A stretch of 64,000 nt of DNA from Peptoniphilus ovalis. GTDB taxonomy: Bacteria; Bacillota; Clostridia; Tissierellales; Peptoniphilaceae. A program made the translations under genes and the position numbers. The notes under the pieces were generated by a model. The model was not told the DNA's origin, searched no databases, and was given only the letters and a program-made list of their open reading frames with translations. The stretch is from the NCBI RefSeq assembly GCF_018919265.1, contig NZ_JAHLQO010000005.1:124001-188000 (forward strand). The letters run 5' to 3'. Below, piece by piece: positions 1 through 64,000 of the stretch; within the stretch, counting starts at the first letter, position 1, and each line of letters begins with the position of its first letter.

Positions 1-320
1 ACTGAATTAATTCCTGATACTGTATTTTTTAGTATTGGAAGTATTGCGTATAAGAATACTGCAAATACAACTGTGTTTGGACCAGTTCCTATTGCAAACA
101 TAAGAATTGCGAGCATTGCAAGCGAAGGAATTGTCTGCATTACATTTGCTATTCCTATTAAAATCTTTGAAAGGTTTCCCTTTCTAGCAATGAAAAATCC
201 AAGTGGTATTGCAACAATTGCTGCAAAAATTACTCCATAGAGGGAAATTAAGAAATGTCTTACAAATTGTGCAAAGACATAACTTGCGTTTTCTGAATAA
301 TATAAAAATACGTCATTCAT
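1..320 (-). CDS. opuCD: osmoprotectant ABC transporter permease OpuCD-like (partial, 3' end outside window)
   Basis: Reading the minus strand from an ATG at 320 gives a hydrophobic protein starting MNDVFLYYSENASYVFAQF, with the permease signature region MQTIPSLAMLAILM and an ILPILKNT stretch also seen in the upstream OpuCB permease. In the OpuC family this is the second membrane subunit for glycine betaine, carnitine or choline uptake. The ATG overlaps the stop of the binding-protein gene (TAATG), so it is translationally coupled as the last gene of opuCABCD. About 106 codons are visible; the rest lies beyond base 1. Calling it CD rather than a second CB rests on gene order. Confidence 0.85.
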   Translation of the reverse strand, partial: MNDVFLYYSENASYVFAQFVRHFLISLYGVIFAAIVAIPLGFFIARKGNLSKILIGIANVMQTIPSLAMLAILMFAIGTGPNTVVFAVFLYAILPILKNTVSGINS

Positions 321-1291
321 TATTTACCCTCCTTTACAAATTCTTTGTATTCTTTAACTTTTTCTTTATCTACCTTTACATCTTCAAAATAATTATTTTC
401 TTCTAAGAAATTTTCTGCAACTTTTGAAGGTTCTTCTAAATCTTCATCAGCTTGTCTATTTAATTCTTGCATTGTTTCTGAAGAAATTTGTCCCACTAAT
501 TGGAAAATTGAAGTTTCAACTTCAGGATACTTTTCAATTATTTCCATTGATGCAACTGGCGAGCAGTCGTATGGTGGGAACAATCTCTTGTCGTCTTCAA
601 GTACAACTAAATCATATGAAGAAATCTTACCATCAGTTGAATATCCAAGGACAACATCCATCTCATTACTAGCAAGTGCTGTATAGACAAGACCTATATC
701 CATTGGATATATTGTATTGAAATCAAATCCGTAGATTTGTTTAAAGGCTTCGTAGCCATCTCCCTCTCTTGAAATCCAAGCAGTATCAACACCAACAGTT
801 ACATTGTCTTTTAATTTTTCTAAATCTGAAACTTTTGTAACTCCATTTTCTTTAGAAAATTCTTCTGTAACCATAAAAGCATAAGTATTGTCAAATCCAA
901 AGGATGGATACCAATATCTATTCCATCTGTCGTAGTATTCTTTCATTACAACATCTTGAGCCTTGTCGGGATCTTTAATTGGATCTAGTCCAAGCTCTCC
1001 AGTAAGTGCAGTCCCCGTATACATTGCTCCAACTACATTGACATCGCCTTTAAGCATTGCAATGTGATTTAAAATTGAAGATGAAAGATTAGGAATAAGT
1101 GAAACGCTAAGCTCTGTGTCATGCTCAATTTTTTGTTTTACAATTTCTCCAAGTATTGCCCTCTCTGTGTTTTGACCAGTGGCAACAACTACTTCTTTTT
1201 TTGTATTTCCGCCTAATCCAGGAAGCGTACAACTTGTTAAGATAAGGGGTAAGATTAAAATCACAAAAATTATATTTTTTATTTTTCTCAT
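320..1291 (-). CDS. opuCC: osmoprotectant-binding lipoprotein OpuCC
   Basis: Substrate-binding protein of 323 residues for a quaternary-amine ABC importer, anchored outside the membrane. The N terminus is a lipoprotein signal: positively charged MRKIK, a hydrophobic stretch, then lipobox LTSC with the lipidated Cys at about residue 21. The mature part matches the OpuAC/ProX type fold (VVVATGQNTERAILGEI near the start, and the VGVDTAWISREGDGYEAFK region). It overlaps the opuCB stop by 4 bases and shares one base with the next permease start, so the operon is tightly packed. Substrate (betaine, carnitine, choline) cannot be decided from sequence alone. Confidence 0.9.
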   Translation of the reverse strand: MRKIKNIIFVILILPLILTSCTLPGLGGNTKKEVVVATGQNTERAILGEIVKQKIEHDTELSVSLIPNLSSSILNHIAMLKGDVNVVGAMYTGTALTGELGLDPIKDPDKAQDVVMKEYYDRWNRYWYPSFGFDNTYAFMVTEEFSKENGVTKVSDLEKLKDNVTVGVDTAWISREGDGYEAFKQIYGFDFNTIYPMDIGLVYTALASNEMDVVLGYSTDGKISSYDLVVLEDDKRLFPPYDCSPVASMEIIEKYPEVETSIFQLVGQISSETMQELNRQADEDLEEPSKVAENFLEENNYFEDVKVDKEKVKEYKEFVKEGK

Positions 1292-1935
1292 GATTCCACC
1301 TCGCTTGTCTTATTAGGTGAAAGTTTGTCTTCTAATATTCCAAATAAAAAGTCCACGATAATTGCAAGGATTGTAACAGGAAGGGTTCCCCATACAACCA
1401 TTGGCATAATAGCATTAGTAAGTCCATTGAAGATTAAATCTCCAAGACCACCTGCACCAACATAGGCAGCAAGAGTAGTCCATGCAAGCACATAAACTGC
1501 AGAAAGTCTAATGCCTCCCATGATAACTGGCATAGCCATAGGAATTTGAACTCTTAAAAGAGTCTGAGCCCTTGTCATTCCCATTCCCTTTGCAGCATCG
1601 ATTAAACTATTGTCAACTCCAGCAATTCCAAGGTATGTGTTTCTTAAAATTGGAAGAAGCGAATATATAAAAAGTGAAACTATTGCAGGCTTCTTACCAA
1701 CTCCAAAAAGTGGAATCATAAGTGCTAGAAGTGCAAATGATGGGACAGTTTGTAAAATTGAAGCAATTGCCATTACAATTTTTGCCGCAGGTTTTGATCT
1801 AGTTAGAGCAATACCTATTGGCACTGCTACAATTATTCCAAAAAATAGAGATATTGAAGAAATGTAAAGATGTTCTAAGGCTTTGGTGAGAATTTCACCG
1901 CCATTTTCCATTAGATAATCAATCATTTTCTTCAC
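1288..1935 (-). CDS. opuCB: osmoprotectant ABC transporter permease OpuCB
   Basis: Integral membrane subunit, 215 residues, about five or six membrane helices. The binding-protein-dependent permease signature is visible (GGIRLSAVYVLAWTTLAAYVGAGGLGDLI near residue 150, where the EAA-type loop contacts the ATPase), together with ILQTVPSFALLALMIPLFG. Length is normal for OpuCB/OpuBB. The start lies inside the 3' end of opuCA (17-base overlap), so translation is coupled. It forms the channel with the partial permease at 1-320. Confidence 0.92.
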   Translation of the reverse strand: MKKMIDYLMENGGEILTKALEHLYISSISLFFGIIVAVPIGIALTRSKPAAKIVMAIASILQTVPSFALLALMIPLFGVGKKPAIVSLFIYSLLPILRNTYLGIAGVDNSLIDAAKGMGMTRAQTLLRVQIPMAMPVIMGGIRLSAVYVLAWTTLAAYVGAGGLGDLIFNGLTNAIMPMVVWGTLPVTILAIIVDFLFGILEDKLSPNKTSEVES

Positions 1936-3142
1936 CTATCTTATTAGAAGTATCTCCAGATGCATCTTTCATAAGTTGTGATAAATTATCTGCTTCTTCT
2001 TCATCAGTTTCAAAAGTATCATCTTCAGTATTTTCCCAAAGATTTGTGTAAATTGTATCTACAACAGACGCCCTAGTTACAAGTCCAACAAGTTTATTTT
2101 CATCATCTACAACTGGAAGATTTTTAATATCGAGATTATAAATATCTCTTATAGCACTCATAATAACAGTGTCTTTATTAATGGCATAAACCTTGTCCAT
2201 AACTTCCTGAAGTGATTTGATATTTTTACCAAATCTTCCTATGTCAAACATGCCAACTGCTCCAAGAAGATGAGACTCTTCATCAGTTACAAAAATTGTA
2301 TCAACTCTTCTGTTTCTCATAAGAGCAAGGGCATCATATGTTGATCTCTCACTTGTAAGAGACACTGGATCTTTAAGCATAATTGTCTCAACAGTTCTGT
2401 AAGAAGTTTTTGCTTCATTTAGCTTTTCTTCTCCTAGAAGACCCTCTACGTATTTGCTTGCTGGATTTTTTAAAATATTTTCAGGAGAATCAAATTGAAC
2501 AACATGACCTTTTTCCATAATTACAATTCTATCTGCAAGTGAAAGAGCTTCGTCCATATCATGGGATACAAAGACAATAGTTTTACCCATTTCCTTTTGA
2601 AGTCTTTTAACAAGCTTTTGAAGAGCATCTCTTGTGATTGGGTCAAGTGCCCCAAAAGGCTCGTCCATAAGTATTATATCTTGGTCTGCTGCAAGAGCTC
2701 TAATTACTCCAATTCTTTGTTGTTGCCCACCAGATAATTCTGATGGATATTTATCTAAATAAGAAAGTGGAAGATCTACCTTTTCAATTAAATTCTCTGC
2801 AATAGGTCTAAGTTTATCTTCTTCCCATTTTAAAAGTCTAGGAACAAGCACAATATTGTCATAGACTGACATATGTGGAAGAAGTCCAATTTGTTGAATT
2901 ACATAACCTATTTTTCTTCTGAGATCAACAGCATCCATGTCGTTAATATTCTTGCCATTTATTAAAATCTCACCACTAGTTATTTCATTCATCCTATTAA
3001 TCATTCTCATACAGGTAGTCTTACCTGATCCACTGGCTCCAATAAAACATATAAACTCGCCATCTTTAAACTTTAAGTTTACATCCTTAGCTGCAACCTG
3101 ATTACCGGGATAGACTTTGCTGACATTTTTAAACTCAATCAA
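1919..3142 (-). CDS. opuCA: osmoprotectant ABC transporter ATPase with CBS domains OpuCA
   Basis: ATP-binding subunit, 407 residues. Walker A GASGSGKTT is at residues 35-43, the ABC signature LSGGQQQR near 135, and Walker B IILMDEP follows. Two CBS domains occupy the C-terminal third (about 255-370). In OpuCA/OpuAA proteins these sense ionic strength or, in some species, cyclic-di-AMP; two DarA c-di-AMP receptors are encoded at 54036-54655. A highly acidic tail (ENTEDDTFETDEEEAD) follows. The start is TTG, chosen because a strong AAAGGAGAG Shine-Dalgarno sits just upstream. First gene of the opuCABCD operon. Confidence 0.93.
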   Translation of the reverse strand: MIEFKNVSKVYPGNQVAAKDVNLKFKDGEFICFIGASGSGKTTCMRMINRMNEITSGEILINGKNINDMDAVDLRRKIGYVIQQIGLLPHMSVYDNIVLVPRLLKWEEDKLRPIAENLIEKVDLPLSYLDKYPSELSGGQQQRIGVIRALAADQDIILMDEPFGALDPITRDALQKLVKRLQKEMGKTIVFVSHDMDEALSLADRIVIMEKGHVVQFDSPENILKNPASKYVEGLLGEEKLNEAKTSYRTVETIMLKDPVSLTSERSTYDALALMRNRRVDTIFVTDEESHLLGAVGMFDIGRFGKNIKSLQEVMDKVYAINKDTVIMSAIRDIYNLDIKNLPVVDDENKLVGLVTRASVVDTIYTNLWENTEDDTFETDEEEADNLSQLMKDASGDTSNKIGEEND

Positions 3143-3348
3143 TTTTATCTCTCCTTTTTTCAGTGTTAATTTTGCTAGATCGTTAAATCATACTAATATA
3201 ATTATAACATACTTATATTTCCATTTAAAAAAATTTAATACTTTAATCTATAAAACTCAAATAATTTCTTCATATTTCTTTATTATGTTATAAAGATTAA
3301 TTTTGGGATATATAATATATAGAATAAAATTTTAGGAGGTAATTAAAA

Positions 3349-3648
3349 ATGGCTAACGATTATCATGAACCAGCAAAAGAAATGGACGAAAAGTGTAGAG
3401 ATATTATAAGAGCGATTAATTCACTAAAAGAAGAAGTTGAAGCAGTGGATTGGTATACACAAAGATGTGCAGTAGCAACTGACAAAGAACTTAAAGACAT
3501 TATGTGGCACAATGCAAAAGAAGAAATGGAACACGCAATGATGACACTAGAATGGCTAAGAAGAAATCAAGACGGTTGGGATGAACACATGAGAACATTC
3601 CTATTCGCTGAAGGCGATATAATGGAAGCTGAAGAAGAAGAACACTAA
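3349..3648 (+). CDS. encapsulated-ferritin-like (EncFtn family) protein
   Basis: Small all-helical protein of 99 residues. It matches the EncFtn family: EEVEAVDWY at 28-36, HNAKEEMEHA at 54-63 and LEWLRRN at 67-73 align with the Rhodospirillum rubrum protein as I recall it. The ferroxidase ligands of that protein correspond here to E29, E59 and H62, with W35/Y36 also kept, so iron oxidation activity is plausible. EncFtn proteins normally carry a C-terminal peptide that docks them inside an encapsulin shell. Here the protein ends in an acidic tail, EAEEEEH, with no docking peptide, and no encapsulin gene lies in the window. AGGAGG precedes the ATG, and a terminator follows directly, so it is monocistronic. 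Confidence 0.88.
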   Translation: MANDYHEPAKEMDEKCRDIIRAINSLKEEVEAVDWYTQRCAVATDKELKDIMWHNAKEEMEHAMMTLEWLRRNQDGWDEHMRTFLFAEGDIMEAEEEEH

Positions 3649-3649
3649 G

Positions 3650-3685
3650 AAAAAAAAGTGCTGGTTAATACCAACACTTTTTTTA
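3650..3685 (+). terminator. intrinsic terminator after the EncFtn-like gene
   Basis: AAAGTGCTGGT, loop TAAT, ACCAACACTTT, then T7. The middle pair is C/A read on the plus strand but a U-G wobble read on the minus strand, and runs of A and T flank both sides, so it can act in both directions. A near copy sits at 4177-4206. Confidence 0.85.
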
Positions 3686-3709
3686 TGCGTAAAATTATTA
3701 TATTTTTTT

Positions 3710-3748
3710 GGGACTGTCCCTGACAAAAGTTATCAAAGGGACAGTCCC
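3710..3748. repeat. pair of GGGACTGTCCC palindromes (REP-like)
   Basis: GGGACTGTCCC at 3710-3720 and GGGACAGTCCC at 3738-3748, separated by 17 bases and in opposite orientation, so the pair can form one long hairpin. The same 11-mer recurs at 18902-18940, 19289-19301 and seven times in 59719-60130. It behaves as a dispersed intergenic repeat. Confidence 0.85.
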
Positions 3749-3805
3749 TATATTTTTCTATGAAATTTTAAAAAATCATTTTTCTAATCTTACATTAATT
3801 ATTTC

Positions 3806-4016
3806 TTGGGAAGGGGCGGCTAGGCCTTCAGAATTGGCCTCGCCCCTTCCCAAACTCATCCCCACGCACCTCAACTGCCTGGCAGGGGCCCGACCCGTTA
3901 ATACGCAAAAAGGTCTGAGACTAAATTTTCAAAACTCGCTTTGCTCAAACAAGTTGAAAATTTTTAACGTCTCCGACCTTTTTGCTTACTAATAGAGAAG
4001 TCGGTTAATTATTGGC
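3806..4016 (-). repeat. large structured intergenic element, copy 1
   Basis: Minus-strand copy of the element also found at 19364-19910 and 25180-25470. Read on the minus strand it has a 5' flank (CAATAATTAACCGACTT), a first stem closed by GCAAAAAGGTC and GACCTTTTTGC (3905-3985), a spacer with CGGGCCCCTGCCAGGC, and a second hairpin closed by TTGGGAAGGGGC and GCCCCTTCCCAA (3806-3853). It is the shortest copy, lacking the nested inner hairpins. Its higher GC stands out from the surrounding AT-rich DNA. No protein-coding support was seen. The remaining 4017-4176 is plain AT-rich sequence. Confidence 0.8.
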
Positions 4017-4176
4017 AAAATCTTTTTTGGATTTTAAAACTTCAAGAAATATAATGTGCTAAACAAGTTTATTATTTAAATAACTCAAATTATTTTGCAT
4101 CATTAATATATTTAAAAATTAAAACTATAACTTTAATAATTATACATAAATCAGTTAATTTGAAAAATTTATAATT

Positions 4177-4206
4177 AAAAAGTGCTGGCTTTCACCAACA
4201 CTTTTT
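4177..4206 (-). terminator. intrinsic terminator of hslO
   Basis: Read on the minus strand: AAAGTGTTGG, loop TGAAAG, CCAGCACTTTTTAAT. It lies 10 bases past the hslO stop and includes one U-G wobble. It is nearly identical to the hairpin at 3650-3685. Confidence 0.88.
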
Positions 4207-4215
4207 CAAAATTTT

Positions 4216-5133
4216 TTAAAAATTATCTTCCACATTATATTTCTTAAGATTAATCTCTTTTGCTTCTTTTAATATTTCTTGAAGATCCTCTTCATCAAAA
4301 TGATACTTCTCATCACAGAAATAACATTCTACATCTGCCTTCTTATCTTCTTCAAGCATTTCCTTGATTTCCTTAGGTCCAATTGAAACTATTGCATCTT
4401 TAACTTTTTCTCTTGAGCAGTCGCATTTATAAGTTATGTCTCTCTTTTCAAGTATTTTATAATTCATACCTTCCATTAGGATTTCAACTAATTTTTCTGC
4501 ACTGTGATATTCATCAATTACATGAGTTACTGATTTTATTTTGGCAAGGTTTTTCTCAAGCTTTTCAATTTCTTCTTCAGTTGCATCTGGCATAAGTTGA
4601 ATTATAAATCCACCTGCTGCCTTGATGCTTAAATCAGTATCAACTAATACTCCAAGACCAACTGCTGATGGAACTTGATCTGATTGTAAAAAGTACGCCG
4701 CTAGGTCATCTCCAATCTCTCCACTTACAAGTCCAACTGTACCAGTGTATGGCTTTTTCATTCCAATATCCATTACAAGAGTAAGGTTACCTTGTCCAAC
4801 AACTCCTGACACATCAATCTTCCCATCGCTTTCTCGTATTGGAAGATCGGCTGAAGGGTTAGTCACATATCCCTTTACATAGCCATCATTTTTACAAGTT
4901 GCCACAATTTTTCCAGCAGGGCCATTCCCATCAAGTGAAACTGTTATTGAATCCCTTTCATTTTTTTGCCAGGACCCCATAATTGCAGTTGCAGTTAAAA
5001 GTCTTCCAAGTGCTGCAGAAGTTGTCTTAGATAAATTGTGCAGCCTTCTAGCTTCTTCAACAACATCTGTTGTAATTGCTGCAGAAATTTTTATAGTTTC
5101 TGTCTCATCTATTCCTCTTAAAATATATCCCAT
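4216..5133 (-). CDS. hslO: 33 kDa redox-regulated chaperone Hsp33
   Basis: Cytoplasmic holdase of 305 residues, activated when oxidative stress oxidises its zinc-binding cysteines. The four ligands are visible as C237-x-C239 (CDC) and C270-x-x-C273 (CYFC), the normal Hsp33 spacing. The N-terminal substrate-binding domain begins MGYILRGIDETETIKISAAITT, as in the family. Length is typical. The start follows a GGTGAT ribosome site. It stands alone with its own terminator and fits the other oxidative-stress genes in the window (catalase, glutathione peroxidase). Confidence 0.96.
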   Translation of the reverse strand: MGYILRGIDETETIKISAAITTDVVEEARRLHNLSKTTSAALGRLLTATAIMGSWQKNERDSITVSLDGNGPAGKIVATCKNDGYVKGYVTNPSADLPIRESDGKIDVSGVVGQGNLTLVMDIGMKKPYTGTVGLVSGEIGDDLAAYFLQSDQVPSAVGLGVLVDTDLSIKAAGGFIIQLMPDATEEEIEKLEKNLAKIKSVTHVIDEYHSAEKLVEILMEGMNYKILEKRDITYKCDCSREKVKDAIVSIGPKEIKEMLEEDKKADVECYFCDEKYHFDEEDLQEILKEAKEINLKKYNVEDNF

Positions 5134-5291
5134 ATCATCACCATTTTTCTTTAAATATATTTATTCTTTAATGATAACTTTAGTTTATCCTCTTTATGAT
5201 ATATTTATTTAGTATTCTTGTCAATTAAGCTTTATTGTGCTAATGTTAAAGTAATAGATTGTGTTTTAGTAAATTAAAGGGGTTTAATGTT

Positions 5292-6038
5292 ATGAAGTTT
5301 GGAATAAGAAAACCTAGTTTAAAAAAATCTTTTAAAGCTAGAACAACAGGAAAAATGAAAAGAGCATTTAGAAGATCTTTTGATCCAACTTACGGAAAAA
5401 AAGGCGTGGGATTTATAAAAAATCCTAAAAAATCAATTTATAACAAAGTTTATCACAAAACTACTTTTGGAATTAATGATTTATTTAAAAACTCTTCAAA
5501 TCAAAAAAATTCATCTTATAGGAAGACCAAATATGCTTCAAATAAGTCAAGTACTTCTAAATTTAAAAATGATAATTTTATTTATAACTCCGATGGAAGT
5601 TATTTGATTTTTGATAAAACTCATATAAAAAATGGTTATGATTTAAATAAGGTTATTAGTTTAGAAAATATTAACAAAATTATTATCGAAGATTTTATAA
5701 TCTACATATATATAAATGGAGACCTATATTTTTATGGAAATTTAACAAAACTAAATCGTGATAAAGTTTATAAACTTTATAAGAGCGTTAATAAAGCCAA
5801 TAAAGTTCCGTATAAATCTTATTTTGAAGTTATAAAAAATCTTCCAAAAGGAAGCTCTTTAAAGAATTTAAAACTTTATAAGTTTGTTCTTTTACCTATT
5901 TCATTATTTTTATTTCTTATTTCAATACTATTAGATGATACTTTTTTTGGGTTCATTGGAATCTTATTTATATTTATTTCTATAGCGGGAATTAATATGA
6001 ACACTTCAAGCAAACAAGGAGGTAATTATGAAAAATAA
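5292..6038 (+). CDS. uncharacterised basic protein with C-terminal membrane hairpin
   Basis: I do not assign a function. The ATG at 5292 was chosen over an in-frame ATG at 5259 because AAAGGGG lies 9 bases upstream of it; this gives 248 residues. The first 65 residues are very Lys/Arg-rich and contain GKKGVGFIKNPKKS and YNKVYHKTTFGI, a pattern I associate only loosely with small phage-associated or hypothetical Firmicute proteins. A middle segment resembles a small beta-rich domain (IIIEDFIIYIYINGDLYFYG). Two hydrophobic helices at the C terminus, about 196-215 and 220-238, suggest membrane anchoring. It overlaps the next gene by 11 bases, so the two form an operon. Confidence 0.75.
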   Translation: MKFGIRKPSLKKSFKARTTGKMKRAFRRSFDPTYGKKGVGFIKNPKKSIYNKVYHKTTFGINDLFKNSSNQKNSSYRKTKYASNKSSTSKFKNDNFIYNSDGSYLIFDKTHIKNGYDLNKVISLENINKIIIEDFIIYIYINGDLYFYGNLTKLNRDKVYKLYKSVNKANKVPYKSYFEVIKNLPKGSSLKNLKLYKFVLLPISLFLFLISILLDDTFFGFIGILFIFISIAGINMNTSSKQGGNYEK

Positions 6039-6837
6039 TTTTAAAAAAGTTTTTGTAAGTTTAATTTTTCTAGCAATTTTAATACCAATTCATGCCTTTG
6101 CAAATGGTGAAATTAAAATTTGGATCAATGGAGATTATGTAAAATCAGATGTTGCACCGTTTATTGAAAATGACAGGACTCTTGTACCTGTAAGAGTTAT
6201 TTCAGAAAATTTAGGATACCAAGTTGATTGGAATGGTGAAACAAAAGAGGTAAATATTATTAGACCTGATAGTGAAAATCCTGAAGTTCTACATTTTTTG
6301 GGGATGACTATTGGTGATTCTAATATTTATACTTTTGATATGAAAGTTCTTGCAGAAAATGATATAGACACATATTTTCAAGTTTTGACTAATTCAGTTA
6401 AAACTCCAATTGATGCTGCTCCAAAAATTGTTAATGAAAGGACTTTCGTACCAATTAGAGTTATAGCTGAAAACTTTGGTCAAAAAGTTGATTGGGATGC
6501 TGAAAATAAAACTGTAATTATTGGCGATGGATATAATTTTAATGCATCCAAAACAGCTATTAACACTAATTTAAATAATGCTGGAGATTATCAGGTTACA
6601 AATAATGTCACACCTGTTACAACTAATCTTGTTTCAAATCCAAAGGGAACTAATAATTTAAACACATACGACATTCCTGCTACTGGTAGTTATGTTGGAA
6701 ATGCAAATAGCAAAAAGTTTCACAGATCAAATTGTAAATCTGCTTCAAAGACATCTCCTAAAAATAGAGTAAACTTTGGCAGTCGAAATGAAGCCGTAAA
6801 TGCAGGTTATGTACCATGTAAAATTTGTAATCCTTAA
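6028..6837 (+). CDS. secreted copper-amine-oxidase-type stalk domain protein with C-terminal Cys/His motif
   Basis: Exported protein of 269 residues. The signal peptide is MKNNFKKVFVSLIFLAILIPIHAFANG, written here as KKVFVSLIFLAIL followed by a cleavage region near AFANG. Two copper amine oxidase N-terminal-like repeats follow: DRTLVPVRVISENLGYQVDW at about 51-70 and ERTFVPIRVIAENFGQKVDW at about 138-157. This domain is common in clostridial cell-surface proteins and does not imply oxidase activity. The last 50 residues (FHRSNCKSASK ... AGYVPCKICNP) resemble the Ada-like metal-binding module attached to many secreted nucleases and hypothetical proteins. RBS is GGAGG. It is translationally coupled to the upstream gene. 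Confidence 0.85.
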   Translation: MKNNFKKVFVSLIFLAILIPIHAFANGEIKIWINGDYVKSDVAPFIENDRTLVPVRVISENLGYQVDWNGETKEVNIIRPDSENPEVLHFLGMTIGDSNIYTFDMKVLAENDIDTYFQVLTNSVKTPIDAAPKIVNERTFVPIRVIAENFGQKVDWDAENKTVIIGDGYNFNASKTAINTNLNNAGDYQVTNNVTPVTTNLVSNPKGTNNLNTYDIPATGSYVGNANSKKFHRSNCKSASKTSPKNRVNFGSRNEAVNAGYVPCKICNP

Positions 6838-6873
6838 ATATTGGTATTCTGTAATCCTTAAATATTGGTATTC
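6826..6873. repeat. 24-bp perfect tandem duplication spanning a stop codon
   Basis: TGTAATCCTTAAATATTGGTATTC occurs twice head to tail, described here as unit starts at 6826 and 6850. The first unit contains the stop codon of the preceding gene. It looks like a replication slippage event and does not alter the protein. Confidence 0.9.
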
Positions 6874-6897
6874 TGCTATCAATAAAATTTACACTAT

Positions 6898-6930
6898 AAA
6901 ATAAGACCTGATTACAGGTCTTATTTTCTT
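6898..6930. terminator. bidirectional terminator between convergent genes
   Basis: AAATAAGACCTG, loop ATTA, CAGGTCTTATTT, with T-rich sequence on each side. It serves the plus-strand stalk-protein gene and the minus-strand methyltransferase, whose stop codon lies within it. Confidence 0.88.
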
Positions 6931-7646
6931 GCAATAATAGTATATCTATTAGTTTCTTCACTTATTTCATTTTTTTCATAATCATCGTAAACTTCTATAT
7001 CCTTATACCCAATTTCTTCTAAAAATGAAAGTACATAATCGATACTGTAGGCTCTTTCTACATGTTCTTCGTAAAATCTTTCGTATAAATCTCTTTCTGT
7101 GTTTACAAAGAAATTAATTCCATAGGTGTTTAGCTTTTTTTCTTCATCGTATATATTTTCCCAAACATAAAATACTTCATCTACTTCATCAACTGTTACT
7201 GGCGAGATATTTTTAAATTTATATTCTGTGTTTAGGTCAAATATTAATATTCCATCTTCATTTAGATGTTCATAGGCTGATTTTAAAGCTGACTCAAATC
7301 CTACTTTTTCAATCACATAGTTGAGGCTATCTCCCACAGAAAATATTGCATCATAATTTGTTGGTGCTTTAAAATTTGTCATATCTTGTCGGAAAAGTTT
7401 TAATCTCTTATTTTTTATTTTATTTTCACAAACACTTAGCATGTCATAAGACAAATCAAAAGCATGCACTTCAAATTTATCCACTAAATGTTCTGTGAGC
7501 TCACCCGTACCACAAGCCATCTCTAAAATTATTTTAGGTTCTAAATTTTTATCATTTAGAACCTCTAGTATAAATTTATAAATTTTTTTGTAGTCGAGAT
7601 CATACATTAATTTGTCATAAATATATGCAAAATCTCCATACATCAT
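6921..7646 (-). CDS. class I SAM-dependent methyltransferase
   Basis: Predicted cytoplasmic methyltransferase of 241 residues. Motif I, the glycine-rich AdoMet loop, is ILEMACGTGELTEHL (about 40-54). The acidic ribose-binding motif follows in VHAFDLSYDML, and FSVGDSLNY marks motif III/IV. This pattern is typical of the YjiC/YqeM-like or Methyltransf_25 groups. The substrate cannot be read from sequence. Its start overlaps the sirtuin stop by 4 bases (ATGA), so the two are cotranscribed. Confidence 0.88.
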   Translation of the reverse strand: MMYGDFAYIYDKLMYDLDYKKIYKFILEVLNDKNLEPKIILEMACGTGELTEHLVDKFEVHAFDLSYDMLSVCENKIKNKRLKLFRQDMTNFKAPTNYDAIFSVGDSLNYVIEKVGFESALKSAYEHLNEDGILIFDLNTEYKFKNISPVTVDEVDEVFYVWENIYDEEKKLNTYGINFFVNTERDLYERFYEEHVERAYSIDYVLSFLEEIGYKDIEVYDDYEKNEISEETNRYTIIARK

Positions 7647-8380
7647 ATTCTTTTTTCTACCTCTTCAAGTATTTCTGTTAAAACTTTAGATGAATTTTCG
7701 TGGAATACTACATCTGCCCTGTTGTCAAATGGAGTCGGGTCATTATTTATTATTATTAAATGATCAACATAATTTGGTAGAAAGTTTACTGGTGAAACTG
7801 AAAGTGATGAGCCAACAACTATTAATGTATCTGTGTTATCGAGCTCTCTTGCTCCCCTTTCGAAATCATCTGGCATCATATCGCCAAACATTACTACATT
7901 TGGTCTAAGTGTGCCGCCACAATCGTCGCATTTAGGTGGAATTTCTCCAGCTTCTACCTTTTTCTTCATCACATCAAATTTAAATTCATGTCCACAGCTC
8001 ATACAGTGGATTCCTCTAGTTTCTCCGTGAACTTCGTAGATATTTTTAGAGCCAGCCTTTGCGTGTAAGTTATCAATGTTTTGAGTGATAATGCCCTGAA
8101 GTTTTCCAAGTTCTTCAAGTTTAGCAAGGGCAATATGACCTTTATTTGGTTTTTGGTCGTTTAAATCTTCTAAGATTACATATCCCTCTTTGTAAAATAT
8201 TTCAGGATGGTTTAAAAGTCTATCCTTTGAAAGTGCAAGAGTTGGATCCATCTTTGTGTAATATCCAGTGTTACTTCTAAAGTCTGGAATTCCCGAATCA
8301 GTTGATATCCCTGCTCCTGTAAGTGCAAACACCTTCTTAGAATTAACAATTAAATCTACGGCCTTTTGTAAATTGTCCAT
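7643..8380 (-). CDS. cobB: NAD-dependent protein deacylase (sirtuin)
   Basis: Removes acyl groups from lysines using NAD. The 245-residue protein shows the sirtuin NAD site GAGISTDSGIPDFRS (about 22-36), TQNIDNLH, the catalytic His in EVHGE, and a zinc ribbon CMSCGHEF ... CDDCGG. GSSLSVSPV closes the Rossmann part. The residues that in class III sirtuins favour succinyl groups (Tyr/Arg after the active-site loop) were not resolved, so acyl preference is open. It is followed by a methyltransferase with a 4-base overlap. Confidence 0.95.
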   Translation of the reverse strand: MDNLQKAVDLIVNSKKVFALTGAGISTDSGIPDFRSNTGYYTKMDPTLALSKDRLLNHPEIFYKEGYVILEDLNDQKPNKGHIALAKLEELGKLQGIITQNIDNLHAKAGSKNIYEVHGETRGIHCMSCGHEFKFDVMKKKVEAGEIPPKCDDCGGTLRPNVVMFGDMMPDDFERGARELDNTDTLIVVGSSLSVSPVNFLPNYVDHLIIINNDPTPFDNRADVVFHENSSKVLTEILEEVEKRI

Positions 8381-8392
8381 AAAATCCTCCTC

Positions 8393-9301
8393 TTAAAAAA
8401 CAATATAGTGATAAATAAAATATAGAATTACAAGTGCTATAATTGGCACAAAATTAAATAAATCAATGCCTTCCACATCTCTATATCTTATTTTTACTTC
8501 CTCTGTTATATTATTTTTCATACTGTTAAAAATCATTCTTATTAGAATAATTGAAACAATAGAAATTACAAATAAAATAATTATTATAAAAAGTTGTAGC
8601 GATCCAATCTCACGAGAAAGTCTTGTCTGCCACAAAAAGTCAAATACTCTTTGGTTTACATATCTTGCCGATAATACTGCAATCACATTGTTTATGAAAT
8701 GTGCAATAATTGCGGGATAAATTGATCCTGTAAGTTCTATTAATGTAGAAAACAAAAGTCCCAAGAAAAATGGTGCCACAAAATTTTGAATGTCAAAGTG
8801 AAAAAGTGCAAAGACAACTGCTGAACAAACTATGGAAAACTTAACTCCATAAACATTGTATGCATTTGTAAGAGTTGCTCTAAAGAAAACTTCTTCGCAA
8901 ATTGCAGGCACAAAACACATAAATATCAAATAATTTACAAGGGATACATTTTGAAGCATTACTTCCATGGGAAAGTTTTTATATTCGATAAAATTTCTAA
9001 GTAGTGACAAAAATATTCCATTTAGAAGAAGTATCACTGGATATGCAAGTATTGTAACGATTACTGTTTTTAAAACATTTATTGCCGGTGTCTTTTTAAT
9101 TTTTAAAATTTCTTTTATATTTCCCGTTGATGAAATAACAAGAGCCGGTATTAATACAATAAAAATTTCTGTAATAAAAGTACCCCAAAAGCTGTACTTC
9201 TCTTGAATATTAAATCCAATAGTAAGAAAAATTATTGCAAGAATTAATGTAAGTGTGTTGACACTCATTACATTTAAGTTTTTCTTTTTATAACTTCTCA
9301 T
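8393..9301 (-). CDS. CPBP family intramembrane metalloprotease
   Basis: Multi-pass membrane protein of 302 residues, about eight hydrophobic helices. It contains the three conserved CPBP (Abi/CAAX protease) motifs: EEVFFRATL, then FALFHFD, then HFINN, which supply the glutamate and histidine metal ligands inside the membrane. Family members process prenylated or bacteriocin-related substrates or act as membrane stabilisers; the substrate here is unknown. It follows hpt by one base, so it probably shares its transcript. Confidence 0.9.
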   Translation of the reverse strand: MRSYKKKNLNVMSVNTLTLILAIIFLTIGFNIQEKYSFWGTFITEIFIVLIPALVISSTGNIKEILKIKKTPAINVLKTVIVTILAYPVILLLNGIFLSLLRNFIEYKNFPMEVMLQNVSLVNYLIFMCFVPAICEEVFFRATLTNAYNVYGVKFSIVCSAVVFALFHFDIQNFVAPFFLGLLFSTLIELTGSIYPAIIAHFINNVIAVLSARYVNQRVFDFLWQTRLSREIGSLQLFIIIILFVISIVSIILIRMIFNSMKNNITEEVKIRYRDVEGIDLFNFVPIIALVILYFIYHYIVF

Positions 9302-9302
9302 C

Positions 9303-9821
9303 CTAGTCCTCTACATAATTATAAATATAAGGCACATTTCTGTAGTAGTCACCGTAATTTAAGCCATATCCAACTATAAATAAATCGTCAATTTCAAAAC
9401 CTACATAATCTGCTTCTATATCTGCTTTTCTTCTGCTAGGCTTGTCAAGTAAAACACAAGTCTTAATACTTTTTGGAGAATAAGTCTCGAGTTTATCAAC
9501 TACTGCTTTTAAAGTGTTTCCAGTATCAAGTATGTCGTCTACAACAAGTACATTTCTGTCTTTTATATTAGTTCTAAGCTCTGTCAGAAACTTAACATTT
9601 CCACTAGATCTCTCATCGTGACCATAGCTTGATGTTGTCAAAAAATCTATTTCAATTAATTTGTCTATCTCTCTAACTAAATCTGCAGCAAAAATAAAAC
9701 TTCCCCTCAAAAGAGAAATGATAACAAAATCATCTTCAAAGTCATTTTCTATTTTTTCTGCCAATATTTTAACTTTATTTTTAATCTCATCTTGAGAAAA
9801 TAATAATTCTTTTCTTTTCAT
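9303..9821 (-). CDS. hpt: hypoxanthine phosphoribosyltransferase
   Basis: Purine salvage enzyme joining hypoxanthine or guanine to PRPP. The PRPP-binding signature VLVVDDILDTGNTLKAV is complete (about 92-108). The early SLLRGSFIFAADLVREI segment and the late DFIVGYG-like FIVGYGLNYGDYYRNVPYI segment are as in bacterial Hpt. Length, 172 residues, is normal. The ATG is preceded by a GGAGGAAT site. First gene ahead of the CPBP protease. Confidence 0.95.
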   Translation of the reverse strand: MKRKELLFSQDEIKNKVKILAEKIENDFEDDFVIISLLRGSFIFAADLVREIDKLIEIDFLTTSSYGHDERSSGNVKFLTELRTNIKDRNVLVVDDILDTGNTLKAVVDKLETYSPKSIKTCVLLDKPSRRKADIEADYVGFEIDDLFIVGYGLNYGDYYRNVPYIYNYVED

Positions 9822-9929
9822 AATTTCAAGTATTCCTCCAATTCTATTATATCAAAAACTCTTTAAAATTCATCTTTTATTGATATTGGAAGATTTCTAA
9901 TATATAATTCAAATAAAGAAGGTGATTTT

Positions 9930-10442
9930 ATGAAAAACAGTTCTTTTGAACTTGCTCTAAATAAGCTATTAATACTTTATATAGTGAAAAATTTTCAGCA
10001 TAAGTTAGAAGAAAATGATTTAAGCTATTTTGTATTAAATATAGAATTATTTAATTACTTTTATTTCAAACAATATTTACAAGAACTTGAATCAGCCGGT
10101 CTGATATTATTTGATAAAGATAAAAAATACTATCTTTCTGAAGACGGCGAAAAAACTTTAGAAGTTTTATACAAAAAGATTCCAGAAGAAAATATTAATT
10201 TTCTAGACAAGGAAATGGAAAATTATATCCACGAATTAAATGTAAAAAATTCAGTAACTGCAAATATTTTAAAAGAAGATGATGGAATTTACAATCACTT
10301 TAAGATTAAAGATGGTGACATCAATGTATTAGACTTAAAAATAGAAGTTTCAGATGAAAATATGGCTAAGAAATTTTCTAGAAATTTTAAGAAAAATGCC
10401 GATAGAATTTATTCCGAAATTTTAAGGTTACTTTCTGAGTAA
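9930..10442 (+). CDS. DUF4364 family protein, winged-helix-like
   Basis: Cytoplasmic protein of 170 residues. The N terminus (LALNKLLILYIVKNF ... FNYFYFKQYLQELESAGLI) has the helix-turn-helix and wing layout of DUF4364 proteins of Clostridia, which are thought to be DNA-binding, though no target is known to me. The LSEDGEKTLEVL segment would form the wing and following helix. Two membrane-protein genes follow at 9 and 10 bases spacing, so a three-gene operon is likely. Confidence 0.75.
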   Translation: MKNSSFELALNKLLILYIVKNFQHKLEENDLSYFVLNIELFNYFYFKQYLQELESAGLILFDKDKKYYLSEDGEKTLEVLYKKIPEENINFLDKEMENYIHELNVKNSVTANILKEDDGIYNHFKIKDGDINVLDLKIEVSDENMAKKFSRNFKKNADRIYSEILRLLSE

Positions 10443-10451
10443 GGTGGTTTT

Positions 10452-10949
10452 TTGTATAATTTCATTTATATTTTTTTATTAATTATTTCAATTTTAATTT
10501 TATTTTTAGATTTATCTAGTATTAAAAAGAATTATATTTCCGATAGCATTGAATTTATTATAAGCAGCACAAACCTATTAGCTATTATATTTTTATGTTT
10601 TATAGGCAAAAATATTAGCCTAATATTTTTTGTTATCTTTAATTCTATTTTTTCATTAATCTATAAATCGAAGAAAAGTTTTAATATCATCCTATTAAAT
10701 TTAATTATTTTGATTTTTGTAATACCAATTATAAGTTTATATGGATCTACTTTCATAGAAAATGGAGTAAAGATTTACGCTTCTAATATTTATTTTGTAT
10801 TATTTGCTTTAATTTCAATTGTTTATTATATATTAAATACCTATACAGCAATTAAAATAGCAAAAGTTTCAAGAAATGAATTTTTAATTTTTATGATTCT
10901 TCAAACTTTTTTATATTTAGAATTTTTATTTATATTTTTTTACATCTAA
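10452..10949 (+). CDS. unknown small membrane protein, paralogue A
   Basis: Function not recognised. The protein has 165 residues and five or so hydrophobic helices joined by short Lys-rich loops. The start is TTG at 10452, preceded by AAGGTGG; no ATG offers a better site. It is a tandem paralogue of the next gene: both have a K-K-N loop after helix 1, a YKSKKSFNIILLNLI / YDKKKNFNIILLDLI segment, and a KIAKVSRNEFL / KFAKISRSQFI segment at the same places. Composition is very AT-rich even for this genome. Confidence 0.7.
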   Translation: MYNFIYIFLLIISILILFLDLSSIKKNYISDSIEFIISSTNLLAIIFLCFIGKNISLIFFVIFNSIFSLIYKSKKSFNIILLNLIILIFVIPIISLYGSTFIENGVKIYASNIYFVLFALISIVYYILNTYTAIKIAKVSRNEFLIFMILQTFLYLEFLFIFFYI

Positions 10950-10959
10950 GGGGAATTTT

Positions 10960-11454
10960 ATGTACGACATTTATTATATATTCTTAATTTTAGTTTTGCT
11001 TTTCTGCTTTTGCATGGATTTATACTTTTTAAAAAAGAATAAGTTTAAAGAAGAGCTTGGATTTTTAGCCATCAATGTAAACATACTCGCTCTGGTTTAT
11101 TTGTGCTTTACTGAAATTAAACTAAGTTTTGTTTCAATTATTTTAGTTAACACTATCTTTCAACCTATTTATGATAAGAAGAAAAATTTTAATATTATAC
11201 TTTTGGATTTAATTTCATTAATCATTTTAATTCCAATTACTATTTTAAATTCTAAATCTTTTCAATATGCAGAAAGTGTAGGAAAAGCTTCAAGTATTTA
11301 TTTTATACTTTTAATTGTATTTGCAATATTATTTTTATTAATGAATATTTACAACATGAAAAAATTTGCAAAAATTTCTAGAAGTCAATTTATTTTAACA
11401 ATTTTATTTCACATAATTATTTATGCTGAATTAATTTATTTTTATTTTCACTAA
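10960..11454 (+). CDS. unknown small membrane protein, paralogue B
   Basis: Tandem paralogue of the preceding gene, 164 residues, same helix pattern and shared motifs (KKKNFNIILLDLI, FAKISRSQFI). GGGG lies 7 bases before the ATG. The conserved cytoplasmic-type basic loops suggest that both proteins fold alike and possibly pair. There is no recognisable catalytic or transport motif. It ends just before a strong bidirectional terminator. Confidence 0.72.
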   Translation: MYDIYYIFLILVLLFCFCMDLYFLKKNKFKEELGFLAINVNILALVYLCFTEIKLSFVSIILVNTIFQPIYDKKKNFNIILLDLISLIILIPITILNSKSFQYAESVGKASSIYFILLIVFAILFLLMNIYNMKKFAKISRSQFILTILFHIIIYAELIYFYFH

Positions 11455-11455
11455 A

Positions 11456-11488
11456 AAAGAAGTTGCTATTTGTGCAACTTCTTATATT
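11456..11488. terminator. bidirectional terminator
   Basis: AAGAAGTTGC, loop, GCAACTTCTT with T-rich tails on both strands. It separates the plus-strand membrane pair from the minus-strand staygreen-like gene, whose stop lies inside it. Confidence 0.88.
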
Positions 11489-11951
11489 TTTTTAGGGATT
11501 TATAATCAAATCCTCCCTTGTACTGGACGAATTCATATCCATCAAGTACATATTCTTTTAATTGTTTTTCGATTATCTCTCTATTATGATTTTCATCTTC
11601 AGAATAATATATTTCTTTCACTGGTATATCTAAATCTTTAAGGTTTAGTTTTCTCTCGTACTTAGTCATCATAAGAAGTGAATTTATAATATGTCCTTTA
11701 AATATTATGAATCTTCCTTCAGTTGTATATTTTGAATTTTCATTGTCAAGATAGCATTTAAATACAAAATATCCATCTTCCCAATATCCAAAGACTTCAT
11801 CTTTATCTTCTGAGAATTCAAAATTATCAAAATCCTTAACTATACTTAAAAATAATTCTCCCGTGTCGTCGCTGTGAGCTAAAATATATTTTCTATCTTT
11901 TAAGTCTAAATCTCTCGCGTCTTTGTCTTCATATACATTTATCTTACTCAT
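11466..11951 (-). CDS. staygreen-like family protein
   Basis: 161 residues. The stretch RKYILAHSDDTGELFLSI (about 20-37), followed by DEVFGYW and a C-Y-L strand, matches my memory of bacterial staygreen (SGR) proteins, which carry R-x-YTLTHSD-x-TGELFL and RDEVLGEW. Plant SGR removes Mg from chlorophyll a, and some bacterial relatives have dechelating activity; the role in non-photosynthetic Firmicutes is not established. The C-terminal third is divergent. It overlaps the upstream ECF-like gene by 4 bases. Context with a NirJ/AhbD-like radical SAM enzyme hints at tetrapyrrole chemistry. Assignment is from recall, not a search. Confidence 0.55.
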   Translation of the reverse strand: MSKINVYEDKDARDLDLKDRKYILAHSDDTGELFLSIVKDFDNFEFSEDKDEVFGYWEDGYFVFKCYLDNENSKYTTEGRFIIFKGHIINSLLMMTKYERKLNLKDLDIPVKEIYYSEDENHNREIIEKQLKEYVLDGYEFVQYKGGFDYKSLKKYKKLHK

Positions 11952-12475
11952 GCGTTAACAATCCTCTTTGAAAAAATAGAAACTGTGTACCTAGAAGCAA
12001 GTAAACCTATTAAATAAATCACAATTGTAATAACTACAGTTGGAATTATGCCAGCTTGCACAAATCTTGATTGTGGAACGAAAATATTAACTATAAAAAA
12101 TGATGTCCAAACTGAAAGTGAAGACCTAATTGGCACAGAGTAAATAATATTTCTAACTTCATTATAATTTCTAAAAATTAATAGAGTTATAATATCGGCA
12201 ATTATTCCACTCAGTACGCCTGCCAAGGCTCCAAACAAAGTCATCCTCATCATATAAATTCCGTAGCACAATGAAATCAGTGTGACTGTTCCTATTTTTC
12301 TAGTTTTTAAAATAGTAGCTGTATAAATAAAGGCAAAAACTGGTGCAGTTATTAAAACTCTTGAAGATGGTATGGGAAGAGTAAGCGATAAAGAATACAA
12401 GACCTTCCCTATTACAATCATCATAGCTAGAGATAGTCCCATAAGAACCCAATCTTTCACTCTAAATTTCTTCAT
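11948..12475 (-). CDS. ECF transporter S-component-like membrane protein
   Basis: 175 residues with five or six hydrophobic helices. The AGVLSGIIADIITLL segment near the middle is typical of substrate-binding (S) components of energy-coupling-factor importers, possibly the MptD group, and size fits. No ATPase or T-component gene is adjacent, as expected for group II ECF systems that share one energising module. It starts directly after the radical SAM stop and overlaps the staygreen-like gene by 4 bases. The cargo is unknown; the neighbours suggest a tetrapyrrole or its precursor. Confidence 0.7.
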   Translation of the reverse strand: MKKFRVKDWVLMGLSLAMMIVIGKVLYSLSLTLPIPSSRVLITAPVFAFIYTATILKTRKIGTVTLISLCYGIYMMRMTLFGALAGVLSGIIADIITLLIFRNYNEVRNIIYSVPIRSSLSVWTSFFIVNIFVPQSRFVQAGIIPTVVITIVIYLIGLLASRYTVSIFSKRIVNA

Positions 12476-13459
12476 TTAACCACCTAAGCTACAATAATTA
12501 TCAAATTCCAAATAGTCTCCAGTGTTTGCAAAAGCTCTCGCCCTGCATCCGCCGCAAACTTCATTAAAATTACAAGTTCTGCATCTTCCCTTGTAATTTT
12601 CAAAATTTCTTAGATTATTAAAAACTTCACTATCTTTCCAAATATTATAAAAAGATTCTTCCCTTAAATTGCCTGCTTCAACTTCTGCATAGGGACAAAT
12701 ATTTACCCTTCCATCGTATACAACAGAGCAGTAATTTGTTCCTGCAATACATGCCTTTCTAACTCTTGGATCAAGACCCATCTCTCTTGCAATTACAGTG
12801 GACTGTGGTGCACAAGTTGGTTTTATGAACAAATCAGACTCATATTCTAAAACTTCTTTAATTGCTCTTGTGTACTCCTCTTTAGTTAGATAAACTCTAT
12901 CTAAGTTTTTACCGCGACCAGTCATTACAAGAAATAGCACATGAACAGATGATGCACCGAGCTCCTCTGCAAAGTCTAAAAGTTCGTGGATTTCACCAAG
13001 ATTAATCTTAGAGATAGTAGTGTTTATTTGAAATTTAATGCCATTATCTCTTAAAAGTTTTATTCCCCTCAAGGTTTCATCAAAAGCGCCATTATATCCT
13101 CTAAAGGCATCGTGTCTATTTTTGTCAGTGGAGTCAATTGATATTGCAACAGAATTAATATATTTTTTAATTTCATCAATATTATTTTCTGTTATAAGAG
13201 TTCCATTACTTCCAAGAGCTGTAAAAAGTCCAAGGTCTTTAGCATATTTTGCAAGTTCGAAAATATCACTTCTCATAAGTGGCTCTCCACCACTTAGCTT
13301 AAGCATATTAAAACCTGATTTTTTAATATCTCTAAAAAGTTCCTTTGCTTCTTCAGTAGTAAGCTCATCTGAAATATCTACATCTTCTTTAGAATTTCTA
13401 TAACAATGTTCACAATAGAGGTTGCATTTTTTTGTAACATTAAATGATACAATATTCAT
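12476..13459 (-). CDS. radical SAM/SPASM protein, NirJ/AhbC/AhbD-like
   Basis: 327 residues. The radical SAM cluster motif is C12-x3-C16-x2-C19 (CNLYCEHC), with LKLSGGEP as the AdoMet motif. Features typical of the haem-d1/alternative-haem enzymes NirJ, AhbC and AhbD are present: FRGYNGAFDETLRGI, a TGRGK loop, PTCAPQ, and a C-terminal SPASM-type set ending CGGCRARAFANTGDYLEFD. Those enzymes remove or alter side chains of haem precursors. The first gene of a tight three-gene operon with an ECF-like and a staygreen-like gene, and directly downstream of catalase. The exact reaction cannot be told; a peptide-modifying SPASM enzyme is the alternative. Confidence 0.82.
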   Translation of the reverse strand: MNIVSFNVTKKCNLYCEHCYRNSKEDVDISDELTTEEAKELFRDIKKSGFNMLKLSGGEPLMRSDIFELAKYAKDLGLFTALGSNGTLITENNIDEIKKYINSVAISIDSTDKNRHDAFRGYNGAFDETLRGIKLLRDNGIKFQINTTISKINLGEIHELLDFAEELGASSVHVLFLVMTGRGKNLDRVYLTKEEYTRAIKEVLEYESDLFIKPTCAPQSTVIAREMGLDPRVRKACIAGTNYCSVVYDGRVNICPYAEVEAGNLREESFYNIWKDSEVFNNLRNFENYKGRCRTCNFNEVCGGCRARAFANTGDYLEFDNYCSLGG

Positions 13460-13469
13460 TTTTACCTCC

Positions 13470-13500
13470 TATAAAATAATTGCCTCAGTTAAGAGGCAAT
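13470..13500 (-). terminator. intrinsic terminator of katA
   Basis: Read on the minus strand: ATTGCCTC, loop TTAACT, GAGGCAAT, then a T-rich tail (TATTTTAT). It separates catalase from the radical SAM operon, though the tail is imperfect and readthrough is possible. Confidence 0.75.
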
Positions 13501-13523
13501 CATTATTTATTAAATTATCTAAA

Positions 13524-15248
13524 TTATAGTAGATAAGGGTCATTTTCCCAATCTGTAAGAGTTGTAGGATCTTCTACATTTGTATCTCTTCCTTCTGGTG
13601 GAAGGTCTTTTGCTGATTCTGGTTCAGCAGGATCTGTAGGGTAGTTTAGATCTTGATCTCTACTATTGTATTTTTCCCATTCATCACGAGAAGCAATGTC
13701 ACTTGGTTCTAAGTCAACTGTATCAATATCAATTCCTAGAGCCTTAGCAACTCCCTTACCATATTCTGGGTCAGCAAAGTAGCAGTTTCTAATATATCTG
13801 TGTTTAATTTGCATAGTTGAGTCGCCCATGTTTCTTGCAGTATTTTCAAATAATACAAGTTTTTGCTCATCAGTCATTCTGTTAAATAACATTCCTGGTT
13901 GAGTAAAGTAGTCATGGTCATCTTCTCTAAAGTCATATCTCTTAACTTCTCCACCTTCATCATGTGGAATTTCAAGAGATGGTTCGTCTTTCCATGCACC
14001 ATATGAGTTAGGTCCATAGTGAAGCTCAGCACCCTTATTTCCATCAACTCTCATTTGTCCATCTCTGTGGAAGTCGTGAGGGTGTTCTACACCTTGAGGT
14101 GAGTTTACTGGGATTTGGTGATGGTTTACACCAAGTCTATATCTTTGAGCATCTGAGTAGAAGAAAGCTCTTGCTTGAAGCATTCTATCTGGTGAAAGTG
14201 CAATACCTGGCACTATGTTTGCTGGTGAGAATGCAACTTGTTCAACATCTTGGAAGAAGTTGTCAGGATATTTATTAAGCACATACTCTCCAACTGGAAT
14301 AAGCGGATAATCTTCCTTTAACCACATTTTAGTTAAGTCAAATGGATTTTGTGGATGATTTTCGGCTTGTTCTTCAGTCATGACTTGGATGTACATTTTC
14401 CATTTAGGGAAATTACCATTTTCAATAGCTTCATAAAGATCTCTACCTGCAGATTCTCTATCTTTACCATTTACCATTTCAGCTTCTTGGTCAGTTAAGT
14501 TTAAGATACCTTGCTGACTTCTAAAGTGAAACTTAACCCAGAATCTTTCGCCCTTGTCATTATACATAGAATAAGTATGTGACCCAAATCCATGCATATA
14601 TCTTAATGATGATGGAATACCTCTATCACTATTAATAATAGTAGTTTGAAGAAGTGATTCAGGAAGACTTGACCAAAAGTCAAAGTTTGTATTGGCACTT
14701 CTTAAATGAGATTTCGGATCTCTCTTAACAGCGTGGTTAAGGTCTATAAATTTCATTGGATCTCTAAAGAAGAAAACAGGTGTATTATTTCCTACAACGT
14801 CCCAGTTTCCATCTTCTGTGTAAAATCTAACTGCAAATCCACGAATATCTCTTTCAGCATCAGCTGCACCACGTTCACCTGCTACAGTTGACATTCTAGA
14901 GAAAACTTTACATTTATTGCCAACCTTGCTAAAGATTGCTGCCTTTGTATATTTTGTGATATCATGAGTTACTGTAAATTCGCCCCATGCACCCCATCCT
15001 TTAGCATGCATTCTTCTTTCAGGTATTACTTCTCTATTAAAATGAGCTTGTTTTTCAAAAAGCCATAAATCTTGAATTGATATATGTCCACGCTTTCCAG
15101 CTGTCATTGAATCTTCGTTATTATCTACAACTTGACCGCCAGCACGCCTTAAAGTAGGATCTTCATTAACATTTTGATTTCTACTTGGGACTGGATCTCC
15201 GGCCTTATTCTTAGCCATTGGGTCCATTTTTTTCTTATCGTCTGCCAT
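13524..15248 (-). CDS. katA: haem catalase
   Basis: 574 residues, somewhat longer than common small-subunit catalases (about 480-510), with an N-terminal polar extension and an acidic C-terminal tail. Key residues are visible: the distal His in RRMHAKG, the NNTPVFF region leading to [12 protein letters not shown], and the haem-ligand Tyr in [14 protein letters not shown]. It converts hydrogen peroxide to water and oxygen in the cytoplasm and needs haem. An AGGAGG-like site precedes the ATG. No haem-synthesis genes are in this window, so haem or a precursor may be imported; the downstream operon is a candidate helper. Confidence 0.96.
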
Positions 15249-15388
15249 AATTACCTCCTAATTTTAATTTTAAAATATATATATTTATATGAATATACAT
15301 TTATATTATACCCTTTGATTTTTTTAATACTCAAAATAAGAAAACTTTGTTTATAAATTGTACAATTTTAAAATTAAGTAAATAAAAA

Positions 15389-15715
15389 AACTGCTAATCT
15401 AGCAGTTCAGATTATTGACAATTAAAACCCACTATACATTTGAAAAAAGCCTAACAAATAGAGTTGTCTTCACAAAAGAAAAGAACCATACTAAACTTCG
15501 ATATGAGATCCACTTTTGTTTCGGGATTATATTGGGAAGAGGGCTGCCCTTTAGGGCTGTCCTCGCAAAAAAAGCATCAAAAGAAAAAAGGCAACTCTAA
15601 AGAACAGCCTACAAAGTTTAAAGCTGTATTTGTACATATCTTTACGTAAAAAATAGGTGTGATTTTGTTTTCACACCTACTTTGTCAACGTTATGAAACT
15701 GCTAATCTAGCAGTT
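15389..15715. mobile_element. MITE-like insertion flanked by a duplicated 19-bp hairpin
   Basis: AACTGCTAATCTAGCAGTT occurs at 15389-15407 and again, identical, at 15697-15715. Between them lie 289 bases with TTGACAA near the left end and its complement TTGTCAA near the right end, and an inner inverted pair AGAGTTGTCTT (15460) / AAGGCAACTCT (15588). A hairpin AGGTGTGA/TCACACCT sits at 15653-15676. This is what a short non-coding element with a target duplication would leave after inserting into the terminator of the cytidylate-kinase-like gene. Two 61-codon reading frames inside have no ribosome site. The rest of 15249-15388 is AT-rich katA upstream DNA. Confidence 0.5.
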
Positions 15716-16340
15716 ATTTTTTAATCTTTGAAACTTCAATTATTAAATTTACAATTTCATCTAAATCAAATTCCGATGAATTTAAACATATGTCATAGTT
15801 AACTCTGTCGCCCCAAGTCTTTCCAGTGTTTCTACTGTAATGATTTGAGCGTCTATTGTTTTCACGAGTTAGTTTAAGCTCAAGCTTTTCTTCTTTTATA
15901 TTATATACATTTAAAATTCTCTTTTCCTTAAATTCTTCCGATGCATATATAAAAACTTTAAGTTTTTCATCAGTCTCTAAGACAAAGTCTGCACACTTTC
16001 CAAAGATTACAGCCCTTCCCTCTTTTTCGATTTCTCTTATAGTTCTAGAATCTAAAAGAAATGCAGCATCATTTGCAGCCATGTCCTCTTGAGAATAGGA
16101 ATAATTTTGTCTGTATAAATCATAAATTGTACCTTGCAAGAAAGAGTCGTCCTTAGTTATATCCTCAGGTTTTACTTTCTTTTCAAGACTCATTAACTCG
16201 ATTAATTTTTCATCATAGAATTTATAATTTAATTTTTCAGCGACTTTTTTTGCAATTTCGTTGGCGCCACTTCCATATTCGCCATCAAAAGTAATTATAT
16301 TTTTAGATTGTTTGTTAAATATTTTATCAAAAAGTGACAT
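15714..16340 (-). CDS. cytidylate kinase-like family protein
   Basis: 208 residues with a P-loop-like start, ITFDGEYGSGANEIAKKVAEKL, where the usual GxxGSGK is modified to EYGSGAN, as in the cytidylate kinase-like family (AAK group, Pfam Cytidylate_kin2). The LID-like region holds RENNRRSNHYSRNTGKTWG, and the DICLNSS motif near the end is typical for this family. These proteins are abundant in Clostridia; actual NMP kinase activity is unproven. It stands alone, with its original terminator apparently displaced by the insertion described downstream. Confidence 0.82.
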   Translation of the reverse strand: MSLFDKIFNKQSKNIITFDGEYGSGANEIAKKVAEKLNYKFYDEKLIELMSLEKKVKPEDITKDDSFLQGTIYDLYRQNYSYSQEDMAANDAAFLLDSRTIREIEKEGRAVIFGKCADFVLETDEKLKVFIYASEEFKEKRILNVYNIKEEKLELKLTRENNRRSNHYSRNTGKTWGDRVNYDICLNSSEFDLDEIVNLIIEVSKIKK

Positions 16341-16396
16341 CTTACCACCTCTTCTAATTTATATTATATATCATAATAAATCATTGTGAAATATAT

Positions 16397-17293
16397 CTAA
16401 AATTTTTCTGAATGTATTGTAAAATATTTCTCAATGGGAATTTGTGCAAGTAAAGTAGCAATAAATATTAAACTTGCTCCAGCTATTTCTCTTAAGTCCA
16501 TGGCTTGGCCAAGGATAATCCAACCAAAAAGTGCACCAAAAACTGATTCAAGTGAAGAAATCATTGATGCGATAACTGTGTCTAAATCTTTTAAAGCAAT
16601 TAGCTGAATTGTAAAACCAACTCCTGATGACAAAATCCCAACATATAAAATTGTCACATAGGATTTTAAAATATTTATTAATTCAAAATCTTCTATTAAA
16701 AGTGCAATTACATTTGAAATCACCGCGCACATTAAGAACTGAATTAACGAAACTAAAATTGCATTTGTGCCAGTTGAATACTTTGAAAGAAGCATCATGT
16801 GCACTGCAAAAGCTATTGCAGATAAAATTACTGTAATATCTCCTAAATTTATGTCAAAACTTTCCTTCACAGATAATAAATAAGTTCCAATAATTGCAAT
16901 TACTATACAAATTATAATTTTGGGTGGAATTTTCTTTCCTAAGAATAAACTGATTATAGGGATTACAACTATATAAAGAGCAGTTAAAAAACTAGCCTTA
17001 CCTGCAGTGGTATGTAAAAGTCCAATTTGTTGTAAATTGATAGAAATTGTGAATACAATTCCACAAATCATTCCACCCCTTATAGTTTTTTCTTTGCTAT
17101 AATCCTCAATTATCATCTTTTTATTAAAAAATAAAAATGTAAGAATTAAAAACACAACTGCAACATAAGACCTTGCTGCTGTAAAGGTAAAGGGTCCTAT
17201 TAATTCCATTCCTTCAGTTTGTGCTACAAAGGCAAGTCCCCAAATTATTGATGTTATAAATAGCATTATTACAGCTTTAAATTCTCTAGTCAT
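16397..17293 (-). CDS. EamA/DMT-family transporter
   Basis: 298 residues with ten predicted membrane helices made of two EamA repeats. The opening SIIWGLAFVAQTEGMELIGPFTFTAAR motif and the second-half GVGFTIQLIALKDLDTVIASMISSLESVFGALFGWIILG motif are characteristic of the drug/metabolite transporter superfamily (exporters of amino acids or metabolites). The substrate is not predictable. It is divergent from pepA, with about 110 bases between, which must hold both promoters. Confidence 0.9.
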   Translation of the reverse strand: MTREFKAVIMLFITSIIWGLAFVAQTEGMELIGPFTFTAARSYVAVVFLILTFLFFNKKMIIEDYSKEKTIRGGMICGIVFTISINLQQIGLLHTTAGKASFLTALYIVVIPIISLFLGKKIPPKIIICIVIAIIGTYLLSVKESFDINLGDITVILSAIAFAVHMMLLSKYSTGTNAILVSLIQFLMCAVISNVIALLIEDFELINILKSYVTILYVGILSSGVGFTIQLIALKDLDTVIASMISSLESVFGALFGWIILGQAMDLREIAGASLIFIATLLAQIPIEKYFTIHSEKF

Positions 17294-17406
17294 AATCTCA
17301 CCACCTGATAATTATCATATCACAAACTTTTCTTTTAAAAAATATTTATAAAGGGCTAAACTAGAAGTTTTTTTAATCTAATGTATAATATGAATAGAGG
17401 TGAATT

Positions 17407-18825
17407 ATGATTAAATTTAATTTGTATAAAGAGGGTGGACTAAAAGTTCACTTTTTAAAAAAAGATGAAACAATAGAAGAATTTAAAAGTTTTCTTGATA
17501 AAAAAGAATTTTCAGGAAAATTAAAAGAAATTTTATATCTTCCAAGTGCTAATGAAGACTCTCATGTATTCCTTGGACTTGGTGAAGATGAAATTAAACT
17601 TGAAGATATAAGAAATATTTTCTTTGATCTTGGAAATTTATTTAGAAAAAATAAAGAGCATGAAGTAGAAATTAAAATGCCAGAGCTTGGAATTTGCAAC
17701 AAAAAGACAATTATGGCAGCATATGAAGGACTTCGTCACAGTGAATATAATTTCACTAAGAAATCTGATGCAAAAGATGAAGATTTTGAACTTACAGTGA
17801 ATTATTCAGCTTTTAAGGGACCTGAAGAAAAGTTAAGACAAGGTCTTGATACTATGGAAAATATTATGGATGGAGTTTTCCTTGCAAGAAATCTTGTAAA
17901 TGAAACTGCAAATATAATTTATCCAGAAACTCTTGCTAACATTGCAAAGGAAAAGCTTGAATCTGTTGGAGTAAAAGTTACAGTTTATGAAGAAGATGAA
18001 ATCGAAAAAATTGGCATGAAGGCCTTTTTAAATGTTGCAAGAGGTGCAACTAATAGACCAAGGCTTATTGTCATGGAAATTAATAATTCCGATGATGAAA
18101 AAATGGCCCTTGTTGGTAAGGGACTAACTTATGACTCAGGTGGATACAATATTAAATCCCCATCAGGAATGAATTTCATGCACTGCGACATGGGTGGAGC
18201 TGGAACAGTAATTGGAACAATGTATGCCCTTGGAAAATCAAAGGCAAAAGTAAATGTAGTTGCAGTTGTGGCAGCTTGTGAAAATATGATTTCAGGAACA
18301 TCTTACAAATCTGGTGACATAATTGATTCTATGAAAGGACTAACTATTGAAGTTCTTAACACTGATGCAGAGGGAAGAATCACACTTGCAGATGCAGTTC
18401 ACTATGCTACAAATGATTTAGGTGCAAAGAAAATAATTGATTTAGCAACACTTACTGGAGCAGTAACAATTGCTCTTGGAGAAGAATACACTGGAGCTGT
18501 TACTAATGATGAAGAGTTTTATAAAGAAGTATTAGAAGCAGCAAAAGTTTCTGGAGAAAAAATCTGGGCATTCCCATATGATGATGCTTATAAAAATCTG
18601 AACAAATCTGAAGTCGCAGATTTAAGAAATACAACTGGAAGAGATGCAGGATCAATCACTGCGGGACTTTTTGTGGGAGAATTTGTAAAAGAAAACACAC
18701 CTTGGGTTCACTTAGACATTGCAGGTACAGCTTATAAAAATAAAGCTGAAGGGTATCTACCTAAGAGAGCAACTGGTGTGCATGTAAAGACTTTATTTAA
18801 TTTATTAAATCCAACAGATTGCTAA
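17407..18825 (+). CDS. pepA: M17 leucyl aminopeptidase
   Basis: 472-residue cytosolic exopeptidase that removes N-terminal residues using two metal ions. The metal site is intact: VGKGLTYDSGG (Lys and Asp ligands), HCDMGGAG (Asp), and NTDAEGRITLADA (Asp, Glu and the catalytic Arg). N-terminal domain is typical and ends near residue 160. RBS AGAGGTG precedes the ATG. Likely supplies amino acids in a peptide-fermenting lifestyle. Followed by its own terminator. Confidence 0.95.
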   Translation: MIKFNLYKEGGLKVHFLKKDETIEEFKSFLDKKEFSGKLKEILYLPSANEDSHVFLGLGEDEIKLEDIRNIFFDLGNLFRKNKEHEVEIKMPELGICNKKTIMAAYEGLRHSEYNFTKKSDAKDEDFELTVNYSAFKGPEEKLRQGLDTMENIMDGVFLARNLVNETANIIYPETLANIAKEKLESVGVKVTVYEEDEIEKIGMKAFLNVARGATNRPRLIVMEINNSDDEKMALVGKGLTYDSGGYNIKSPSGMNFMHCDMGGAGTVIGTMYALGKSKAKVNVVAVVAACENMISGTSYKSGDIIDSMKGLTIEVLNTDAEGRITLADAVHYATNDLGAKKIIDLATLTGAVTIALGEEYTGAVTNDEEFYKEVLEAAKVSGEKIWAFPYDDAYKNLNKSEVADLRNTTGRDAGSITAGLFVGEFVKENTPWVHLDIAGTAYKNKAEGYLPKRATGVHVKTLFNLLNPTDC

Positions 18826-18864
18826 AATAATTTAATTAGAAAATTTAAAAATAATATTAGAAAT

Positions 18865-18893
18865 GGGTTGTTTTAACAAACAGCCCGTTTTTA
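18865..18893 (+). terminator. intrinsic terminator of pepA
   Basis: GGGTTGTTT, loop TAAC, AAACAGCCC followed by GTTTTTATTTT. Includes one G-U pair. Confidence 0.88.
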
Positions 18894-18901
18894 TTTTAAT
18901 A

Positions 18902-18940
18902 GGGACAGTCCCCTTTTAAACTTGGTCAGGGACAGTCCCT
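18902..18940. repeat. two GGGACAGTCCC palindromes (REP-like)
   Basis: GGGACAGTCCC at 18902-18912 and AGGGACAGTCCCT at 18928-18940, with TTAAACTTGGTC between. The same spacer word TTAAACTTGGT precedes the single copy at 19289-19301, so spacer and palindrome have moved together. Confidence 0.85.
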
Positions 18941-19005
18941 GAATTACTATTGACACCCACGTTTTTTTTGATAACATTTTCATATAATATAAGGAGGTTT
19001 TATTT

Positions 19006-19225
19006 ATGAATAATACTAGAGTTCCTGATTACCATTGTCATCCTGCTTGGGGCGATACTTGCCAAGACTAATATGAAATTTAATATTAAAATTGTAATTA
19101 TAGCTATTTTCATAGGAGCTATATTATCACTCATTATTAATGGAATATTTGAAGGAATAGTTGGTAAAGACATAAAGAGTTTTACATCCAATAAAGTAAA
19201 AACCTATATAACAAATACAAAATAA
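19006..19225 (+). pseudogene. short membrane ORF, apparently frameshifted
   Basis: AAGGAGG precedes an ATG at 19006 that opens only a 21-codon peptide (MNNTRVPDYHCHPAWGDTCQD, stop at 19069-19071). From 19010 the +1 frame is open to a stop at 19223-19225 and encodes a hydrophobic segment, FLITIVILLGAILAK, then MKFNIKIVIIAIFIGAILSL and a polar tail. The strong ribosome site joined to a hydrophobic downstream frame suggests one small two-helix membrane protein broken by a one-base change near 19021. Alternatives are a real 21-residue peptide, or a 50-residue protein from the ATG at 19073, which lacks a ribosome site. Confidence 0.45.
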
Positions 19226-19245
19226 AATTTATAAAAAAATGAAAA

Positions 19246-19278
19246 TGGGCTGTCCTAAAGGACAGCCCATTATTTTTT
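19246..19278 (+). terminator. strong intrinsic terminator
   Basis: TGGGCTGTCC, loop TAAA, GGACAGCCCA, then TTATTTTTT. It follows the small broken ORF. The stem core GGGCTGTCC/GGACAGCCC is shared with the hairpin at 48909-48932, so the hairpin itself may be a repeat that doubles as a terminator. Confidence 0.85.
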
Positions 19279-19288
19279 AAACTTGGTA

Positions 19289-19301
19289 AGGGACAGTCCC
19301 T
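19289..19301. repeat. single GGGACAGTCCC palindrome (REP-like)
   Basis: AGGGACAGTCCCT preceded by TTAAACTTGGTA, as in the 18902-18940 pair. Confidence 0.8.
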
Positions 19302-19363
19302 GAAATTTTTAAAATCTTATTAGAGTGCAACTACTTCTTGAAGTGTAAAAATCAAAATAATTT

Positions 19364-19910
19364 TTGACAATAATTAACCGACTTATCAAGTAGTAAGCAA
19401 AAAGGTCGAAGACGTTTCGCGACTCATGAAAAAAAGCTCCTTATTCAGTCACTTTTTTTCATTCGCATGCATAAGGTTATTCATCAACTCAGACTCTTAG
19501 CAGTCTTCGTTGTGAATATCGTTAATCTCGTGACTTGTCACTCGATTAACTACCATTAAAATTTTCAATTGTTTGAGCGAACGCAGTGAGTGAGTTTGCT
19601 TGACCTAACTCAATTTGTGAAACAAATTGTAAGTAGGTCAGCGGCAACCACTTGCCAACGAGAGGAGTGAAGCGAACTCGAGTTGGTGCAAGTGTCTGAC
19701 TAAGAAAATTTAGTCGGAGACCTTTTTGCGTATTAATGGGACGGGCCCCTACCAGGCCGTTTAGGTGTAAAAGGGATGCTCGAAGGGGAAAAGGAAGATT
19801 CGGATGAAGCCCTAGCCAAAATCTTTGATTTTGTTGCAGGTCTCATGCCACTATTTGTCCAAATCTTTGATTTGGGTACAAATATCGGCTACGTCCTAAT
19901 TCCCCTTCGA
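19364..19910 (+). repeat. large structured intergenic element, copy 2 (longest)
   Basis: Plus-strand copy. Order: flank CAATAATTAACCGACTT; stem I closed by GCAAAAAGGTC (19397-19407) and GACCTTTTTGC (19719-19729); spacer with CGGGCCCCTACCAGGC; stem II closed by TCGAAGGGGAA (19780-19790) and TTCCCCTTCGA (19900-19910). Nested inside stem I are hairpins CAATTTGT/ACAAATTG and CACTTGCCAACGAG/CTCGAGTTGGTGCAAGTG, and a module GGTTATTCATCAACTCA related to the array at 60131-60880. Inside stem II is the module CCCTAGCC ... GTTGCAGG. There is no open reading frame with a ribosome site. Remaining 19911-19983 is AT-rich. Confidence 0.82.
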
Positions 19911-19983
19911 AAATGAATATAGAGCTATAAGTTTTAAAATATTTAATCAAAATAATGAATTATAAAACATATGTATGTAATTA

Positions 19984-20016
19984 AAAAATCTGTTAGAGTT
20001 TAACCCCTAACAGATT
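19984..20016 (-). terminator. intrinsic terminator of hppA
   Basis: Read on the minus strand: AATCTGTTAG, loop, CTAACAGATTTTTTAATT. Seven bases past the hppA stop. Confidence 0.9.
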
Positions 20017-20023
20017 ATTTTAA

Positions 20024-22027
20024 TTATAGTAATATTCCACCATATGCTACGAATAATGGTGCGAATACAAGAGATACAACAGTTATAAGTTTTACTAAAA
20101 TATTAAGTGAAGGTCCTGATGTATCTTTAAATGGATCTCCTACAGTATCTCCAGTTACAGCAGCTTTATGAGCTTCTGAACCTTTACCACCGTGAGCTCC
20201 ACCTTCTATATATTTCTTAGCATTATCCCATGCACCACCGGCATTTGACATAAAGATTGCCATTAATACACCTGTGATTAGAGAGCCTGCTTGAAGTCCA
20301 CCTAGTGCTTCTGTTCCAAGAAGAAGTCCAACTAATACTGGAACAACTACTGCGATAAGTCCTGGTACAACCATTTCTTTAAGTGCAGCACCTGTAGAAA
20401 TATCAACACAAGTTGCGTATTCTGGAGTTGCTTTTCCTTCCATAATTCCTGGAATTTCTCTAAATTGTCTTCTTACTTCATCAATCATTTCTGAAGCTGC
20501 TTTACCTACAGCTGACATAGTCATTGCTGAGAAAGCAAATGGAAGCATACCACCAATAAATGTTGCTGCTATAACTTCTGGCTTAGAAACGTCGATTCCT
20601 TGAAGTCCTGTTGCATTGATATAAGATACGAATAATGCAAGAGCTGTAAGTGCTGCAGAACCAATTGCAAATCCCTTACCAATTGCTGCTGTTGTGTTAC
20701 CTACAGCATCAAGTGAGTCAGTTATATCACGAACATCTTCTGGAAGTTCACACATTTCTGCGATACCACCAGCATTATCTGCGATAGGTCCGTAAGCATC
20801 TACTGCAATTGTCATACCTGTTGTTGAAAGCATACCAACTGCTGCAAGTGCAATTCCGTAAAGTCCATAAATAGCTTCTGTAGCTCCGCCTGCTCCGATG
20901 TAAGCTGCAATTATTCCTGCTGCTATTACAACGATTGGCCAAACTGTTGACATCATACCAACGGAAAGTCCAGCGATAATATTTGTAGAAGCTCCTGTTT
21001 CAGATTCTGCTCCAATTCTCTTAACTGGTGCATAATCTTCTGATGTATAGTATTCTGTAAATTTAGAAATAATAAGTCCAACTACAATACCAATGATAAC
21101 TGGTGCAAATGGTGTAAATGAACCAAAAATGTAATTAGATAAAAGTGCTGAAGCAATCATTGTTACAATTGCTGATACATATTCTCCAGTGTTAAGAGCT
21201 TTTTGTGGATTTTTGTCTCCTTTTACAAAGAATGCTGCTACAATTGATGCTAAAATACCAACTGTTGCAACAAGAAGTCCAAAAGTAACTCCATTTGTTC
21301 CATAAGCTACAACTCCAAGAGTGATAACTGATAGAAGTGCTCCAACATAAGATTCGAATAAGTCAGCTCCCATTCCTGCAACGTCCCCAACATTGTCTCC
21401 AACGTTATCTGCAATAACTGCAGGGTTTCTTGGGTCATCTTCAGGAATTCCTGCTTCAACTTTACCTACAAGGTCAGCCCCAACGTCTGCTGCCTTAGTG
21501 TAGATTCCTCCACCAACTCTTGCAAAAAGTGCAATTGATGAAGCTCCTAATGAGAATCCTGTGATGATTTCTGTTTGACCATCTGTTAAGAAGTAAGCTA
21601 CTGATATACCAATGATGCCAAGACCTACTACACACATCCCCATTACTACACCACCTGAAAAAGCTACATCAAGTGCTTTTCCAAGTCCTGATTTCCAAGC
21701 TGCGTTTGCAGTTCTGACATTTGCCTTAGTGGCAACTCTCATTCCTACATAACCAGCTGCAACTGAGAATATTGCTCCTGCAACAAAACAAATTGCAGTT
21801 GGAACTGATTTTAATCCCACTGCTAAGATAATTGCAAGTACGATTACAAATACTACAAGAGCTCTGTATTCTCTAGTTAAAAATGCCATTGCTCCTTCGG
21901 AAATGTAAGAAGAAATTTCTTTCATTCTTTCATTACCTGGGTCTTGCTTAGATACAAAGCTTGCCTTATAAGCTGCGAATAATAAAGCTAAAACCCCAAC
22001 AATAGGAGCTAGATATAAAATATCCAT
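20024..22027 (-). CDS. hppA: membrane-bound ion-pumping pyrophosphatase
   Basis: 667 residues, about 16 membrane helices. It couples pyrophosphate hydrolysis to H+ or Na+ export. The pyrophosphate-binding motif [35 protein letters not shown], cited here by its parts [16 protein letters not shown] and DNVGDNVGD, is complete. The determinant [10 protein letters not shown] carries Ala where K+-independent enzymes have Lys, so this belongs to the K+-dependent subfamily; Na+ pumping is common there in anaerobes, but the ion is not proven. Directly downstream of secG. It recovers energy from biosynthetic pyrophosphate, useful in fermenters. Confidence 0.95.
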
Positions 22028-22058
22028 TGCCGTAAATCCTCCTTAAATTTTTTTGAAA

Positions 22059-22283
22059 TTAAATTGCTGCAAGTACAATAAGCGCAATTGCAAAAACAAT
22101 ACTAGTTGTAATAACAATTCTGTTTTGAATGTCTTTTTTACTTGAACCTTTATAATTACCCCAAGAGCTAGTTTCTTCACCTTGAAGAGTTCCTAGACCT
22201 GCTTGTTCAGATTCCATTTGTGCAACTATAGCTATTACGATAATGCTAGCAATTATAATTATAATAGATAATAAAGTTTGCAA
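22059..22283 (-). CDS. secG: preprotein translocase subunit SecG
   Basis: 74 residues: an N-terminal hydrophobic helix (LLSIIIIIASIIVIAIVAQ), a Gly-rich linker AGLGTLQGEETSSWGNYKG, a charged patch SSKKDIQNRI, and a second helix. This is the SecG plan, although the Gly linker is divergent from the usual SGA-x-GGG form. It would assist SecYE in protein export. It is placed 31 bases upstream of hppA on the same strand. Confidence 0.75.
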   Translation of the reverse strand: MQTLLSIIIIIASIIVIAIVAQMESEQAGLGTLQGEETSSWGNYKGSSKKDIQNRIVITTSIVFAIALIVLAAI

Positions 22284-22374
22284 ACTTAAACCTCCCTTAA
22301 ATTTCTATAACATATAGATTCTATCACAGTAAACCTCTAGATTCAACGAAATAATCTTAATTTATGGCAATTTT

Positions 22375-22962
22375 TTAACAAATCTCTTTAGAAATTTCTG
22401 CTTCTATTTCATCTTCTTTCTCTTGCATTGCAATAAGAGTTTTTGTAATTAGTTCATCTAGTTCCCAGCCAAGCATTTCTGCTCCATTTTTTATGACATC
22501 TCTTGAGCAACCTGCTGCAAATTTCTTGTCTTTAAACTTTTTCTTAACACTTTTTAAATTCATATCCTTTGTGCTTTTTGATGGTCTCATAAGAGATGTA
22601 GCATAGATAAGTCCTGTAAGCTCATCAGTTGCATAAAGCACCTTTTCCATAAATAACTCAGGCTCAACATCAGTACAAATTTCATATCCGTGAGAAACAA
22701 TGGAATGAATTAGCTCATCAGTTCCCCCATTTTCTCTAAGAATTTGTGGCGTATTGTCTAGATGAGTTTCTGGATATTTTTCAAAATCCACATCGTGTAG
22801 TAGTCCTACAATTTTCCAGTAGTCTTCATTTTCTGCATCGTATTCTTTTGCAAAATGACCCATGACATTTTCAAGTGTAACTGCATGTCTAATGTGAAAC
22901 TCATCCTTGTTGTATTCTTTTAAAAGACTCATCGCTTTTTCTCTTGTAAATCCTGATTGCAT
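22375..22962 (-). CDS. HD-domain hydrolase
   Basis: 195 residues. The HD metal site is visible as H in RHAVTLENVM, HD in GLLHDVDFEKYPE and H in IVSHGYE, with D in YATDELTGL later. This pattern matches the YqeK-unrelated HD family of putative phosphohydrolases often annotated as hydrolases or HAD-like by mistake. The C-terminal EKEDEIEAEISKEI is helical. Substrate unknown. Confidence 0.85.
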   Translation of the reverse strand: MQSGFTREKAMSLLKEYNKDEFHIRHAVTLENVMGHFAKEYDAENEDYWKIVGLLHDVDFEKYPETHLDNTPQILRENGGTDELIHSIVSHGYEICTDVEPELFMEKVLYATDELTGLIYATSLMRPSKSTKDMNLKSVKKKFKDKKFAAGCSRDVIKNGAEMLGWELDELITKTLIAMQEKEDEIEAEISKEIC

Positions 22963-23101
22963 ATTATCATCTCCAAACTATTTTAAAATATTTTAACACA
23001 TTTGGACTTTGTATCACAAATTTAGAAATAATCATACTATGGTTTCACTTTTTGTCGGCTGTGAGATATAATAAAAGTGACGAATATAAGAGGAGGTTTA
23101 T

Positions 23102-24121
23102 ATGAAAAATAATGTTGGCATAATGGGTTTTGGTAGAATTGGAAGAGATGCTCTAAGAATATGGGCTCTTCGCGAAAATAAAGAATTCAACATAACTCAT
23201 GTTGCTGTTAGAAATGTAGAAAAAACTTTAAAGGAAAGAACTCATCTATTTAAATTCGACTCAATTTATAGAACTTATCCTGGCGAAATTGAATTTACAG
23301 AAGATGGAATGGTTGTAGATGGCCATAAAATTACCTTTGTTGAATCAAAGACTCCAGAAGAAATGAACTGGAGAGAACTTGGCGTTGATGTAGTTATTGA
23401 CTCATCAGGTGCTTTTAAAGACGAAGAACAAGCTAAGGGTCACATCAAGGCTGGAGCAAAAAAAGTTGTCCTAACTTCTCCAGGAAAGGGCGACATTCTT
23501 ACAGTAGTTATGGGTGTTAATGATGATAAATACGACGCAGAAAAACACGACATCATTTCAAATGCAAGTTGTACTACAAACTGTCTTGCTCCTATTACAA
23601 AAGTTGTCCTTGATAACTTTGGAATTAAAAAGGGACTTATGTCTACAGTTCATGCATATACTAATGACCAAAACATTCACGATGCTGTCCACAAAAAGGA
23701 TATGAGAAGAGCAAGAATGGGTGCTGAAAATATAATTCCAACTTCAACTGGAGCTGCAAAGGCAGTTGGAAAAGTTATTCCAGAAGTTGATGGAATCTTA
23801 ACAGGATTTGCTCTTAGAGTTCCAGTTCCAACAGGATCACTTGTTGATGTAACTTTCGAACTTGAAAAAGAAGCTACAAAAGAAGAAATCAATGCTGCAA
23901 TTAAAAAAGCATCAGAAAATGAATTAAAGGGAATTCTAGAATATTCAGAAGATGAACTTGTATCTTCAGATATTATTGGAAACAAACACTCGTCAATATT
24001 TGATTCTCTTCTTACAACAGTTAACGGAAATATGGTTAAACTAATCTCTTGGTATGACAACGAATGGGGTTATACTGAAAGAGTTATAGACTTAACAGAA
24101 AAAATTGTAAAATCACTTTAA
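23102..24121 (+). CDS. gap: glyceraldehyde-3-phosphate dehydrogenase, type I
   Basis: 339-residue glycolytic enzyme converting glyceraldehyde-3-phosphate, phosphate and NAD to 1,3-bisphosphoglycerate. N-terminal Rossmann GFGRIGRDALR, the catalytic Cys in SNASCTTNCLAP, and VHAYTNDQ and WYDNEWGYTERV near the end are all intact. RBS AGAGGAGG. It stands alone with its own terminator rather than beside pgk/tpi. Confidence 0.96.
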   Translation: MKNNVGIMGFGRIGRDALRIWALRENKEFNITHVAVRNVEKTLKERTHLFKFDSIYRTYPGEIEFTEDGMVVDGHKITFVESKTPEEMNWRELGVDVVIDSSGAFKDEEQAKGHIKAGAKKVVLTSPGKGDILTVVMGVNDDKYDAEKHDIISNASCTTNCLAPITKVVLDNFGIKKGLMSTVHAYTNDQNIHDAVHKKDMRRARMGAENIIPTSTGAAKAVGKVIPEVDGILTGFALRVPVPTGSLVDVTFELEKEATKEEINAAIKKASENELKGILEYSEDELVSSDIIGNKHSSIFDSLLTTVNGNMVKLISWYDNEWGYTERVIDLTEKIVKSL

Positions 24122-24125
24122 TCAT

Positions 24126-24149
24126 AAGCTGCCTAGTGCAGCTTTTTTA
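24126..24149 (+). terminator. intrinsic terminator of gap
   Basis: AAGCTGC, loop CTAGT, GCAGCTT, then TTTTT, four bases after the stop. Confidence 0.92.
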
Positions 24150-24219
24150 TTTTGTTAAATTATAATAATTGGGATATATATTATAGTAGAAACGAAATGA
24201 AAAAAAGAAAGGAAGTATT

Positions 24220-25080
24220 ATGAATAAAGATTATTTTAAATTAACAGGCGAGAAAATAAATATCGAAGATTTAAGCAGAGAAATTGTGAGTGATTCTAAA
24301 GATGAAGAAATTAAAAAAGAATTATATGATGAACTTGTCCCTAAACTAAGAGAACTCCATGCGAAATTATTTGCAGAAGCAAAGTACGGAATCTTAGTTG
24401 TGCTTCAAGCAATAGATGCCGCAGGAAAAGATGAAATTATTAAATATATTTTTTCAAACCTAACACCACAAGGACTAAAAAATACTTCCTTTGGTAAGCC
24501 AACGGAAGAAGAAGAGAGCCACGATTATTTGTGGAGAATAAATAAGGGACTTCCTAAACGTGGAGAAATTGCGATACTAAATCGTTCTTATTACGAAGAC
24601 ATTATCTCTCCAAAAATTTATGACACACTTGATAGTCTTCCAGATGAAATAAAAAATGATCCAGAACTTTGGAACAAGAGATACAAGCAATTAAATAATT
24701 TTGAAGAGTATTTAGATGAAAATGGATTTAAAGTTGTTAAATTTTATTTCCACGTTTCTAAAGATGAACAAAGAAAAAGACTTCTTGAAAGAATTGAAGA
24801 CAGTACAAAAAATCACGAATTTTCATTTTCTGATTTAGAAGATAGAGATAATTGGGATAAATATCAAAAAGCTTTTGAAGAAATGCTTAACAATACATCA
24901 ACTGAAATTGCTCCATGGTATGTGCTTCCAGCGGATAACCCTTGGTATTCAAGAAAAGTTGCAACACTTGCACTAATTGATGTGATTAAGAAGATTAATC
25001 CTAAGTTTCCTGAGTTTTCTGCCGAGGATAAAGAAAAAGCAGAAAAAATTGCCGAGCAACTAAAAAATAAGGAGATTTAA
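24220..25080 (+). CDS. ppk2: polyphosphate kinase 2 family protein
   Basis: 286 residues. PPK2 enzymes phosphorylate nucleotides with polyphosphate. The P-loop is AIDAAGKDE (about 64-72), Walker B is ILNRSYYEDI, and the lid contains RKRLLERIEDSTKNHEFSFSDLEDR, shown here by its ends RKRLLERIED and FSDLEDR. PADNPWYSRK is a conserved PPK2 motif. As a single-domain enzyme it may phosphorylate AMP or ADP; the class (I to III) was not resolved. RBS GAAAGGAAG. No exopolyphosphatase or ppk1 is nearby. Confidence 0.92.
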   Translation: MNKDYFKLTGEKINIEDLSREIVSDSKDEEIKKELYDELVPKLRELHAKLFAEAKYGILVVLQAIDAAGKDEIIKYIFSNLTPQGLKNTSFGKPTEEEESHDYLWRINKGLPKRGEIAILNRSYYEDIISPKIYDTLDSLPDEIKNDPELWNKRYKQLNNFEEYLDENGFKVVKFYFHVSKDEQRKRLLERIEDSTKNHEFSFSDLEDRDNWDKYQKAFEEMLNNTSTEIAPWYVLPADNPWYSRKVATLALIDVIKKINPKFPEFSAEDKEKAEKIAEQLKNKEI

Positions 25081-25179
25081 TTTTTTAAAAAAATTAAGAT
25101 AAAGATTTTGTTTTAATATTTTTTTAATTTTAAAACATAGTTAAAAATAAACTTAATATTTATAGTAGGGTATGTAACT

Positions 25180-25470
25180 GTGCCTAATAAGCAAAAAAAT
25201 TGGTCATGCGTTAAAAATTTTCAACTGTTTGAGCGAGCGTAGCGAAGCGAGTTTGCTTGACCTAACTCAATTTGTGCAACAAATTGTAAGTAGGTCAGCG
25301 GCAACCACTTGCCAACGAGAGAAACGAAGTGAACTCGAGTTGTTGCAAGTGTCTGACTAAGAAAATTTAGCATGGCCGATTTTTTTGGACATTCAGCAGC
25401 GTTTGGGTGTTAAGGGGTGGCTTGGAAGGGAAAAGGACGATCGCAACGTCCTAATTCCCCTCCAAAGTAA
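25180..25470 (+). repeat. large structured intergenic element, copy 3
   Basis: Plus-strand copy. Stem I is closed by AAAAAAATTGGTCATG (from 25193) and CATGGCCGATTTTTTT (25371-25386). This differs in sequence from copies 1 and 2 yet still pairs, through G-U and changed pairs. The inner hairpins CTCAATTTGT/ACAAATTG and CACTTGCCAACGAG/CTCGAGTTGTTGCAAGTG are shared with copy 2. Stem II, CTTGGAAGGG/CCCCTCCAAAG, is short here with loop ATCGCAA. The spacer has lost the CGGGCCCC word. No coding support. 25081-25179 and 25471-25522 are AT-rich with nothing evident. Confidence 0.82.
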
Positions 25471-25522
25471 AAGAAAAAGTTTTATCTGTTCATAAATCCT
25501 TAATTTTAAAATTCATTATAAA

Positions 25523-26275
25523 TTAATATATAGCTACAGGGCCATGTGGACCATTAATTATTTCTATATCTGTATCAAATATTTCTGAAAGCACTTCTTT
25601 TCTCATCACTTCTTCAGGCTTTCCAAATTTTATCACTTGTCCTTCTTTCATGCAAAGTATATAATCTGAATATTTTGCGGCAAAGTTAATGTCGTGAAGC
25701 ACTGTAACTATTGTCTTTTTAAATTCTCTTGTTATTTTGTAAAGGTGATTTAACATTTCTTGTGATCTTCTAATGTCTAAATTATTTAGAGGCTCATCTA
25801 AAAGCACATAATCTGTCTCCTGCGCAAGAACCATTGCTACATAGACTCTCTGTCTCTGTCCTCCAGAAAGCTCATCTAGATATCTATTCTCAAGTTCTTT
25901 TAGCCCAAGAAAATCAATATACTTTGAAATTATCTCTTCATCTTCTGTATTTATTCTTCCCTTAGAGTACGGAAATCTTCCAAATCCAACGAGTTGTCTT
26001 ACAGTTAATTTTGTAACGAAGTGATTCTCCTGTCTTAGAATTGCAATTTTCTTTGCAAGTAAATCTGTCTTTGTCGTATCAATGTTATTTTCTTCAATAA
26101 ATATATTTCCGCCATCTTTATCTAAAAGCCTTCCTACCATTAGAAGTGTCGTGGACTTTCCGGCTCCATTTGGTCCAATAATTGATGTAAATCCTCCCTT
26201 TGGAATTTCTAAATCAATTGGTCCAATTTTAACTTCCTTTGAATAATTTTTCTCTAGATTTTCTATTTTTATCAT
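25523..26275 (-). CDS. iron-siderophore ABC transporter ATP-binding protein
   Basis: 250 residues. Walker A GPNGAGKSTTL (about 34-44), Q-loop RQENHF, signature LSGGQRQRV, Walker B YVLLDEPLNNLD and H-loop VLHDINFA are all present. It most resembles the YclP/CeuD/FecE ATPases for ferric siderophore or haem uptake. Last gene of a four-gene operon (binding protein, two permeases, ATPase), overlapping the preceding permease by 4 bases. Confidence 0.93.
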   Translation of the reverse strand: MIKIENLEKNYSKEVKIGPIDLEIPKGGFTSIIGPNGAGKSTTLLMVGRLLDKDGGNIFIEENNIDTTKTDLLAKKIAILRQENHFVTKLTVRQLVGFGRFPYSKGRINTEDEEIISKYIDFLGLKELENRYLDELSGGQRQRVYVAMVLAQETDYVLLDEPLNNLDIRRSQEMLNHLYKITREFKKTIVTVLHDINFAAKYSDYILCMKEGQVIKFGKPEEVMRKEVLSEIFDTDIEIINGPHGPVAIY

Positions 26276-27273
26276 AGACTTTCCTTCCTCATAATTACAA
26301 ATAAGAATAATATTCCGCCAAATAATTCAATAATTATTGTAACAACTCCCATTGCACTAAACACATGATACATTAGAAAATATGCACCAAGTAGCACAAC
26401 ATATCCTAAAAATAAAGACATGGGAAATATAAATTTGTGATCAAAACTTGGACAAAATTCATAAGTTAATGTTGCAACTAAAAATCCAAAAAATGTCAAT
26501 GGACCAACAAGCGCCGTGGAAACTGAAATTAAAATCGCAACTAAAATAAGTACATAGATTGCAGATTTATTGTGCTTTAAACCTAGATTTATACTAGTAT
26601 CTCTTCCAAGCGTCAAGACATTTAGTCTATTGGAGAATAAAACTACAAGAATACCTGCGATAATTACAATTGGAATTGCCACTGCAAAGTATCTTGAATC
26701 CGAATTATTTACTGATGCAAAAAGTCTTGCTTGTAAAAGGTCAAACTCCGATGGAGATAAAAGTCTTCTTAAAAATGCCGAAAAACTTTTAAGCCCTGTT
26801 CCAATTACAACACCTATTAAAAGCATAAAGTGAAGATTTCCATATTTTCCTGATATCATAAATCCATAAAGAAGTAAACTCACTAAGACCATAATTCCAA
26901 TTTGAATTACAAAGGAATCCACTCCATTAAATTCTAAAAACACATTCACTCCAAAGATATACATAATTATTGTGTGAATCGCAGAATAAACTGCTTCAAA
27001 TCCAAGAAGCGATGGGGTGATTATTCTATTTGATGTAATAGATTGAAAGCTAACTGTGGCTAAACTTTGACAAGTTGCTGCAATTAGCATGGCAATTACA
27101 GCATCGATTCTTCTTCTCACAACTGGAAGAAATGATGGCGAATCTATTGGCACTGGATTTTTATATTTTATTAAAAGAAAAATAAGCATAAAAGTTAATA
27201 TAGCTAAAGAGCTCATAATCAAAATATATTTTTGTAAATCTTTTGGATTTCTAAAGGATTTTGCACTTCTCAT
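26272..27273 (-). CDS. iron-siderophore ABC transporter permease (FecCD family), second
   Basis: 333 residues, around nine membrane helices. It shows the FecCD-type pattern, with VSTALVGPLTFFGFLVATLTYEF as the loop that contacts the ATPase, and LGLKHN before it. Resembles YclO/CeuC. It overlaps both neighbours by 4 bases, so the four genes form one translationally coupled operon. Confidence 0.93.
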   Translation of the reverse strand: MRSAKSFRNPKDLQKYILIMSSLAILTFMLIFLLIKYKNPVPIDSPSFLPVVRRRIDAVIAMLIAATCQSLATVSFQSITSNRIITPSLLGFEAVYSAIHTIIMYIFGVNVFLEFNGVDSFVIQIGIMVLVSLLLYGFMISGKYGNLHFMLLIGVVIGTGLKSFSAFLRRLLSPSEFDLLQARLFASVNNSDSRYFAVAIPIVIIAGILVVLFSNRLNVLTLGRDTSINLGLKHNKSAIYVLILVAILISVSTALVGPLTFFGFLVATLTYEFCPSFDHKFIFPMSLFLGYVVLLGAYFLMYHVFSAMGVVTIIIELFGGILFLFVIMRKESL

Positions 27274-28289
27274 ACTCTTCTCCTCTTATATAAAATAAGC
27301 CCAATAAAAACTGCTGCTCCAACTGTTCCAAGGATAAGTGAAACAGGAACTTCAAAGGGCATAATTATAGTTCTTGAAATAATATCTGCCGAAGTCGTAG
27401 CTATCATCCCCATGAGACAAACCCATGGCAAATTGCTTCTAAGGTCATCTCCGCGAAAAATACTCACAAGATTAGGAATAATAAGTCCCAAAAACGGAAG
27501 ATTCCCAATAACTGCCGCAACAACTCCTACGGCAAGGCTCACAAGTGATGTGCCAAGTAAAATAATTCTATTATAATCAAGGCCTAAATTTGTCGCTACA
27601 TCTTCGCCAAGCCCTGCAATTGTAAGTCTGTCTGCGATTAAAAATATAACTATTGTAATAATAATTATAAAAAACAAATACTCGTATCTTCCCCTTTGCA
27701 CTGAAGAAAAAGATCCTGCAAACCAAACTTCAAGAGACTGAGTCATATTAAATACAAGTCCCACAAAAGTTGAAATACTTGATACGACTGCACCAATCAT
27801 TATTCCAATTATGGGAACTATTAAAGAAGATTTAAGTTTTATTTTTCTCATAAATAAAAAGAAAATCATAGTTCCGCAAAAAGAAAATAAAATTGCAAAT
27901 CCCATTCTAAACATTAGACTTGCATCTGATTTAAATATATAGGCACACACTATCCCAAGTCCTGCCCATTCAATTGTACCCGTAGTAGTTGGCTCGACAA
28001 ATTTATTTTGTGTCAAAAGTTGCATTACAACGCCTGATATTGCCATGGCTGAGCCTGTTAGCATTAGTGAAGCTGTCCTTGGAATTCTAGTTATAAAAAA
28101 CATTTCCTTTCCAAATTCTCCGCTAATGTCATAAACTCCAGTTAAAAGAGAAATAATTGCAAGTGAAATAGTAATAATAATTGCCACTATAAAAGGAATT
28201 GTAAATAATTTCTTTTCTTGATAAGAATGAGGCCCAATATTTTGAGCCTCTTTCTTTTTAAATATTTTATTAGTCAAAGTTTTCCTCAC
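27270..28289 (-). CDS. iron-siderophore ABC transporter permease (FecCD family), first
   Basis: 339 residues with a polar N-terminal extension (about 30 residues) before the first helix, then eight or nine helices. IPRTASLMLTGSAMAISGVVMQLLTQNKFVEPTTTG is the standard FecCD entry motif, seen here as RIPRTASLMLTGSAMAISG. GNLPFLGLIIPNLVSIFRG is the ATPase-coupling region. Resembles YclN/CeuB. It begins 2 bases after the binding-protein stop. Confidence 0.93.
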   Translation of the reverse strand: MRKTLTNKIFKKKEAQNIGPHSYQEKKLFTIPFIVAIIITISLAIISLLTGVYDISGEFGKEMFFITRIPRTASLMLTGSAMAISGVVMQLLTQNKFVEPTTTGTIEWAGLGIVCAYIFKSDASLMFRMGFAILFSFCGTMIFFLFMRKIKLKSSLIVPIIGIMIGAVVSSISTFVGLVFNMTQSLEVWFAGSFSSVQRGRYEYLFFIIIITIVIFLIADRLTIAGLGEDVATNLGLDYNRIILLGTSLVSLAVGVVAAVIGNLPFLGLIIPNLVSIFRGDDLRSNLPWVCLMGMIATTSADIISRTIIMPFEVPVSLILGTVGAAVFIGLILYKRRRV

Positions 28290-28291
28290 TT

Positions 28292-29320
28292 TTATTTAGA
28301 AAAAGCGTCCTTTAATTCGTTAAATAATTCTGTGAAAGTTTGAATTGATTCATTCGTGTAAGTGTCGTTAGGTGCATAAACTACCTTGCCATTTTTAATA
28401 GCATTTGTGTTTTGTAGAGCCTGTGCATTTTCAATTACATCTTTTGCAGGCTTGCTTGTAGCTGCATCTGATGTAGCTGCATCTCTATCAAGAACTAATA
28501 GATAATCAGGATTTGAATCTGCAATTGCTTCAACAGACACATCATCACCCTTGTGGTCTGATGATGAATCAGCAATTTCTAAAGCTGGTGTCCAATCAAA
28601 CACATCATAAAGTGGTCCCCAAACTCTACCTGAATGAGGTGCTGAGAATCCAATTTCTCCACCTGAAACAACAACTGACATTATCTTTTCACCATTGTAG
28701 TTTTCCTTTGCTCCAGCTAATGCATCTTGGAAATCAGAAACAATTTTTTCAGCTTCATTTTGCTTGTCAAAAATTTCTCCTAGAGCAAGAGTTGAATCAG
28801 TAAATCCTGCTAATAAACTTTCTCCAGCATTTCCTTCTTTTCCAGAAACATCAAACCCTAAATCAATAACTGTTGCATTTGGTACAAGTTTTTTAATATC
28901 ATCATAATATTTTACAAATCTTTGTCCAACAATTACAAGATCTGGATCAGCTGCTGCAAGAACTTCTAGATTTGGTTCTCTGTGGTTTCCAATATTTTCT
29001 ACAGATTCATCTTTAACATAAGAACTTTCTGATGGCATTACATCCTTTGGTGCTGCAAGAAGTTTTACGCCAAAAGCTTCTAGAGTATCATAAGTTCTGT
29101 TGTCAAGAGAAATAACCTTCTCAGGATTTTTCTTAACTTCAACTTCTCCATGAACATCAGTAATAGTTACAGTATCTGTAGAAGAAGCCTTAGCTTCATT
29201 AGTTTCTGTCTGAGCATTCGCCTTAGCATTTGCATTTGCCGGTGCTTCATTTTTTGCACAAGCAGTAAGTAATAAAAGTGCCGACGCCATTATAGTTATG
29301 GCTTTAAAATTTTTTTTCAT
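28292..29320 (-). CDS. iron-siderophore binding lipoprotein (YclQ/CeuE/FatB-like)
   Basis: 342 residues. The lipobox LTAC puts the lipidated Cys near residue 21, followed by a low-complexity linker of Ala/Asn/Lys repeats (ANANAKANAQ). The periplasmic-binding-fold part has ITDVHGEVEVKKNPEKVISLD, GNHREPNLEVLAAADPDLVI and VVSGGEIGFSAPHSGR, characteristic of the petrobactin/enterobactin-type family. It captures a ferric catecholate or a similar siderophore outside the cell; the organism shows no siderophore synthesis genes here, so the ligand is probably foreign. A Fur-like box lies upstream at 29348. Confidence 0.92.
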   Translation of the reverse strand: MKKNFKAITIMASALLLLTACAKNEAPANANAKANAQTETNEAKASSTDTVTITDVHGEVEVKKNPEKVISLDNRTYDTLEAFGVKLLAAPKDVMPSESSYVKDESVENIGNHREPNLEVLAAADPDLVIVGQRFVKYYDDIKKLVPNATVIDLGFDVSGKEGNAGESLLAGFTDSTLALGEIFDKQNEAEKIVSDFQDALAGAKENYNGEKIMSVVVSGGEIGFSAPHSGRVWGPLYDVFDWTPALEIADSSSDHKGDDVSVEAIADSNPDYLLVLDRDAATSDAATSKPAKDVIENAQALQNTNAIKNGKVVYAPNDTYTNESIQTFTELFNELKDAFSK

Positions 29321-29347
29321 TATGTATTCCTCCTATTTATTTATAAA

Positions 29348-29362
29348 TGATAAAAATTATTA
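29348..29362 (-). promoter_or_regulatory. Fur-like box upstream of the siderophore operon
   Basis: TGATAAAAATTATTA differs from the 7-1-7 Fur consensus TGATAATnATTATCA at two of 14 arm positions. It is 27 bases before the start of the binding-protein gene, where repression by iron would be expected. AT-rich DNA makes chance matches common, so this is tentative. Confidence 0.5.
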
Positions 29363-29539
29363 ACTTCTGAGAAGAGTTTAACATAAATGATATTTATATT
29401 CAATAGATTTATAGTAATTTATTTATAAATATTTTTTCAAAATTTTTAATATATGTATTTTTAATGCTTTTATAAAACAGTAAAATTTTTATATAAATAA
29501 CTTTTTATACAATACTTTTTAAATAAATTAACACGTAAA

Positions 29540-29567
29540 AAAAGAGAAGCTCTGAGGCTTCTCTTTT
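29540..29567 (-). terminator. intrinsic terminator of the citrate lyase operon
   Basis: Read on the minus strand: AAAAGAGAAGC, loop CTCAGA, GCTTCTCTTTTTTT. It lies 41 bases after the citF stop. Confidence 0.9.
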
Positions 29568-29607
29568 AGTATGGTTATTATCTTCTTATTTTGTTAAGCT
29601 TTTTTTA

Positions 29608-31155
29608 TTAAGCTTCTTTTTTAATTACATCAATTATAGAACCATCTCTGTATTCTACAACTGCTACAATTTCATCAGAGAATTTAATTTCATCAGGTTT
29701 TCCTGTTAATTTTTCTGCCATTTTTTGTAATTCTTTGATGTCAATTGTTTCAAGTCCTGCTTCTTTAAATTTTTCAACAAGATCTTGTCTTCTTGGGTTA
29801 ACAGCAATTCCGTAGTCAGTACAAATTACATCTACTGATTCTCCTGGTGTACAAACTGTTGTTACTTTATCCATGATAATTGGATTTCTAGATCTTACAA
29901 GTGGTGCAAGTACAAGTGATACTTCTGCTCCAGGTGCTGTATCTTGGTGTCCACCAACTGCTTGGTTGATAACTCCATCTGATCTAGTCATTACGTTTAC
30001 GTTAAAGTCTGTATCAATTTCAAGTGCTCCAAGTAATACGAAATCAAGTGTATTTACTGCTGGAGTTGGATTGTTAGGATTTGCATATGATGATGCTGTT
30101 TGTTCAAAGTGTTTTGGATTTTCTCCAATTGATTTTGCTGCATCAAGGTCGAAGGATTGTGTGTCATAAATTCCATCAACTAAGCCTTCTTCAAGCATTT
30201 TTACCATATATCCTGTGATACCACCAAGTGCCATAGATGCTTTGATTCCATCTTTCTTCATGTCTTCACGAAGAAGTTTTGCCACTGCAAGTGTTGATCC
30301 TGCTGCTCCAGTTTGGAATCTAAATCCATCTTTGTAAAGTCCTGCTGCTTTGATGGCTTTAATTGCGTTATTTGCAATTAGTAAATCTCTTGGGTTGTCG
30401 TTAAATCTAATTGATCCAGATACAATTCCCTTTGGATCTCCAATTGCTTCAACTTCAACTACATAATCTACATACATCATTCCAATTGATGCTGGAATAT
30501 TTGGGAATGGTACAAGGTTGTCAGTAATTGCTACTACACAGTCTGCATATTGTGCATCTACTATTGCATATCCAAGTGATCCACAAGCTGATTTTCCATA
30601 TCTACCATTCATATTTCCGTATTCATCACAACAAGGTGCTGCTAAGAAAGCAACGTCAATGTGAAGTTCTCCATCTTCAATTGCTCTTGCACGTCCACCG
30701 TGAGAACGAATGATACAAGGTTTTTTAAGAACTCCTTGAGAGATTTTTTCTCCAAGTTCTCCTCTAAGTCCAGAAGATTGAATTCCTGTGATTACCCCTT
30801 GTTCTATAAGTGGAATTAATTTGTCGTGACATGGTGAAAGTGATGATGGTGCTAAAGTAATGTCTTTAATTCCCATATCTGCAATAACTTGCATTACCAT
30901 ATTTACAACATAGTCACCATTTCTTAGGTGGTGGTGGAAAGATACAGTCATTCCATCTTTAAGTCCACTCTTTTTAACAGCTTCTTCTATTGAGCCTAAA
31001 AGTTTCTTTTCTTTATTTCCATATCTAATTTTAGGAGATGCTTTTCTATCAGTTCTAAGATACTTACCTTCCCCTTCAAAAGGATGTAGCTCTCCAATAC
31101 CTTCAAGGTATTCTGGGATATCTCTTCCTACAGCATTTTTATTATAGTTCATCAA
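29608..31155 (-). CDS. citF: citrate lyase alpha subunit (citrate CoA-transferase)
   Basis: 515 residues. The alpha subunit swaps acetate for citrate on the acyl carrier protein during citrate cleavage. Family landmarks: MTVSFHHHLRNGDYVVNMV, the AAPCCDEYGNMNG segment, and HQDTAPGAEVSLV, plus GVAVNPRR-like GIAVNPRRQDLVE near the end. Length is normal. It overlaps citE by 14 bases and ends the citS-citD-citE-citF operon. Confidence 0.96.
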   Translation of the reverse strand: MMNYNKNAVGRDIPEYLEGIGELHPFEGEGKYLRTDRKASPKIRYGNKEKKLLGSIEEAVKKSGLKDGMTVSFHHHLRNGDYVVNMVMQVIADMGIKDITLAPSSLSPCHDKLIPLIEQGVITGIQSSGLRGELGEKISQGVLKKPCIIRSHGGRARAIEDGELHIDVAFLAAPCCDEYGNMNGRYGKSACGSLGYAIVDAQYADCVVAITDNLVPFPNIPASIGMMYVDYVVEVEAIGDPKGIVSGSIRFNDNPRDLLIANNAIKAIKAAGLYKDGFRFQTGAAGSTLAVAKLLREDMKKDGIKASMALGGITGYMVKMLEEGLVDGIYDTQSFDLDAAKSIGENPKHFEQTASSYANPNNPTPAVNTLDFVLLGALEIDTDFNVNVMTRSDGVINQAVGGHQDTAPGAEVSLVLAPLVRSRNPIIMDKVTTVCTPGESVDVICTDYGIAVNPRRQDLVEKFKEAGLETIDIKELQKMAEKLTGKPDEIKFSDEIVAVVEYRDGSIIDVIKKEA

Positions 31156-32041
31156 TATCCTCCTTTCTTAAAACTCCACTAGCAACTGCTAAGTCTAAAG
31201 TTCTTTGTGCTCCTACAACGATAGGACCATCAACCATTTTTCCATCAACAGAGATAACTCCAGAACCACGTCTTTCAGCCTCTTTAGCTCCTGCAATAAT
31301 TCTAAGAGCTTTGTTGATGTCTTTTTGAGTTGGTGTGTAAACTTCATTTACTGCAGTGATTTGTTTAGGGTGGATTACACTCTTTCCGTCAAATCCAAGA
31401 TCTTTGATAAATTGTACCTCTTCTTTAAAAGCTTCCATATCATCAAGATTTGTATTAACTGTATCGAAACATGCAATGCCTGCGTTTCTAGCAGCTAAAA
31501 CAATTTGGCTTCTTGCGGCAAAAAGTTCCCATCCATGAGCTGATCTAGTAGTTTTAAGATTAGTTACATAGTCAGCAGCTCCAAGAGCGATACCCATCAT
31601 TCTAGGAGAAGCTTTTGCGATTTCAACTGCATTTAGTACACCAGTAGGTGATTCAATAGCTGCCATCATAAGTGTTCTTCCTTGGCATCCTATTTCTTCT
31701 TCTACTTCTGTAATAATTGCATCTACATCTTTTACATCTTGAGCAGTTTCTGATTTTGGAAGTCTAATAACATCTACTCCAGCTTTAACAACTGCTTCAA
31801 TGTCTTTTCTACCAAATGGAGTATCAAGTGCGTTAATTCTTACAACAACTTCTGTATTTCCGTAATCAATTGTTTTTAACGCATTGTAAACTAAAAATCT
31901 AGCTGCATCCTTTTGATTAATACTAGTTGCATCTTCAAGGTCAATCATTATTGAGTCTGCACCGTAAATATGTGCATCTGTAATATTTGCTGGATTGTTT
32001 CCTGGAAGAAACATCATAGTTCTTCTAAGTCTTTCTTTCAC
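31142..32041 (-). CDS. citE: citrate lyase beta subunit (citryl-ACP lyase)
   Basis: Splits citryl-ACP into oxaloacetate and acetyl-ACP. The reading frame extends back to 32122, but that would overlap citD by 77 bases. The GTG at 32041 directly after the citD stop, with GGGGGTGA upstream, gives VKERLRRTMMFLPGNNPAN, the usual CitE N terminus, and 299 residues. The HpcH/HpaI-type Mg site is visible as IDLEDAT and in MMAAIESPTG. It overlaps citF by 14 bases. Confidence 0.94.
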   Translation of the reverse strand: MKERLRRTMMFLPGNNPANITDAHIYGADSIMIDLEDATSINQKDAARFLVYNALKTIDYGNTEVVVRINALDTPFGRKDIEAVVKAGVDVIRLPKSETAQDVKDVDAIITEVEEEIGCQGRTLMMAAIESPTGVLNAVEIAKASPRMMGIALGAADYVTNLKTTRSAHGWELFAARSQIVLAARNAGIACFDTVNTNLDDMEAFKEEVQFIKDLGFDGKSVIHPKQITAVNEVYTPTQKDINKALRIIAGAKEAERRGSGVISVDGKMVDGPIVVGAQRTLDLAVASGVLRKEDIDEL

Positions 32042-32045
32042 ACTA

Positions 32046-32327
32046 TCACCCCCAAGTGTATTCTTCAATTTCAGCTGCTCTATAGCAAGCTGCTTGAACT
32101 CTTGCTTTAATAGTATAGTCAAGTGCTCCTTTGTCTACTGCGACAACTTTTGCACCTTTAACGCCTAGTTCTTCTAAAGTTTCCTTGATTACATTTTCAA
32201 TTTGTCTTCCAAATTGTTTTTTAACTGAACTGTCAAGTTCAATGCTAATACCATCTGCATCACTAACTGTTATTAGGATGTCATTAGATTCTAAGGTACC
32301 AGCCATAGCTTCTTTTTTAAGTTTCAA
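32046..32327 (-). CDS. citD: citrate lyase gamma subunit (acyl carrier protein)
   Basis: 93 residues. It carries the 2'-(5''-phosphoribosyl)-3'-dephospho-CoA group on a serine; the conserved GTLESNDI places this at Ser14. The GISIELDSSVKKQFG and IEDKGALD-like VDKGALDYTIKARV segments match the family. The prosthetic group is made and attached by CitG and CitX, encoded at 37577-39903. First of the three lyase genes, after the transporter. Confidence 0.95.
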   Translation of the reverse strand: MKLKKEAMAGTLESNDILITVSDADGISIELDSSVKKQFGRQIENVIKETLEELGVKGAKVVAVDKGALDYTIKARVQAACYRAAEIEEYTWG

Positions 32328-32345
32328 GATATCCCTCCTAATGCT

Positions 32346-33635
32346 CTACATGAGCGAACCAAATAATATTGATCCTATTACTAAAATTATTCCTCCACCA
32401 AGTCTTGATGAAAGTTGAGCATAACTCATAAGGTCCATTCTGTCAGCAGCTCCTAGAACTGCAATGTCTCCTGAACCACCTCTGTTAGCCATACATAGAC
32501 CTGCTGTTACAGCAGAGTCAACAAAGTAAAATCCAACTAATTGTCCAACTAGGCCTGATCCTATTACAGCACCTACTACAATTAAAAATGCCATAACTGT
32601 ATTTGCTAAAGTGATTGCTTCTTTAAGTTCAAGTAAGTCAGTTTCAACACCAACACCAACCATTACAAGAATAACGATGTTTTTAGTGAAGAATGATTGA
32701 ACTTCTTTAGCTGCTTGTCTTAAATATCCTGGGATAATTCCCAAAGCATTTGCAAGTGCAACTAAAACTATCATAAATGCAAATGGGTGAATTGGAACTG
32801 CTGGAACTAGTGGATCCCAAATCTTATCTGCAATAAGTCTACCTAATTGATAAAAAGTTAGGGCCATTAAAATTGCTCCAACATAATCTTTTAATTGAGT
32901 TGTGAATTTTTCTTCAGTAGTTGAAATTTCTGGAGCATTTCTCATAAGAGTTTTTCCATCGCCTGTAAGTTTTGAATTCTTTTGTCCAACCTTATTAAGA
33001 ATACCACCAGCTATAATAGCAAATATGTTTGCAATAGTTAAAATTGAAATTGCAAAACCATAGTAATTAGCAGCTGCATCTCCAGTTACCTTTTCATAAA
33101 TTTGTGAAAGAGGAACTGCTCCTGCTCCATTACCTCCACCCATTACTGGAAGAACGTATTTAAGAACAGTATCTGCAGGTGATACTCCAAAAATAAGTCC
33201 ACCAGCAATTCCAAGAATAGCTGCTCCAAGAACCCCACCTAAGATTGCAGGGATATAACCAGCAAAGGATTTAACCATTAAGTCTCTATTAAGACCTAGT
33301 AATGATCCTGTGATAAGCATAATTATAAAAAAGTTTAAAACTCCCATTGGTTTAGAGTTTACACTTGAGATTAGTTCTGCATATTCAGTAGGTATAACAC
33401 CAAAATAATTTAAAGCTGCAGTACCTAAAAATGCAAGAACAAGTCCACCGCCTACATATGTGTTCCAGATTGGAATTCTTTCTCCAATTTCATAGAGAAT
33501 AATACCGATAGAGAACATTAAAGCTACCCCACCAGCTAAGTCTGTTGACAAAACTCCCAAATATGTCGCTATAAATACTAAAATTGCGAATGCTAATAAC
33601 ATTGGAAGATTAAGTCCAAAATATTTGTTTTTCAT
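32346..33635 (-). CDS. citS: 2-hydroxycarboxylate:cation symporter (CitS-type)
   Basis: 429 residues, about 11 membrane segments plus two re-entrant loops. The two GGxG loops typical of the 2HCT family are visible as VMGGGNGAGAVPLSQIY and MANRGGSGDIAVLGAADRM. It imports citrate (possibly malate) with Na+ or H+. It heads the operon citS-citD-citE-citF. Whether it acts as a symporter or citrate/acetate exchanger is not evident from sequence. Confidence 0.93.
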   Translation of the reverse strand: MKNKYFGLNLPMLLAFAILVFIATYLGVLSTDLAGGVALMFSIGIILYEIGERIPIWNTYVGGGLVLAFLGTAALNYFGVIPTEYAELISSVNSKPMGVLNFFIIMLITGSLLGLNRDLMVKSFAGYIPAILGGVLGAAILGIAGGLIFGVSPADTVLKYVLPVMGGGNGAGAVPLSQIYEKVTGDAAANYYGFAISILTIANIFAIIAGGILNKVGQKNSKLTGDGKTLMRNAPEISTTEEKFTTQLKDYVGAILMALTFYQLGRLIADKIWDPLVPAVPIHPFAFMIVLVALANALGIIPGYLRQAAKEVQSFFTKNIVILVMVGVGVETDLLELKEAITLANTVMAFLIVVGAVIGSGLVGQLVGFYFVDSAVTAGLCMANRGGSGDIAVLGAADRMDLMSYAQLSSRLGGGIILVIGSILFGSLM

Positions 33636-33891
33636 AAAACAACCCCCTTATAATTAATAATACACTACAAGTAGTTTATTATTCAAGGAATTTGAAATAT
33701 ATTTTATCTCTTTATCATAAGAAAAAATTGTTATGCTTACAAAATTTTTTATGTTTAAATTTTATTAAATTATTTTATATTTTGTGTAAAGTAAATATAA
33801 ATTTCCAATAAAATATTTTGATACTTAAAATTATATGACAAAAGACTGCCCCCGAACCAATTCCATTGTAGAATAGTCTCATAACTAATCA

Positions 33892-34818
33892 TTATTCTTT
33901 ATTTTTATAAATTTCTTTTATGCTTTCAATTAATACAGAGCTTGCTTGAGATTGATAGACATGAGGAATTGTCATAATACACTTAAGCCATGTGTTTTCT
34001 TCTGTTCCTATTAAATCATAAACTTCGTGGTTATCTGAATCCTCAAAAACATCTATATAATCATTTGCGATGAGAGTAAAACCAAGTCCCTTTTCCACAA
34101 TTCTTTTTGCAGTTTCAAAAAGTTTTGTGGTCATTATTACAGTGGGCTCAAAATCATAATCTTTGAAAATTCTGTCTTGAACTTTTCTCATTCCCCTGTT
34201 TTTTTCAAGGAGAATAAACTTTTCATCTTTTAAGTCTCTAAGATCCACAAATTTTTTGCCATCTTTTTCAAAAAAATTATCAAAGTTCTTAGAAAAATCT
34301 TTAGGAGTTATAAGCACAAATCTATCTTCTTTTAGAATATCGTAATTTATTTTGCCGTTTATATTTTTCTTGTGAACATGAGTAAAGGCAAAGTCAACTC
34401 CACCATTAAGAGTTAACTCTTCAAGTTGTGGGGTGTTTTCTTCTCTAATTTCTATTTCAACATTGGGATATTTTCTATTAAAATCTGGAATTATTACTGG
34501 CAATACATTTGCTCCAAGATGTCTTGTTATACCAATTACAACTCTACCTGATTTTAATTCATTAATATGAGTTATTTCAGATTTAAAGTCGTTGTAAATA
34601 TCAAGAATTTCCTTTGCCATTAAATAATATTTTTCTCCAGCAAAGGTAAGCTTCATTCCCCTAGGTTGCCTTATAAAAAGTTCAACTCCAAGTTCATTTT
34701 CAATTTTTTGAAGAGATTGACTAAGACTTGGCTGCGCAATAAATAATTCCTTTGCAGCAGCTGAAATTGATTTAGTATCTGCTATTGTCTTTATGTATAG
34801 AAGCTCTTTGTCGTTCAT
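33892..34818 (-). CDS. LysR-family transcription regulator of citrate genes
   Basis: 308 residues. The N-terminal winged helix (TKSISAAAKELFIAQPSLSQSLQKIENELGVELFIRQ, seen here as AAAKELFIAQPSLSQSL at about 19-35) is standard LysR. The C-terminal effector domain begins GRVVIGITRHLGANVLP. It sits between citS and a divergent CitMHS gene, so citrate or a related acid is a likely effector. A symmetrical TATAGG/CCTATA site lies in its promoter region. Inference only for the regulon. Confidence 0.92.
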   Translation of the reverse strand: MNDKELLYIKTIADTKSISAAAKELFIAQPSLSQSLQKIENELGVELFIRQPRGMKLTFAGEKYYLMAKEILDIYNDFKSEITHINELKSGRVVIGITRHLGANVLPVIIPDFNRKYPNVEIEIREENTPQLEELTLNGGVDFAFTHVHKKNINGKINYDILKEDRFVLITPKDFSKNFDNFFEKDGKKFVDLRDLKDEKFILLEKNRGMRKVQDRIFKDYDFEPTVIMTTKLFETAKRIVEKGLGFTLIANDYIDVFEDSDNHEVYDLIGTEENTWLKCIMTIPHVYQSQASSVLIESIKEIYKNKE

Positions 34819-34828
34819 TTTCCCCTCC

Positions 34829-34845
34829 TATAGGTTTATCCTATA
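34829..34845. promoter_or_regulatory. dyad operator candidate for the LysR regulator
   Basis: TATAGG, spacer TTTAT, CCTATA: a perfect 6-base inverted repeat of overall length 17, with the T-N11-A shape preferred by LysR proteins. It is 11 bases upstream of the regulator start, in the divergent gap to citM. Confidence 0.5.
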
Positions 34846-34953
34846 TCCCATAATTTAAATAAATATTAGATTAATTTAATTTATAATTATATTCTATATA
34901 ATAAGATAACTTAATGTCAAATGGGCATTATTTTTAATTTTAGGAGGTATTAT

Positions 34954-36252
34954 ATGTTATCATTGGTAGGCTTTTTGCTAGTATTTGCAATTATAGTTTT
35001 ACTACTTAAGGGCAAGATGAGTCCTATTGTTGTACTTATTTTAATCCCAAGTATTGCTGCTGTACTAGTAGGAACAGATTTAGAGGGATTAAAGGAAATG
35101 ATTGGCGCAGGTATGAAGACCGTGTCCAATAACTCTATACTATTCATATTCTCAATTATATTTTTCTGTGTAATGAGTGATGTTGGTGTATTTGATGTAA
35201 TCGTTGATAAACTTGTTGCAATGGCTGGAAATAATGTTATTTTAATTACTGTTGCTACAGGTATTATTGGAATTATCGCTCACCTTGACGGTGCTACTGC
35301 TACAACAGTACTTATTACAATTCCAACAATGTATCCAATTTACAAGAGAATGGGAATTAGACCACAAGTGCTACTTTGCTTGACAGCATGTGCAATGGGA
35401 GTTATGAACTTACTTCCATGGGGTGGTCCAGTTGCAAGAGCTGCAACAGTTCTTGGAATTGATGCAACAGGACTTTGGTTAAAACTTATCCCAATTCAAG
35501 TTTTTGGTATTGTTTGTACTGTAACACTTGCAGTTATTCTTGGAACAATTGAAAAGAAAAGAGGAGCAGGAACAACTCTTAAAACTTCTTCTGAAGAAGT
35601 AGAAAAGACTAAAGAAGAACTTGATCCAAGATTTCAAAAACTTCTTCCAGTTAACGTAATTTTAACAGTACTTGTAATTGCTGCACTTATGGTTGATGTT
35701 CTTCCATCATACTATATCTTTATGATTGGACTTTCACTTGCACTTTGCATCAACTATCCAACTCTTAAATCACAAAACGAAAAGATTAAAGAGCATGCTG
35801 CTTCTGCACTTACAATTTCTGCTACAATTCTAGCTGCTGGTATCATGGTTGGTATCATGGACGGAACTGGAATGATTGAAGCTATGGCTATTACGCTTAC
35901 AAATATTATTCCTGATTTCTTAGGAAGATTTACTCACTTAATCTTTGGATTCCTTGCACTTCCTATGGGAATGCTTGTAGGAACAGACGCATATTTCTTC
36001 GGACTTATGCCACCAATTATTGAAGTTGGTAAAGCCTTTGGTGTTGAAGGAATTAACACTGCAATGGCAATGTTAATTGGAAAGAACGTATCACTTATGA
36101 TTTCACCACTTGTGCCTGCAACTTACCTTGCACTTGGTCTTGTAGACAACTTAGAACTTAAGGATCACATTAAATTCTCATTTAAATATCTATATCCTGT
36201 GAGTATTCTAATGGTAATTGCTGGACTAGTATTTGGAATTATACATCTATAA
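34954..36252 (+). CDS. CitMHS-family citrate transporter
   Basis: 432 residues from the ATG at 34954, preferred over an in-frame ATG at 34921 because AGGAGG lies 8 bases before it. About 12 membrane helices. AHLDGATATTVLITIPTMYP and MNLLPWGGPVARAATVLG are hallmarks of the CitMHS family, which imports citrate complexed with a divalent metal (Mg or Ca) and protons. Divergent from the LysR gene. A second citrate uptake route beside CitS, with its own terminator. Confidence 0.9.
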   Translation: MLSLVGFLLVFAIIVLLLKGKMSPIVVLILIPSIAAVLVGTDLEGLKEMIGAGMKTVSNNSILFIFSIIFFCVMSDVGVFDVIVDKLVAMAGNNVILITVATGIIGIIAHLDGATATTVLITIPTMYPIYKRMGIRPQVLLCLTACAMGVMNLLPWGGPVARAATVLGIDATGLWLKLIPIQVFGIVCTVTLAVILGTIEKKRGAGTTLKTSSEEVEKTKEELDPRFQKLLPVNVILTVLVIAALMVDVLPSYYIFMIGLSLALCINYPTLKSQNEKIKEHAASALTISATILAAGIMVGIMDGTGMIEAMAITLTNIIPDFLGRFTHLIFGFLALPMGMLVGTDAYFFGLMPPIIEVGKAFGVEGINTAMAMLIGKNVSLMISPLVPATYLALGLVDNLELKDHIKFSFKYLYPVSILMVIAGLVFGIIHL

Positions 36253-36257
36253 AAAAT

Positions 36258-36287
36258 TATCTGCTGATTAAGTCAGCAGATTTTTTT
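36258..36287 (+). terminator. intrinsic terminator of the CitMHS gene
   Basis: TCTGCTGA, loop TTAAG, TCAGCAGA, then T7. Confidence 0.92.
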
Positions 36288-36289
36288 AT

Positions 36290-36316
36290 GAAAAAATCGA
36301 GGCAATTGCCCCGATT
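36290..36316 (-). terminator. intrinsic terminator of icd
   Basis: Read on the minus strand: ATCGGGGCAATTGCCTCGAT followed by TTTTTT. It overlaps the icd stop codon. Confidence 0.8.
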
Positions 36317-37505
36317 AATTTAATCTTTTCTTCAAATATTCATTTACCTTTTCTATAAATTCAAGATAATTAACTTTCGTATAATTTTCTTTATTATAAC
36401 TTTTTATAAGATCTCCTGTTATAAATCCATTCTCTATTGTCTCTCTAACAGCTTGTTTTAATTTCACTCCAAAATCATGTAGCTCTTTATTGCTGTCTAG
36501 TTCTCCTCTTTTTTCAAGTCCTGATGCCCATGTAAATATTAGTGCAACTGAATTTGTAGATGTGATTTCTCCCTTTTGATATCTTCTATAATGTGCAGTT
36601 ACTGTTCCGTGTGCAGCTTCATAAAGATAAGTGCCATTCCCAATTATTGCAGATTCCATCAGTGAAAGTGATCCATATACCGCTGATATTAAGTCACTCA
36701 TTATGTCGCCTTCATAATTTTTAAGTGCCCAAAGTATATTTCCTTCGGATTTCATAATTTGTGCAATGGCATTGTCTACTAAGTAATAATTGTATTCTAT
36801 TCCAAGTTTTTCAAATTCATCTTTGTAATTTTCGTAAGTTTTGTTAAAAATTTCTTTAAATACTGAATCATATCCTGGAACAACTGTATCTTTTGTTGAG
36901 AAAATTAAGTTCATTTTCTTTGAAATTGCATATTCAAAAGATTCCTTTGCAAAATATTTTATTGACTCTACCTTATTATATTGTGTCAAAAATATTGCAT
37001 CATAATCTGGAGAGTATTCATATTTCTCTTTTCCATCTATAGAAACTTTAAGTGTCTCTCCCTTTTTTACATCAAAGGATTTTGAAACATAAATATCTCC
37101 AAAAGAGTGTCTTGCTATTGCAATTGGTTTTTTCCAAGTTGGCACCAAAATGTCTAAACAGCTGAATACAACTGGTTCTCTAAACATCACTCCGTCAAGA
37201 TATGCTCTAATTGTAGCATTTGGAGATGGATAAATTCTCTTTAAATTAAATTCTTCTACTCTATCTTCATTTGCCGTAATTGTGGCACATTTTACTCCAA
37301 CCTTGTGTTTTTCAACTGCCTTTGCAGATTCTAATGTTACTTCATCATCAGTTTCGTTTCTGTTTTCTATGGAAAGGTCGTAATAATCTATATTTAAATC
37401 AATATAAGGTTCTAATAATTTTTCCTTAATGTCCTTCCAAATGACTCTTGTCATTTCATCTCCATCCATCTCAACGATGGGAGTGTTCATTTTTATTTTT
37501 TCCAC
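36315..37505 (-). CDS. icd: NADP-dependent isocitrate dehydrogenase
   Basis: 396 residues, of the homodimeric type shared with eukaryotic NADP enzymes: IVEMDGDEMTRVIW at the start, SPNATIRAYLDGVMFREPVV with the substrate Ser and Arg residues, and AAHGTVTAHYRRYQKG near 300. It makes 2-oxoglutarate from isocitrate, supplying glutamate and NADPH. It lies between a citrate transporter and the citX-citC-citG block, so it can draw on imported citrate. No aconitase gene is in the window. Confidence 0.95.
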   Translation of the reverse strand: MEKIKMNTPIVEMDGDEMTRVIWKDIKEKLLEPYIDLNIDYYDLSIENRNETDDEVTLESAKAVEKHKVGVKCATITANEDRVEEFNLKRIYPSPNATIRAYLDGVMFREPVVFSCLDILVPTWKKPIAIARHSFGDIYVSKSFDVKKGETLKVSIDGKEKYEYSPDYDAIFLTQYNKVESIKYFAKESFEYAISKKMNLIFSTKDTVVPGYDSVFKEIFNKTYENYKDEFEKLGIEYNYYLVDNAIAQIMKSEGNILWALKNYEGDIMSDLISAVYGSLSLMESAIIGNGTYLYEAAHGTVTAHYRRYQKGEITSTNSVALIFTWASGLEKRGELDSNKELHDFGVKLKQAVRETIENGFITGDLIKSYNKENYTKVNYLEFIEKVNEYLKKRLN

Positions 37506-37576
37506 ATTATCACCTCTTTATAATCATAACAAAGATTTTAAGTAATAATGTATATCAATTTTGTATAAAGATATAA

Positions 37577-38107
37577 TTATTTCCTATGGCAATTTAATTG
37601 ATTTCTCACAAATTCTTCAAGTTCTTCTGGACTATGGGTTTCATCTTTTATGCAGGCTCTTGCTTTTTTATCACAGATAAAACACTTTCTCTCGCCTAGC
37701 CCTAGATTAGATCTTGAAATTTGTTTGAAATCTTCATTGTATATATCGATATCAAGTATTCTATTTATCTTTTCAGATTCTTCGTATTTTACCATTAATT
37801 TTTTCACAAAATTTGCATCGCAATTAAATTGACAAATGTATTCCATTCCAGTTTCTATATTTTTATAACTTTCTTCTATTATTTGTATTTTATTTTCTTC
37901 TAAAATTTTTTTAATCTTTTCTATATTATATAGATGAAAATCCACTGCATCATTGAAGTTTTTTTCCTCACCAGGAATATTTAGCATAAATGAAAGAACT
38001 GGAAGATGATTTTTCTCGATTAGTTTTTTAATCTTATAAAATCTTCTTTCCTTTGCATCTAGCATTTTCATCATGCGTTTTTCTTGCTCTTTACTAAAAT
38101 CTCTCAT
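37577..38107 (-). CDS. citX: holo-citrate lyase synthase (CitX)
   Basis: 176 residues. It transfers the phosphoribosyl-dephospho-CoA group to CitD. The family pattern is visible: LDAKERRFYKIKKLIEKN, PVLSFMLNIPGEEKN and, near the end, ISRSNLGLGERKCFICDKKARAC, seen here as LGLGERKCFICDKKA. Length is normal. It overlaps citC by 14 bases and ends the citG-citC-citX set. Confidence 0.93.
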   Translation of the reverse strand: MRDFSKEQEKRMMKMLDAKERRFYKIKKLIEKNHLPVLSFMLNIPGEEKNFNDAVDFHLYNIEKIKKILEENKIQIIEESYKNIETGMEYICQFNCDANFVKKLMVKYEESEKINRILDIDIYNEDFKQISRSNLGLGERKCFICDKKARACIKDETHSPEELEEFVRNQLNCHRK

Positions 38108-39086
38108 TTATAATCTTTTTTCCTTCTTCAGATTTAAGTGCCTTTATTGTAGCTTCAGGCAGGTATTTAAAAGCTTCTTCAACTTTACCTTCTGCAATTA
38201 ATGCTCTAACTCTTGATGCTGATATAACTTCTCCGTCGCTTTCAATTCTTGGAATTTCAATCAATTCTACTCCATATTGAGGTAAAATTTTCTTCATAGT
38301 TTCGTTGTAATTTTTTGTGACAACATCTTTTATTTCAGTTCCAACAAATCTCTTTTTAATATTTAAAGCCTTAGCAAAATATCTTCCAAAGATTTTTGTG
38401 TCAAGTTCAGAATATGCCTTAAGGATAGTTTTTTCATCTTTATAAAAATATGTTGGGAAAGTATTTTTAGAAATTATATAGTCATTTCCTCTGTGAAATA
38501 CAACATCATCAAATCTTGAAAGTTCCTCTTTTACAATTTTGTATCTAAATTCAAAGGGAAACTTAGAGCCATCCTCTTCAACCATAAATACATGAAGAAG
38601 TTTTGAATTTTCACGAGCCTTTTCAATTAAATATAAATGACCCTTAGTCATTGGATTAGCATTTAGAACTATTGCACCCGATTCTCTATCATCTTTAATT
38701 TCTTCTAAGATTTTATAAAGCTCTTCAATTCTATTGTCAAGAAGTGCCACATCTTCAGTTTGTTCAACAAGTGAAAATCCAAAATCAGAGAAAATTTTTA
38801 TATTTCCAGGCTTTGTAAAGATAAATAGATGATTGTTTCCTCTATTGTATTGGTATTCAAGAAGCATTGTGATAATTGTATTTGTAATTCCCATGCCTTG
38901 GTAAGTTCCATCAATGGCAAAGCACTTCAGTACTCTTCCTGCTGCAGATCCAGTTCCTATTATCTTATCTCCATCTCTTGCAACAATTGTATATTCAATG
39001 TCTTTTTCGTAATTAATATCGAAGTCTTTTAAGAATTTTTGAACTTCCTTTTTTTCAAAATTCATAAGTTCGCTATAATTTATCAT
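38094..39086 (-). CDS. citC: citrate lyase ligase (acetate:SH-citrate lyase ligase)
   Basis: 330 residues. It acetylates the citrate lyase carrier protein using ATP and acetate. An N-terminal acetyltransferase-like domain (about 1-115, with FAIDGTYQGMGITNTII) precedes the nucleotidyltransferase domain with NPMTKGHLYLIEKA, an HxGH-type site reading KGHLYL, and ISASRVRALIAEG, the second conserved motif. Overlaps citG and citX by 14 bases each. Confidence 0.95.
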   Translation of the reverse strand: MINYSELMNFEKKEVQKFLKDFDINYEKDIEYTIVARDGDKIIGTGSAAGRVLKCFAIDGTYQGMGITNTIITMLLEYQYNRGNNHLFIFTKPGNIKIFSDFGFSLVEQTEDVALLDNRIEELYKILEEIKDDRESGAIVLNANPMTKGHLYLIEKARENSKLLHVFMVEEDGSKFPFEFRYKIVKEELSRFDDVVFHRGNDYIISKNTFPTYFYKDEKTILKAYSELDTKIFGRYFAKALNIKKRFVGTEIKDVVTKNYNETMKKILPQYGVELIEIPRIESDGEVISASRVRALIAEGKVEEAFKYLPEATIKALKSEEGKKIINERF

Positions 39087-39903
39087 AATTTTCCCCCAAT
39101 AAATAAAAATACAAAGTCAAAATCAAAAAGTCAGCACATCCGCCTGGGCTTAGATTTCTCCTAATAAATTCATTGTTAATCTCGTTTATTTTAATCATGC
39201 CCTCACTTGTTTTATAAAGCTCATTATGAAGAACATAATCTGCACTCCTTTTTAAAAACTCAAGACCTTCAAGTCCACCTCTTTTTATAATATTTGAATC
39301 TTCAATAAAACTCATAAAATAAAAAAGAGTTCCTGTAAGAGCATAGTCAAATTTTATTTCTCTATTCTTTTCTCTTAAAAATCGAAGACCTAGTAAAGCT
39401 TTTGAAAATCCATCTTCAGCTTCTTCACGAATTCCCTTAACTCCGTATTTTTTGTAATTTTTCTCGCCATGAGTAATTGCCTTAGAAGTGTCGAGTTCTG
39501 AAGTTATTCCTTTATTTAAATAAGCTACCCTTTTAATTACCTTTTCAAAAGAGAAATTTTCTCCTCTAAGTTCAATTGCCGTTGCATAAACCATTAGTCC
39601 AAGTGAGAAAATTATTCCCTTGTGAGTGTTTACTTCTCCAGTTGCCTCAAGCATTTTATCTTCATAAATTATTCCAAACTTTCTAAGTTCTATAAAATCT
39701 TCGCCATCTGAAACTTCACCAAGTTCAAAGGCAATTTTAAAATAATCATGTAGTGCAATTGAAGACTTTATAAAATCTATGTAGTCCATGTCATCATGTG
39801 AGCCTGGATTTAATAAATTCACAAGACCAGGTTTTGGACTAAGTGAAACTTCATATAAAAGAGCAAAGGTCGCAATCCTTGCAATATTTTTCGAATCTAT
39901 CAT
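39073..39903 (-). CDS. citG: triphosphoribosyl-dephospho-CoA synthase
   Basis: 276 residues from the ATG at 39903, which has GGAGGG upstream; an in-frame start at 39969 would add 22 residues not seen in the family. It makes the prosthetic-group precursor from ATP and dephospho-CoA. SLSPKPGLVNLLNPGSHDDMDY is the conserved N-terminal motif (seen as SPKPGLVNLLNPGSHDDM) and LSPGGCADFLILTLYF closes the protein. A terminator-like hairpin sits 18 bases before its ribosome site. Confidence 0.94.
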   Translation of the reverse strand: MIDSKNIARIATFALLYEVSLSPKPGLVNLLNPGSHDDMDYIDFIKSSIALHDYFKIAFELGEVSDGEDFIELRKFGIIYEDKMLEATGEVNTHKGIIFSLGLMVYATAIELRGENFSFEKVIKRVAYLNKGITSELDTSKAITHGEKNYKKYGVKGIREEAEDGFSKALLGLRFLREKNREIKFDYALTGTLFYFMSFIEDSNIIKRGGLEGLEFLKRSADYVLHNELYKTSEGMIKINEINNEFIRRNLSPGGCADFLILTLYFYLLGENYDKL

Positions 39904-39930
39904 AATCCCTCCAACTTCATTATAATAAAT

Positions 39931-39964
39931 AAAAAAAAATCTATCCATAAATTTAGATAGATTT
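39931..39964 (-). terminator. terminator or attenuator just before citG
   Basis: Read on the minus strand: AAATCTATC, a 10-base loop, GATAGATTT, then a run of T. It is upstream of citG and after the hsp20 terminator. It could be a backup stop for hsp20 or an attenuator in the citG leader. Confidence 0.65.
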
Positions 39965-39991
39965 GCCATTCTTTTATGTAATAAGATAATA

Positions 39992-40013
39992 GAAAAGCCG
40001 GGAATGACCCGGC
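39992..40013 (-). terminator. intrinsic terminator of hsp20
   Basis: Read on the minus strand: GCCGGG, loop TCATT, CCCGGC, then TTTTCT. It is 12 bases after the stop. Confidence 0.85.
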
Positions 40014-40024
40014 ATCTATATCAA

Positions 40025-40468
40025 TTATTCTATTTCTATTTTTTTGTTTTTCTTTTCATCAACTTTCTTAGGAACAGTGATTTCAAGAATGCCGCCATCA
40101 AGTTTAGCAGACATATTATCTTCGTCAATATCCTTAAAGAACATCCTTCTTACCATCTTAGAAGATTTTCTTTCTCTGTGAATATAATTTTTTTCTTTGT
40201 CATCTTCGTTTACTTCTTCATTTTTTTCAGCTGAAATTGTAAGTCTTCCATCTTCGAAGTCTACATCAATTTCATCTTTTGAATAACCAGGAAGCTCTGC
40301 TTCGATTTTATAAGCATTTTCATCATCAATAACATCAACTTTAAAAGAAGCTGATCTCATTGCCCTTTGTGGTGTGAATCCATCATTAAAGAAAGAATCA
40401 ATCATGTCATAGAAATCGTCAAATCTTCCATCTCTTAATAAATTACTTTCATATGGTCTGATACTCAT
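40025..40468 (-). CDS. hsp20: Hsp20 small heat-shock protein
   Basis: 147 residues. The alpha-crystallin domain runs from about residue 38 (VDVIDDENAYKIEAELPGYSKDEIDV) to 135, and the C-terminal anchoring motif I-x-V/I occurs in GILEITVPKK. It acts as an ATP-independent holdase. GGGG before the ATG. Upstream is a full sigma-A-type promoter overlapped by two CtsR-type boxes, so heat-shock control by CtsR is likely, though ctsR itself is not in this window. Confidence 0.95.
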   Translation of the reverse strand: MSIRPYESNLLRDGRFDDFYDMIDSFFNDGFTPQRAMRSASFKVDVIDDENAYKIEAELPGYSKDEIDVDFEDGRLTISAEKNEEVNEDDKEKNYIHRERKSSKMVRRMFFKDIDEDNMSAKLDGGILEITVPKKVDEKKNKKIEIE

Positions 40469-40544
40469 TATAAAACTCCCCTTTTTCTTAAAATATCTAT
40501 ATTAAAATTAGCAGCCATTAGTTCTCTCTGCTAACTGTAATTAT

Positions 40545-40573
40545 ATTATAGGTCATAGGTCAAAGAATGTCAA
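40545..40573 (-). promoter_or_regulatory. sigma-A-type promoter of hsp20
   Basis: Read on the minus strand: TTGACA (40573-40568), 17 bases, TATAAT (40550-40545). Both hexamers are perfect. The -35 hexamer lies inside one CtsR-type box. Confidence 0.88.
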
Positions 40574-40574
40574 G
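40558..40574. promoter_or_regulatory. CtsR-type operator 1
   Basis: GGTCAAAGAATGTCAAG fits the direct heptamer repeat RGTCAAA-NAN-RGTCAAA with two changes in the second heptamer. Overlaps the hsp20 -35 region. Confidence 0.7.
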
Positions 40575-40580
40575 GATATT

Positions 40581-40597
40581 TTTGACCTTTTTTGACT
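40581..40597. promoter_or_regulatory. CtsR-type operator 2
   Basis: Minus strand AGTCAAAAAAGGTCAAA is a perfect match to RGTCAAA-NAN-RGTCAAA, placed just upstream of the hsp20 promoter. The rest of 40598-40786 is AT-rich gltS leader with nothing else evident. Confidence 0.8.
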
Positions 40598-40786
40598 TTT
40601 TTTGAATAATTTATAAAAATAATATCGGCAATATCAAATTAATTTCTAAGATTTTACTAATTTTTGTAAATTATTTTGTTGACCAGCTAAATTTAAAATG
40701 TTAAAATCACCTCATTACAATAATATATTTAAATATTGGATAAATTTAATACAATTATTGTTTTAATTACTTAATGGAGGACTAAT

Positions 40787-41968
40787 ATGGTTTTTGAATT
40801 TGATTTACTCGCAACTACAGCCATTGGATGTGCAGTTGCATTATTTGGTCAAAAAATAGTAAAAAGTAGCAAAAAGCTACAGGAATGGGCAATCCCTGCA
40901 CCAGTTGTGGGAGGTTTAATTGTTGCAATTTTATTTTCAATTCTCCGTGGTGCAGAAATTGTAGATGTTAAATGGGACAAAACTTTATCATCATTTTTGA
41001 TGAATGTATTCTTCACTTGTGTTGGATTTGGATTTTCACTTAAAATTTTAAAAATGGGTTCTCACTATGTTTGGCCAATCTTTTGGACTATTACACTTGG
41101 TGTAATATTACAAGGTAGCGTTGGAATTATAATCGCAAAAATTTTCGGACTTCACGAACTTATTGGTGTCAATGCAACAACTGGTGCCAATGCAGGTGGT
41201 CCGGGAACAGCCGCAGCCTTTGGTGAAATGTATGAAGCTCTTGGTGCCACAGGCTCTCTTGAAGCAGGAGTTGCCGCAGCTACAATTGGACTTGCACTGG
41301 GTTCACTTTCAGGTGGTCCTGTTTCTGCAATGCTTATAAAAAGATTTAATCTTAAATCTGATCCAAAAGACTTAGAGCTTAAAAGCACTGAACATGATGA
41401 TGCTAAACTAGACATTCCAAGATTATTTAGAATGGTGAGTATGATTTTAATTATTGGGGCACTTGGTATTCCAATTCAATGGGTATTAAATAAGATTTCA
41501 GTAATTGAAATGCCTTACTTTATAGGAATGTTATTTGCAGGAGCAATTTGTAGAAACATTGTTGAAGCAGCAAATATAGATTATTACGAACCTGAAATTC
41601 ACACTATTGAATCAATTAGTTTAAGCATCTTCCTTGCAATTACAGTAATGACAATGGACTTAACACAAATACTTCACATGCTTGGACCTATTGCTGTAAT
41701 GGTTGTATGTAGCTTTGGTATTACAATTCTATTTGCTTACTTTGTAGTATTTAGAGCTTATGGAAAAGACTATGCAGCAGCAGTAATGACAACTGGTTTT
41801 ATTGGAACAATGATGGGTTCCGGTACAAATGCCATAGCCAATGAACAATCACTAATGGACACTTACGGATACTCTCACCTAGCTTGGGTGCTATTCCCTG
41901 CAATCTCAGTACTTGCAGTAGATATATCAAATCCACTTTATATGTCTTTAGTGTCAGGATTATTTTAA
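40787..41968 (+). CDS. gltS: sodium:glutamate symporter (GltS family)
   Basis: 393 residues, about 11 helices. GANAGGPGTAAAFGEMYEALG and MGSGTNAIANEQSLMDTYG are the two re-entrant GGxG-like loops of the ESS/GltS family; PAPVVGGLIVAIL is an early signature. It imports glutamate with Na+. GGAGG precedes the ATG. Glutamate uptake fits an amino-acid fermenter and links with icd. Its terminator follows. Confidence 0.92.
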   Translation: MVFEFDLLATTAIGCAVALFGQKIVKSSKKLQEWAIPAPVVGGLIVAILFSILRGAEIVDVKWDKTLSSFLMNVFFTCVGFGFSLKILKMGSHYVWPIFWTITLGVILQGSVGIIIAKIFGLHELIGVNATTGANAGGPGTAAAFGEMYEALGATGSLEAGVAAATIGLALGSLSGGPVSAMLIKRFNLKSDPKDLELKSTEHDDAKLDIPRLFRMVSMILIIGALGIPIQWVLNKISVIEMPYFIGMLFAGAICRNIVEAANIDYYEPEIHTIESISLSIFLAITVMTMDLTQILHMLGPIAVMVVCSFGITILFAYFVVFRAYGKDYAAAVMTTGFIGTMMGSGTNAIANEQSLMDTYGYSHLAWVLFPAISVLAVDISNPLYMSLVSGLF

Positions 41969-42082
41969 TAAATTTTGTAAATTTTTATTTGGAATTTTAG
42001 AGAATATTAAATTTGTTTTTCATTAAACCCTATATATAAGAGCAAATATTGTTTTAAAATTCCATTATCATAATAAAAATTT

Positions 42083-42120
42083 GATCACCCTCCTTGGTAA
42101 ACCAAGGAAGGTGATTTTTT
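42083..42120 (+). terminator. intrinsic terminator of gltS
   Basis: ATCACCCTCCTTGG, loop TAAA, CCAAGGAAGGTGAT, then T6. Confidence 0.9.
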
Positions 42121-42206
42121 TCTTATTACTTTTCATTGGAATAAGTTTTTATTTGGTGTTTTTACTAAGCCAGCAGAAAACCAGTTAGATCAATTTTGCA
42201 AAATAA

Positions 42207-42237
42207 AAAAGTAGATGCAAAACACCTACTTTTAAAA
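42207..42237 (-). terminator. intrinsic terminator of the hutD-like gene
   Basis: Read on the minus strand: AAAAGTAGGTGTTTTGCATCTACTTTTTT, a stem of eight pairs with T6 after it (the stem arms are AAAAGTAG and CTACTTTT). Confidence 0.8.
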
Positions 42238-42759
42238 TTAAAATTCAGCTATAATTATTTTTCCATTCCCAATAATTTCAACTTCTTCATTTTCTAAATA
42301 AACTGCAGAAAATTCTTCAAATTTTTCTCCATTTGCTTTAAGTCTATTATCGTAGTTAAAAATTATTGCCTTGTCATGGACTTTATATTTAAAATCATTT
42401 ATATTTAGAGAGTACATCTTTGCATGGACTCCTTTTTTTATTATTAGATTAAAATCTCTCACATCTCCAGAGGATTTTGTCTGTGCATCTCCATCGAAAA
42501 ATAGTACTTCATAAGGGTTTAGTTCATACTCTTCTCCCCTTGTCTTTATATTCATCACATTGTCAATTGGTGTGATGTATCTATAAAATCCATTGTATGG
42601 AGTGTATGTTGATTCTTCTAATTCACAAGTTGCCGTTGAAATTCTAAGGTCAAAGTTTTTCTCTGAAACACTTGCTTCTTCCGGATAGATGAAAACTTCT
42701 GTTGTCACTCCGCCAGACCATTTTGAGTCTTTAAATTCATCTCTTTTTATAAATTTCAT
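42238..42759 (-). CDS. HutD/Ves family cupin-like protein
   Basis: 173 residues. WSGGVTTEVFIYPEEAS at the N terminus, then FDLRISTATCELEESTYTPYNGFYRYITPID, and LNPYEVLFFDGD are characteristic of the HutD family (seen here as KWSGGVTTEVFIYP and LFFDGD). HutD occurs with histidine utilisation genes in other bacteria, with a proposed regulatory or protective role; there are no hut genes here. It lies 1 base after fni on the same strand. Confidence 0.85.
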   Translation of the reverse strand: MKFIKRDEFKDSKWSGGVTTEVFIYPEEASVSEKNFDLRISTATCELEESTYTPYNGFYRYITPIDNVMNIKTRGEEYELNPYEVLFFDGDAQTKSSGDVRDFNLIIKKGVHAKMYSLNINDFKYKVHDKAIIFNYDNRLKANGEKFEEFSAVYLENEEVEIIGNGKIIIAEF

Positions 42760-42760
42760 T

Positions 42761-43777
42761 TCAGTCCTCCAAGAGATCTTTTAATTTTCCTGTTACTTTG
42801 TAATCTACTTTTTGAAGCTCTTCTATATTTGTAGCTCCATTAAGCATCATAAGCATCTTAGTCTTATAGATTAAGCCTTCAATGTATTTTAAAGTGTATT
42901 CATATCCACCTCTAACAAGGAAAGACAAGATTTCTCCACTTATGCCAACCATTGAAGCTCCTATTACTAAACTTTTTACAATATCAAGAGAAGTCTTAAC
43001 TCCGCCTGATGATATTATATTTAAATCAGCAAGGTCTAATTTTTTTGCTTCGATAACTGCAAGAGCTGTTGGAATTCCCCATGAGAATATATCTGAAAAA
43101 TCATTATTTGCATCTCTTAGGTTTTCAATTTCTAAAAAGTTTGTGCCGCCATGCCCTGATACGTCAATATTTCTAACTCCAAGGTCATAAAGCCTTTTTA
43201 CATTTTTCTTAGAAATTCCATGTCCAACTTCTTTTATTATCACTGGCACTTCTGATGCCCTTACAATTTCTTCTATATTATTCAAAATCCCCTTAAAATT
43301 TCTTTCCCCTTCAGCTTGAGCAAGTTCATGCCCTGGATTTAAGTGAATTTGAATTGCATCTGCTGATATTAAATCCACTGCTTTTTTTGCATCTTCTGCG
43401 TTTGAAAATCCGCTTAAGTTTGAAATTACAATTCCATCTTTTATGACTTTTCTAACAATTTCAAAGGAAGTTTTTGAATCTTCGTCTTCAAGGGCAATTG
43501 TTTGAGATCCAACTGCCATAGGAATGTTAAAATGATTGGCAATTTCTGCCAAGCCTTTATTTATATCTTCGGAAAGACTACTTCCCCCTGTCATTGCGTT
43601 AATCATAAGTGGAAATTCCACTTTTTTATTTAAAAATTCAACACTTGTGTCAATTTCCGAAAAATCAATTTCTGGAAGAGAATCATTATATAAAAAGATA
43701 TTTGAAAATAGAGCATTGCCTTCATATGTGCTTTTTAGAAAATTTTCTATATGCTCTGTCTTTCTATACTTTCTCAT
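42761..43777 (-). CDS. fni: type 2 isopentenyl-diphosphate delta-isomerase
   Basis: 338 residues. FMN-dependent isomerase of IPP and DMAPP. The family landmarks PLMINAMTGGSSLSEDINKGLAEIA (near 55), VSGHGGTNF and SSGGVKTSLDI plus IGASMVGISGEIL, which bind flavin and phosphate, are visible. It complements the MEP pathway represented by ispE at 58789. Last of a run following glmR, after a 43-base gap. Confidence 0.95.
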   Translation of the reverse strand: MRKYRKTEHIENFLKSTYEGNALFSNIFLYNDSLPEIDFSEIDTSVEFLNKKVEFPLMINAMTGGSSLSEDINKGLAEIANHFNIPMAVGSQTIALEDEDSKTSFEIVRKVIKDGIVISNLSGFSNAEDAKKAVDLISADAIQIHLNPGHELAQAEGERNFKGILNNIEEIVRASEVPVIIKEVGHGISKKNVKRLYDLGVRNIDVSGHGGTNFLEIENLRDANNDFSDIFSWGIPTALAVIEAKKLDLADLNIISSGGVKTSLDIVKSLVIGASMVGISGEILSFLVRGGYEYTLKYIEGLIYKTKMLMMLNGATNIEELQKVDYKVTGKLKDLLED

Positions 43778-43820
43778 TTAATCCGCTCCTAACTTTCTAA
43801 AATCAAATAAATAATATCAT

Positions 43821-44801
43821 CTAAAGTGAATTATTGCAACAAAAGAGCTCATTTATAGCTCTGCCTATTTTGTGTCCATCGTGACGAACAAGTCTATCTT
43901 CAATGTCGATAAAATCGCCTTCAATTAATTTAATATTTCTATCGTTAAAATATTTTCTGTCATCATCTGTTACAAAAATTGGCTTGGAATCCTCTTTATT
44001 AAAATAATATTCGTAATAATTTTCTGGCGCCTTTTTATTATTTGCAATTACAATGTCTATTAAATCTTTTTTCATATGCTTACTAATTGCCTTTACATGA
44101 TCGCTAAGAGAGTAGCCTATTGTCTCTCCCCTTTGTGTCATAACATTTCCAATATATATTCTTTTTGCCTTTGTCTTTTCTAGTGCTTCATTAATTCCTG
44201 CAACTAAAAAGTTTGGAATTATCGAAGTGTAAAGTGAGCCCGGTCCAATTATTACTATATCAGCTTCATCTATTGCCTTTAGTGCTTCTTTATTTGCCTT
44301 TGGATAGTGTGGAATCATGCTCATTTTTTCGATAGAAGTGTCAAGTCTATAACACATCTTTGGAATATAGGATTCCCCCACAACTTTATCCTTTGAAGAA
44401 AACTCTGCAACTAAGTGAGTTTCATCAAAGGTAACTGGAAGTACCCTTCCCGTAATATTAAATACACTTGACATCTCCATTAGTGCCTTGTCAAAAGATC
44501 CGTTGATATCAGCAAGTGCTGCTATTAAAATATTTCCAACATTTTGATTTTTAAGTGTGCCTGAATTAAATCTGTACTCAATTAATTCTTTTAAAACTTC
44601 ATCTGTGTTTGACAGTGCAACAAGACATCTTCTCACATCTCCTGGAGGAAGGATTTTTAATTCTTCTCTTAGAATTCCACTTCCTCCGCCGTCATCAGAC
44701 ATAGAAACTATGGCAGAAATGTCTTTTGTGTAGTCCTTAAGTCCCTTTAAAACTGTAGAAATTCCCGTTCCACCGCCCAGGACTGCTATCTTTTTTTCCA
44801 T
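43821..44801 (-). CDS. glmR: gluconeogenesis factor GlmR (YvcK)
   Basis: 326 residues. GGGTGISTVLKGLK at the start and SMSDDGGGSGILREELKILPPGDVRRCL (seen as DDGGGSGILREELK) are the family motifs, binding UDP-sugars. In Bacillus the protein supports cell-wall precursor supply via GlmS and is controlled by UDP-GlcNAc. It overlaps rapZ by 16 bases. whiA, which usually follows, is missing here. Confidence 0.95.
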   Translation of the reverse strand: MEKKIAVLGGGTGISTVLKGLKDYTKDISAIVSMSDDGGGSGILREELKILPPGDVRRCLVALSNTDEVLKELIEYRFNSGTLKNQNVGNILIAALADINGSFDKALMEMSSVFNITGRVLPVTFDETHLVAEFSSKDKVVGESYIPKMCYRLDTSIEKMSMIPHYPKANKEALKAIDEADIVIIGPGSLYTSIIPNFLVAGINEALEKTKAKRIYIGNVMTQRGETIGYSLSDHVKAISKHMKKDLIDIVIANNKKAPENYYEYYFNKEDSKPIFVTDDDRKYFNDRNIKLIEGDFIDIEDRLVRHDGHKIGRAINELFCCNNSL

Positions 44802-45652
44802 AAATTTTTCTCCATATCTCTATGCGTTACATAGGTTGATGAATAATCTTTTTTTAGAATGCGTCCAATTTCTTCGGCAATTACAACGGAGCGATGGAAG
44901 CCACCAGTACATCCTATTCCAATTTTTAGGACTCTTTTTTGTTCAGTCATGTAATTTGGAATTAAAAATTTAAAAAAGTCTATTGCTCTTTCTAAAAATT
45001 CTTGTGTTACATCGAAGTTCAACACGAAATTTTTTACTTCTTCATCAAGTCCGTTGACATCTCTAAACTTTTCAATATAATATGGATTTGGAAGAAATCG
45101 CACATCCAAGACAATGTCTGCATCTTTTAAGATTCCGTCCTTGTAACCAAAGCTTGAAATTTCAATTGGAAAACTTTCCTTCTCATCGTAGGACATAAAT
45201 GCCATAATTTGATTTCTAAAATTTTTGGTAGAAAGTCCCGTTGTGTCAATTACAAAATCTGAATCCTGTTTTATCTTTTCTAATGCTGTTTCTTCGAACT
45301 TGTATCCTTCAACAATTGACTTATTCATTGGATGAGGGCGTCTTTGTTCCTTGTATCTTGCAATAATTGTCTCCATATCTGCATACAAAAATATAATTTT
45401 TAAATCAATATGCATGGATTTGATTTCATTGAGTGCATTATAAAGTGAGTCGAAAAATTCTCCCGACCTTAAATCCATTACAACTGCAACTTTTTCAAAG
45501 TTTTTGCTCTTTGCATCAAGTGCCATTTCACAAAATTTAGGTATTAGAGCAGGTGCGAGATTATCCATTGCATAATAGCCCATGTCTTCAAAGACATCTA
45601 GCGCAAAACTTTTGCCTGATCCGCTCATTCCCGTAATTATAATTAATTGCAT
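44786..45652 (-). CDS. rapZ: RNase adapter/nucleotide-binding protein RapZ (YvcJ)
   Basis: 288 residues. Walker A is GMSGSGKSFAL (about 8-18). YYAMDNLAPALIPKF, RRPHP and the C-terminal IGIGCTGGFHRSVVIAE motif are standard. In Gram-negatives RapZ regulates GlmS mRNA turnover, whereas in Firmicutes the role (YvcJ) is less clear. It starts directly after murB and overlaps glmR. Confidence 0.95.
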   Translation of the reverse strand: MQLIIITGMSGSGKSFALDVFEDMGYYAMDNLAPALIPKFCEMALDAKSKNFEKVAVVMDLRSGEFFDSLYNALNEIKSMHIDLKIIFLYADMETIIARYKEQRRPHPMNKSIVEGYKFEETALEKIKQDSDFVIDTTGLSTKNFRNQIMAFMSYDEKESFPIEISSFGYKDGILKDADIVLDVRFLPNPYYIEKFRDVNGLDEEVKNFVLNFDVTQEFLERAIDFFKFLIPNYMTEQKRVLKIGIGCTGGFHRSVVIAEEIGRILKKDYSSTYVTHRDMEKNLWKKR

Positions 45653-46546
45653 TTAATCACCAATTATCTTTACTTCTCTTTCGAGATTTACTCCAAATCT
45701 ATCTCTTACAATTTTTTGAACTGTCTCTATTGTCTCTATTACATCCATTGCCGTTGCATTATTTTTATTTACAACAAAACCGCAGTGCTTTTCGCTAACT
45801 CCTGCTCCCCTGTGAGTAAAGCCACGAAGTCCCGAATCATCTATTAATTTTCCTGCAAAATATCCTTCTGGTCTTTTAAAAGTTGAGCCTGCAGAAGGAA
45901 GATTTAGCGGCTGCTTATCTCTTCTTCTCTCATCAAATTCTTCGTACTTAGCTCTTATTTCATCTTTATTTCCATGTTCAAGTAAAAAACTTGCACCAAG
46001 CACAATTAAGTCTCTCTCTTGAACTACGGAATGTCTGTAAGAAAATTTCATCTCGTGAAGGGGAAGCTCAATTACATTTAAATCTTCGTCAAGAAGTCTC
46101 ACAGATTTTATTACATTTTTAAGCTCTCCATCATAGGCACCTGCATTCATTACAACTCCCCCGCCAAGAGAACCTGGTATGCCGTGGGCAAATTCAAGGC
46201 CTTTAAGAGAGTTTTCCATTGCAAATTCTGAAAGTCTCTTCATAGAAATTCCTGCTCCAGCATAAATCTCGTTATCCGAAACTTTTTCTATTTCATTTAG
46301 CCTTCCCTTTAGCTTAATTATTATTCCGTCAAATCCATTGTCTTTGACAATAATATTAGTACAATTCCCTAAAATATAATATTTATAATTATTCTCCTTA
46401 ATCACTTTTAATATTTCAATTAGAGATTCTTCGTCCTTAGGTTTTATTAAAAGTTCAGCTGGACCACCTACATTAAATGAAGTGTGGTTTTTCATAGGTT
46501 CATCGTAGTAAAATTCCCCAAGATTTTCATTTATATTAAATTTCAT
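45653..46546 (-). CDS. murB: UDP-N-acetylenolpyruvoylglucosamine reductase
   Basis: 297 residues from the ATG at 46546, preceded by GAGGTG; a TTG four codons earlier is less likely. It reduces UDP-GlcNAc-enolpyruvate to UDP-MurNAc with NADPH and FAD. FNVGGPAELLIKP, GIPGSLGGGVVMNAGAYDGE and SAGSTFKRPEGYFAGKLID show the FAD site and the catalytic Ser (SAGSTF). It heads a murB-rapZ-glmR cluster. Confidence 0.95.
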   Translation of the reverse strand: MKFNINENLGEFYYDEPMKNHTSFNVGGPAELLIKPKDEESLIEILKVIKENNYKYYILGNCTNIIVKDNGFDGIIIKLKGRLNEIEKVSDNEIYAGAGISMKRLSEFAMENSLKGLEFAHGIPGSLGGGVVMNAGAYDGELKNVIKSVRLLDEDLNVIELPLHEMKFSYRHSVVQERDLIVLGASFLLEHGNKDEIRAKYEEFDERRRDKQPLNLPSAGSTFKRPEGYFAGKLIDDSGLRGFTHRGAGVSEKHCGFVVNKNNATAMDVIETIETVQKIVRDRFGVNLEREVKIIGD

Positions 46547-46691
46547 AAAACACCTCAATTTATTATTACTTTAATTATATCATTAAAGGCAATTAATATT
46601 TAGACTTAAAAGATTAAAAAACGCTTTGTTTTATCTCATTATCTTAGGGTATAAAAAAATTAAGACCATGTATATGATAAAGGAGGAATTT

Positions 46692-47195
46692 ATGAAGAAA
46701 GTTGCAATATTACTAGAAAATTTATTCAATGCACAAGAATTTATATACCCTTACCATAGATTACGTGAAGATTTTGAGGTGCATGTAATTAGTCCAGAAA
46801 AGGGCAAAGAATACAAATCAGAAAATGGCGAAAAATTTACAAGCACTCACGAAATTTCAGAAGTTTCTGCGTCTGATTATGAAGGAGTATACATCCCTGG
46901 TGGATATTCTCCTGATAAAATGCGTGTCAACGAAGATTTGTTAAAATTTGTTTCAGCACTGAATGATGCTAAAAAACCAATTGCCACAGTATGTCACGGA
47001 CCTTGGGTTCTTGCTTCTGCAATTGATTTAAAGGGCAAAAAAGTTACAAGCACTAAAAATATTAAAGATGATTTAGTACACGCAGGTGCTGATTGGGTGG
47101 ACGAAGAAGTTGTTGTTTGCGAAAACATTGTTACAAGTCGTACACCAGTAGATTTACCAGCTCATGTTAAGGCATTTGTAAATCTATTAAAATAA
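46692..47195 (+). CDS. DJ-1/PfpI family protein
   Basis: 167 residues from the ATG at 46692, which has AGGAGG upstream; the frame extends back to 46626 without support. The nucleophile elbow ATVCHGPWVLA (Cys-His) and the YIPGGYSPDKMRV loop are typical of PfpI/YhbO-type proteins, reported as deglycases or proteases and linked to stress. Its own terminator follows immediately. Confidence 0.92.
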   Translation: MKKVAILLENLFNAQEFIYPYHRLREDFEVHVISPEKGKEYKSENGEKFTSTHEISEVSASDYEGVYIPGGYSPDKMRVNEDLLKFVSALNDAKKPIATVCHGPWVLASAIDLKGKKVTSTKNIKDDLVHAGADWVDEEVVVCENIVTSRTPVDLPAHVKAFVNLLK

Positions 47196-47205
47196 TTTGG
47201 CTTTT

Positions 47206-47229
47206 AGGGTGCTTCGGCACTCTTTTTTT
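47206..47229 (+). terminator. intrinsic terminator after the DJ-1/PfpI gene
   Basis: AGGGTGC, TTCG tetraloop, GCACTCT, then T7. It ends 12 bases before the next start, so the aldehyde dehydrogenase gene relies on readthrough or a promoter inside the upstream gene. Confidence 0.88.
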
Positions 47230-47241
47230 ATTGGAGGATTT

Positions 47242-48639
47242 ATGAAGCATACAGATTTTAACGAAATTGAAGAAAAATTTAATAAAATTAGTAACTTTTA
47301 TAATTCTAAGAAAACTAAAGATATACTCTTTCGCAAAAATCAATTGAAATCTCTTTTAAAAACTATTCAAAATCACAAGGAAGATATTTATGCTGCTTTA
47401 AAAAAAGATTTAAACAAGAGCAGTCGTGAAGCATTTTTGACAGAATATCTATTAGTAGTAGAAGAAATAAATCACATGACTAATCATTTATCTTCTTATG
47501 CCAAGACTAAAAAGAAATTCCCTGGAATGACACAAGTTCCTGGCATTTTAGAAATTAGAAAAGAATCTTTTGGAAAAGTTTTAATAATAAGTCCTTGGAA
47601 TTATCCTTTCCAACTTGCAATGGTGCCATTAATAGGTGCAATCGCTGCAGGAAATACTGTGATTTTAAAACCTTCTGAATTTTCTCAAAGCACTAGCGAT
47701 GTTCTGGAATTGATATTAAAAGAAGCCTTATATGAAGGTCTATGTGAAGTTGTATTTGGAGAAGCAGAAGAGGCCGAGTATCTTTTAAATCTCAATTTTG
47801 ATAAAATATTTTTCACTGGAAATCCTAGAGTTGGAAAAATTGTAATGGAGAATGCAGCAAAAAATTTAATTCCCGTAACACTTGAACTTGGTGGCAAGTC
47901 CCCTGCAATTATTCATGCTTCAGCTGATATAAAAGATGCAGCTAAAAAAATTGCCTTTGGTAAAACTATGAATTCAGGACAAACTTGTGTTGCACCAGAC
48001 TTTGTATTAGTTCCTAAGTATTTGAAAGAAGAATTTATTTCTGAAATTTTAAGAGTATTTGATGAGTCCTTTCCCACTGAAAAATATTTTAGAAGGTACT
48101 ATCCATGGATGAATAAGGAAACTAGATTTAATAGGATGATTGAGCTTTTAGAAGGATTGGAAGTTCTAACAAATAAAGATAGTATTTTCTTTAGAGACAC
48201 ACTTCAAATTTTTCCATGCGTAGTTGATGAACCTTCATGGGAATATAGAATTATGCAGGAAGAAATATTTGGGCCACTTCTTCCAGTTTTAACTTATGAA
48301 AGTGAAGATGAACTTTTTAAATTATTTAAAAATAAAGAAAAACCACTTGCACTCTATGTGTTTTCAGAGGATAAAAAATTTGTAGAAAATACTGTACAAG
48401 AAATTGACAGTGGAGGAGTTTGTGTAAATGATACACTCCTTCATATATCATCAAGTAAAGCACCCTTTGGAGGAGTTGGAAACTCAGGAATGGGAGAGTA
48501 TCATGGGAAATATAGCTTTGATACTTTTTCTAGAGAAAGGACAGTTTTGAAAAAATTTAAGTTTTTTGACTTTGGGTTTAGGTATCATCCTTTTAAAGAA
48601 AGTTTTATGTATGAGGTTTTAAGGAGGATTTATAAATAA
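47242..48639 (+). CDS. aldehyde dehydrogenase (class 3-like)
   Basis: 465 residues from the ATG at 47242 with TTGGAGG upstream. Active-site Cys in MNSGQTCVAPDFV, general-base Glu in VTLELGGKSPAI, and Asn in ISPWNYPFQLAM (the cofactor loop). It resembles the short class 3 ALDH proteins that oxidise medium-chain or fatty aldehydes, with a C-terminal FRYHPFKESFM segment. NAD or NADP use is undetermined. It sits 12 bases after a terminator hairpin. Confidence 0.93.
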   Translation: MKHTDFNEIEEKFNKISNFYNSKKTKDILFRKNQLKSLLKTIQNHKEDIYAALKKDLNKSSREAFLTEYLLVVEEINHMTNHLSSYAKTKKKFPGMTQVPGILEIRKESFGKVLIISPWNYPFQLAMVPLIGAIAAGNTVILKPSEFSQSTSDVLELILKEALYEGLCEVVFGEAEEAEYLLNLNFDKIFFTGNPRVGKIVMENAAKNLIPVTLELGGKSPAIIHASADIKDAAKKIAFGKTMNSGQTCVAPDFVLVPKYLKEEFISEILRVFDESFPTEKYFRRYYPWMNKETRFNRMIELLEGLEVLTNKDSIFFRDTLQIFPCVVDEPSWEYRIMQEEIFGPLLPVLTYESEDELFKLFKNKEKPLALYVFSEDKKFVENTVQEIDSGGVCVNDTLLHISSSKAPFGGVGNSGMGEYHGKYSFDTFSRERTVLKKFKFFDFGFRYHPFKESFMYEVLRRIYK

Positions 48640-48690
48640 GTTTTGGGATAATTTTGATTATGTTTTTTGTAAAGCTGAAGCTTTGAATTA

Positions 48691-48826
48691 ATTTGTAGGG
48701 GCATTAGGACGTTGCGATGAAGCCCTAGCACAAAATCTATGATTTTGTAGCAGGTCTCATGCCACTATTTGTCCAAATCTTTGATTTGGCAACAAATATC
48801 GGCTGCTCCTAATCCCCTCCAAAAAT
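48691..48826 (+). repeat. stand-alone stem II module of the structured element
   Basis: Closed by GGGGCATTAGGA (48699) and TCCTAATCCCC (48807). Interior has the module CCCTAGCACAAAATC, loop, GATTTTGTAGCAGG, then GTCTCATGCCACTATTTGTCC and a CCAAATC/GATTTGG hairpin, as in 19803-19890. It lacks stem I, showing that stem II can occur alone. 48640-48690 and 48827-48908 hold no other evident signal. Confidence 0.82.
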
Positions 48827-48908
48827 AAAAATAAAAACTTATTTTAAGAAAATATTAAATTAATTTTTAAAATTATAGTACTTATACTATTAATACATAA
48901 TTATAAAA

Positions 48909-48932
48909 AGGGCAGTCCTAAAGGACAGCCCT
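48909..48932. repeat. GGGCAGTCC/GGACAGCCC hairpin
   Basis: AGGGCAGTCC, loop TAAA, GGACAGCCCT. It is a close relative of the 19246-19269 hairpin with the same TAAA loop, here with one A-A mismatch and no T-run, so it is a repeat more than a terminator. Confidence 0.7.
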
Positions 48933-48990
48933 AAAATTCTAAAAAATATTTTTATAAACTTTTTCAAGTTTATATTTTTCTAAAATATTA

Positions 48991-49461
48991 TTATAAATAT
49001 TTCTTAATATCTTCCTCAATATCTTCTGGAGTAGTTGCAGAAGCAAATCTATCAACTACATTTCCTTCTCTATCTATTAAAAATTTTGTAAAATTCCACT
49101 TAATTCTATCTCCAGCAATTCCGCCTTGTTCTGATTTAAGGAAAGTGTAAAGTGGATCTTCATTTTTTCCATTTACATCAATTTTTGACATCATTGGAAA
49201 GCTAACGCTAAATGTCAAATCACAGAAGTTTTTAATTTCTTCATTTGTTCCTGGTTCTTGACCGCCAAATTGATTGCATGGAAATCCCAAGATTACAAAA
49301 CCTTCATCTTTGTATTTTTGATACAAATCTTCAAGTCCCTTGTATTGTTTTGTAAATCCACATTTACTTGCAGTATTTACTATTAGCACAATTTTTCCCT
49401 TAAACTCTTCCATCGAAAGGTCGTTTCCATCAATATCTTTAACTGTATAATCGTAAAACAT
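48991..49461 (-). CDS. glutathione peroxidase family protein
   Basis: 156 residues. The peroxidatic residue is Cys34 (NTASKCGFTKQY), not selenocysteine. The catalytic Gln is in FPCNQFGGQEPG and the Trp in KWNFTKFLID. In bacteria lacking glutathione such proteins usually use thioredoxin. It protects against hydroperoxides. AGGAGG precedes the ATG. Upstream is the ferritin gene on the same strand, separated by a terminator. Confidence 0.95.
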   Translation of the reverse strand: MFYDYTVKDIDGNDLSMEEFKGKIVLIVNTASKCGFTKQYKGLEDLYQKYKDEGFVILGFPCNQFGGQEPGTNEEIKNFCDLTFSVSFPMMSKIDVNGKNEDPLYTFLKSEQGGIAGDRIKWNFTKFLIDREGNVVDRFASATTPEDIEEDIKKYL

Positions 49462-49479
49462 AATTCCTCCTAAAATAAA

Positions 49480-49506
49480 AAAGATACCCCATAAGGAGTA
49501 TCTTTA
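49480..49506 (-). terminator. intrinsic terminator of ferritin
   Basis: Read on the minus strand: AAAGATACTCC, loop TTATG, GGGTATCTTTTTT, with one U-G wobble. Confidence 0.88.
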
Positions 49507-49512
49507 TAAAAA

Positions 49513-49992
49513 TTATCTTTGTCCAAGTTCTCCATCGTAAATATAAAGACCTGCCCAGCTTTCGTTGATTCTTTCAAGTCTTTCGATGATTCCTCTAAAT
49601 GTATCTTCTTCTTCAACTTGTTCGTCAACAAACCATTGTAAAACTGATTTTGCTCTGTGATCATTTTCTTCAATAGCTAAATCATAAAGTTCGTGAATTC
49701 TCTTTGTTACTTCTTTTTCATGTTCTAATGCAGTTTTGAAAGTTTCTGTAAAGTTACCAAATTCTTCTTGTGGCTTTGGAATTTCTGCAAGAACTGGTTT
49801 TTCATCTATATCAAATAAAAATTCTCTAAATTTTTCAGCGTGTTCGAATTCTTCTTCGGCTTGTTTGTAAAAGAAGTGAGCGAAACCGTCCATGCCCTTG
49901 TCTTTTACATAGTGTGCCATAGAGATATAAATATATCCTGATTCGATTTCAAAATTGTATTGTTCATTTATTGCTTTTATTAATTTACTCAT
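49513..49992 (-). CDS. ftnA: ferritin
   Basis: 159 residues forming the four-helix ferritin fold: EIESGYIYISMAHYVKD with the first Glu ligand, then EEEFEHAEKFREFLFD with the E-x-x-H ligand pair, and QWFVDEQVEEEDTF near 125. These match bacterial non-haem ferritins (Ftn type) that store iron. AGGAGGAAT precedes the ATG. An additional iron-oxidising protein of the EncFtn type lies at 3349. Confidence 0.95.
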   Translation of the reverse strand: MSKLIKAINEQYNFEIESGYIYISMAHYVKDKGMDGFAHFFYKQAEEEFEHAEKFREFLFDIDEKPVLAEIPKPQEEFGNFTETFKTALEHEKEVTKRIHELYDLAIEENDHRAKSVLQWFVDEQVEEEDTFRGIIERLERINESWAGLYIYDGELGQR

Positions 49993-50074
49993 AATAATGA
50001 TTCCTCCTAAAATTTATTTTCATTGGCCTATCGCCTCTACATTTATTATACCCTGATTTTATCAGTCTAAACAT

Positions 50075-52198
50075 TTAAGTGCTAATTCCTAAATTATCTA
50101 GAGAAATATTTATATCATCTTTTAAATTAAATTCAATTTTATTTATGTCATCTGTATTAAATTCCGGATTTTTTTTCTTAAAATCTTCAAGTGGAATTCT
50201 CACCGTTTGTGGTGCATACATATTTAAATAATCATCAAGTAAATAATCAAATTTGTATTTAAAAGTCTTAGTCATTGGCGTTAGATTTATATAATCTTTC
50301 AAATTAACTCTTGCAGTATTTCCCCAAGAATCTTGAAGTTCTACATCAATACTATTAGCCACATCGACATTTTCTTCATTTACAATGTCAAATTGCAAAG
50401 TGCTTCCGCTGAAGTTTATCTTTTCACTAAGTCTTATGGAATACTTACTATCTTCTTTTGAATTTAGAAAAACTGCCTTAGAATCTGAACTAGAAAGTCC
50501 ATATTCTTGGCTGTCCTCATAAATTTTTCTCATATCGTTAAAACTTATGATGCCACCATTAACTGAAGCTGTTAATAAATCATAATCTTCTTCAAAGTTT
50601 GAAATATTTTCAAAACCTGACTCCATGTATCTTGAATAGTAATTTGTTTCCGGGAAGTCTTCGTATTCATAAGGTCCTTTTTTAAAAAGTTCTCTATTGT
50701 ATATTTTTCCAAATGAGTTTTCTAAAAAGTTTAAAGTGTAAAGGCATAGTATTTTTTCTTGGTCCTTTGCCCTTAGTAATTCTTTGCGATTTAAGAAAAA
50801 TCCTTCAGGCGGATCATTGTCAAAGTCCTTCCAAAGTGAATTGAAGTTTCCATGATTACCATATCCAAAATAAACTGCTGCCTTAAAATAATCACTCTCA
50901 GAGGAAAAATTCACATTGTCATATTGAAGCATGCTTTCAAATCCTTCTACGTCAGAATCATTTGTCCCGCCTATTGCAAGATAATTTACATCTTTAAGCA
51001 TTAGATAACTATCAGCAGGTCTGTATTGGTCGTAAGTTCCCGCAACAGAAATAATTCCTAAAATATTAAAATTATAATCATGCTTAATATTTCCATTATC
51101 TGGATGAAGGTTTAAGTCGTTGAAATTATAAGCAATTGCCGCTGCTTCTGCTCCTCTTGAATGACCCATTAGTGCAATTTTTGAAGTGTCAAATCTATTG
51201 TATAACACACTAGATTCATCTCTATTTCTTTTGGAAATATTTTTTATATTTTCAAGAAGCAGCACTGCCCTTGCATCATTTTCATTTGAAAGTCCAAATT
51301 TTAAAAATCCATTTAACATATTCATATCAACAGATACAACTGCAATTCCTCTTTTTGCAAGATATTTGCCAAGATAATTGTAGCCAAGATAATTTTTTGT
51401 AGTAAATCTGTGATTTCCATGGGCAACGAAAAGAATTGGAGCATTTTTAACTCCCTTTGGTGCATAAATTCTTCCTGCTACGCTAACTTCATCAAGTCCC
51501 TTATTAAAATATTTCTTTCTAACTTTTTTTGTTCTCTTATTAGCTCCCACAAATTTTGTAAGATTAACTGGAGTTCCTTCATAGTCTATTATTTCAACTT
51601 GATATTTTTCAGCTTTTGATGAAATTTTATTTTTTTCAACTTCAGGTGTATAGATGACTTTTGAATCAAATCCTGGAAAAGCCATAAAAAATATTAAAGC
51701 CGCAATAATTATTCCACTTGGCACTGCAAATACAAGTGATTTTTTATTTTTATTTTTTATAAAACTTGTAATAGACTTTGAAAAAGCTACTACAACTATA
51801 AATGAAACTGCAATAAAAATAATATTGAAGTAATCTATATCCACATCATAAAGTGTTTCGTTATAAAAATATTTTAAAGCCCAAATTAAAATTATATATG
51901 TAGCAAGATTTTTTGCTCTAACTCTTTTTAACAAAAACATTAAGTGCTTTAAAATTTCTGCAAAAACAAAAAATAAAATAAAAAATATTGCACTTATTAA
52001 TAAAACTGAAGCAACTGTAGGAATATTTAAATCAGTTAAATAATAATAGAAAAAAGTGGAAGCAAATAGTGAAATTATTATTGAAATTATTATTTGAAAA
52101 CTTCTAGCATCTCCAAAGTGCTTTTTAAAAAATTGATTTATTTTAGTTGTTATTTTAATTAAAAAATTGTTAATTCTCATAATAATAGGATAAGCCAA
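50075..52198 (-). CDS. large membrane-anchored alpha/beta hydrolase
   Basis: 707 residues. About six N-terminal hydrophobic helices (to about 190) are followed by an alpha/beta hydrolase domain: FVAHGNHRFTTKNYLG (oxyanion region), and the nucleophile elbow MGHSRGAEAAAIAYN with Ser in GHSRG. A late D and H are less certain; YFGYGNHGNFNS is a possible His loop. A beta-rich C-terminal part follows. Start: TTG at 52198 with AAGGA six bases before it; the ATG at 52180 lacks a site. Substrate unknown. Confidence 0.75.
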   Translation of the reverse strand: MAYPIIMRINNFLIKITTKINQFFKKHFGDARSFQIIISIIISLFASTFFYYYLTDLNIPTVASVLLISAIFFILFFVFAEILKHLMFLLKRVRAKNLATYIILIWALKYFYNETLYDVDIDYFNIIFIAVSFIVVVAFSKSITSFIKNKNKKSLVFAVPSGIIIAALIFFMAFPGFDSKVIYTPEVEKNKISSKAEKYQVEIIDYEGTPVNLTKFVGANKRTKKVRKKYFNKGLDEVSVAGRIYAPKGVKNAPILFVAHGNHRFTTKNYLGYNYLGKYLAKRGIAVVSVDMNMLNGFLKFGLSNENDARAVLLLENIKNISKRNRDESSVLYNRFDTSKIALMGHSRGAEAAAIAYNFNDLNLHPDNGNIKHDYNFNILGIISVAGTYDQYRPADSYLMLKDVNYLAIGGTNDSDVEGFESMLQYDNVNFSSESDYFKAAVYFGYGNHGNFNSLWKDFDNDPPEGFFLNRKELLRAKDQEKILCLYTLNFLENSFGKIYNRELFKKGPYEYEDFPETNYYSRYMESGFENISNFEEDYDLLTASVNGGIISFNDMRKIYEDSQEYGLSSSDSKAVFLNSKEDSKYSIRLSEKINFSGSTLQFDIVNEENVDVANSIDVELQDSWGNTARVNLKDYINLTPMTKTFKYKFDYLLDDYLNMYAPQTVRIPLEDFKKKNPEFNTDDINKIEFNLKDDINISLDNLGIST

Positions 52199-52207
52199 AG
52201 CTTATCC

Positions 52208-53101
52208 TTAATCCCTCTCTAACTCTACTAATTCACTTTCGTCGTATTCTTCTACATTAAGTGATTTAGATTCATTTATAAAAGTTTTATTAAATTCTCT
52301 TGTTCTTCTCAAATCTGAAATATCCAGATATTCTACTTCTTTGCCATCGTCCACTTCATAAAATACTTTTACAAGTTCTTGAATAGTGTAAGTATCCATA
52401 ACTGTTGCCCTGCCTCTTTTTGTTTTAACAATTTCTCCAGGTCTTGGCATTAATTTATTGATGCACTCGTATCCATCTTGTTCGTATTTCAAGCAGCACA
52501 TAAGTCTTCCACAAATTCCAGAAATCTTACTTGGATTTAGGCTTAAGTTCTGATCCTTTGCCATTTTTATAGAAACTGGGCTAAATTCGGATAAAAATGT
52601 AGAGCAGCATGTCGCCCTTCCGCAACATCCAAGTCCTCCAACTAATTTCGCCTCGTCTCTTACTCCAATTTGTCTAAGCTCAATTCTAGTTTTAAAAATA
52701 GCCGCAAGGTCTCTAACTAATTCTCTAAAGTCAATTCTTCCGTCGGCTGTGAAATAAAATAAAAGCTTTGATCTATCAAATGTATACTCACAGGAAATGA
52801 GTTTCATATCAAGATTGTGTTCCTTTATTTTTTGCTCGCAAATAATTATTGCTTCTCTTGCCTTATTTCTATTTTCCACATTGATATTTTCATCTTCTTC
52901 AGTTGCAACTCGTATTACTGGCTTTAATTCGCCCTTTATTGAATCTTCGTCAACTTCCTTTAAAAGTTTTAAAGTTCCAAATTCAAGACCTCTAATGGTC
53001 TCAACAATTACATTTTCTTCTAATTCTAAATCTATATCAATGGGATCAAAATAATAGATTTTGCCAGTTCTTTTAAACCTAACTCCAGCTACCTCTATCA
53101 T
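52208..53101 (-). CDS. ricT: PSP1-domain protein RicT (YaaT)
   Basis: 297 residues. The Cys-rich motif CGRATCCSTF and CGRLMCCLKYE, together with GGLGCCG, is typical of YaaT/RicT, which joins RicA and RicF in an iron-sulphur complex that promotes mRNA processing by RNase Y. Four bases overlap holB. Position after holB matches the Bacillus yaa cluster order. Confidence 0.95.
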   Translation of the reverse strand: MIEVAGVRFKRTGKIYYFDPIDIDLELEENVIVETIRGLEFGTLKLLKEVDEDSIKGELKPVIRVATEEDENINVENRNKAREAIIICEQKIKEHNLDMKLISCEYTFDRSKLLFYFTADGRIDFRELVRDLAAIFKTRIELRQIGVRDEAKLVGGLGCCGRATCCSTFLSEFSPVSIKMAKDQNLSLNPSKISGICGRLMCCLKYEQDGYECINKLMPRPGEIVKTKRGRATVMDTYTIQELVKVFYEVDDGKEVEYLDISDLRRTREFNKTFINESKSLNVEEYDESELVELERD

Positions 53102-54036
53102 CTAACTCCCCCTATTTCCATTAATAGTGATTGTATATTTAAGTCTAAATTAATATTTTGCTCTTTTCTTATCATTGCATTTATAATTGCATCATAGGAT
53201 TTAATTGCCCTATCAACACTAATATTCTGAAGTTTTAAAATATTTAATTTATCACTGTTCATCACTTTGTCTTCTCGATTTGTTTTTACATAAATTAAGT
53301 CTAGATACCATATTAACATAAAATTAAAAATTTCATCTAAACTATCTTTATTTTCCTTGAAAAAATCAATAAATTTAAAAATAAATGCGTCACTTCTTAT
53401 TATTAAATCGAGAATTTTTATTATTTTATCTTTTCTCTCAACAAAACTTGGATCTTCAGAATATTTTATGGCAAGAGATACATTTCCATTGCAAAGTCTA
53501 GAGAATAATTTTGAATTTTCCTCTGATACTCCTCTAGATAAAAGCATCTCTTCAATTTTCTCTTCAGTAATATCCTGAAATTTTAAAATTCTGCATCTTG
53601 AGATAATTGTTGGAAGGATTTTTTTAAGTGAATTGGAAATCAAAATTAAAATCAAATAATCCATTGGCTCTTCTAAAGTCTTTAGAAGTGCATTCTGTCC
53701 TTCGACAGTAACTTTGTCAAAATCGTCTATTATTACAATTTTGTGATCTCCATTAAAGGGCATAGTAAAGGATTTATCGATTAACTCTTCTATTTCCTGT
53801 TTCTTAATACTTCCATCGCTCTTTATAATTTGTAAATCAGCATCTTCGTAATCATCAATTCCGCTGAAAAATCTAATACCATTTGCATCTTCATCTAAAA
53901 TTTGTCTTGCAAAATTTTTCGCATGACTTAATTTTCCTATGCCCTTTGTCCCGTAAAATAAATAGGCGTGGCTATAGGATTTGTTTTTTAAATCTTGTTC
54001 AAGACTTTCTATTATCTTAAGATTTGCTAAAAACAT
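53098..54036 (-). CDS. holB: DNA polymerase III delta-prime subunit
   Basis: 312 residues. Clamp-loader subunit: FYGTKGIGKLSHAKNFARQIL corresponds to the degenerate P-loop, GQNALLKTLEEP to the conserved box, and ISRCRILKFQ to sensor 1. The zinc-binding four-Cys motif that many HolB and DnaX proteins carry after the P-loop is absent here. It overlaps the darA gene before it by one base and ricT by 4. Confidence 0.92.
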   Translation of the reverse strand: MFLANLKIIESLEQDLKNKSYSHAYLFYGTKGIGKLSHAKNFARQILDEDANGIRFFSGIDDYEDADLQIIKSDGSIKKQEIEELIDKSFTMPFNGDHKIVIIDDFDKVTVEGQNALLKTLEEPMDYLILILISNSLKKILPTIISRCRILKFQDITEEKIEEMLLSRGVSEENSKLFSRLCNGNVSLAIKYSEDPSFVERKDKIIKILDLIIRSDAFIFKFIDFFKENKDSLDEIFNFMLIWYLDLIYVKTNREDKVMNSDKLNILKLQNISVDRAIKSYDAIINAMIRKEQNINLDLNIQSLLMEIGGVR

Positions 54037-54320
54037 TAGATTCTCTTTGATTCTTCAAGATCAACTACAAAAATTGTTGCACCCGAAATTTGGTAATCTC
54101 CCTCTTCTAAGTGAACATCTTCAGGTTCTGTTAATTCTTTAAATATAGAATCAATTTTTTCTAATTCTTCTTCCTTGCATCCAAGTAAAAGTGTGCAGTT
54201 CCCTGATTTGAAAAATCCACCAGTTGAAGAAAGTCTTGTGACATATATTTCTTCATCTAAAAATCTATCTATTAGTGCATCTGCGTATTTTTCTTGAACT
54301 ATTGCTATAATCATTTTCAT
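54036..54320 (-). CDS. darA: cyclic-di-AMP receptor DarA family, paralogue 1
   Basis: 94 residues, PII-like fold. The c-di-AMP loop STGGFFKSGNCTLLLG is intact. It lies between a second DarA-like gene and holB, and is shorter than typical DarA (about 108), with the middle linker reduced. Two adjacent copies suggest a recent or old duplication with divergence. It overlaps holB by one base. Confidence 0.9.
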   Translation of the reverse strand: MKMIIAIVQEKYADALIDRFLDEEIYVTRLSSTGGFFKSGNCTLLLGCKEEELEKIDSIFKELTEPEDVHLEEGDYQISGATIFVVDLEESKRI

Positions 54321-54328
54321 ATAATCAC

Positions 54329-54655
54329 CTAATACTTTTTATAATCTACGACATTCATTACAAATAGAGTTGCACCGCCAACTTTTACTGTTATTGGCAC
54401 AGGTATCATTGCTTGACCTGGAATATTTATTGGCTGAATAGTTCTTCTAACTTCACGTGTAGTGGAATTTTCTTCAACTATTTCCATAAATCTGTCATAA
54501 TCCTCGTCTTCAATACCTGATAGCAATGTGCAGTTTCCGGATTTTAAAAATCCACCTGTTGAGCTAATCTTTGTAACTCTAAATTTATGTTGGTTTAGCA
54601 CAGATATCAAGTTGTCACTATCGACATCTTGAACAATTGCTATTACAAGTTTCAC
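54329..54655 (-). CDS. darA: cyclic-di-AMP receptor DarA family, paralogue 2
   Basis: 108 residues, the usual DarA length. The ligand loop STGGFLKSGNCTLLSG and the RTIQPINIPGQAMIPVP linker fit B. subtilis DarA (YaaQ). It follows tmk by zero bases, the same order as the Bacillus tmk-darA pair. This copy is the likelier orthologue; the other is the extra copy. Confidence 0.93.
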   Translation of the reverse strand: MKLVIAIVQDVDSDNLISVLNQHKFRVTKISSTGGFLKSGNCTLLSGIEDEDYDRFMEIVEENSTTREVRRTIQPINIPGQAMIPVPITVKVGGATLFVMNVVDYKKY

Positions 54656-55263
54656 TAAAGATCTCCCTTCTCTTCCAAGACCTTCATGCAGTCTCTGAAA
54701 ACTTCTTCTATGCTTTTATTTGCATCTATAAAATAAAAATTTTCTTCTTTTTCTAAATTATTGTAAAAATCCCTGACTTTCTTGTGAAAATCTCTAGATT
54801 CTTCTTCAAGTCTGTCATAATCTTTTGAATCTTTTCTCTCTAATGTGTCTCTATTAGTCTTAAATACAAAAACAACATCAGGCTTTTTCATTCCAGTTGC
54901 AAAATTATTTATGCTCTTTATGTCTTTTATTTTCTGACCTCTTGCAGCTCCTTGATAAGCAAGCGATGATAAGACATATCTCTCACAGATTACATTTACT
55001 CCATCTTCTAGAGCGGGAATAATTTTTTCAAAAGTGTGTTGAGCTCTTGAAGCAGCGTATAGAAGTGCTTCTGTTCTCATATCCATTTCCTTGTTCTCTG
55101 TATCTAAAATTATATCACGAATCTTCTCGCCAATTTTAGTTCCACCAGGTTCTCTAGTTTTTATTACTCTGATGTTTCTCTTTAAAAGTTCGTCATAAAC
55201 TAAATTTGCAATAGTTGATTTGCCTGAACCATCAGGTCCTTCAAAAGTTATAAACTGACTCAT
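54655..55263 (-). CDS. tmk: thymidylate kinase
   Basis: 202 residues. P-loop FEGPDGSGKSTIANL, DR(Y/H)-type segment VICERYVLSSLAYQGA, and a TREPGGTKIGEKIRDIIL-type Mg region, seen as TREPGGTKIGEKIRD, are standard. It converts dTMP to dTDP. It overlaps the upstream decarboxylase-like gene by 4 bases. Confidence 0.96.
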   Translation of the reverse strand: MSQFITFEGPDGSGKSTIANLVYDELLKRNIRVIKTREPGGTKIGEKIRDIILDTENKEMDMRTEALLYAASRAQHTFEKIIPALEDGVNVICERYVLSSLAYQGAARGQKIKDIKSINNFATGMKKPDVVFVFKTNRDTLERKDSKDYDRLEEESRDFHKKVRDFYNNLEKEENFYFIDANKSIEEVFRDCMKVLEEKGDL

Positions 55264-56612
55264 TTAACTACCTCAACTTTTCCTTCATAAAGACCTATTA
55301 CTTCAATGCCAGCCTCTAGAAGTTTATCTATATTATATATTATATCTTTATTTATTCTTTCTCCAAAGGAAATTAATGGAATTCCCGGTGGATATGCTGC
55401 AATTATTCCTTTAGAAATTTTTCCATCAGAATCCTTATAATTAATTAATTCTCCATCGCTATAAAAAGCATCTGAAGGAATAAGCACAATCTCAGGCTTT
55501 ATAAAATCTATTGGAGTTTCTATTATTTTATTAGTAACTTTTCCAAGTTTTAAAATCTCATCTTTAAATTTTTTAATTTCATCACTTGTGTTAATTGGAG
55601 AGATAAGAGCAAGTGCGTAGTATAAATCGCCCATTTCAAGTCTGATATCTCTGTCAAGAAGTTTATTTACCACTTCTTCACCAGTCATATTTTCTATGCT
55701 AAATAAAAACTTCATTGGATCATTTGCAATAATAGAAGGATGAGTTAAGTCTAAATCGTAATTAATATCTCTCTTTAATTTTTCCAAATCCATGGCTCTA
55801 TTTTTTAGATCATCTCTTCCTACTTCATCCATGTATTTAATCCCTGCTTCAATTGAAAGCATAAGCAAGTATGAAGGAGAAGTGCTGTGATAAATATTTA
55901 TATATTTTAAAATTTCTCTGTAAGAAAATTTATCAGTTCCAATGTGTAGAAGTGCAGTTTGTGTAAGTGATGGAATCATCTTGTGAGTTGAATTAATCAC
56001 AAGATCCGCTCCTGCACTAAGAGCTGAATACTTCTTTAAATCTGAGAAATAAAGATGCGCACCATGAGCTTCATCCACTATTACTGTGATATTATTTTCG
56101 TGTAAGATTTCAATTAATTCTCTTAATTTTAAAATTCCACCGTAAAAGTTTGGACTAACAAGCAATGCCACTTTAATATTGTTATTTTTTATCTTTTCAC
56201 GAAGTTCGTCTTCATCAATTCCAAAGAAAAGTGCCCTTTTATTATCATAAATTGTGTTTAAATAAACTGGATTTAAATTACTTAATACAAGAGCATTGTA
56301 AATACTTTTGTGAGCATTTCTCTGGATTAAAATTTCATCGTGAGGATTAGTCGCAGCAGCAATCGCTGTGTGAAGTGCTCCTGTTGAACCATTGTTAATT
56401 ATAAAGGAATGTTTTGAACCGTAGATTCTACTTATTTCCTCGTGTAAATCCTTTATAACTCCACTTGGATTTAATAAATTATCAGTTGTAGAAATTTCAG
56501 TTAAGTCTAAATCAATAGACAGTGGGAAAAATTCCTTGCCCTTGTGACCAGGCATTCCAAAGGAAATTTTATTTCTGTAATTTTGTAATTCATCTAGTAA
56601 ATGACTTTTCAT
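55260..56612 (-). CDS. Orn/Lys/Arg decarboxylase-like PLP enzyme
   Basis: 450 residues, fold type I PLP enzyme. FGMPGHKGKEF, NGSTGALHTAIAAA, RNAHKSIYNAL, VDEAHGAHLYFS and the PLP lysine in STHKMIPSLTQTALLH match the decarboxylase major domain. Length is short compared with full inducible decarboxylases, like B. subtilis YaaO, which holds the same place upstream of tmk. The substrate is not fixed; arginine or lysine is possible. Confidence 0.9.
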   Translation of the reverse strand: MKSHLLDELQNYRNKISFGMPGHKGKEFFPLSIDLDLTEISTTDNLLNPSGVIKDLHEEISRIYGSKHSFIINNGSTGALHTAIAAATNPHDEILIQRNAHKSIYNALVLSNLNPVYLNTIYDNKRALFFGIDEDELREKIKNNNIKVALLVSPNFYGGILKLRELIEILHENNITVIVDEAHGAHLYFSDLKKYSALSAGADLVINSTHKMIPSLTQTALLHIGTDKFSYREILKYINIYHSTSPSYLLMLSIEAGIKYMDEVGRDDLKNRAMDLEKLKRDINYDLDLTHPSIIANDPMKFLFSIENMTGEEVVNKLLDRDIRLEMGDLYYALALISPINTSDEIKKFKDEILKLGKVTNKIIETPIDFIKPEIVLIPSDAFYSDGELINYKDSDGKISKGIIAAYPPGIPLISFGERINKDIIYNIDKLLEAGIEVIGLYEGKVEVVK

Positions 56613-56662
56613 CTTTTTTCCGCCTTTTTCTAATTATACTATAGTTTTAAACCATTTTAAAG

Positions 56663-57649
56663 TTAGGCCTTTTTGTAAAAATCTCCCTTTACAGAAACTT
56701 CTCCACTTGATAAAGTTAGCTTCTCGTCGCCAGTATCTACTATTAAATTTCCCTTTTCGTTAATGTCAATTCCAACTCCCTCGTAATCATTGCCATTTAG
56801 AGTAAAGGTTAAGTCTTTTCCAATGACAAGAGAATGCTCTTTATAATAATCGAGAACTTCACTATCATCTTTTACGAAATTATTTTCATAAAAGGCATTT
56901 ATAATATTTGAAAGTATTTCATTTCTAATTACATCAGTGCCAATGTAACCTGCAATATTTTCTAAATCTTTAAAGCTTTCACCCTTTGGTTTGTTTACAT
57001 TGATTCCAATTCCCACGATAACTGATTTAACTGTCTTTGTCTCAAAATCAGCATCGAGTTCAGAAAGTATTCCGCAGATTTTCTTGCCATCAATAAATAA
57101 ATCATTGACCCATTTAATTTCAGTTTGTTTGCCAGTAGAACTTTTTATTCCTTCTGCAACTGAAACCGCAGCCTTTACAGTGATTAAATCAAAAAATGAT
57201 ATGTCAAATTGCTTTTCTGGGTGAAGAATTATAGAAAAGTAAACTCCACTATCTTTAGGAGATGTAAAGCTCTTGCCAGTTCTTCCCCTGCCTCCCTTTT
57301 GCATATTGGCTACAATTATTGTAAAGTCTTTAACTTCCTTAGAAGCTAACATTCTCTTAGCTTCAGTGTTTGTAGAGTCTATCTCATCGTATACAATAAT
57401 ATCAACGTCTTTTATCTCGTCTCTAAGACCTTTTCTAATGCCTTGAGATGATAACTTGTCGTCTTTCATAAGTAACTTGTAGCCGCTCTTAGTTTGGGAA
57501 TCAATTTGAAATCCACGCTCTCTTAGAGAATTAATTGCTTTCCACACAGCAGTTCTAGAAACCTCTAATTTATCAGCAATATCTTGACCTGAAACATACT
57601 TATCTCTATGTTCTTCCAAATACTTTAATACCATATCCCTTGTCTTCAT
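56663..57649 (-). CDS. birA: bifunctional biotin ligase/biotin operon repressor
   Basis: 328 residues. An N-terminal winged helix (VSGQDIADKLEVSRTAVWKAINSL, about 17-40) precedes the ligase domain with GGRGRTGKSF (the biotinyl-AMP loop), KWVNDLFIDGKKICGIL and a C-terminal SH3-like domain with SGEVSVKG. It attaches biotin to carboxylases and, with the HTH domain, can repress biotin genes. No bio genes are near. Confidence 0.95.
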   Translation of the reverse strand: MKTRDMVLKYLEEHRDKYVSGQDIADKLEVSRTAVWKAINSLRERGFQIDSQTKSGYKLLMKDDKLSSQGIRKGLRDEIKDVDIIVYDEIDSTNTEAKRMLASKEVKDFTIIVANMQKGGRGRTGKSFTSPKDSGVYFSIILHPEKQFDISFFDLITVKAAVSVAEGIKSSTGKQTEIKWVNDLFIDGKKICGILSELDADFETKTVKSVIVGIGINVNKPKGESFKDLENIAGYIGTDVIRNEILSNIINAFYENNFVKDDSEVLDYYKEHSLVIGKDLTFTLNGNDYEGVGIDINEKGNLIVDTGDEKLTLSSGEVSVKGDFYKKA

Positions 57650-57664
57650 ATAATCACCTTATCC

Positions 57665-57693
57665 TTGACATTTTCGTAAAAATCTTGTAAAAT
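57665..57693 (+). promoter_or_regulatory. sigma-A-type promoter of tRNA-Ser and SRP RNA
   Basis: TTGACA (57665-57670), 17 bases, TAAAAT (57688-57693), 14 bases upstream of the tRNA start. No separate promoter fits between the tRNA and the SRP RNA. Confidence 0.8.
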
Positions 57694-57707
57694 AACTTTC
57701 TAAGCGT

Positions 57708-57797
57708 GGAGAGATGTCCGAGAGGTTGAAGGAGCCCGCCTGGAAAGCGAGTATACATCAACGTGTATCGGGGGTTCGAATCCCCCTCTCTCCGCCA
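57708..57797 (+). tRNA. tRNA-Ser (GGA)
   Basis: Acceptor stem GGAGAGA pairs with TCTCTCC, discriminator G, and CCA is encoded (57795-57797). The anticodon loop reads CT-GGA-AA, so the anticodon GGA reads UCC/UCU serine codons. A long variable arm (TATACATC ... GTGTATC region) is present as expected for serine tRNAs. The T-arm is GGGGG-TTCGAAT-CCCCC. Confidence 0.95.
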
Positions 57798-57799
57798 CT

Positions 57800-58067
57800 G
57801 CCATGCTAGGTGGGAAATTAGCGATGTCCTGTACCTGCGATTCGCTACAGCAGGGCTGAATGCCCTGTCTAGGATTTTATTTTTGCAGTCTGCCCCATAT
57901 AAGTGGCGTTGACGATTGGGTCCTGCGCAACAGAAACTTGCGAACCGTGTCAGATCTTGACCGAAGCAGCACTAAGTAAGATCTTCTGTGTGCCGCATGG
58001 GTAGCCTAATCTGAGTTAACTGTATGGGTAACGTGTGGATTTAACTTTCGAAACAGGGCTGCATGGC
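57800..58067 (+). ncRNA. ffs: signal recognition particle RNA, large Gram-positive type
   Basis: About 268 nt. The 5' end GCCATGC pairs with the 3' end GCATGGC (58061-58067). The Alu domain is visible as GCCATGCTAGGTGGGAAATT and CAGCAGGGCTGAATGCCCTG, and the conserved S-domain tip as GTGTCAGATCTTGACCGAAG followed by CAGCACTAAG. It is the scaffold of the SRP with Ffh, targeting proteins to the membrane. It starts two bases after the tRNA-Ser CCA, so both probably share one precursor. Confidence 0.93.
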
Positions 58068-58073
58068 TACATA

Positions 58074-58104
58074 AGTCTCTTGATTTTCAAGGGACTATTT
58101 TTTT
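58074..58104 (+). terminator. intrinsic terminator of the SRP RNA
   Basis: AGTCTCTTG, loop ATTTT, CAAGGGACT, then ATTTTTTT, with one U-G pair. Its end overlaps the minus-strand gene stop at 58095. Confidence 0.88.
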
Positions 58105-58811
58105 ACCCTTAAATTCGATACATTTAAAAGTTCCCTATCCTTTAAAATTCCTCTATCTCTTAAATACTTTTCTGCTCTCGAGTAAAAACCCATCTTTGAA
58201 AAAGTAGTGTAGAAGAAATCTCTCACATAATTTTCCTTTTTATATTCATATTCCTCTAAAACAGCATCAGTGTTTGAATAAACTTCAACACCAAAGTAGT
58301 TTTCAAAAAATTCTCTTTTTAAGTGAAGTCCACTTGATGCTAGAAATATTAAGTCGTAATCTTTATAATCAAAGTCCTGAAAAACTTCATGGCATATTTT
58401 TTCTATAATTTCATCTGCAATTTGATCATTGCAAGCATTTATTAAAAGCGGCACTGAAAAATAATCCACGTGAAAATCTGTAAATTCATTTAAAGTCTTT
58501 TCGCTTTCTGTAAGTTTTGAGCATAGGCAGAGGATTTTTTTGTCTTTTAATTTTTCTCTTATTGCCTTTTTGCCATAAATTGCTCGACCGTCTTCTTTAA
58601 AATAATTTATTGCATCAAAATCTAGCACGTAAATCTTTTCTTTTCTCTTAAAGATGGGCATTAATTCGTCCAACCTTTTATTTACAGTATCTCTTTTATA
58701 AAGTCCATAGTATTCAAATTTATCGTCTATATAATAATTTAAAAAATCTCTTTTCTTTTCATATAGACCAACAATTCCTGGACCTGTATCAAAAACAGCC
58801 AAAATCCTCAC
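58095..58811 (-). CDS. degenerate glutamate-racemase-like (Asp/Glu racemase superfamily) protein
   Basis: 238 residues. ILAVFDTGPGIVGLYE at the N terminus, VDYFSVPLLINACND (115-129) and LIFLASSGLHLKREFFENYFGVEVYS (154-179, seen as LIFLASSGLHLKREFF) align in order with MurI segments. The second catalytic Cys of MurI (GCTH) is Ser here (ASSGLH, 158-163), whereas a Cys remains at the first site (LCLCS, C95/C97). It is therefore probably not a racemase. It overlaps ispE by 23 bases, so the two are coupled. Identification is by motif order and remains moderate. Confidence 0.55.
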   Translation of the reverse strand: MRILAVFDTGPGIVGLYEKKRDFLNYYIDDKFEYYGLYKRDTVNKRLDELMPIFKRKEKIYVLDFDAINYFKEDGRAIYGKKAIREKLKDKKILCLCSKLTESEKTLNEFTDFHVDYFSVPLLINACNDQIADEIIEKICHEVFQDFDYKDYDLIFLASSGLHLKREFFENYFGVEVYSNTDAVLEEYEYKKENYVRDFFYTTFSKMGFYSRAEKYLRDRGILKDRELLNVSNLRVKK

Positions 58812-59634
58812 CTGCCTTTACTTTATAAGTCTTGTCGTAAATATTTTTAAAATAATTGTATGCATTATCAAGGTCCTTTTGATTTTCAAAAATCGAAAAA
58901 ACTGTGGCACCACTTCCACTCATTAGAGCTGCGCCATTTAAATCTATGAGCTTTTCTTTTATATTTTTAATTTCTGGGAACTTCTCAAAAACAACTCTTT
59001 CCATTTTATTTCCCATGTATGTATTTAATTTTTCAATATCCATGTCTTCGAGAGCTTTAAGAATTTCATCGAAGTTGATTCTTTCACTATCTATTTTAAT
59101 ATTTTTATAAACTTCAACTGTTGATATTCCAAAACCTGGATTGACTAGAATTATGTGATTTAAATTTATTGGTCCTACTTTTTCTAGTTTATCTCCAATT
59201 CCTGTGGCAATCTGACATCCTCCAGTCATCATATATGTAAAATCTGCTCCCAGTGGTTTTGCAAGATTAACTAATTTTTCTTTTGAGATGTTTAAATTGT
59301 AGAGCTCCTTAAGTGCGTAAAATGTAGCAGCTCCATTTGATGTGCCGCCAGCAAGTCCTGCTGCTATTGGAATGTTTTTGTTGATTTCTACCTTAAATGG
59401 CAAATCATATCCCGCATGATTTTTTAAAACTTCGTAGGCTTTGTAGATTAGGTTATCTTTTATATCGAAGTCAAAGCTTGGAAATATTTCAGTTTTATTG
59501 CTTTTTGAAAAGTTTAGCTCATCGTATAAATCTGTCATAATCATTAGAGTTTTAATATTGTGATAATTGTCTTCTCTTTTTGAAATCACATCGAGAGATA
59601 AATTAATTTTAGCACTGGCCCTTTTAGTAATCAT
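58789..59634 (-). CDS. ispE: 4-diphosphocytidyl-2-C-methyl-D-erythritol kinase
   Basis: 281 residues from the ATG at 59634 with GAGGTG upstream; a TTG four codons earlier is less likely. A GHMP kinase: the nucleotide loop is PIAAGLAGGTSNGAATFYAL, near 88-107, and MSGSGATVFSIF lies near the C terminus. MEP-pathway enzyme for isoprenoids. In Bacillus ispE follows veg; here a repeat array of about 1.2 kb separates them. Confidence 0.94.
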   Translation of the reverse strand: MITKRASAKINLSLDVISKREDNYHNIKTLMIMTDLYDELNFSKSNKTEIFPSFDFDIKDNLIYKAYEVLKNHAGYDLPFKVEINKNIPIAAGLAGGTSNGAATFYALKELYNLNISKEKLVNLAKPLGADFTYMMTGGCQIATGIGDKLEKVGPINLNHIILVNPGFGISTVEVYKNIKIDSERINFDEILKALEDMDIEKLNTYMGNKMERVVFEKFPEIKNIKEKLIDLNGAALMSGSGATVFSIFENQKDLDNAYNYFKNIYDKTYKVKAGEDFGCF

Positions 59635-59718
59635 AAAACACCTCAACTTAATTATAATTCAATGTTGATTTTTTTGCATCTATTGTTAACCTATTTTGTT
59701 AGAATTTTTATATTTTTT

Positions 59719-60130
59719 AGGACTGTCCCTGGATAGTTTAAAAGGGAACTGTCACCTTTTCTCCGGGCATGCTGGAAGTTTTGGGGACTGTCCCCTGTGT
59801 AATATTTTATTAAATTTAATTTAATATAAAACCTATGTAAAATTTTAAACTTGATTTAACCTGGGACTGTCCCTGGATAGTTTAAAAAGGAACTATCACC
59901 TTTTTCTCTTGGCATGCTGGGACAGTCCCAAATTAGATTAATTTATTTTTTTAATATTATATTTTTATCTTTATGTTTTTTTTTAACTTTAGGCTAGGGA
60001 CAGTCCCAAAATTATAGCAGGCTGTCATTCAAAGTTTTGGGGACTGTCCCGTGTGTAATAATTATTAAATTTCATTTAATATAAAACCTATGTAAAAATT
60101 ATTAACTTAATTAAAATTGGGACTGTCCCA
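59719..60130. repeat. cluster of seven GGGACTGTCCC-type palindromes
   Basis: Palindromes at 59719-59730, 59783-59795, 59863-59873, 59918-59930, 59997-60007, 60039-60050 and 60118-60130. The surrounding sequence is also repeated: CCCTGGATAGTTTAAAA at 59728 and 59871, GGCATGCTGG at 59766 and 59911, and an AT-rich word TTTAATATAAAACCTATGTA at 59820 and 60076. The spacing suggests stepwise duplication of a unit of about 140 or 255 bp. No reading frame with support. Confidence 0.85.
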
Positions 60131-60880
60131 GCATATGGTTCTTCATTGACTCAAGCTTCCCTTCGGTCGTTTTCGTCGTGAAGACCGATTTTCTTGCCGC
60201 TTGACACATTTTTCTTTGCAAAAATCCGACTCGCTCTAAAATGCTCCCTTTTCAGTCGCATTTTATTCGCTCCCTGGATAAGGTTCTTCTTCAATTCAGC
60301 CGGCTCTAGCATTTGGCTGAATTGTGAAGACCTATTTTTTTATTTTAAAAAGCCTTACGGCTTTGACACGACTCCTTCGGTAATGCTTCATATTTGAAGC
60401 CCTAGCACGAAATTTTTAATTTCGTAGCAGGTTTACTTGTGCCCTGTGGGTATGTCAGGAATCTCCAAGAGAACGAACATAGTGAAGTTCGATTGGTTAG
60501 ATTCTACGACCAGTCGCATTTTATTCGCTCCCTGGATAAGGTTCTTCTTCAATTCAGCCGGCACTACATTTGGCTGAATTGTGAAGACCTATTTTTTTAT
60601 TTTAAAAAGCCTTACGGCTTTGACACGACTCCTTTGGTAATGCTTCCTATTCGGTCGCATTTCCTCAGTCGCATGCGTATGGTTCTTCATCGACTCAAGT
60701 TTCCCTTCGGTCGCTTTCGTCGTGAAGACCGAAAATCTTGCCGCTTGCCACATTTTTCTTTGCAACAATCCGACTCGCTCTAAAATGCTCCTTTTTCAGT
60801 CGCATTTTAATCGGTCCCTGGATAAGGTTCTTCTTCAATTCAGCCGGCACTAACGTTTGGCTGAATTGTGAAGACCGCAA
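60131..60880. repeat. array of long direct repeats with nested hairpins
   Basis: A unit of about 205 bp occurs at 60131-60335 and 60673-60877. It starts with ATGGTTCTTCATTGACTCAAG-type sequence (quoted as TGGTTCTTCAT and CGTGAAGACCG) and ends with TTGGCTGAATTGTGAAGACC. A second unit of about 140 bp, beginning CAGTCGCATTTTATTCGCTC, occurs at 60253-60393 and 60511-60650. GGTTCTTC and GAAGACC form the ends of imperfect hairpins, and GAATTCAGCC-like AATTCAGCC/GGCTGAATT forms a strong one. The CCCTAGCACGAAATT module of the other element is embedded at 60396-60431. Open frames inside lack ribosome sites. Confidence 0.82.
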
Positions 60881-60911
60881 AAAACATAACCAGTCATGTT
60901 TTTTGCTACCA

Positions 60912-60938
60912 TTAAAAAAAGAGCTGCATCTGCAGCTC
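60912..60938 (-). terminator. intrinsic terminator of veg
   Basis: Read on the minus strand: GAGCTGCAGATGCAGCTC then TTTTTTTAAT. It lies 8 bases after the veg stop. Confidence 0.88.
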
Positions 60939-60945
60939 TATTCTC

Positions 60946-61212
60946 TCACGATATCATTTTTGCATCTTGAAAGCTTACATCTTCTTCTAGTACTGTAACT
61001 TTAACAGTTGAAGTAAGCACATCTGAATAAGTGTAACTTGCTGTTACAACTTCTTCTCCATTATAAACTTCTAATACAAAAAGACTTGGATAAGTCGCTT
61101 TAAGGACACCCTTTCTAGTAACAATTTTCTTTCTACCTTTATTAGCTTTTACTATAACTCTTTTACCTAAATGGCTTTCGAGTTCTTTTCTTATTATTTG
61201 CATTTGATTCAT
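60946..61212 (-). CDS. veg: Veg family protein
   Basis: 88 residues. ELESHLGKRVIVKANKGRKKI and RKGVLKATYPSLFVLEV are the characteristic Veg (DUF1021) core, seen here as HLGKRVIVKANKGRKK. Veg in B. subtilis stimulates biofilm matrix production by a mechanism that is not fully clear. It has a perfect sigma-A promoter (61256-61284), resembling the strong veg promoter of Bacillus in being a full consensus. Confidence 0.94.
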   Translation of the reverse strand: MNQMQIIRKELESHLGKRVIVKANKGRKKIVTRKGVLKATYPSLFVLEVYNGEEVVTASYTYSDVLTSTVKVTVLEEDVSFQDAKMIS

Positions 61213-61255
61213 ACTAGATTACCCTTTCCTTCCAAAGACTTTGTATACATAAATT

Positions 61256-61284
61256 ATTATACAAGAAAAGTTAAAGAATGTCAA
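61256..61284 (-). promoter_or_regulatory. consensus sigma-A promoter of veg
   Basis: Read on the minus strand: TTGACA (61284-61279), 17 bases, TATAAT (61261-61256). Both hexamers are perfect and spacing is ideal, 44 bases upstream of the veg start codon. The rest of 61285-61505 is AT-rich mnmA upstream DNA. Confidence 0.9.
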
Positions 61285-61505
61285 ATAAATTTATAATTTT
61301 ACTCCATATAATTTACTTTGTCAATATTTTATTTTAAATTTTATATTTTTGTCACATATATGTATAATATTATTAAGCTTTAAAAAATTTTTAAAAGTTT
61401 ATGCTTTATAAACTAGAATAAATAGGCATTTCTTTAATTAACTCTAGATTTTTACGCTTAACTATTGTATAATTATGTATTGTTATTAAGTGGATTGGAG
61501 GTAGT

Positions 61506-62567
61506 ATGCAAGAAAAGAAAAAAGTCATTCTCGGTATGAGCGGTGGCGTCGATTCTTCTGTTGCTGCAATTCTTTTAAAAGAGGCTGGTTATGATGTAAC
61601 TGCTGTTTTTATGAGAAATTGGGCAGAAGATGACGGTGCATGCACAGCTAGAGAAGATTATATCGATGTCGTAAGCGTGTGCTCACAGCTTGACATTAAA
61701 TATTTTACTGTAAACTTTGAAAAAGAGTATAGAGATCAAGTTTTTTCTTACTTCCTTGATGAGTACAAAAAGGGCAGGACTCCCAATCCCGATGTAATGT
61801 GCAATACTGAAATTAAATTTAAAGCCTTTCTAGACTATGCTATGGATTTTGATGCTGATTATATTGCAATGGGACACTATGCCAGAACTAAAAATGTTGA
61901 TGGCAAGACTTATCTTCTAAAGGGACTTGATGAAAATAAAGACCAGTCCTATTTTCTTTCAAGGGTTAAATCAGAGGCTTTAGCTAAGACTCTATTCCCT
62001 GTTGGAAATCTTGAAAAAGAGGAAGTTAGAGAAATTGCAAAAAAATATAATCTTTCCACTGCAAATAAAAAGGATTCTACAGGAATTTGTTTTATTGGCG
62101 AGAGAGATTTCAATGAATTTTTAGATCAATTCTTATTTACAAAGCCAGGCGAAATTGTTGATGAAAAAGGCAATGTCCTAGGTGAACATTCCGGTCTAAT
62201 GCACTATACTATTGGTCAAAGACGAGGAATTGGAATTGGTGGAGTTGGAAGTGGAGAGCCCTTCTTTGTAGCTGATAAGGATCTTAAGAAAAATCAGTTA
62301 ATAGTTGCACAAGGTTTAAATAATCCTATTCTTTACAAAGATGAATTCGAAGTAGAGGACTTATTCTGGATTACAGAAGTGCCAAGTTTTCCACTAAAAG
62401 CTTGCGTCAAAATTAGATACAGAGCCAGAGACGAAGGTGCCGAACTAGTTAAAGAAAATGATACTTATAAAGTAAAGCTAGACAATCCATTAAAAGGCAT
62501 TACTCCTGGTCAAGTATGTGTTTTTTATCAAGGCGAAATTTGTCTTGGTTCAGGTATTATTAAATAA
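61506..62567 (+). CDS. mnmA: tRNA 2-thiouridylase MnmA
   Basis: 353 residues. It thiolates U34 of tRNA for Glu, Gln and Lys. ATP loop GMSGGVDSSVAA (about 10-21), the catalytic Cys in NPDVMCNTEIKF, the second in STGICFIGERDF, and the C-terminal beta-barrel with GITPGQVCVFYQG are complete. TTGGAGG precedes the ATG. It lies 14 bases from rplY, so both may share a transcript. Confidence 0.96.
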   Translation: MQEKKKVILGMSGGVDSSVAAILLKEAGYDVTAVFMRNWAEDDGACTAREDYIDVVSVCSQLDIKYFTVNFEKEYRDQVFSYFLDEYKKGRTPNPDVMCNTEIKFKAFLDYAMDFDADYIAMGHYARTKNVDGKTYLLKGLDENKDQSYFLSRVKSEALAKTLFPVGNLEKEEVREIAKKYNLSTANKKDSTGICFIGERDFNEFLDQFLFTKPGEIVDEKGNVLGEHSGLMHYTIGQRRGIGIGGVGSGEPFFVADKDLKKNQLIVAQGLNNPILYKDEFEVEDLFWITEVPSFPLKACVKIRYRARDEGAELVKENDTYKVKLDNPLKGITPGQVCVFYQGEICLGSGIIK

Positions 62568-62581
62568 ATTTGGAGGTTTAT

Positions 62582-63220
62582 ATGAAATTAAATTTAAAGA
62601 CAAGAGACTCTAAGGGTAAAAACAAAGTAGACAAACTTAGAGCAAATGGTGAAGTTCCTGGAGTTATTTATTCAAAAGGACAAGAAGCTAAGGTAGTTAA
62701 AGGACTTGAAAAAGACCTTTTAAAAATGTATCAAACTGAAGGATACTCAAATATATTTGAAGTAGAAGTTGATGGAGAAACTATTTCAGTTCTATTCAAA
62801 GATGTTCAAATGCACCACATTAAAAATGCTATGGTTCACTTTGACCTATTTGAAGTAGATATGAATGTTGAACTTACTGTTGATATTCCAGTAGTTCTTG
62901 AAGGTAGAGATGAAATTAGAGTTCAACCATCATCTCTTATCCAAGTTCTTAACGAAATTCAAGTTACATGTCTTCCTAAGAATCTTCCATCAGAAGCAAT
63001 TGTTAACGTAGTTGACATGCAAATTGGCGATGTATTAACTGTTGCTGATCTTGATATTGCTAAAGATGAAAACATTAAGATTGAACTTGACCCAGAAGAA
63101 ACAGTTGCTTCATTAGTAGAACCAACTGAAGAAGTTGAACCAGAAGAAACTGAAGGCGAAGAAGTATCAGCTGAAGTTCCTACAGTATCTGAAACTGAAG
63201 AAGCTTCTGAAGAAGAATAA
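62582..63220 (+). CDS. rplY: 50S ribosomal protein L25/general stress protein Ctc
   Basis: 212 residues from the ATG at 62582 with GGAGG upstream (an upstream ATG at 62570 lacks a site). L25 domain: LKTRDSKGKNKVDKLRANGEVPGVIY binds 5S rRNA (seen here as NKVDKLRANGEVPGVIY); a TL5/Ctc C-terminal domain follows, with HFDLFEVDM and LIEVTCLPKNLPSEAIV. A highly acidic tail rich in Glu ends the protein. Its terminator follows. Confidence 0.95.
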   Translation: MKLNLKTRDSKGKNKVDKLRANGEVPGVIYSKGQEAKVVKGLEKDLLKMYQTEGYSNIFEVEVDGETISVLFKDVQMHHIKNAMVHFDLFEVDMNVELTVDIPVVLEGRDEIRVQPSSLIQVLNEIQVTCLPKNLPSEAIVNVVDMQIGDVLTVADLDIAKDENIKIELDPEETVASLVEPTEEVEPEETEGEEVSAEVPTVSETEEASEEE

Positions 63221-63233
63221 TTTTTATAAAAAT

Positions 63234-63260
63234 AGAGGACTTAATGTCCTCTTATTTTTT
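63234..63260 (+). terminator. intrinsic terminator of rplY
   Basis: AGAGGAC, loop TTAAT, GTCCTCT, then TATTTTTTT. Confidence 0.9.
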
Positions 63261-63275
63261 TACAAATTTTTACAA

Positions 63276-63303
63276 AAAATCTGCTGGATTGCTCCAACAG
63301 ATT
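63276..63303 (-). terminator. intrinsic terminator of the downstream minus-strand gene
   Basis: Read on the minus strand: AAAATCTGTTGGA, loop GCAA, TCCAGCAGATTTTTT. One U-G pair, matching the pattern at 4177 and 3650. Confidence 0.85.
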
Positions 63304-63326
63304 TTCATCTCATTTTATTTAATTTT

Positions 63327-64000
63327 TTAACCTACAGAAACTCTATTTTTGTGTTCAAAGTATGTTATACCAAGAAGTACAATTGCTTCTATTAGACATA
63401 ATCCAAAAAATACAAAGGCCCCTCCATCAACACTTATACTATCAGTATTTATTTCAAGAGCAATGTTTGTAATAATTCCTAATCTATCTATTACAAATAT
63501 TGCTGCAGTTTCAAAAAGTGAAGTAAGGGCATAAACTAAAACTGGACCACCTAGTCCAAACTTTCTAAGCCTTTTTTCTGAGCCAACTGATATTGAAAAA
63601 ATAATTTTTGAAATTGAATATATTAAATAAGTTATCCCAAAAACTATAAGGATTAAAACTGTATCCCATCCAGCAGCTGCTGCAGCCTTTGAAAGCTCTA
63701 CAAAAATTTGATTCATTATACCAAATACATCTAATCCTTTACTAAATCCATCTGTCATCATAAGACTTATAAAGCAAGCACCATTTATTATTGAATAAAT
63801 AAAAAGTGTTATAACATAATATATAAGCCTTGAAAAGGTCTTATCAGAAGCACTAGCTGGTATTGATTGGTAAAATAAAGCTGATTTACCATAATATAGC
63901 TGATAATCTTCAACTATAATTGTAATTTCTGCCGCCATAAAAAAGGCAATAACACCAAAAACACTAAATCCAAGTACAATTTCTGCCCAAGAAAGATTCA
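63327..64000 (-). CDS. multi-pass membrane protein (partial, 5' end outside window)
   Basis: The frame from 63938 reads upstream without a stop to the window edge (NLSWAEIVLGFSVFGVIAFFM before the ATG, shown as NLSWAEIVLGFSV), so the start is not in the window and the ATG at 63938 is internal. About six helices are visible. YQSIPASASDKTFSRLIYYVI resembles the entry loop of ABC-2 type permeases (the region with a conserved P-A-S or P-V-S near the membrane), but this is a weak likeness. Function unknown. Confidence 0.6.
   Translation of the reverse strand, partial: NLSWAEIVLGFSVFGVIAFFMAAEITIIVEDYQLYYGKSALFYQSIPASASDKTFSRLIYYVITLFIYSIINGACFISLMMTDGFSKGLDVFGIMNQIFVELSKAAAAAGWDTVLILIVFGITYLIYSISKIIFSISVGSEKRLRKFGLGGPVLVYALTSLFETAAIFVIDRLGIITNIALEINTDSISVDGGAFVFFGLCLIEAIVLLGITYFEHKNRVSVG

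Follow-up and report, generated by a model that had tools for sequence, protein, structure and literature searches.

Modular hairpin repeats of Peptoniphilus and its relatives appear to form an undescribed family of small elements, probably mobile and recognised in folded, single-stranded form

Introduction

In the sections of PMC2817692, PMC3116915 and PMC3733652 that describe them, REPs, BIMEs and REPINs are dispersed, intergenic, non-coding palindromes that have GT pairs in their stems. The element described here shares these features. A REPIN spreads as an inverted doublet; in the P. harei group the matches listed include inverted pairs placed head to head, and P. ovalis has mainly single copies. 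As portrayed in the same sections, however, a REP or REPIN is a palindrome of 20–40 bp, REP copies number more than a hundred, an unpaired GTAG or CGTC tag marks one end, and the RAYT gene lies between two inverted copies. Our element has three hairpins with a core of ∼150–180 nt and is present in tens of copies; by eye we saw no end tag common to them, and only in genome G153 is a RAYT gene flanked on either side by strong copies, the two sharing the same orientation. Moreover, unlike REPs, the element has a fixed asymmetric bulge and a C-GNA-G apex. In the relevant part of PMC3733652, Di Nocera and colleagues argued for an RNA role of many REPs on the grounds of where these lie and how often GT pairs occur in them.

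The CIR elements of Caulobacter and Brucella, as outlined in PMC2229807, resemble the element in having two long inverted-repeat arms with a linker, in being intergenic and in keeping their structure across species; they carry a GANTC motif. They belong to a different phylum; our element has a further hairpin in the middle and a stem I core that extends across its order. The same outline presents the MITE-like NEMIS/Correia, ERIC/IRU and RU repeats (PMC2229807) as non-coding repeats of 100–200 bp with transcripts foldable into long stem-loops, again like the element, but no fixed terminal inverted repeat or TA duplication was seen on ours, and the ends of its rod forms vary. Literature searches on Peptoniphilus, Anaerococcus, Finegoldia and Tissierellales gave no recognised description of these repeats.

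Architecture of the element

The window, a stretch of 64,000 nucleotides of the Peptoniphilus ovalis genome, contains the following features:

3806..4036, minus strand: type A element, copy 1 (5' flank 3986-4036, stem I 3905-3985, spacer/middle hairpin 3854-3904, stem II 3806-3853)
19346..19910, plus strand: type A element, copy 2, enlarged (stem I 19397-19729, spacer 19730-19779, stem II 19780-19910)
19589..19713, plus strand: stem I inner module common to copies 2 and 3, 94% identical to 25246-25370 in copy 3
25180..25470, plus strand: type B element, copy 3 (stem I 25192-25387, spacer/middle hairpin 25388-25421, stem II 25422-25465)
∼48695..48822, minus strand: stem II alone, enclosing an inner module of this kind as well

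These coordinates agree with the preliminary description, which had placed three copies here in the order stem I, spacer, stem II. Neither stem I nor a middle hairpin was seen at the site of the solo stem II. Copy 1 has near-identical counterparts at C1:343464-343685 (91% identical) and C5:36831-37047 (89% identical), and copy 3 is flanked by two convergent genes, ppk2 (24220-25080, plus strand) and an ABC-transporter ATPase gene (25523-26275, minus strand). All three copies fold better than every dinucleotide shuffle: copy 1 as RNA (231 nt, z −7.0, 200 shuffles), copy 2 as RNA (549 nt, z −8.0, 100 shuffles) and copy 3 as DNA (286 nt, z −6.1, 200 shuffles).

Across the 18 own-genome copies examined, the element is non-coding and ∼150–230 nt long (core 153–183 nt in ten short natural copies). 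It consists of stem I with its fixed GUUAA/A bulge, then the middle hairpin, then stem II. The core of stem I has a 5-to-1 bulge, mostly GUUAA/A, and an apex that is usually C-GNA-G; the spacer is among the parts that differ between types A and B. Shuffles gave a C-GNA-G or C-GNNA-G apex in 2.2 cases on average and 8 at most, whereas 31 of the 38 distinct stem I apices have one (loops GAA 23, GGA 2, GTA 2, GTTA 2, GATA 1, GAGA 1). The GTTA and GATA loops fall outside the RNA GNRA rule. The pertinent part of PMC4686876 states C-GNA-G/C-GNNA-G as the rule that extraordinarily stable DNA mini-hairpins follow.

The long inner hairpins reported earlier for two of the copies are present, and are other repeats nested in the loops of stem I and stem II. 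In copy 2, stem I encloses about 300 nt of other repeats and stem II holds an inverted module resembling an 86-nt insert; stem I of copy 3 contains the ∼125-nt module shared with copy 2. When filled and empty loops were compared, the nested repeats proved to be inserted without target duplication. A 142–143-nt insert is common to three type B copies at the same spot, with two copies 3 kb apart.

Pairing and wobbles

The preliminary description had read pairing kept despite sequence change as a sign of selection on structure. Three copies were thin evidence, and a larger set from the same genome now bears it out: in 11 copies collected with BLAST and aligned with MAFFT, not model-fitted (in three rows an insert was removed from stem II, and three others end within stem II), 98.2% of 443 cells are paired and 12 pairs have changed on both sides (shuffled mean 6.4). 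None of 500 shuffles, which for this and the following alignment leave the relatedness between copies in, attained any of the five measures. A model-aligned set of 53 copies, drawn from four genera, has 96.4% of its cells paired, compared with at most 60.2% in slid controls; a covariation count, run in place of the R-scape test that had been proposed, gave both-side changes at 39 of 45 pairs, and the observed values were again attained by none of 500 shuffles. Selection on structure is thus supported by both alignments.

Stem I of the 11 BLAST-found copies has 16 G.U wobbles and no A.C, indicating that the constraint acts on one folded strand. Among 47 distinct rows from the 62 best model matches the numbers are 55 and 2, and counting a wobble a single time for each genome group, type and position gives 25 and 2. 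Random decay of the copies, which the preliminary description had set against its own proposal, is therefore not what stem I displays, as its non-Watson-Crick cells are G.U far more often than A.C. Stem II lacks the asymmetry (G.U 5, A.C 3, arms located directly and one match skipped); a first count of 8 and 7 had been distorted by copies with long inserts, hence the recount. It is a nearly perfect palindrome, with Watson-Crick pairs in 337 of 350 cells from 32 distinct copies; in copy 3 it contains a single A.C mismatch. In the rods described below we counted 12 G.U and five A.C wobbles, all five A.C in rows of genomes G196 and G048 (G197 is a duplicate of G048). The rod rows of these three are visibly shifted in register by one, and A.C is absent from the 14 other rod rows.

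Compensatory change together with strand-specific wobbles in paralogous repeats suggests that shape, not sequence, is recognised. The copies offer a natural alignment that may separate sequence-fixed contacts (bulge, apex) from parts that need pairing only.

Distribution

The covariance-model search that had been recommended gave, among the matches listed, a match in 46 of 130 family genomes at E ≤ 0.01. Matches also occur in 21 genomes of the order outside the family and seven of the class outside the order. In other families the stem I core also forms the top of ∼200-nt rod hairpins, which by eye are paired up to their outer ends even though the sequence of these ends varies. P. ovalis has mainly single copies. 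For four of its copies, no element match among those listed lay within 25 kb of a listed orthologue of the examined genes in the genus, although a weak match could have escaped the listing. Some copies do stand at orthologous places in two species, for instance P. vaginalis and P. phoceensis, and such copies may have a cellular function. No site that lacked the whole element and was cleanly closed came to light.

Because copies cluster in P. genitalis and P. harei, integron attC arrays were considered. This reading was dropped because the examined genes between copies are ordinary and the box motifs of attC sites differ from those of the element. A common unfamiliar gene beside the clusters was not found either, as the two uncharacterised proteins compared are unrelated. 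Phage or plasmid cargo was rejected: there was no exact core match in viral contigs, none of copy 3 in phages and none of the one rod searched in plasmids.

Search for a partner enzyme

Comparison of Y1 and RAYT genes with element presence yielded no dedicated transposase. Y1 matches occur in 35 of 46 element-bearing and in 39 of 84 other family genomes (Fisher p 0.0015), a weak association; among the matches listed, 11 of the 46 element-bearing genomes have no Y1 match. The 11 loci carrying the G153 RAYT or a homologue, inspected with flanks of about 1.5 kb, have strong element matches in G153 only, weak ones at L156 and a chance-level one at L149.

Preferred reading and alternatives

With somewhat less than even confidence, we read the element as a family of mobile repeats, non-coding and non-autonomous, that function as one folded strand. 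It would be a new variant of non-autonomous hairpin repeats that probably moves in the form of folded single-stranded DNA. This DNA strand would be recognised by shape, by an enzyme acting in trans and related to the HUH/Y1 enzymes of IS200/IS605 and REP systems, with the sequence-conserved bulge and apex as its contact points. The outer stem would need pairing only and would therefore drift fast by compensatory change. Lineage-specific hairpins are seen added around the conserved hairpin core. Less probable still is a broader version with a Clostridia-wide hairpin parasite or domesticated hairpin, whose single-stranded DNA core (GUUAA/A bulge and hyperstable GNA apex) is shape-read by a putative enzyme and whose lineages acquired outer hairpins and rods via nested loop insertion. 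A large natural instance would be gained for the GNA-loop rule, which to our knowledge comes only from test-tube work and aptamer design, should the strand be DNA. The copies also provide a search target for the missing enzyme.

Several results weigh against mobile single-stranded DNA: the cognate enzyme was not found among the genes compared, stem II has no wobble asymmetry and some copies keep orthologous places. In addition, the orientation of IS200/IS605 elements shows a replication-strand bias, whereas the 18 own copies run eight with and eight against the local GC skew, with two undecided, and a strand bias was accordingly rejected.

The main rival, which we rate as somewhat less probable, is a structured RNA, transcribed from upstream genes or an own promoter and acting as a 3' UTR element, antisense or trans-acting RNA, with spread being secondary. 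One-sided stem I wobbles are what an RNA would show, the REP precedent cited above took GT pairing and location as signs of an RNA role, and by eye the internal loops are conserved in the element and in the rods. Moreover, convergent genes flank 13 of the 18 own-genome copies, and no copy has divergent neighbours. The context in relatives is mixed, however: 34 copies with both flanks called comprise eight convergent, 18 tandem and eight divergent (four further copies lack flanks), and 28 rods comprise seven, 16 and five, although five of six rods examined in G430 are convergent. A general preference for convergent genes thus holds in P. ovalis and fails in its relatives. Also speaking against RNA, two of the 18 own copies are antisense to both neighbours, inspection of the 5' flanks by eye showed no conserved promoter and no common −35/−10 pair, and most apices obey the DNA rule. 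A riboswitch or other known RNA family was discarded for want of an Rfam match: at the gathering score, Rfam 15 has none on the element in the window and none on the rods of 19 loci, which gave only riboswitches and tRNA elsewhere, and a permissive scan of six loci returned four matches with E 0.18–0.72, all below gathering. The preliminary description had proposed either a non-coding RNA or a mobile DNA; lineage-specific positions and DNA-type apical loops tip us toward mobile DNA.

Could the copies instead be copied bidirectional intrinsic terminators between convergent genes, with pairing selected since termination needs it? The EFAR repeats of Enterococcus faecalis, modular hairpins like the element, have been proposed to end transcription in such places. 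The proportion of convergent gaps in P. ovalis (13 of 18 with the element versus 10 of 87 other gaps drawn from the stretches surrounding element copies, Fisher p 4e-7) agrees with this, as do the A-tract and T-tract at the base of stem I in copies of Peptoniphilus, G026, G032 and G152. We nevertheless regard it as improbable. The G153 copies lack the T-tract, relatives lack the convergent preference, and neither the middle hairpin and stem II nor the fixed bulge and the apex are explained. Replacement of other terminators was rejected as well: 6 of 13 convergent gaps with the element and 3 of 14 without it have no other terminator on either strand, a non-significant difference from a scan that cannot score stem I itself, with one of the 14 holding the solo stem II of the window. 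Within the preferred mobile-DNA reading, stem I may additionally end transcripts, because many copies have both tracts at its base.

Mutation without selection, in which replication template switching at hairpins copies one arm onto the other and keeps pairing without function, would suit the almost perfect, unbiased palindrome of stem II and rods paired even at variable outer ends. It predicts equal numbers of G.U and A.C leftovers, contrary to the counts in stem I, and does not explain a bulge and apex constant across families, so that we find it very improbable.

That the copies are REP/REPIN elements proper, moved by the RAYTs of these genomes, deserves next to no credence: G153 has its RAYT gene between two copies and P. 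ovalis has two Y1 genes, which we take to be RAYTs, but beside these two lie other modules and GGACAGTCC palindromes rather than the element, G010 has two element matches among the matches listed and no Y1 match, and size, tag and flanking arrangement differ as set out in the Introduction. As judged by eye, the 5' flank beside stem I contains GTAG only in copy 2 of the window; it mostly reads GTAAGC, GATAAGC or GTGAGC in type A and AAGC or AATAAGC in type B.

Copies and anatomy of the element

The element is a real, structured and dispersed repeat. The preliminary description had reported three copies in the window, each with stem I, a spacer and stem II in fixed order, and both location and order were confirmed:

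3806-4036, minus strand, copy 1, type A
19346-19910, plus strand, copy 2, type A
25180-25470, plus strand, copy 3, type B

Across the whole genome (2.1 Mb) a type A query matched 25 times and a type B query 21 times, with overlapping and partial matches counted in; our working set was the 18 copies carrying stem I (14 type B, 4 type A). Judged by eye, the element opens at its 5' side with a short weak hairpin, followed by stem I, a middle hairpin of shifting register and stem II; the last is a G-rich palindrome that contains a small internal loop as well as an inner hairpin. Also by eye, stem I of type B comprises 18 outer pairs (starting with CAAAA in most copies), an asymmetric bulge (3' side A; 5' side mostly GTTAA, else GTAAA, GTGAA or others), 10 inner pairs and an apex in which GAGCGAAGCGAG or a variant thereof is usually contained. 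GC-rich (62%) partial elements at locus L108, e.g. 2667-2750 and 11983-12066, contain the middle hairpin and stem II only, and some form head-to-head pairs with type A copies.

Pairing is retained and stem I is constrained as one strand

Eleven copies found by BLAST were aligned with MAFFT (A2; three rows spliced after an insert was cut out, three cut off in stem II). In A2, 98.2% of 443 cells were paired, compared to at most 58.5% in slid controls. Both-side changes occurred in 12 pairs (6.4 in shuffled alignments) and 33 cells (10.2 shuffled), and 0 of 500 shuffles, which leave relatedness in, matched the observed values on any measure. In A4, which holds 53 model-aligned copies from four genera (Peptoniphilus g1, g14, g20 and g60) and leans to structure in its alignment, 96.4% of cells were paired and 39 of 45 pairs had both-side changes; the covariation score was 0.540 versus 0.169 in shuffles that leave relatedness in and at most 0.123 in slid controls. 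The outer part of stem I seems to require pairing alone, as its sequences at three loci (L006, L010, L014) are quite different yet largely compensated; the inner hairpins there are similar.

Since a plus-strand G.U pair corresponds to a minus-strand A.C mismatch, the ratio of the two reports selection on a single strand. Stem I of the 11 BLAST-found copies contained 16 G.U, no A.C and 5 other mismatches (7 G.U versus 0 A.C as position/pair events), a count that matters because match selection by a model favours G.U. Among 47 distinct rows of the best 62 model matches there were 712 Watson-Crick, 55 G.U, 2 A.C, 50 other and 27 gapped cells, and in A4, with each combination of genome group, subtype and position counted a single time, 25 G.U versus 2 A.C (p 6e-6). 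Stem I is thus constrained as one strand. Stem II was nearly all Watson-Crick (337/350 cells), with 5 G.U versus 3 A.C (32 distinct copies; one match skipped).

The core reaches beyond the family

With covariance model R1 (E <= 0.01) the element was found in 46/130 family genomes and 13/39 genera, many matches outside Peptoniphilus being weak-scoring. Model R2 detected it in 73/249 order genomes (E <= 1e-6; 52 in the family, 21 outside) and in 16/391 class genomes (E <= 1e-7; 7 outside the order); per-genome copy numbers in these two surveys are lower bounds, limited by how many candidates were scored. Outside the family, most matches among those listed span model positions ~6-89, i.e. stem I only, and stem I caps one long rod (183-227 nt, 56-88 pairs; 22 places, flanks included), in which further conserved internal loops were seen by eye. 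Stem I therefore appears to be the order-wide core, with stem II and the middle hairpin apparently added in the Peptoniphilaceae. However, one class genome from another family (G466) has full-length but weaker matches. In G430 (C1:336831-483722, L278-L281) at least seven giant rod hairpins lie within 150 kb, five of six examined between convergent genes.

Positions of the compared copies are lineage-specific

We compared matches of orthologous genes with element matches among those listed for four own copies, and found recurrence at orthologous places for 0/4. No element lay within 200 kb of close ppk2 orthologues in four genomes (copy 3), nor near the gene downstream of C1:303190 in five; for C1:306366 (downstream gene in 13 genomes) the nearest was 28 kb off. 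The two neighbours of copy 1 are not adjacent in other genomes, and no element was found within 40 kb of either (all among the matches listed). The positions of these copies are lineage-specific. Among relatives, one copy is common to P. vaginalis and P. phoceensis and missing from P. genitalis, and in P. harei that gap holds a copy of type A; another is common to P. vaginalis and P. genitalis, its core nearly unchanged and its flanks more diverged (by eye). Fast turnover with local retention suits a mobile element; the retained core at shared places is also compatible with a function. A 12 kb P. harei contig (L110, G012:C9:1-12000) is apparently an inverted self-duplication, in which rapZ, genes for S41 peptidases and two element pairs recur; it could have arisen in assembly or be a genuine palindrome.

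Placement was scored against genes that a simple script predicted as ORFs of 80 aa or more. In the own genome 13/18 copies lie between convergent and 0/18 between divergent genes (23/105 and 29/105 among all gaps of at least 100 bp in the 15 stretches). This preference cannot define the function, because it is absent in relatives (8 convergent, 18 tandem and 8 divergent among 34 copies with both flanks called; 4 more lack flanks) and mixed in 28 rods (7, 16 and 5). In the P. harei group (L158-L162), repeated ACTTCATAAGGAACTACAACTT-like units, which could be protein-binding sites, stand ~200 nt upstream of stem I, after a terminator-like hairpin.

Apex loops favour DNA over RNA

In the first 80 rows of alignment A3, 31 of 38 distinct apices contained C-GNA-G or C-GNNA-G with at least two closing pairs, whereas shuffled apices averaged 2.2 such cases and never exceeded 8; of the remaining seven, three carry AAA and one is not a genuine stem I. 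An RNA with the same letters as a DNA GNA mini-hairpin is much less stable. Such apices share the loop class of the extraordinarily stable DNA mini-hairpins, which according to PMC4686876 combine a GNA or GNNA loop with two or more G-C pairs, GCGAAGC having a Tm of 78 C. The closing pair of the apices varies (G-C, A-T, T-A, G.T), and those with A-T or G.T match this class less strictly. The loops favour DNA over RNA, although they are not proof. We infer that the functional form would be single-stranded DNA, recognised by its shape by an HUH-type (Y1) enzyme; the main rival reading is a structured RNA.

Y1 transposase genes occur in 74/130 family genomes. One REP-associated Y1 gene (RAYT), in G153, lies between two element copies of the same orientation, whereas the RAYT rule, as stated in PMC2817692, has flanking REPs inverted. 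In an unsystematic look at gene content no other gene was seen to accompany the element, and a cognate enzyme was not found. Two own-genome Y1 genes, which we read as RAYT-like, have palindromes of the GGACAGTCC type on their flanks, along with other modules:

G000:C2:93880-94206 (L076), Y1 gene
G000:C5:243625-243957 (L077), Y1 gene

Repeats nested in stem II

Six comparisons of empty and filled stem II gave two clean cases, one agreeing to within a base (L018 vs L013) and three blurred by substitutions. An 86-nt repeat was inserted in the apical loop with a one-base overlap (L015 vs L011) and a 143-nt repeat in the internal loop with no overlap (L016 vs L006), both without target duplication. 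The 143-nt insert, common to L006, L010 and L014, ends in CACTACCATT and so carries GTAG on the other strand; a similar end was seen by eye downstream of an own-genome Y1 gene. We take the inserts for REP-like repeats. A 1.2 kb intergenic array between ispE and mnmA (window 59720-60920) consists of GGGACAGTCCC palindromes, for which the L076 and L077 genes are a possible source, together with repeated modules: a 202-nt one in two copies (93%) and a 56-nt unit in four. Parts of these modules recur inside stem II loops elsewhere.
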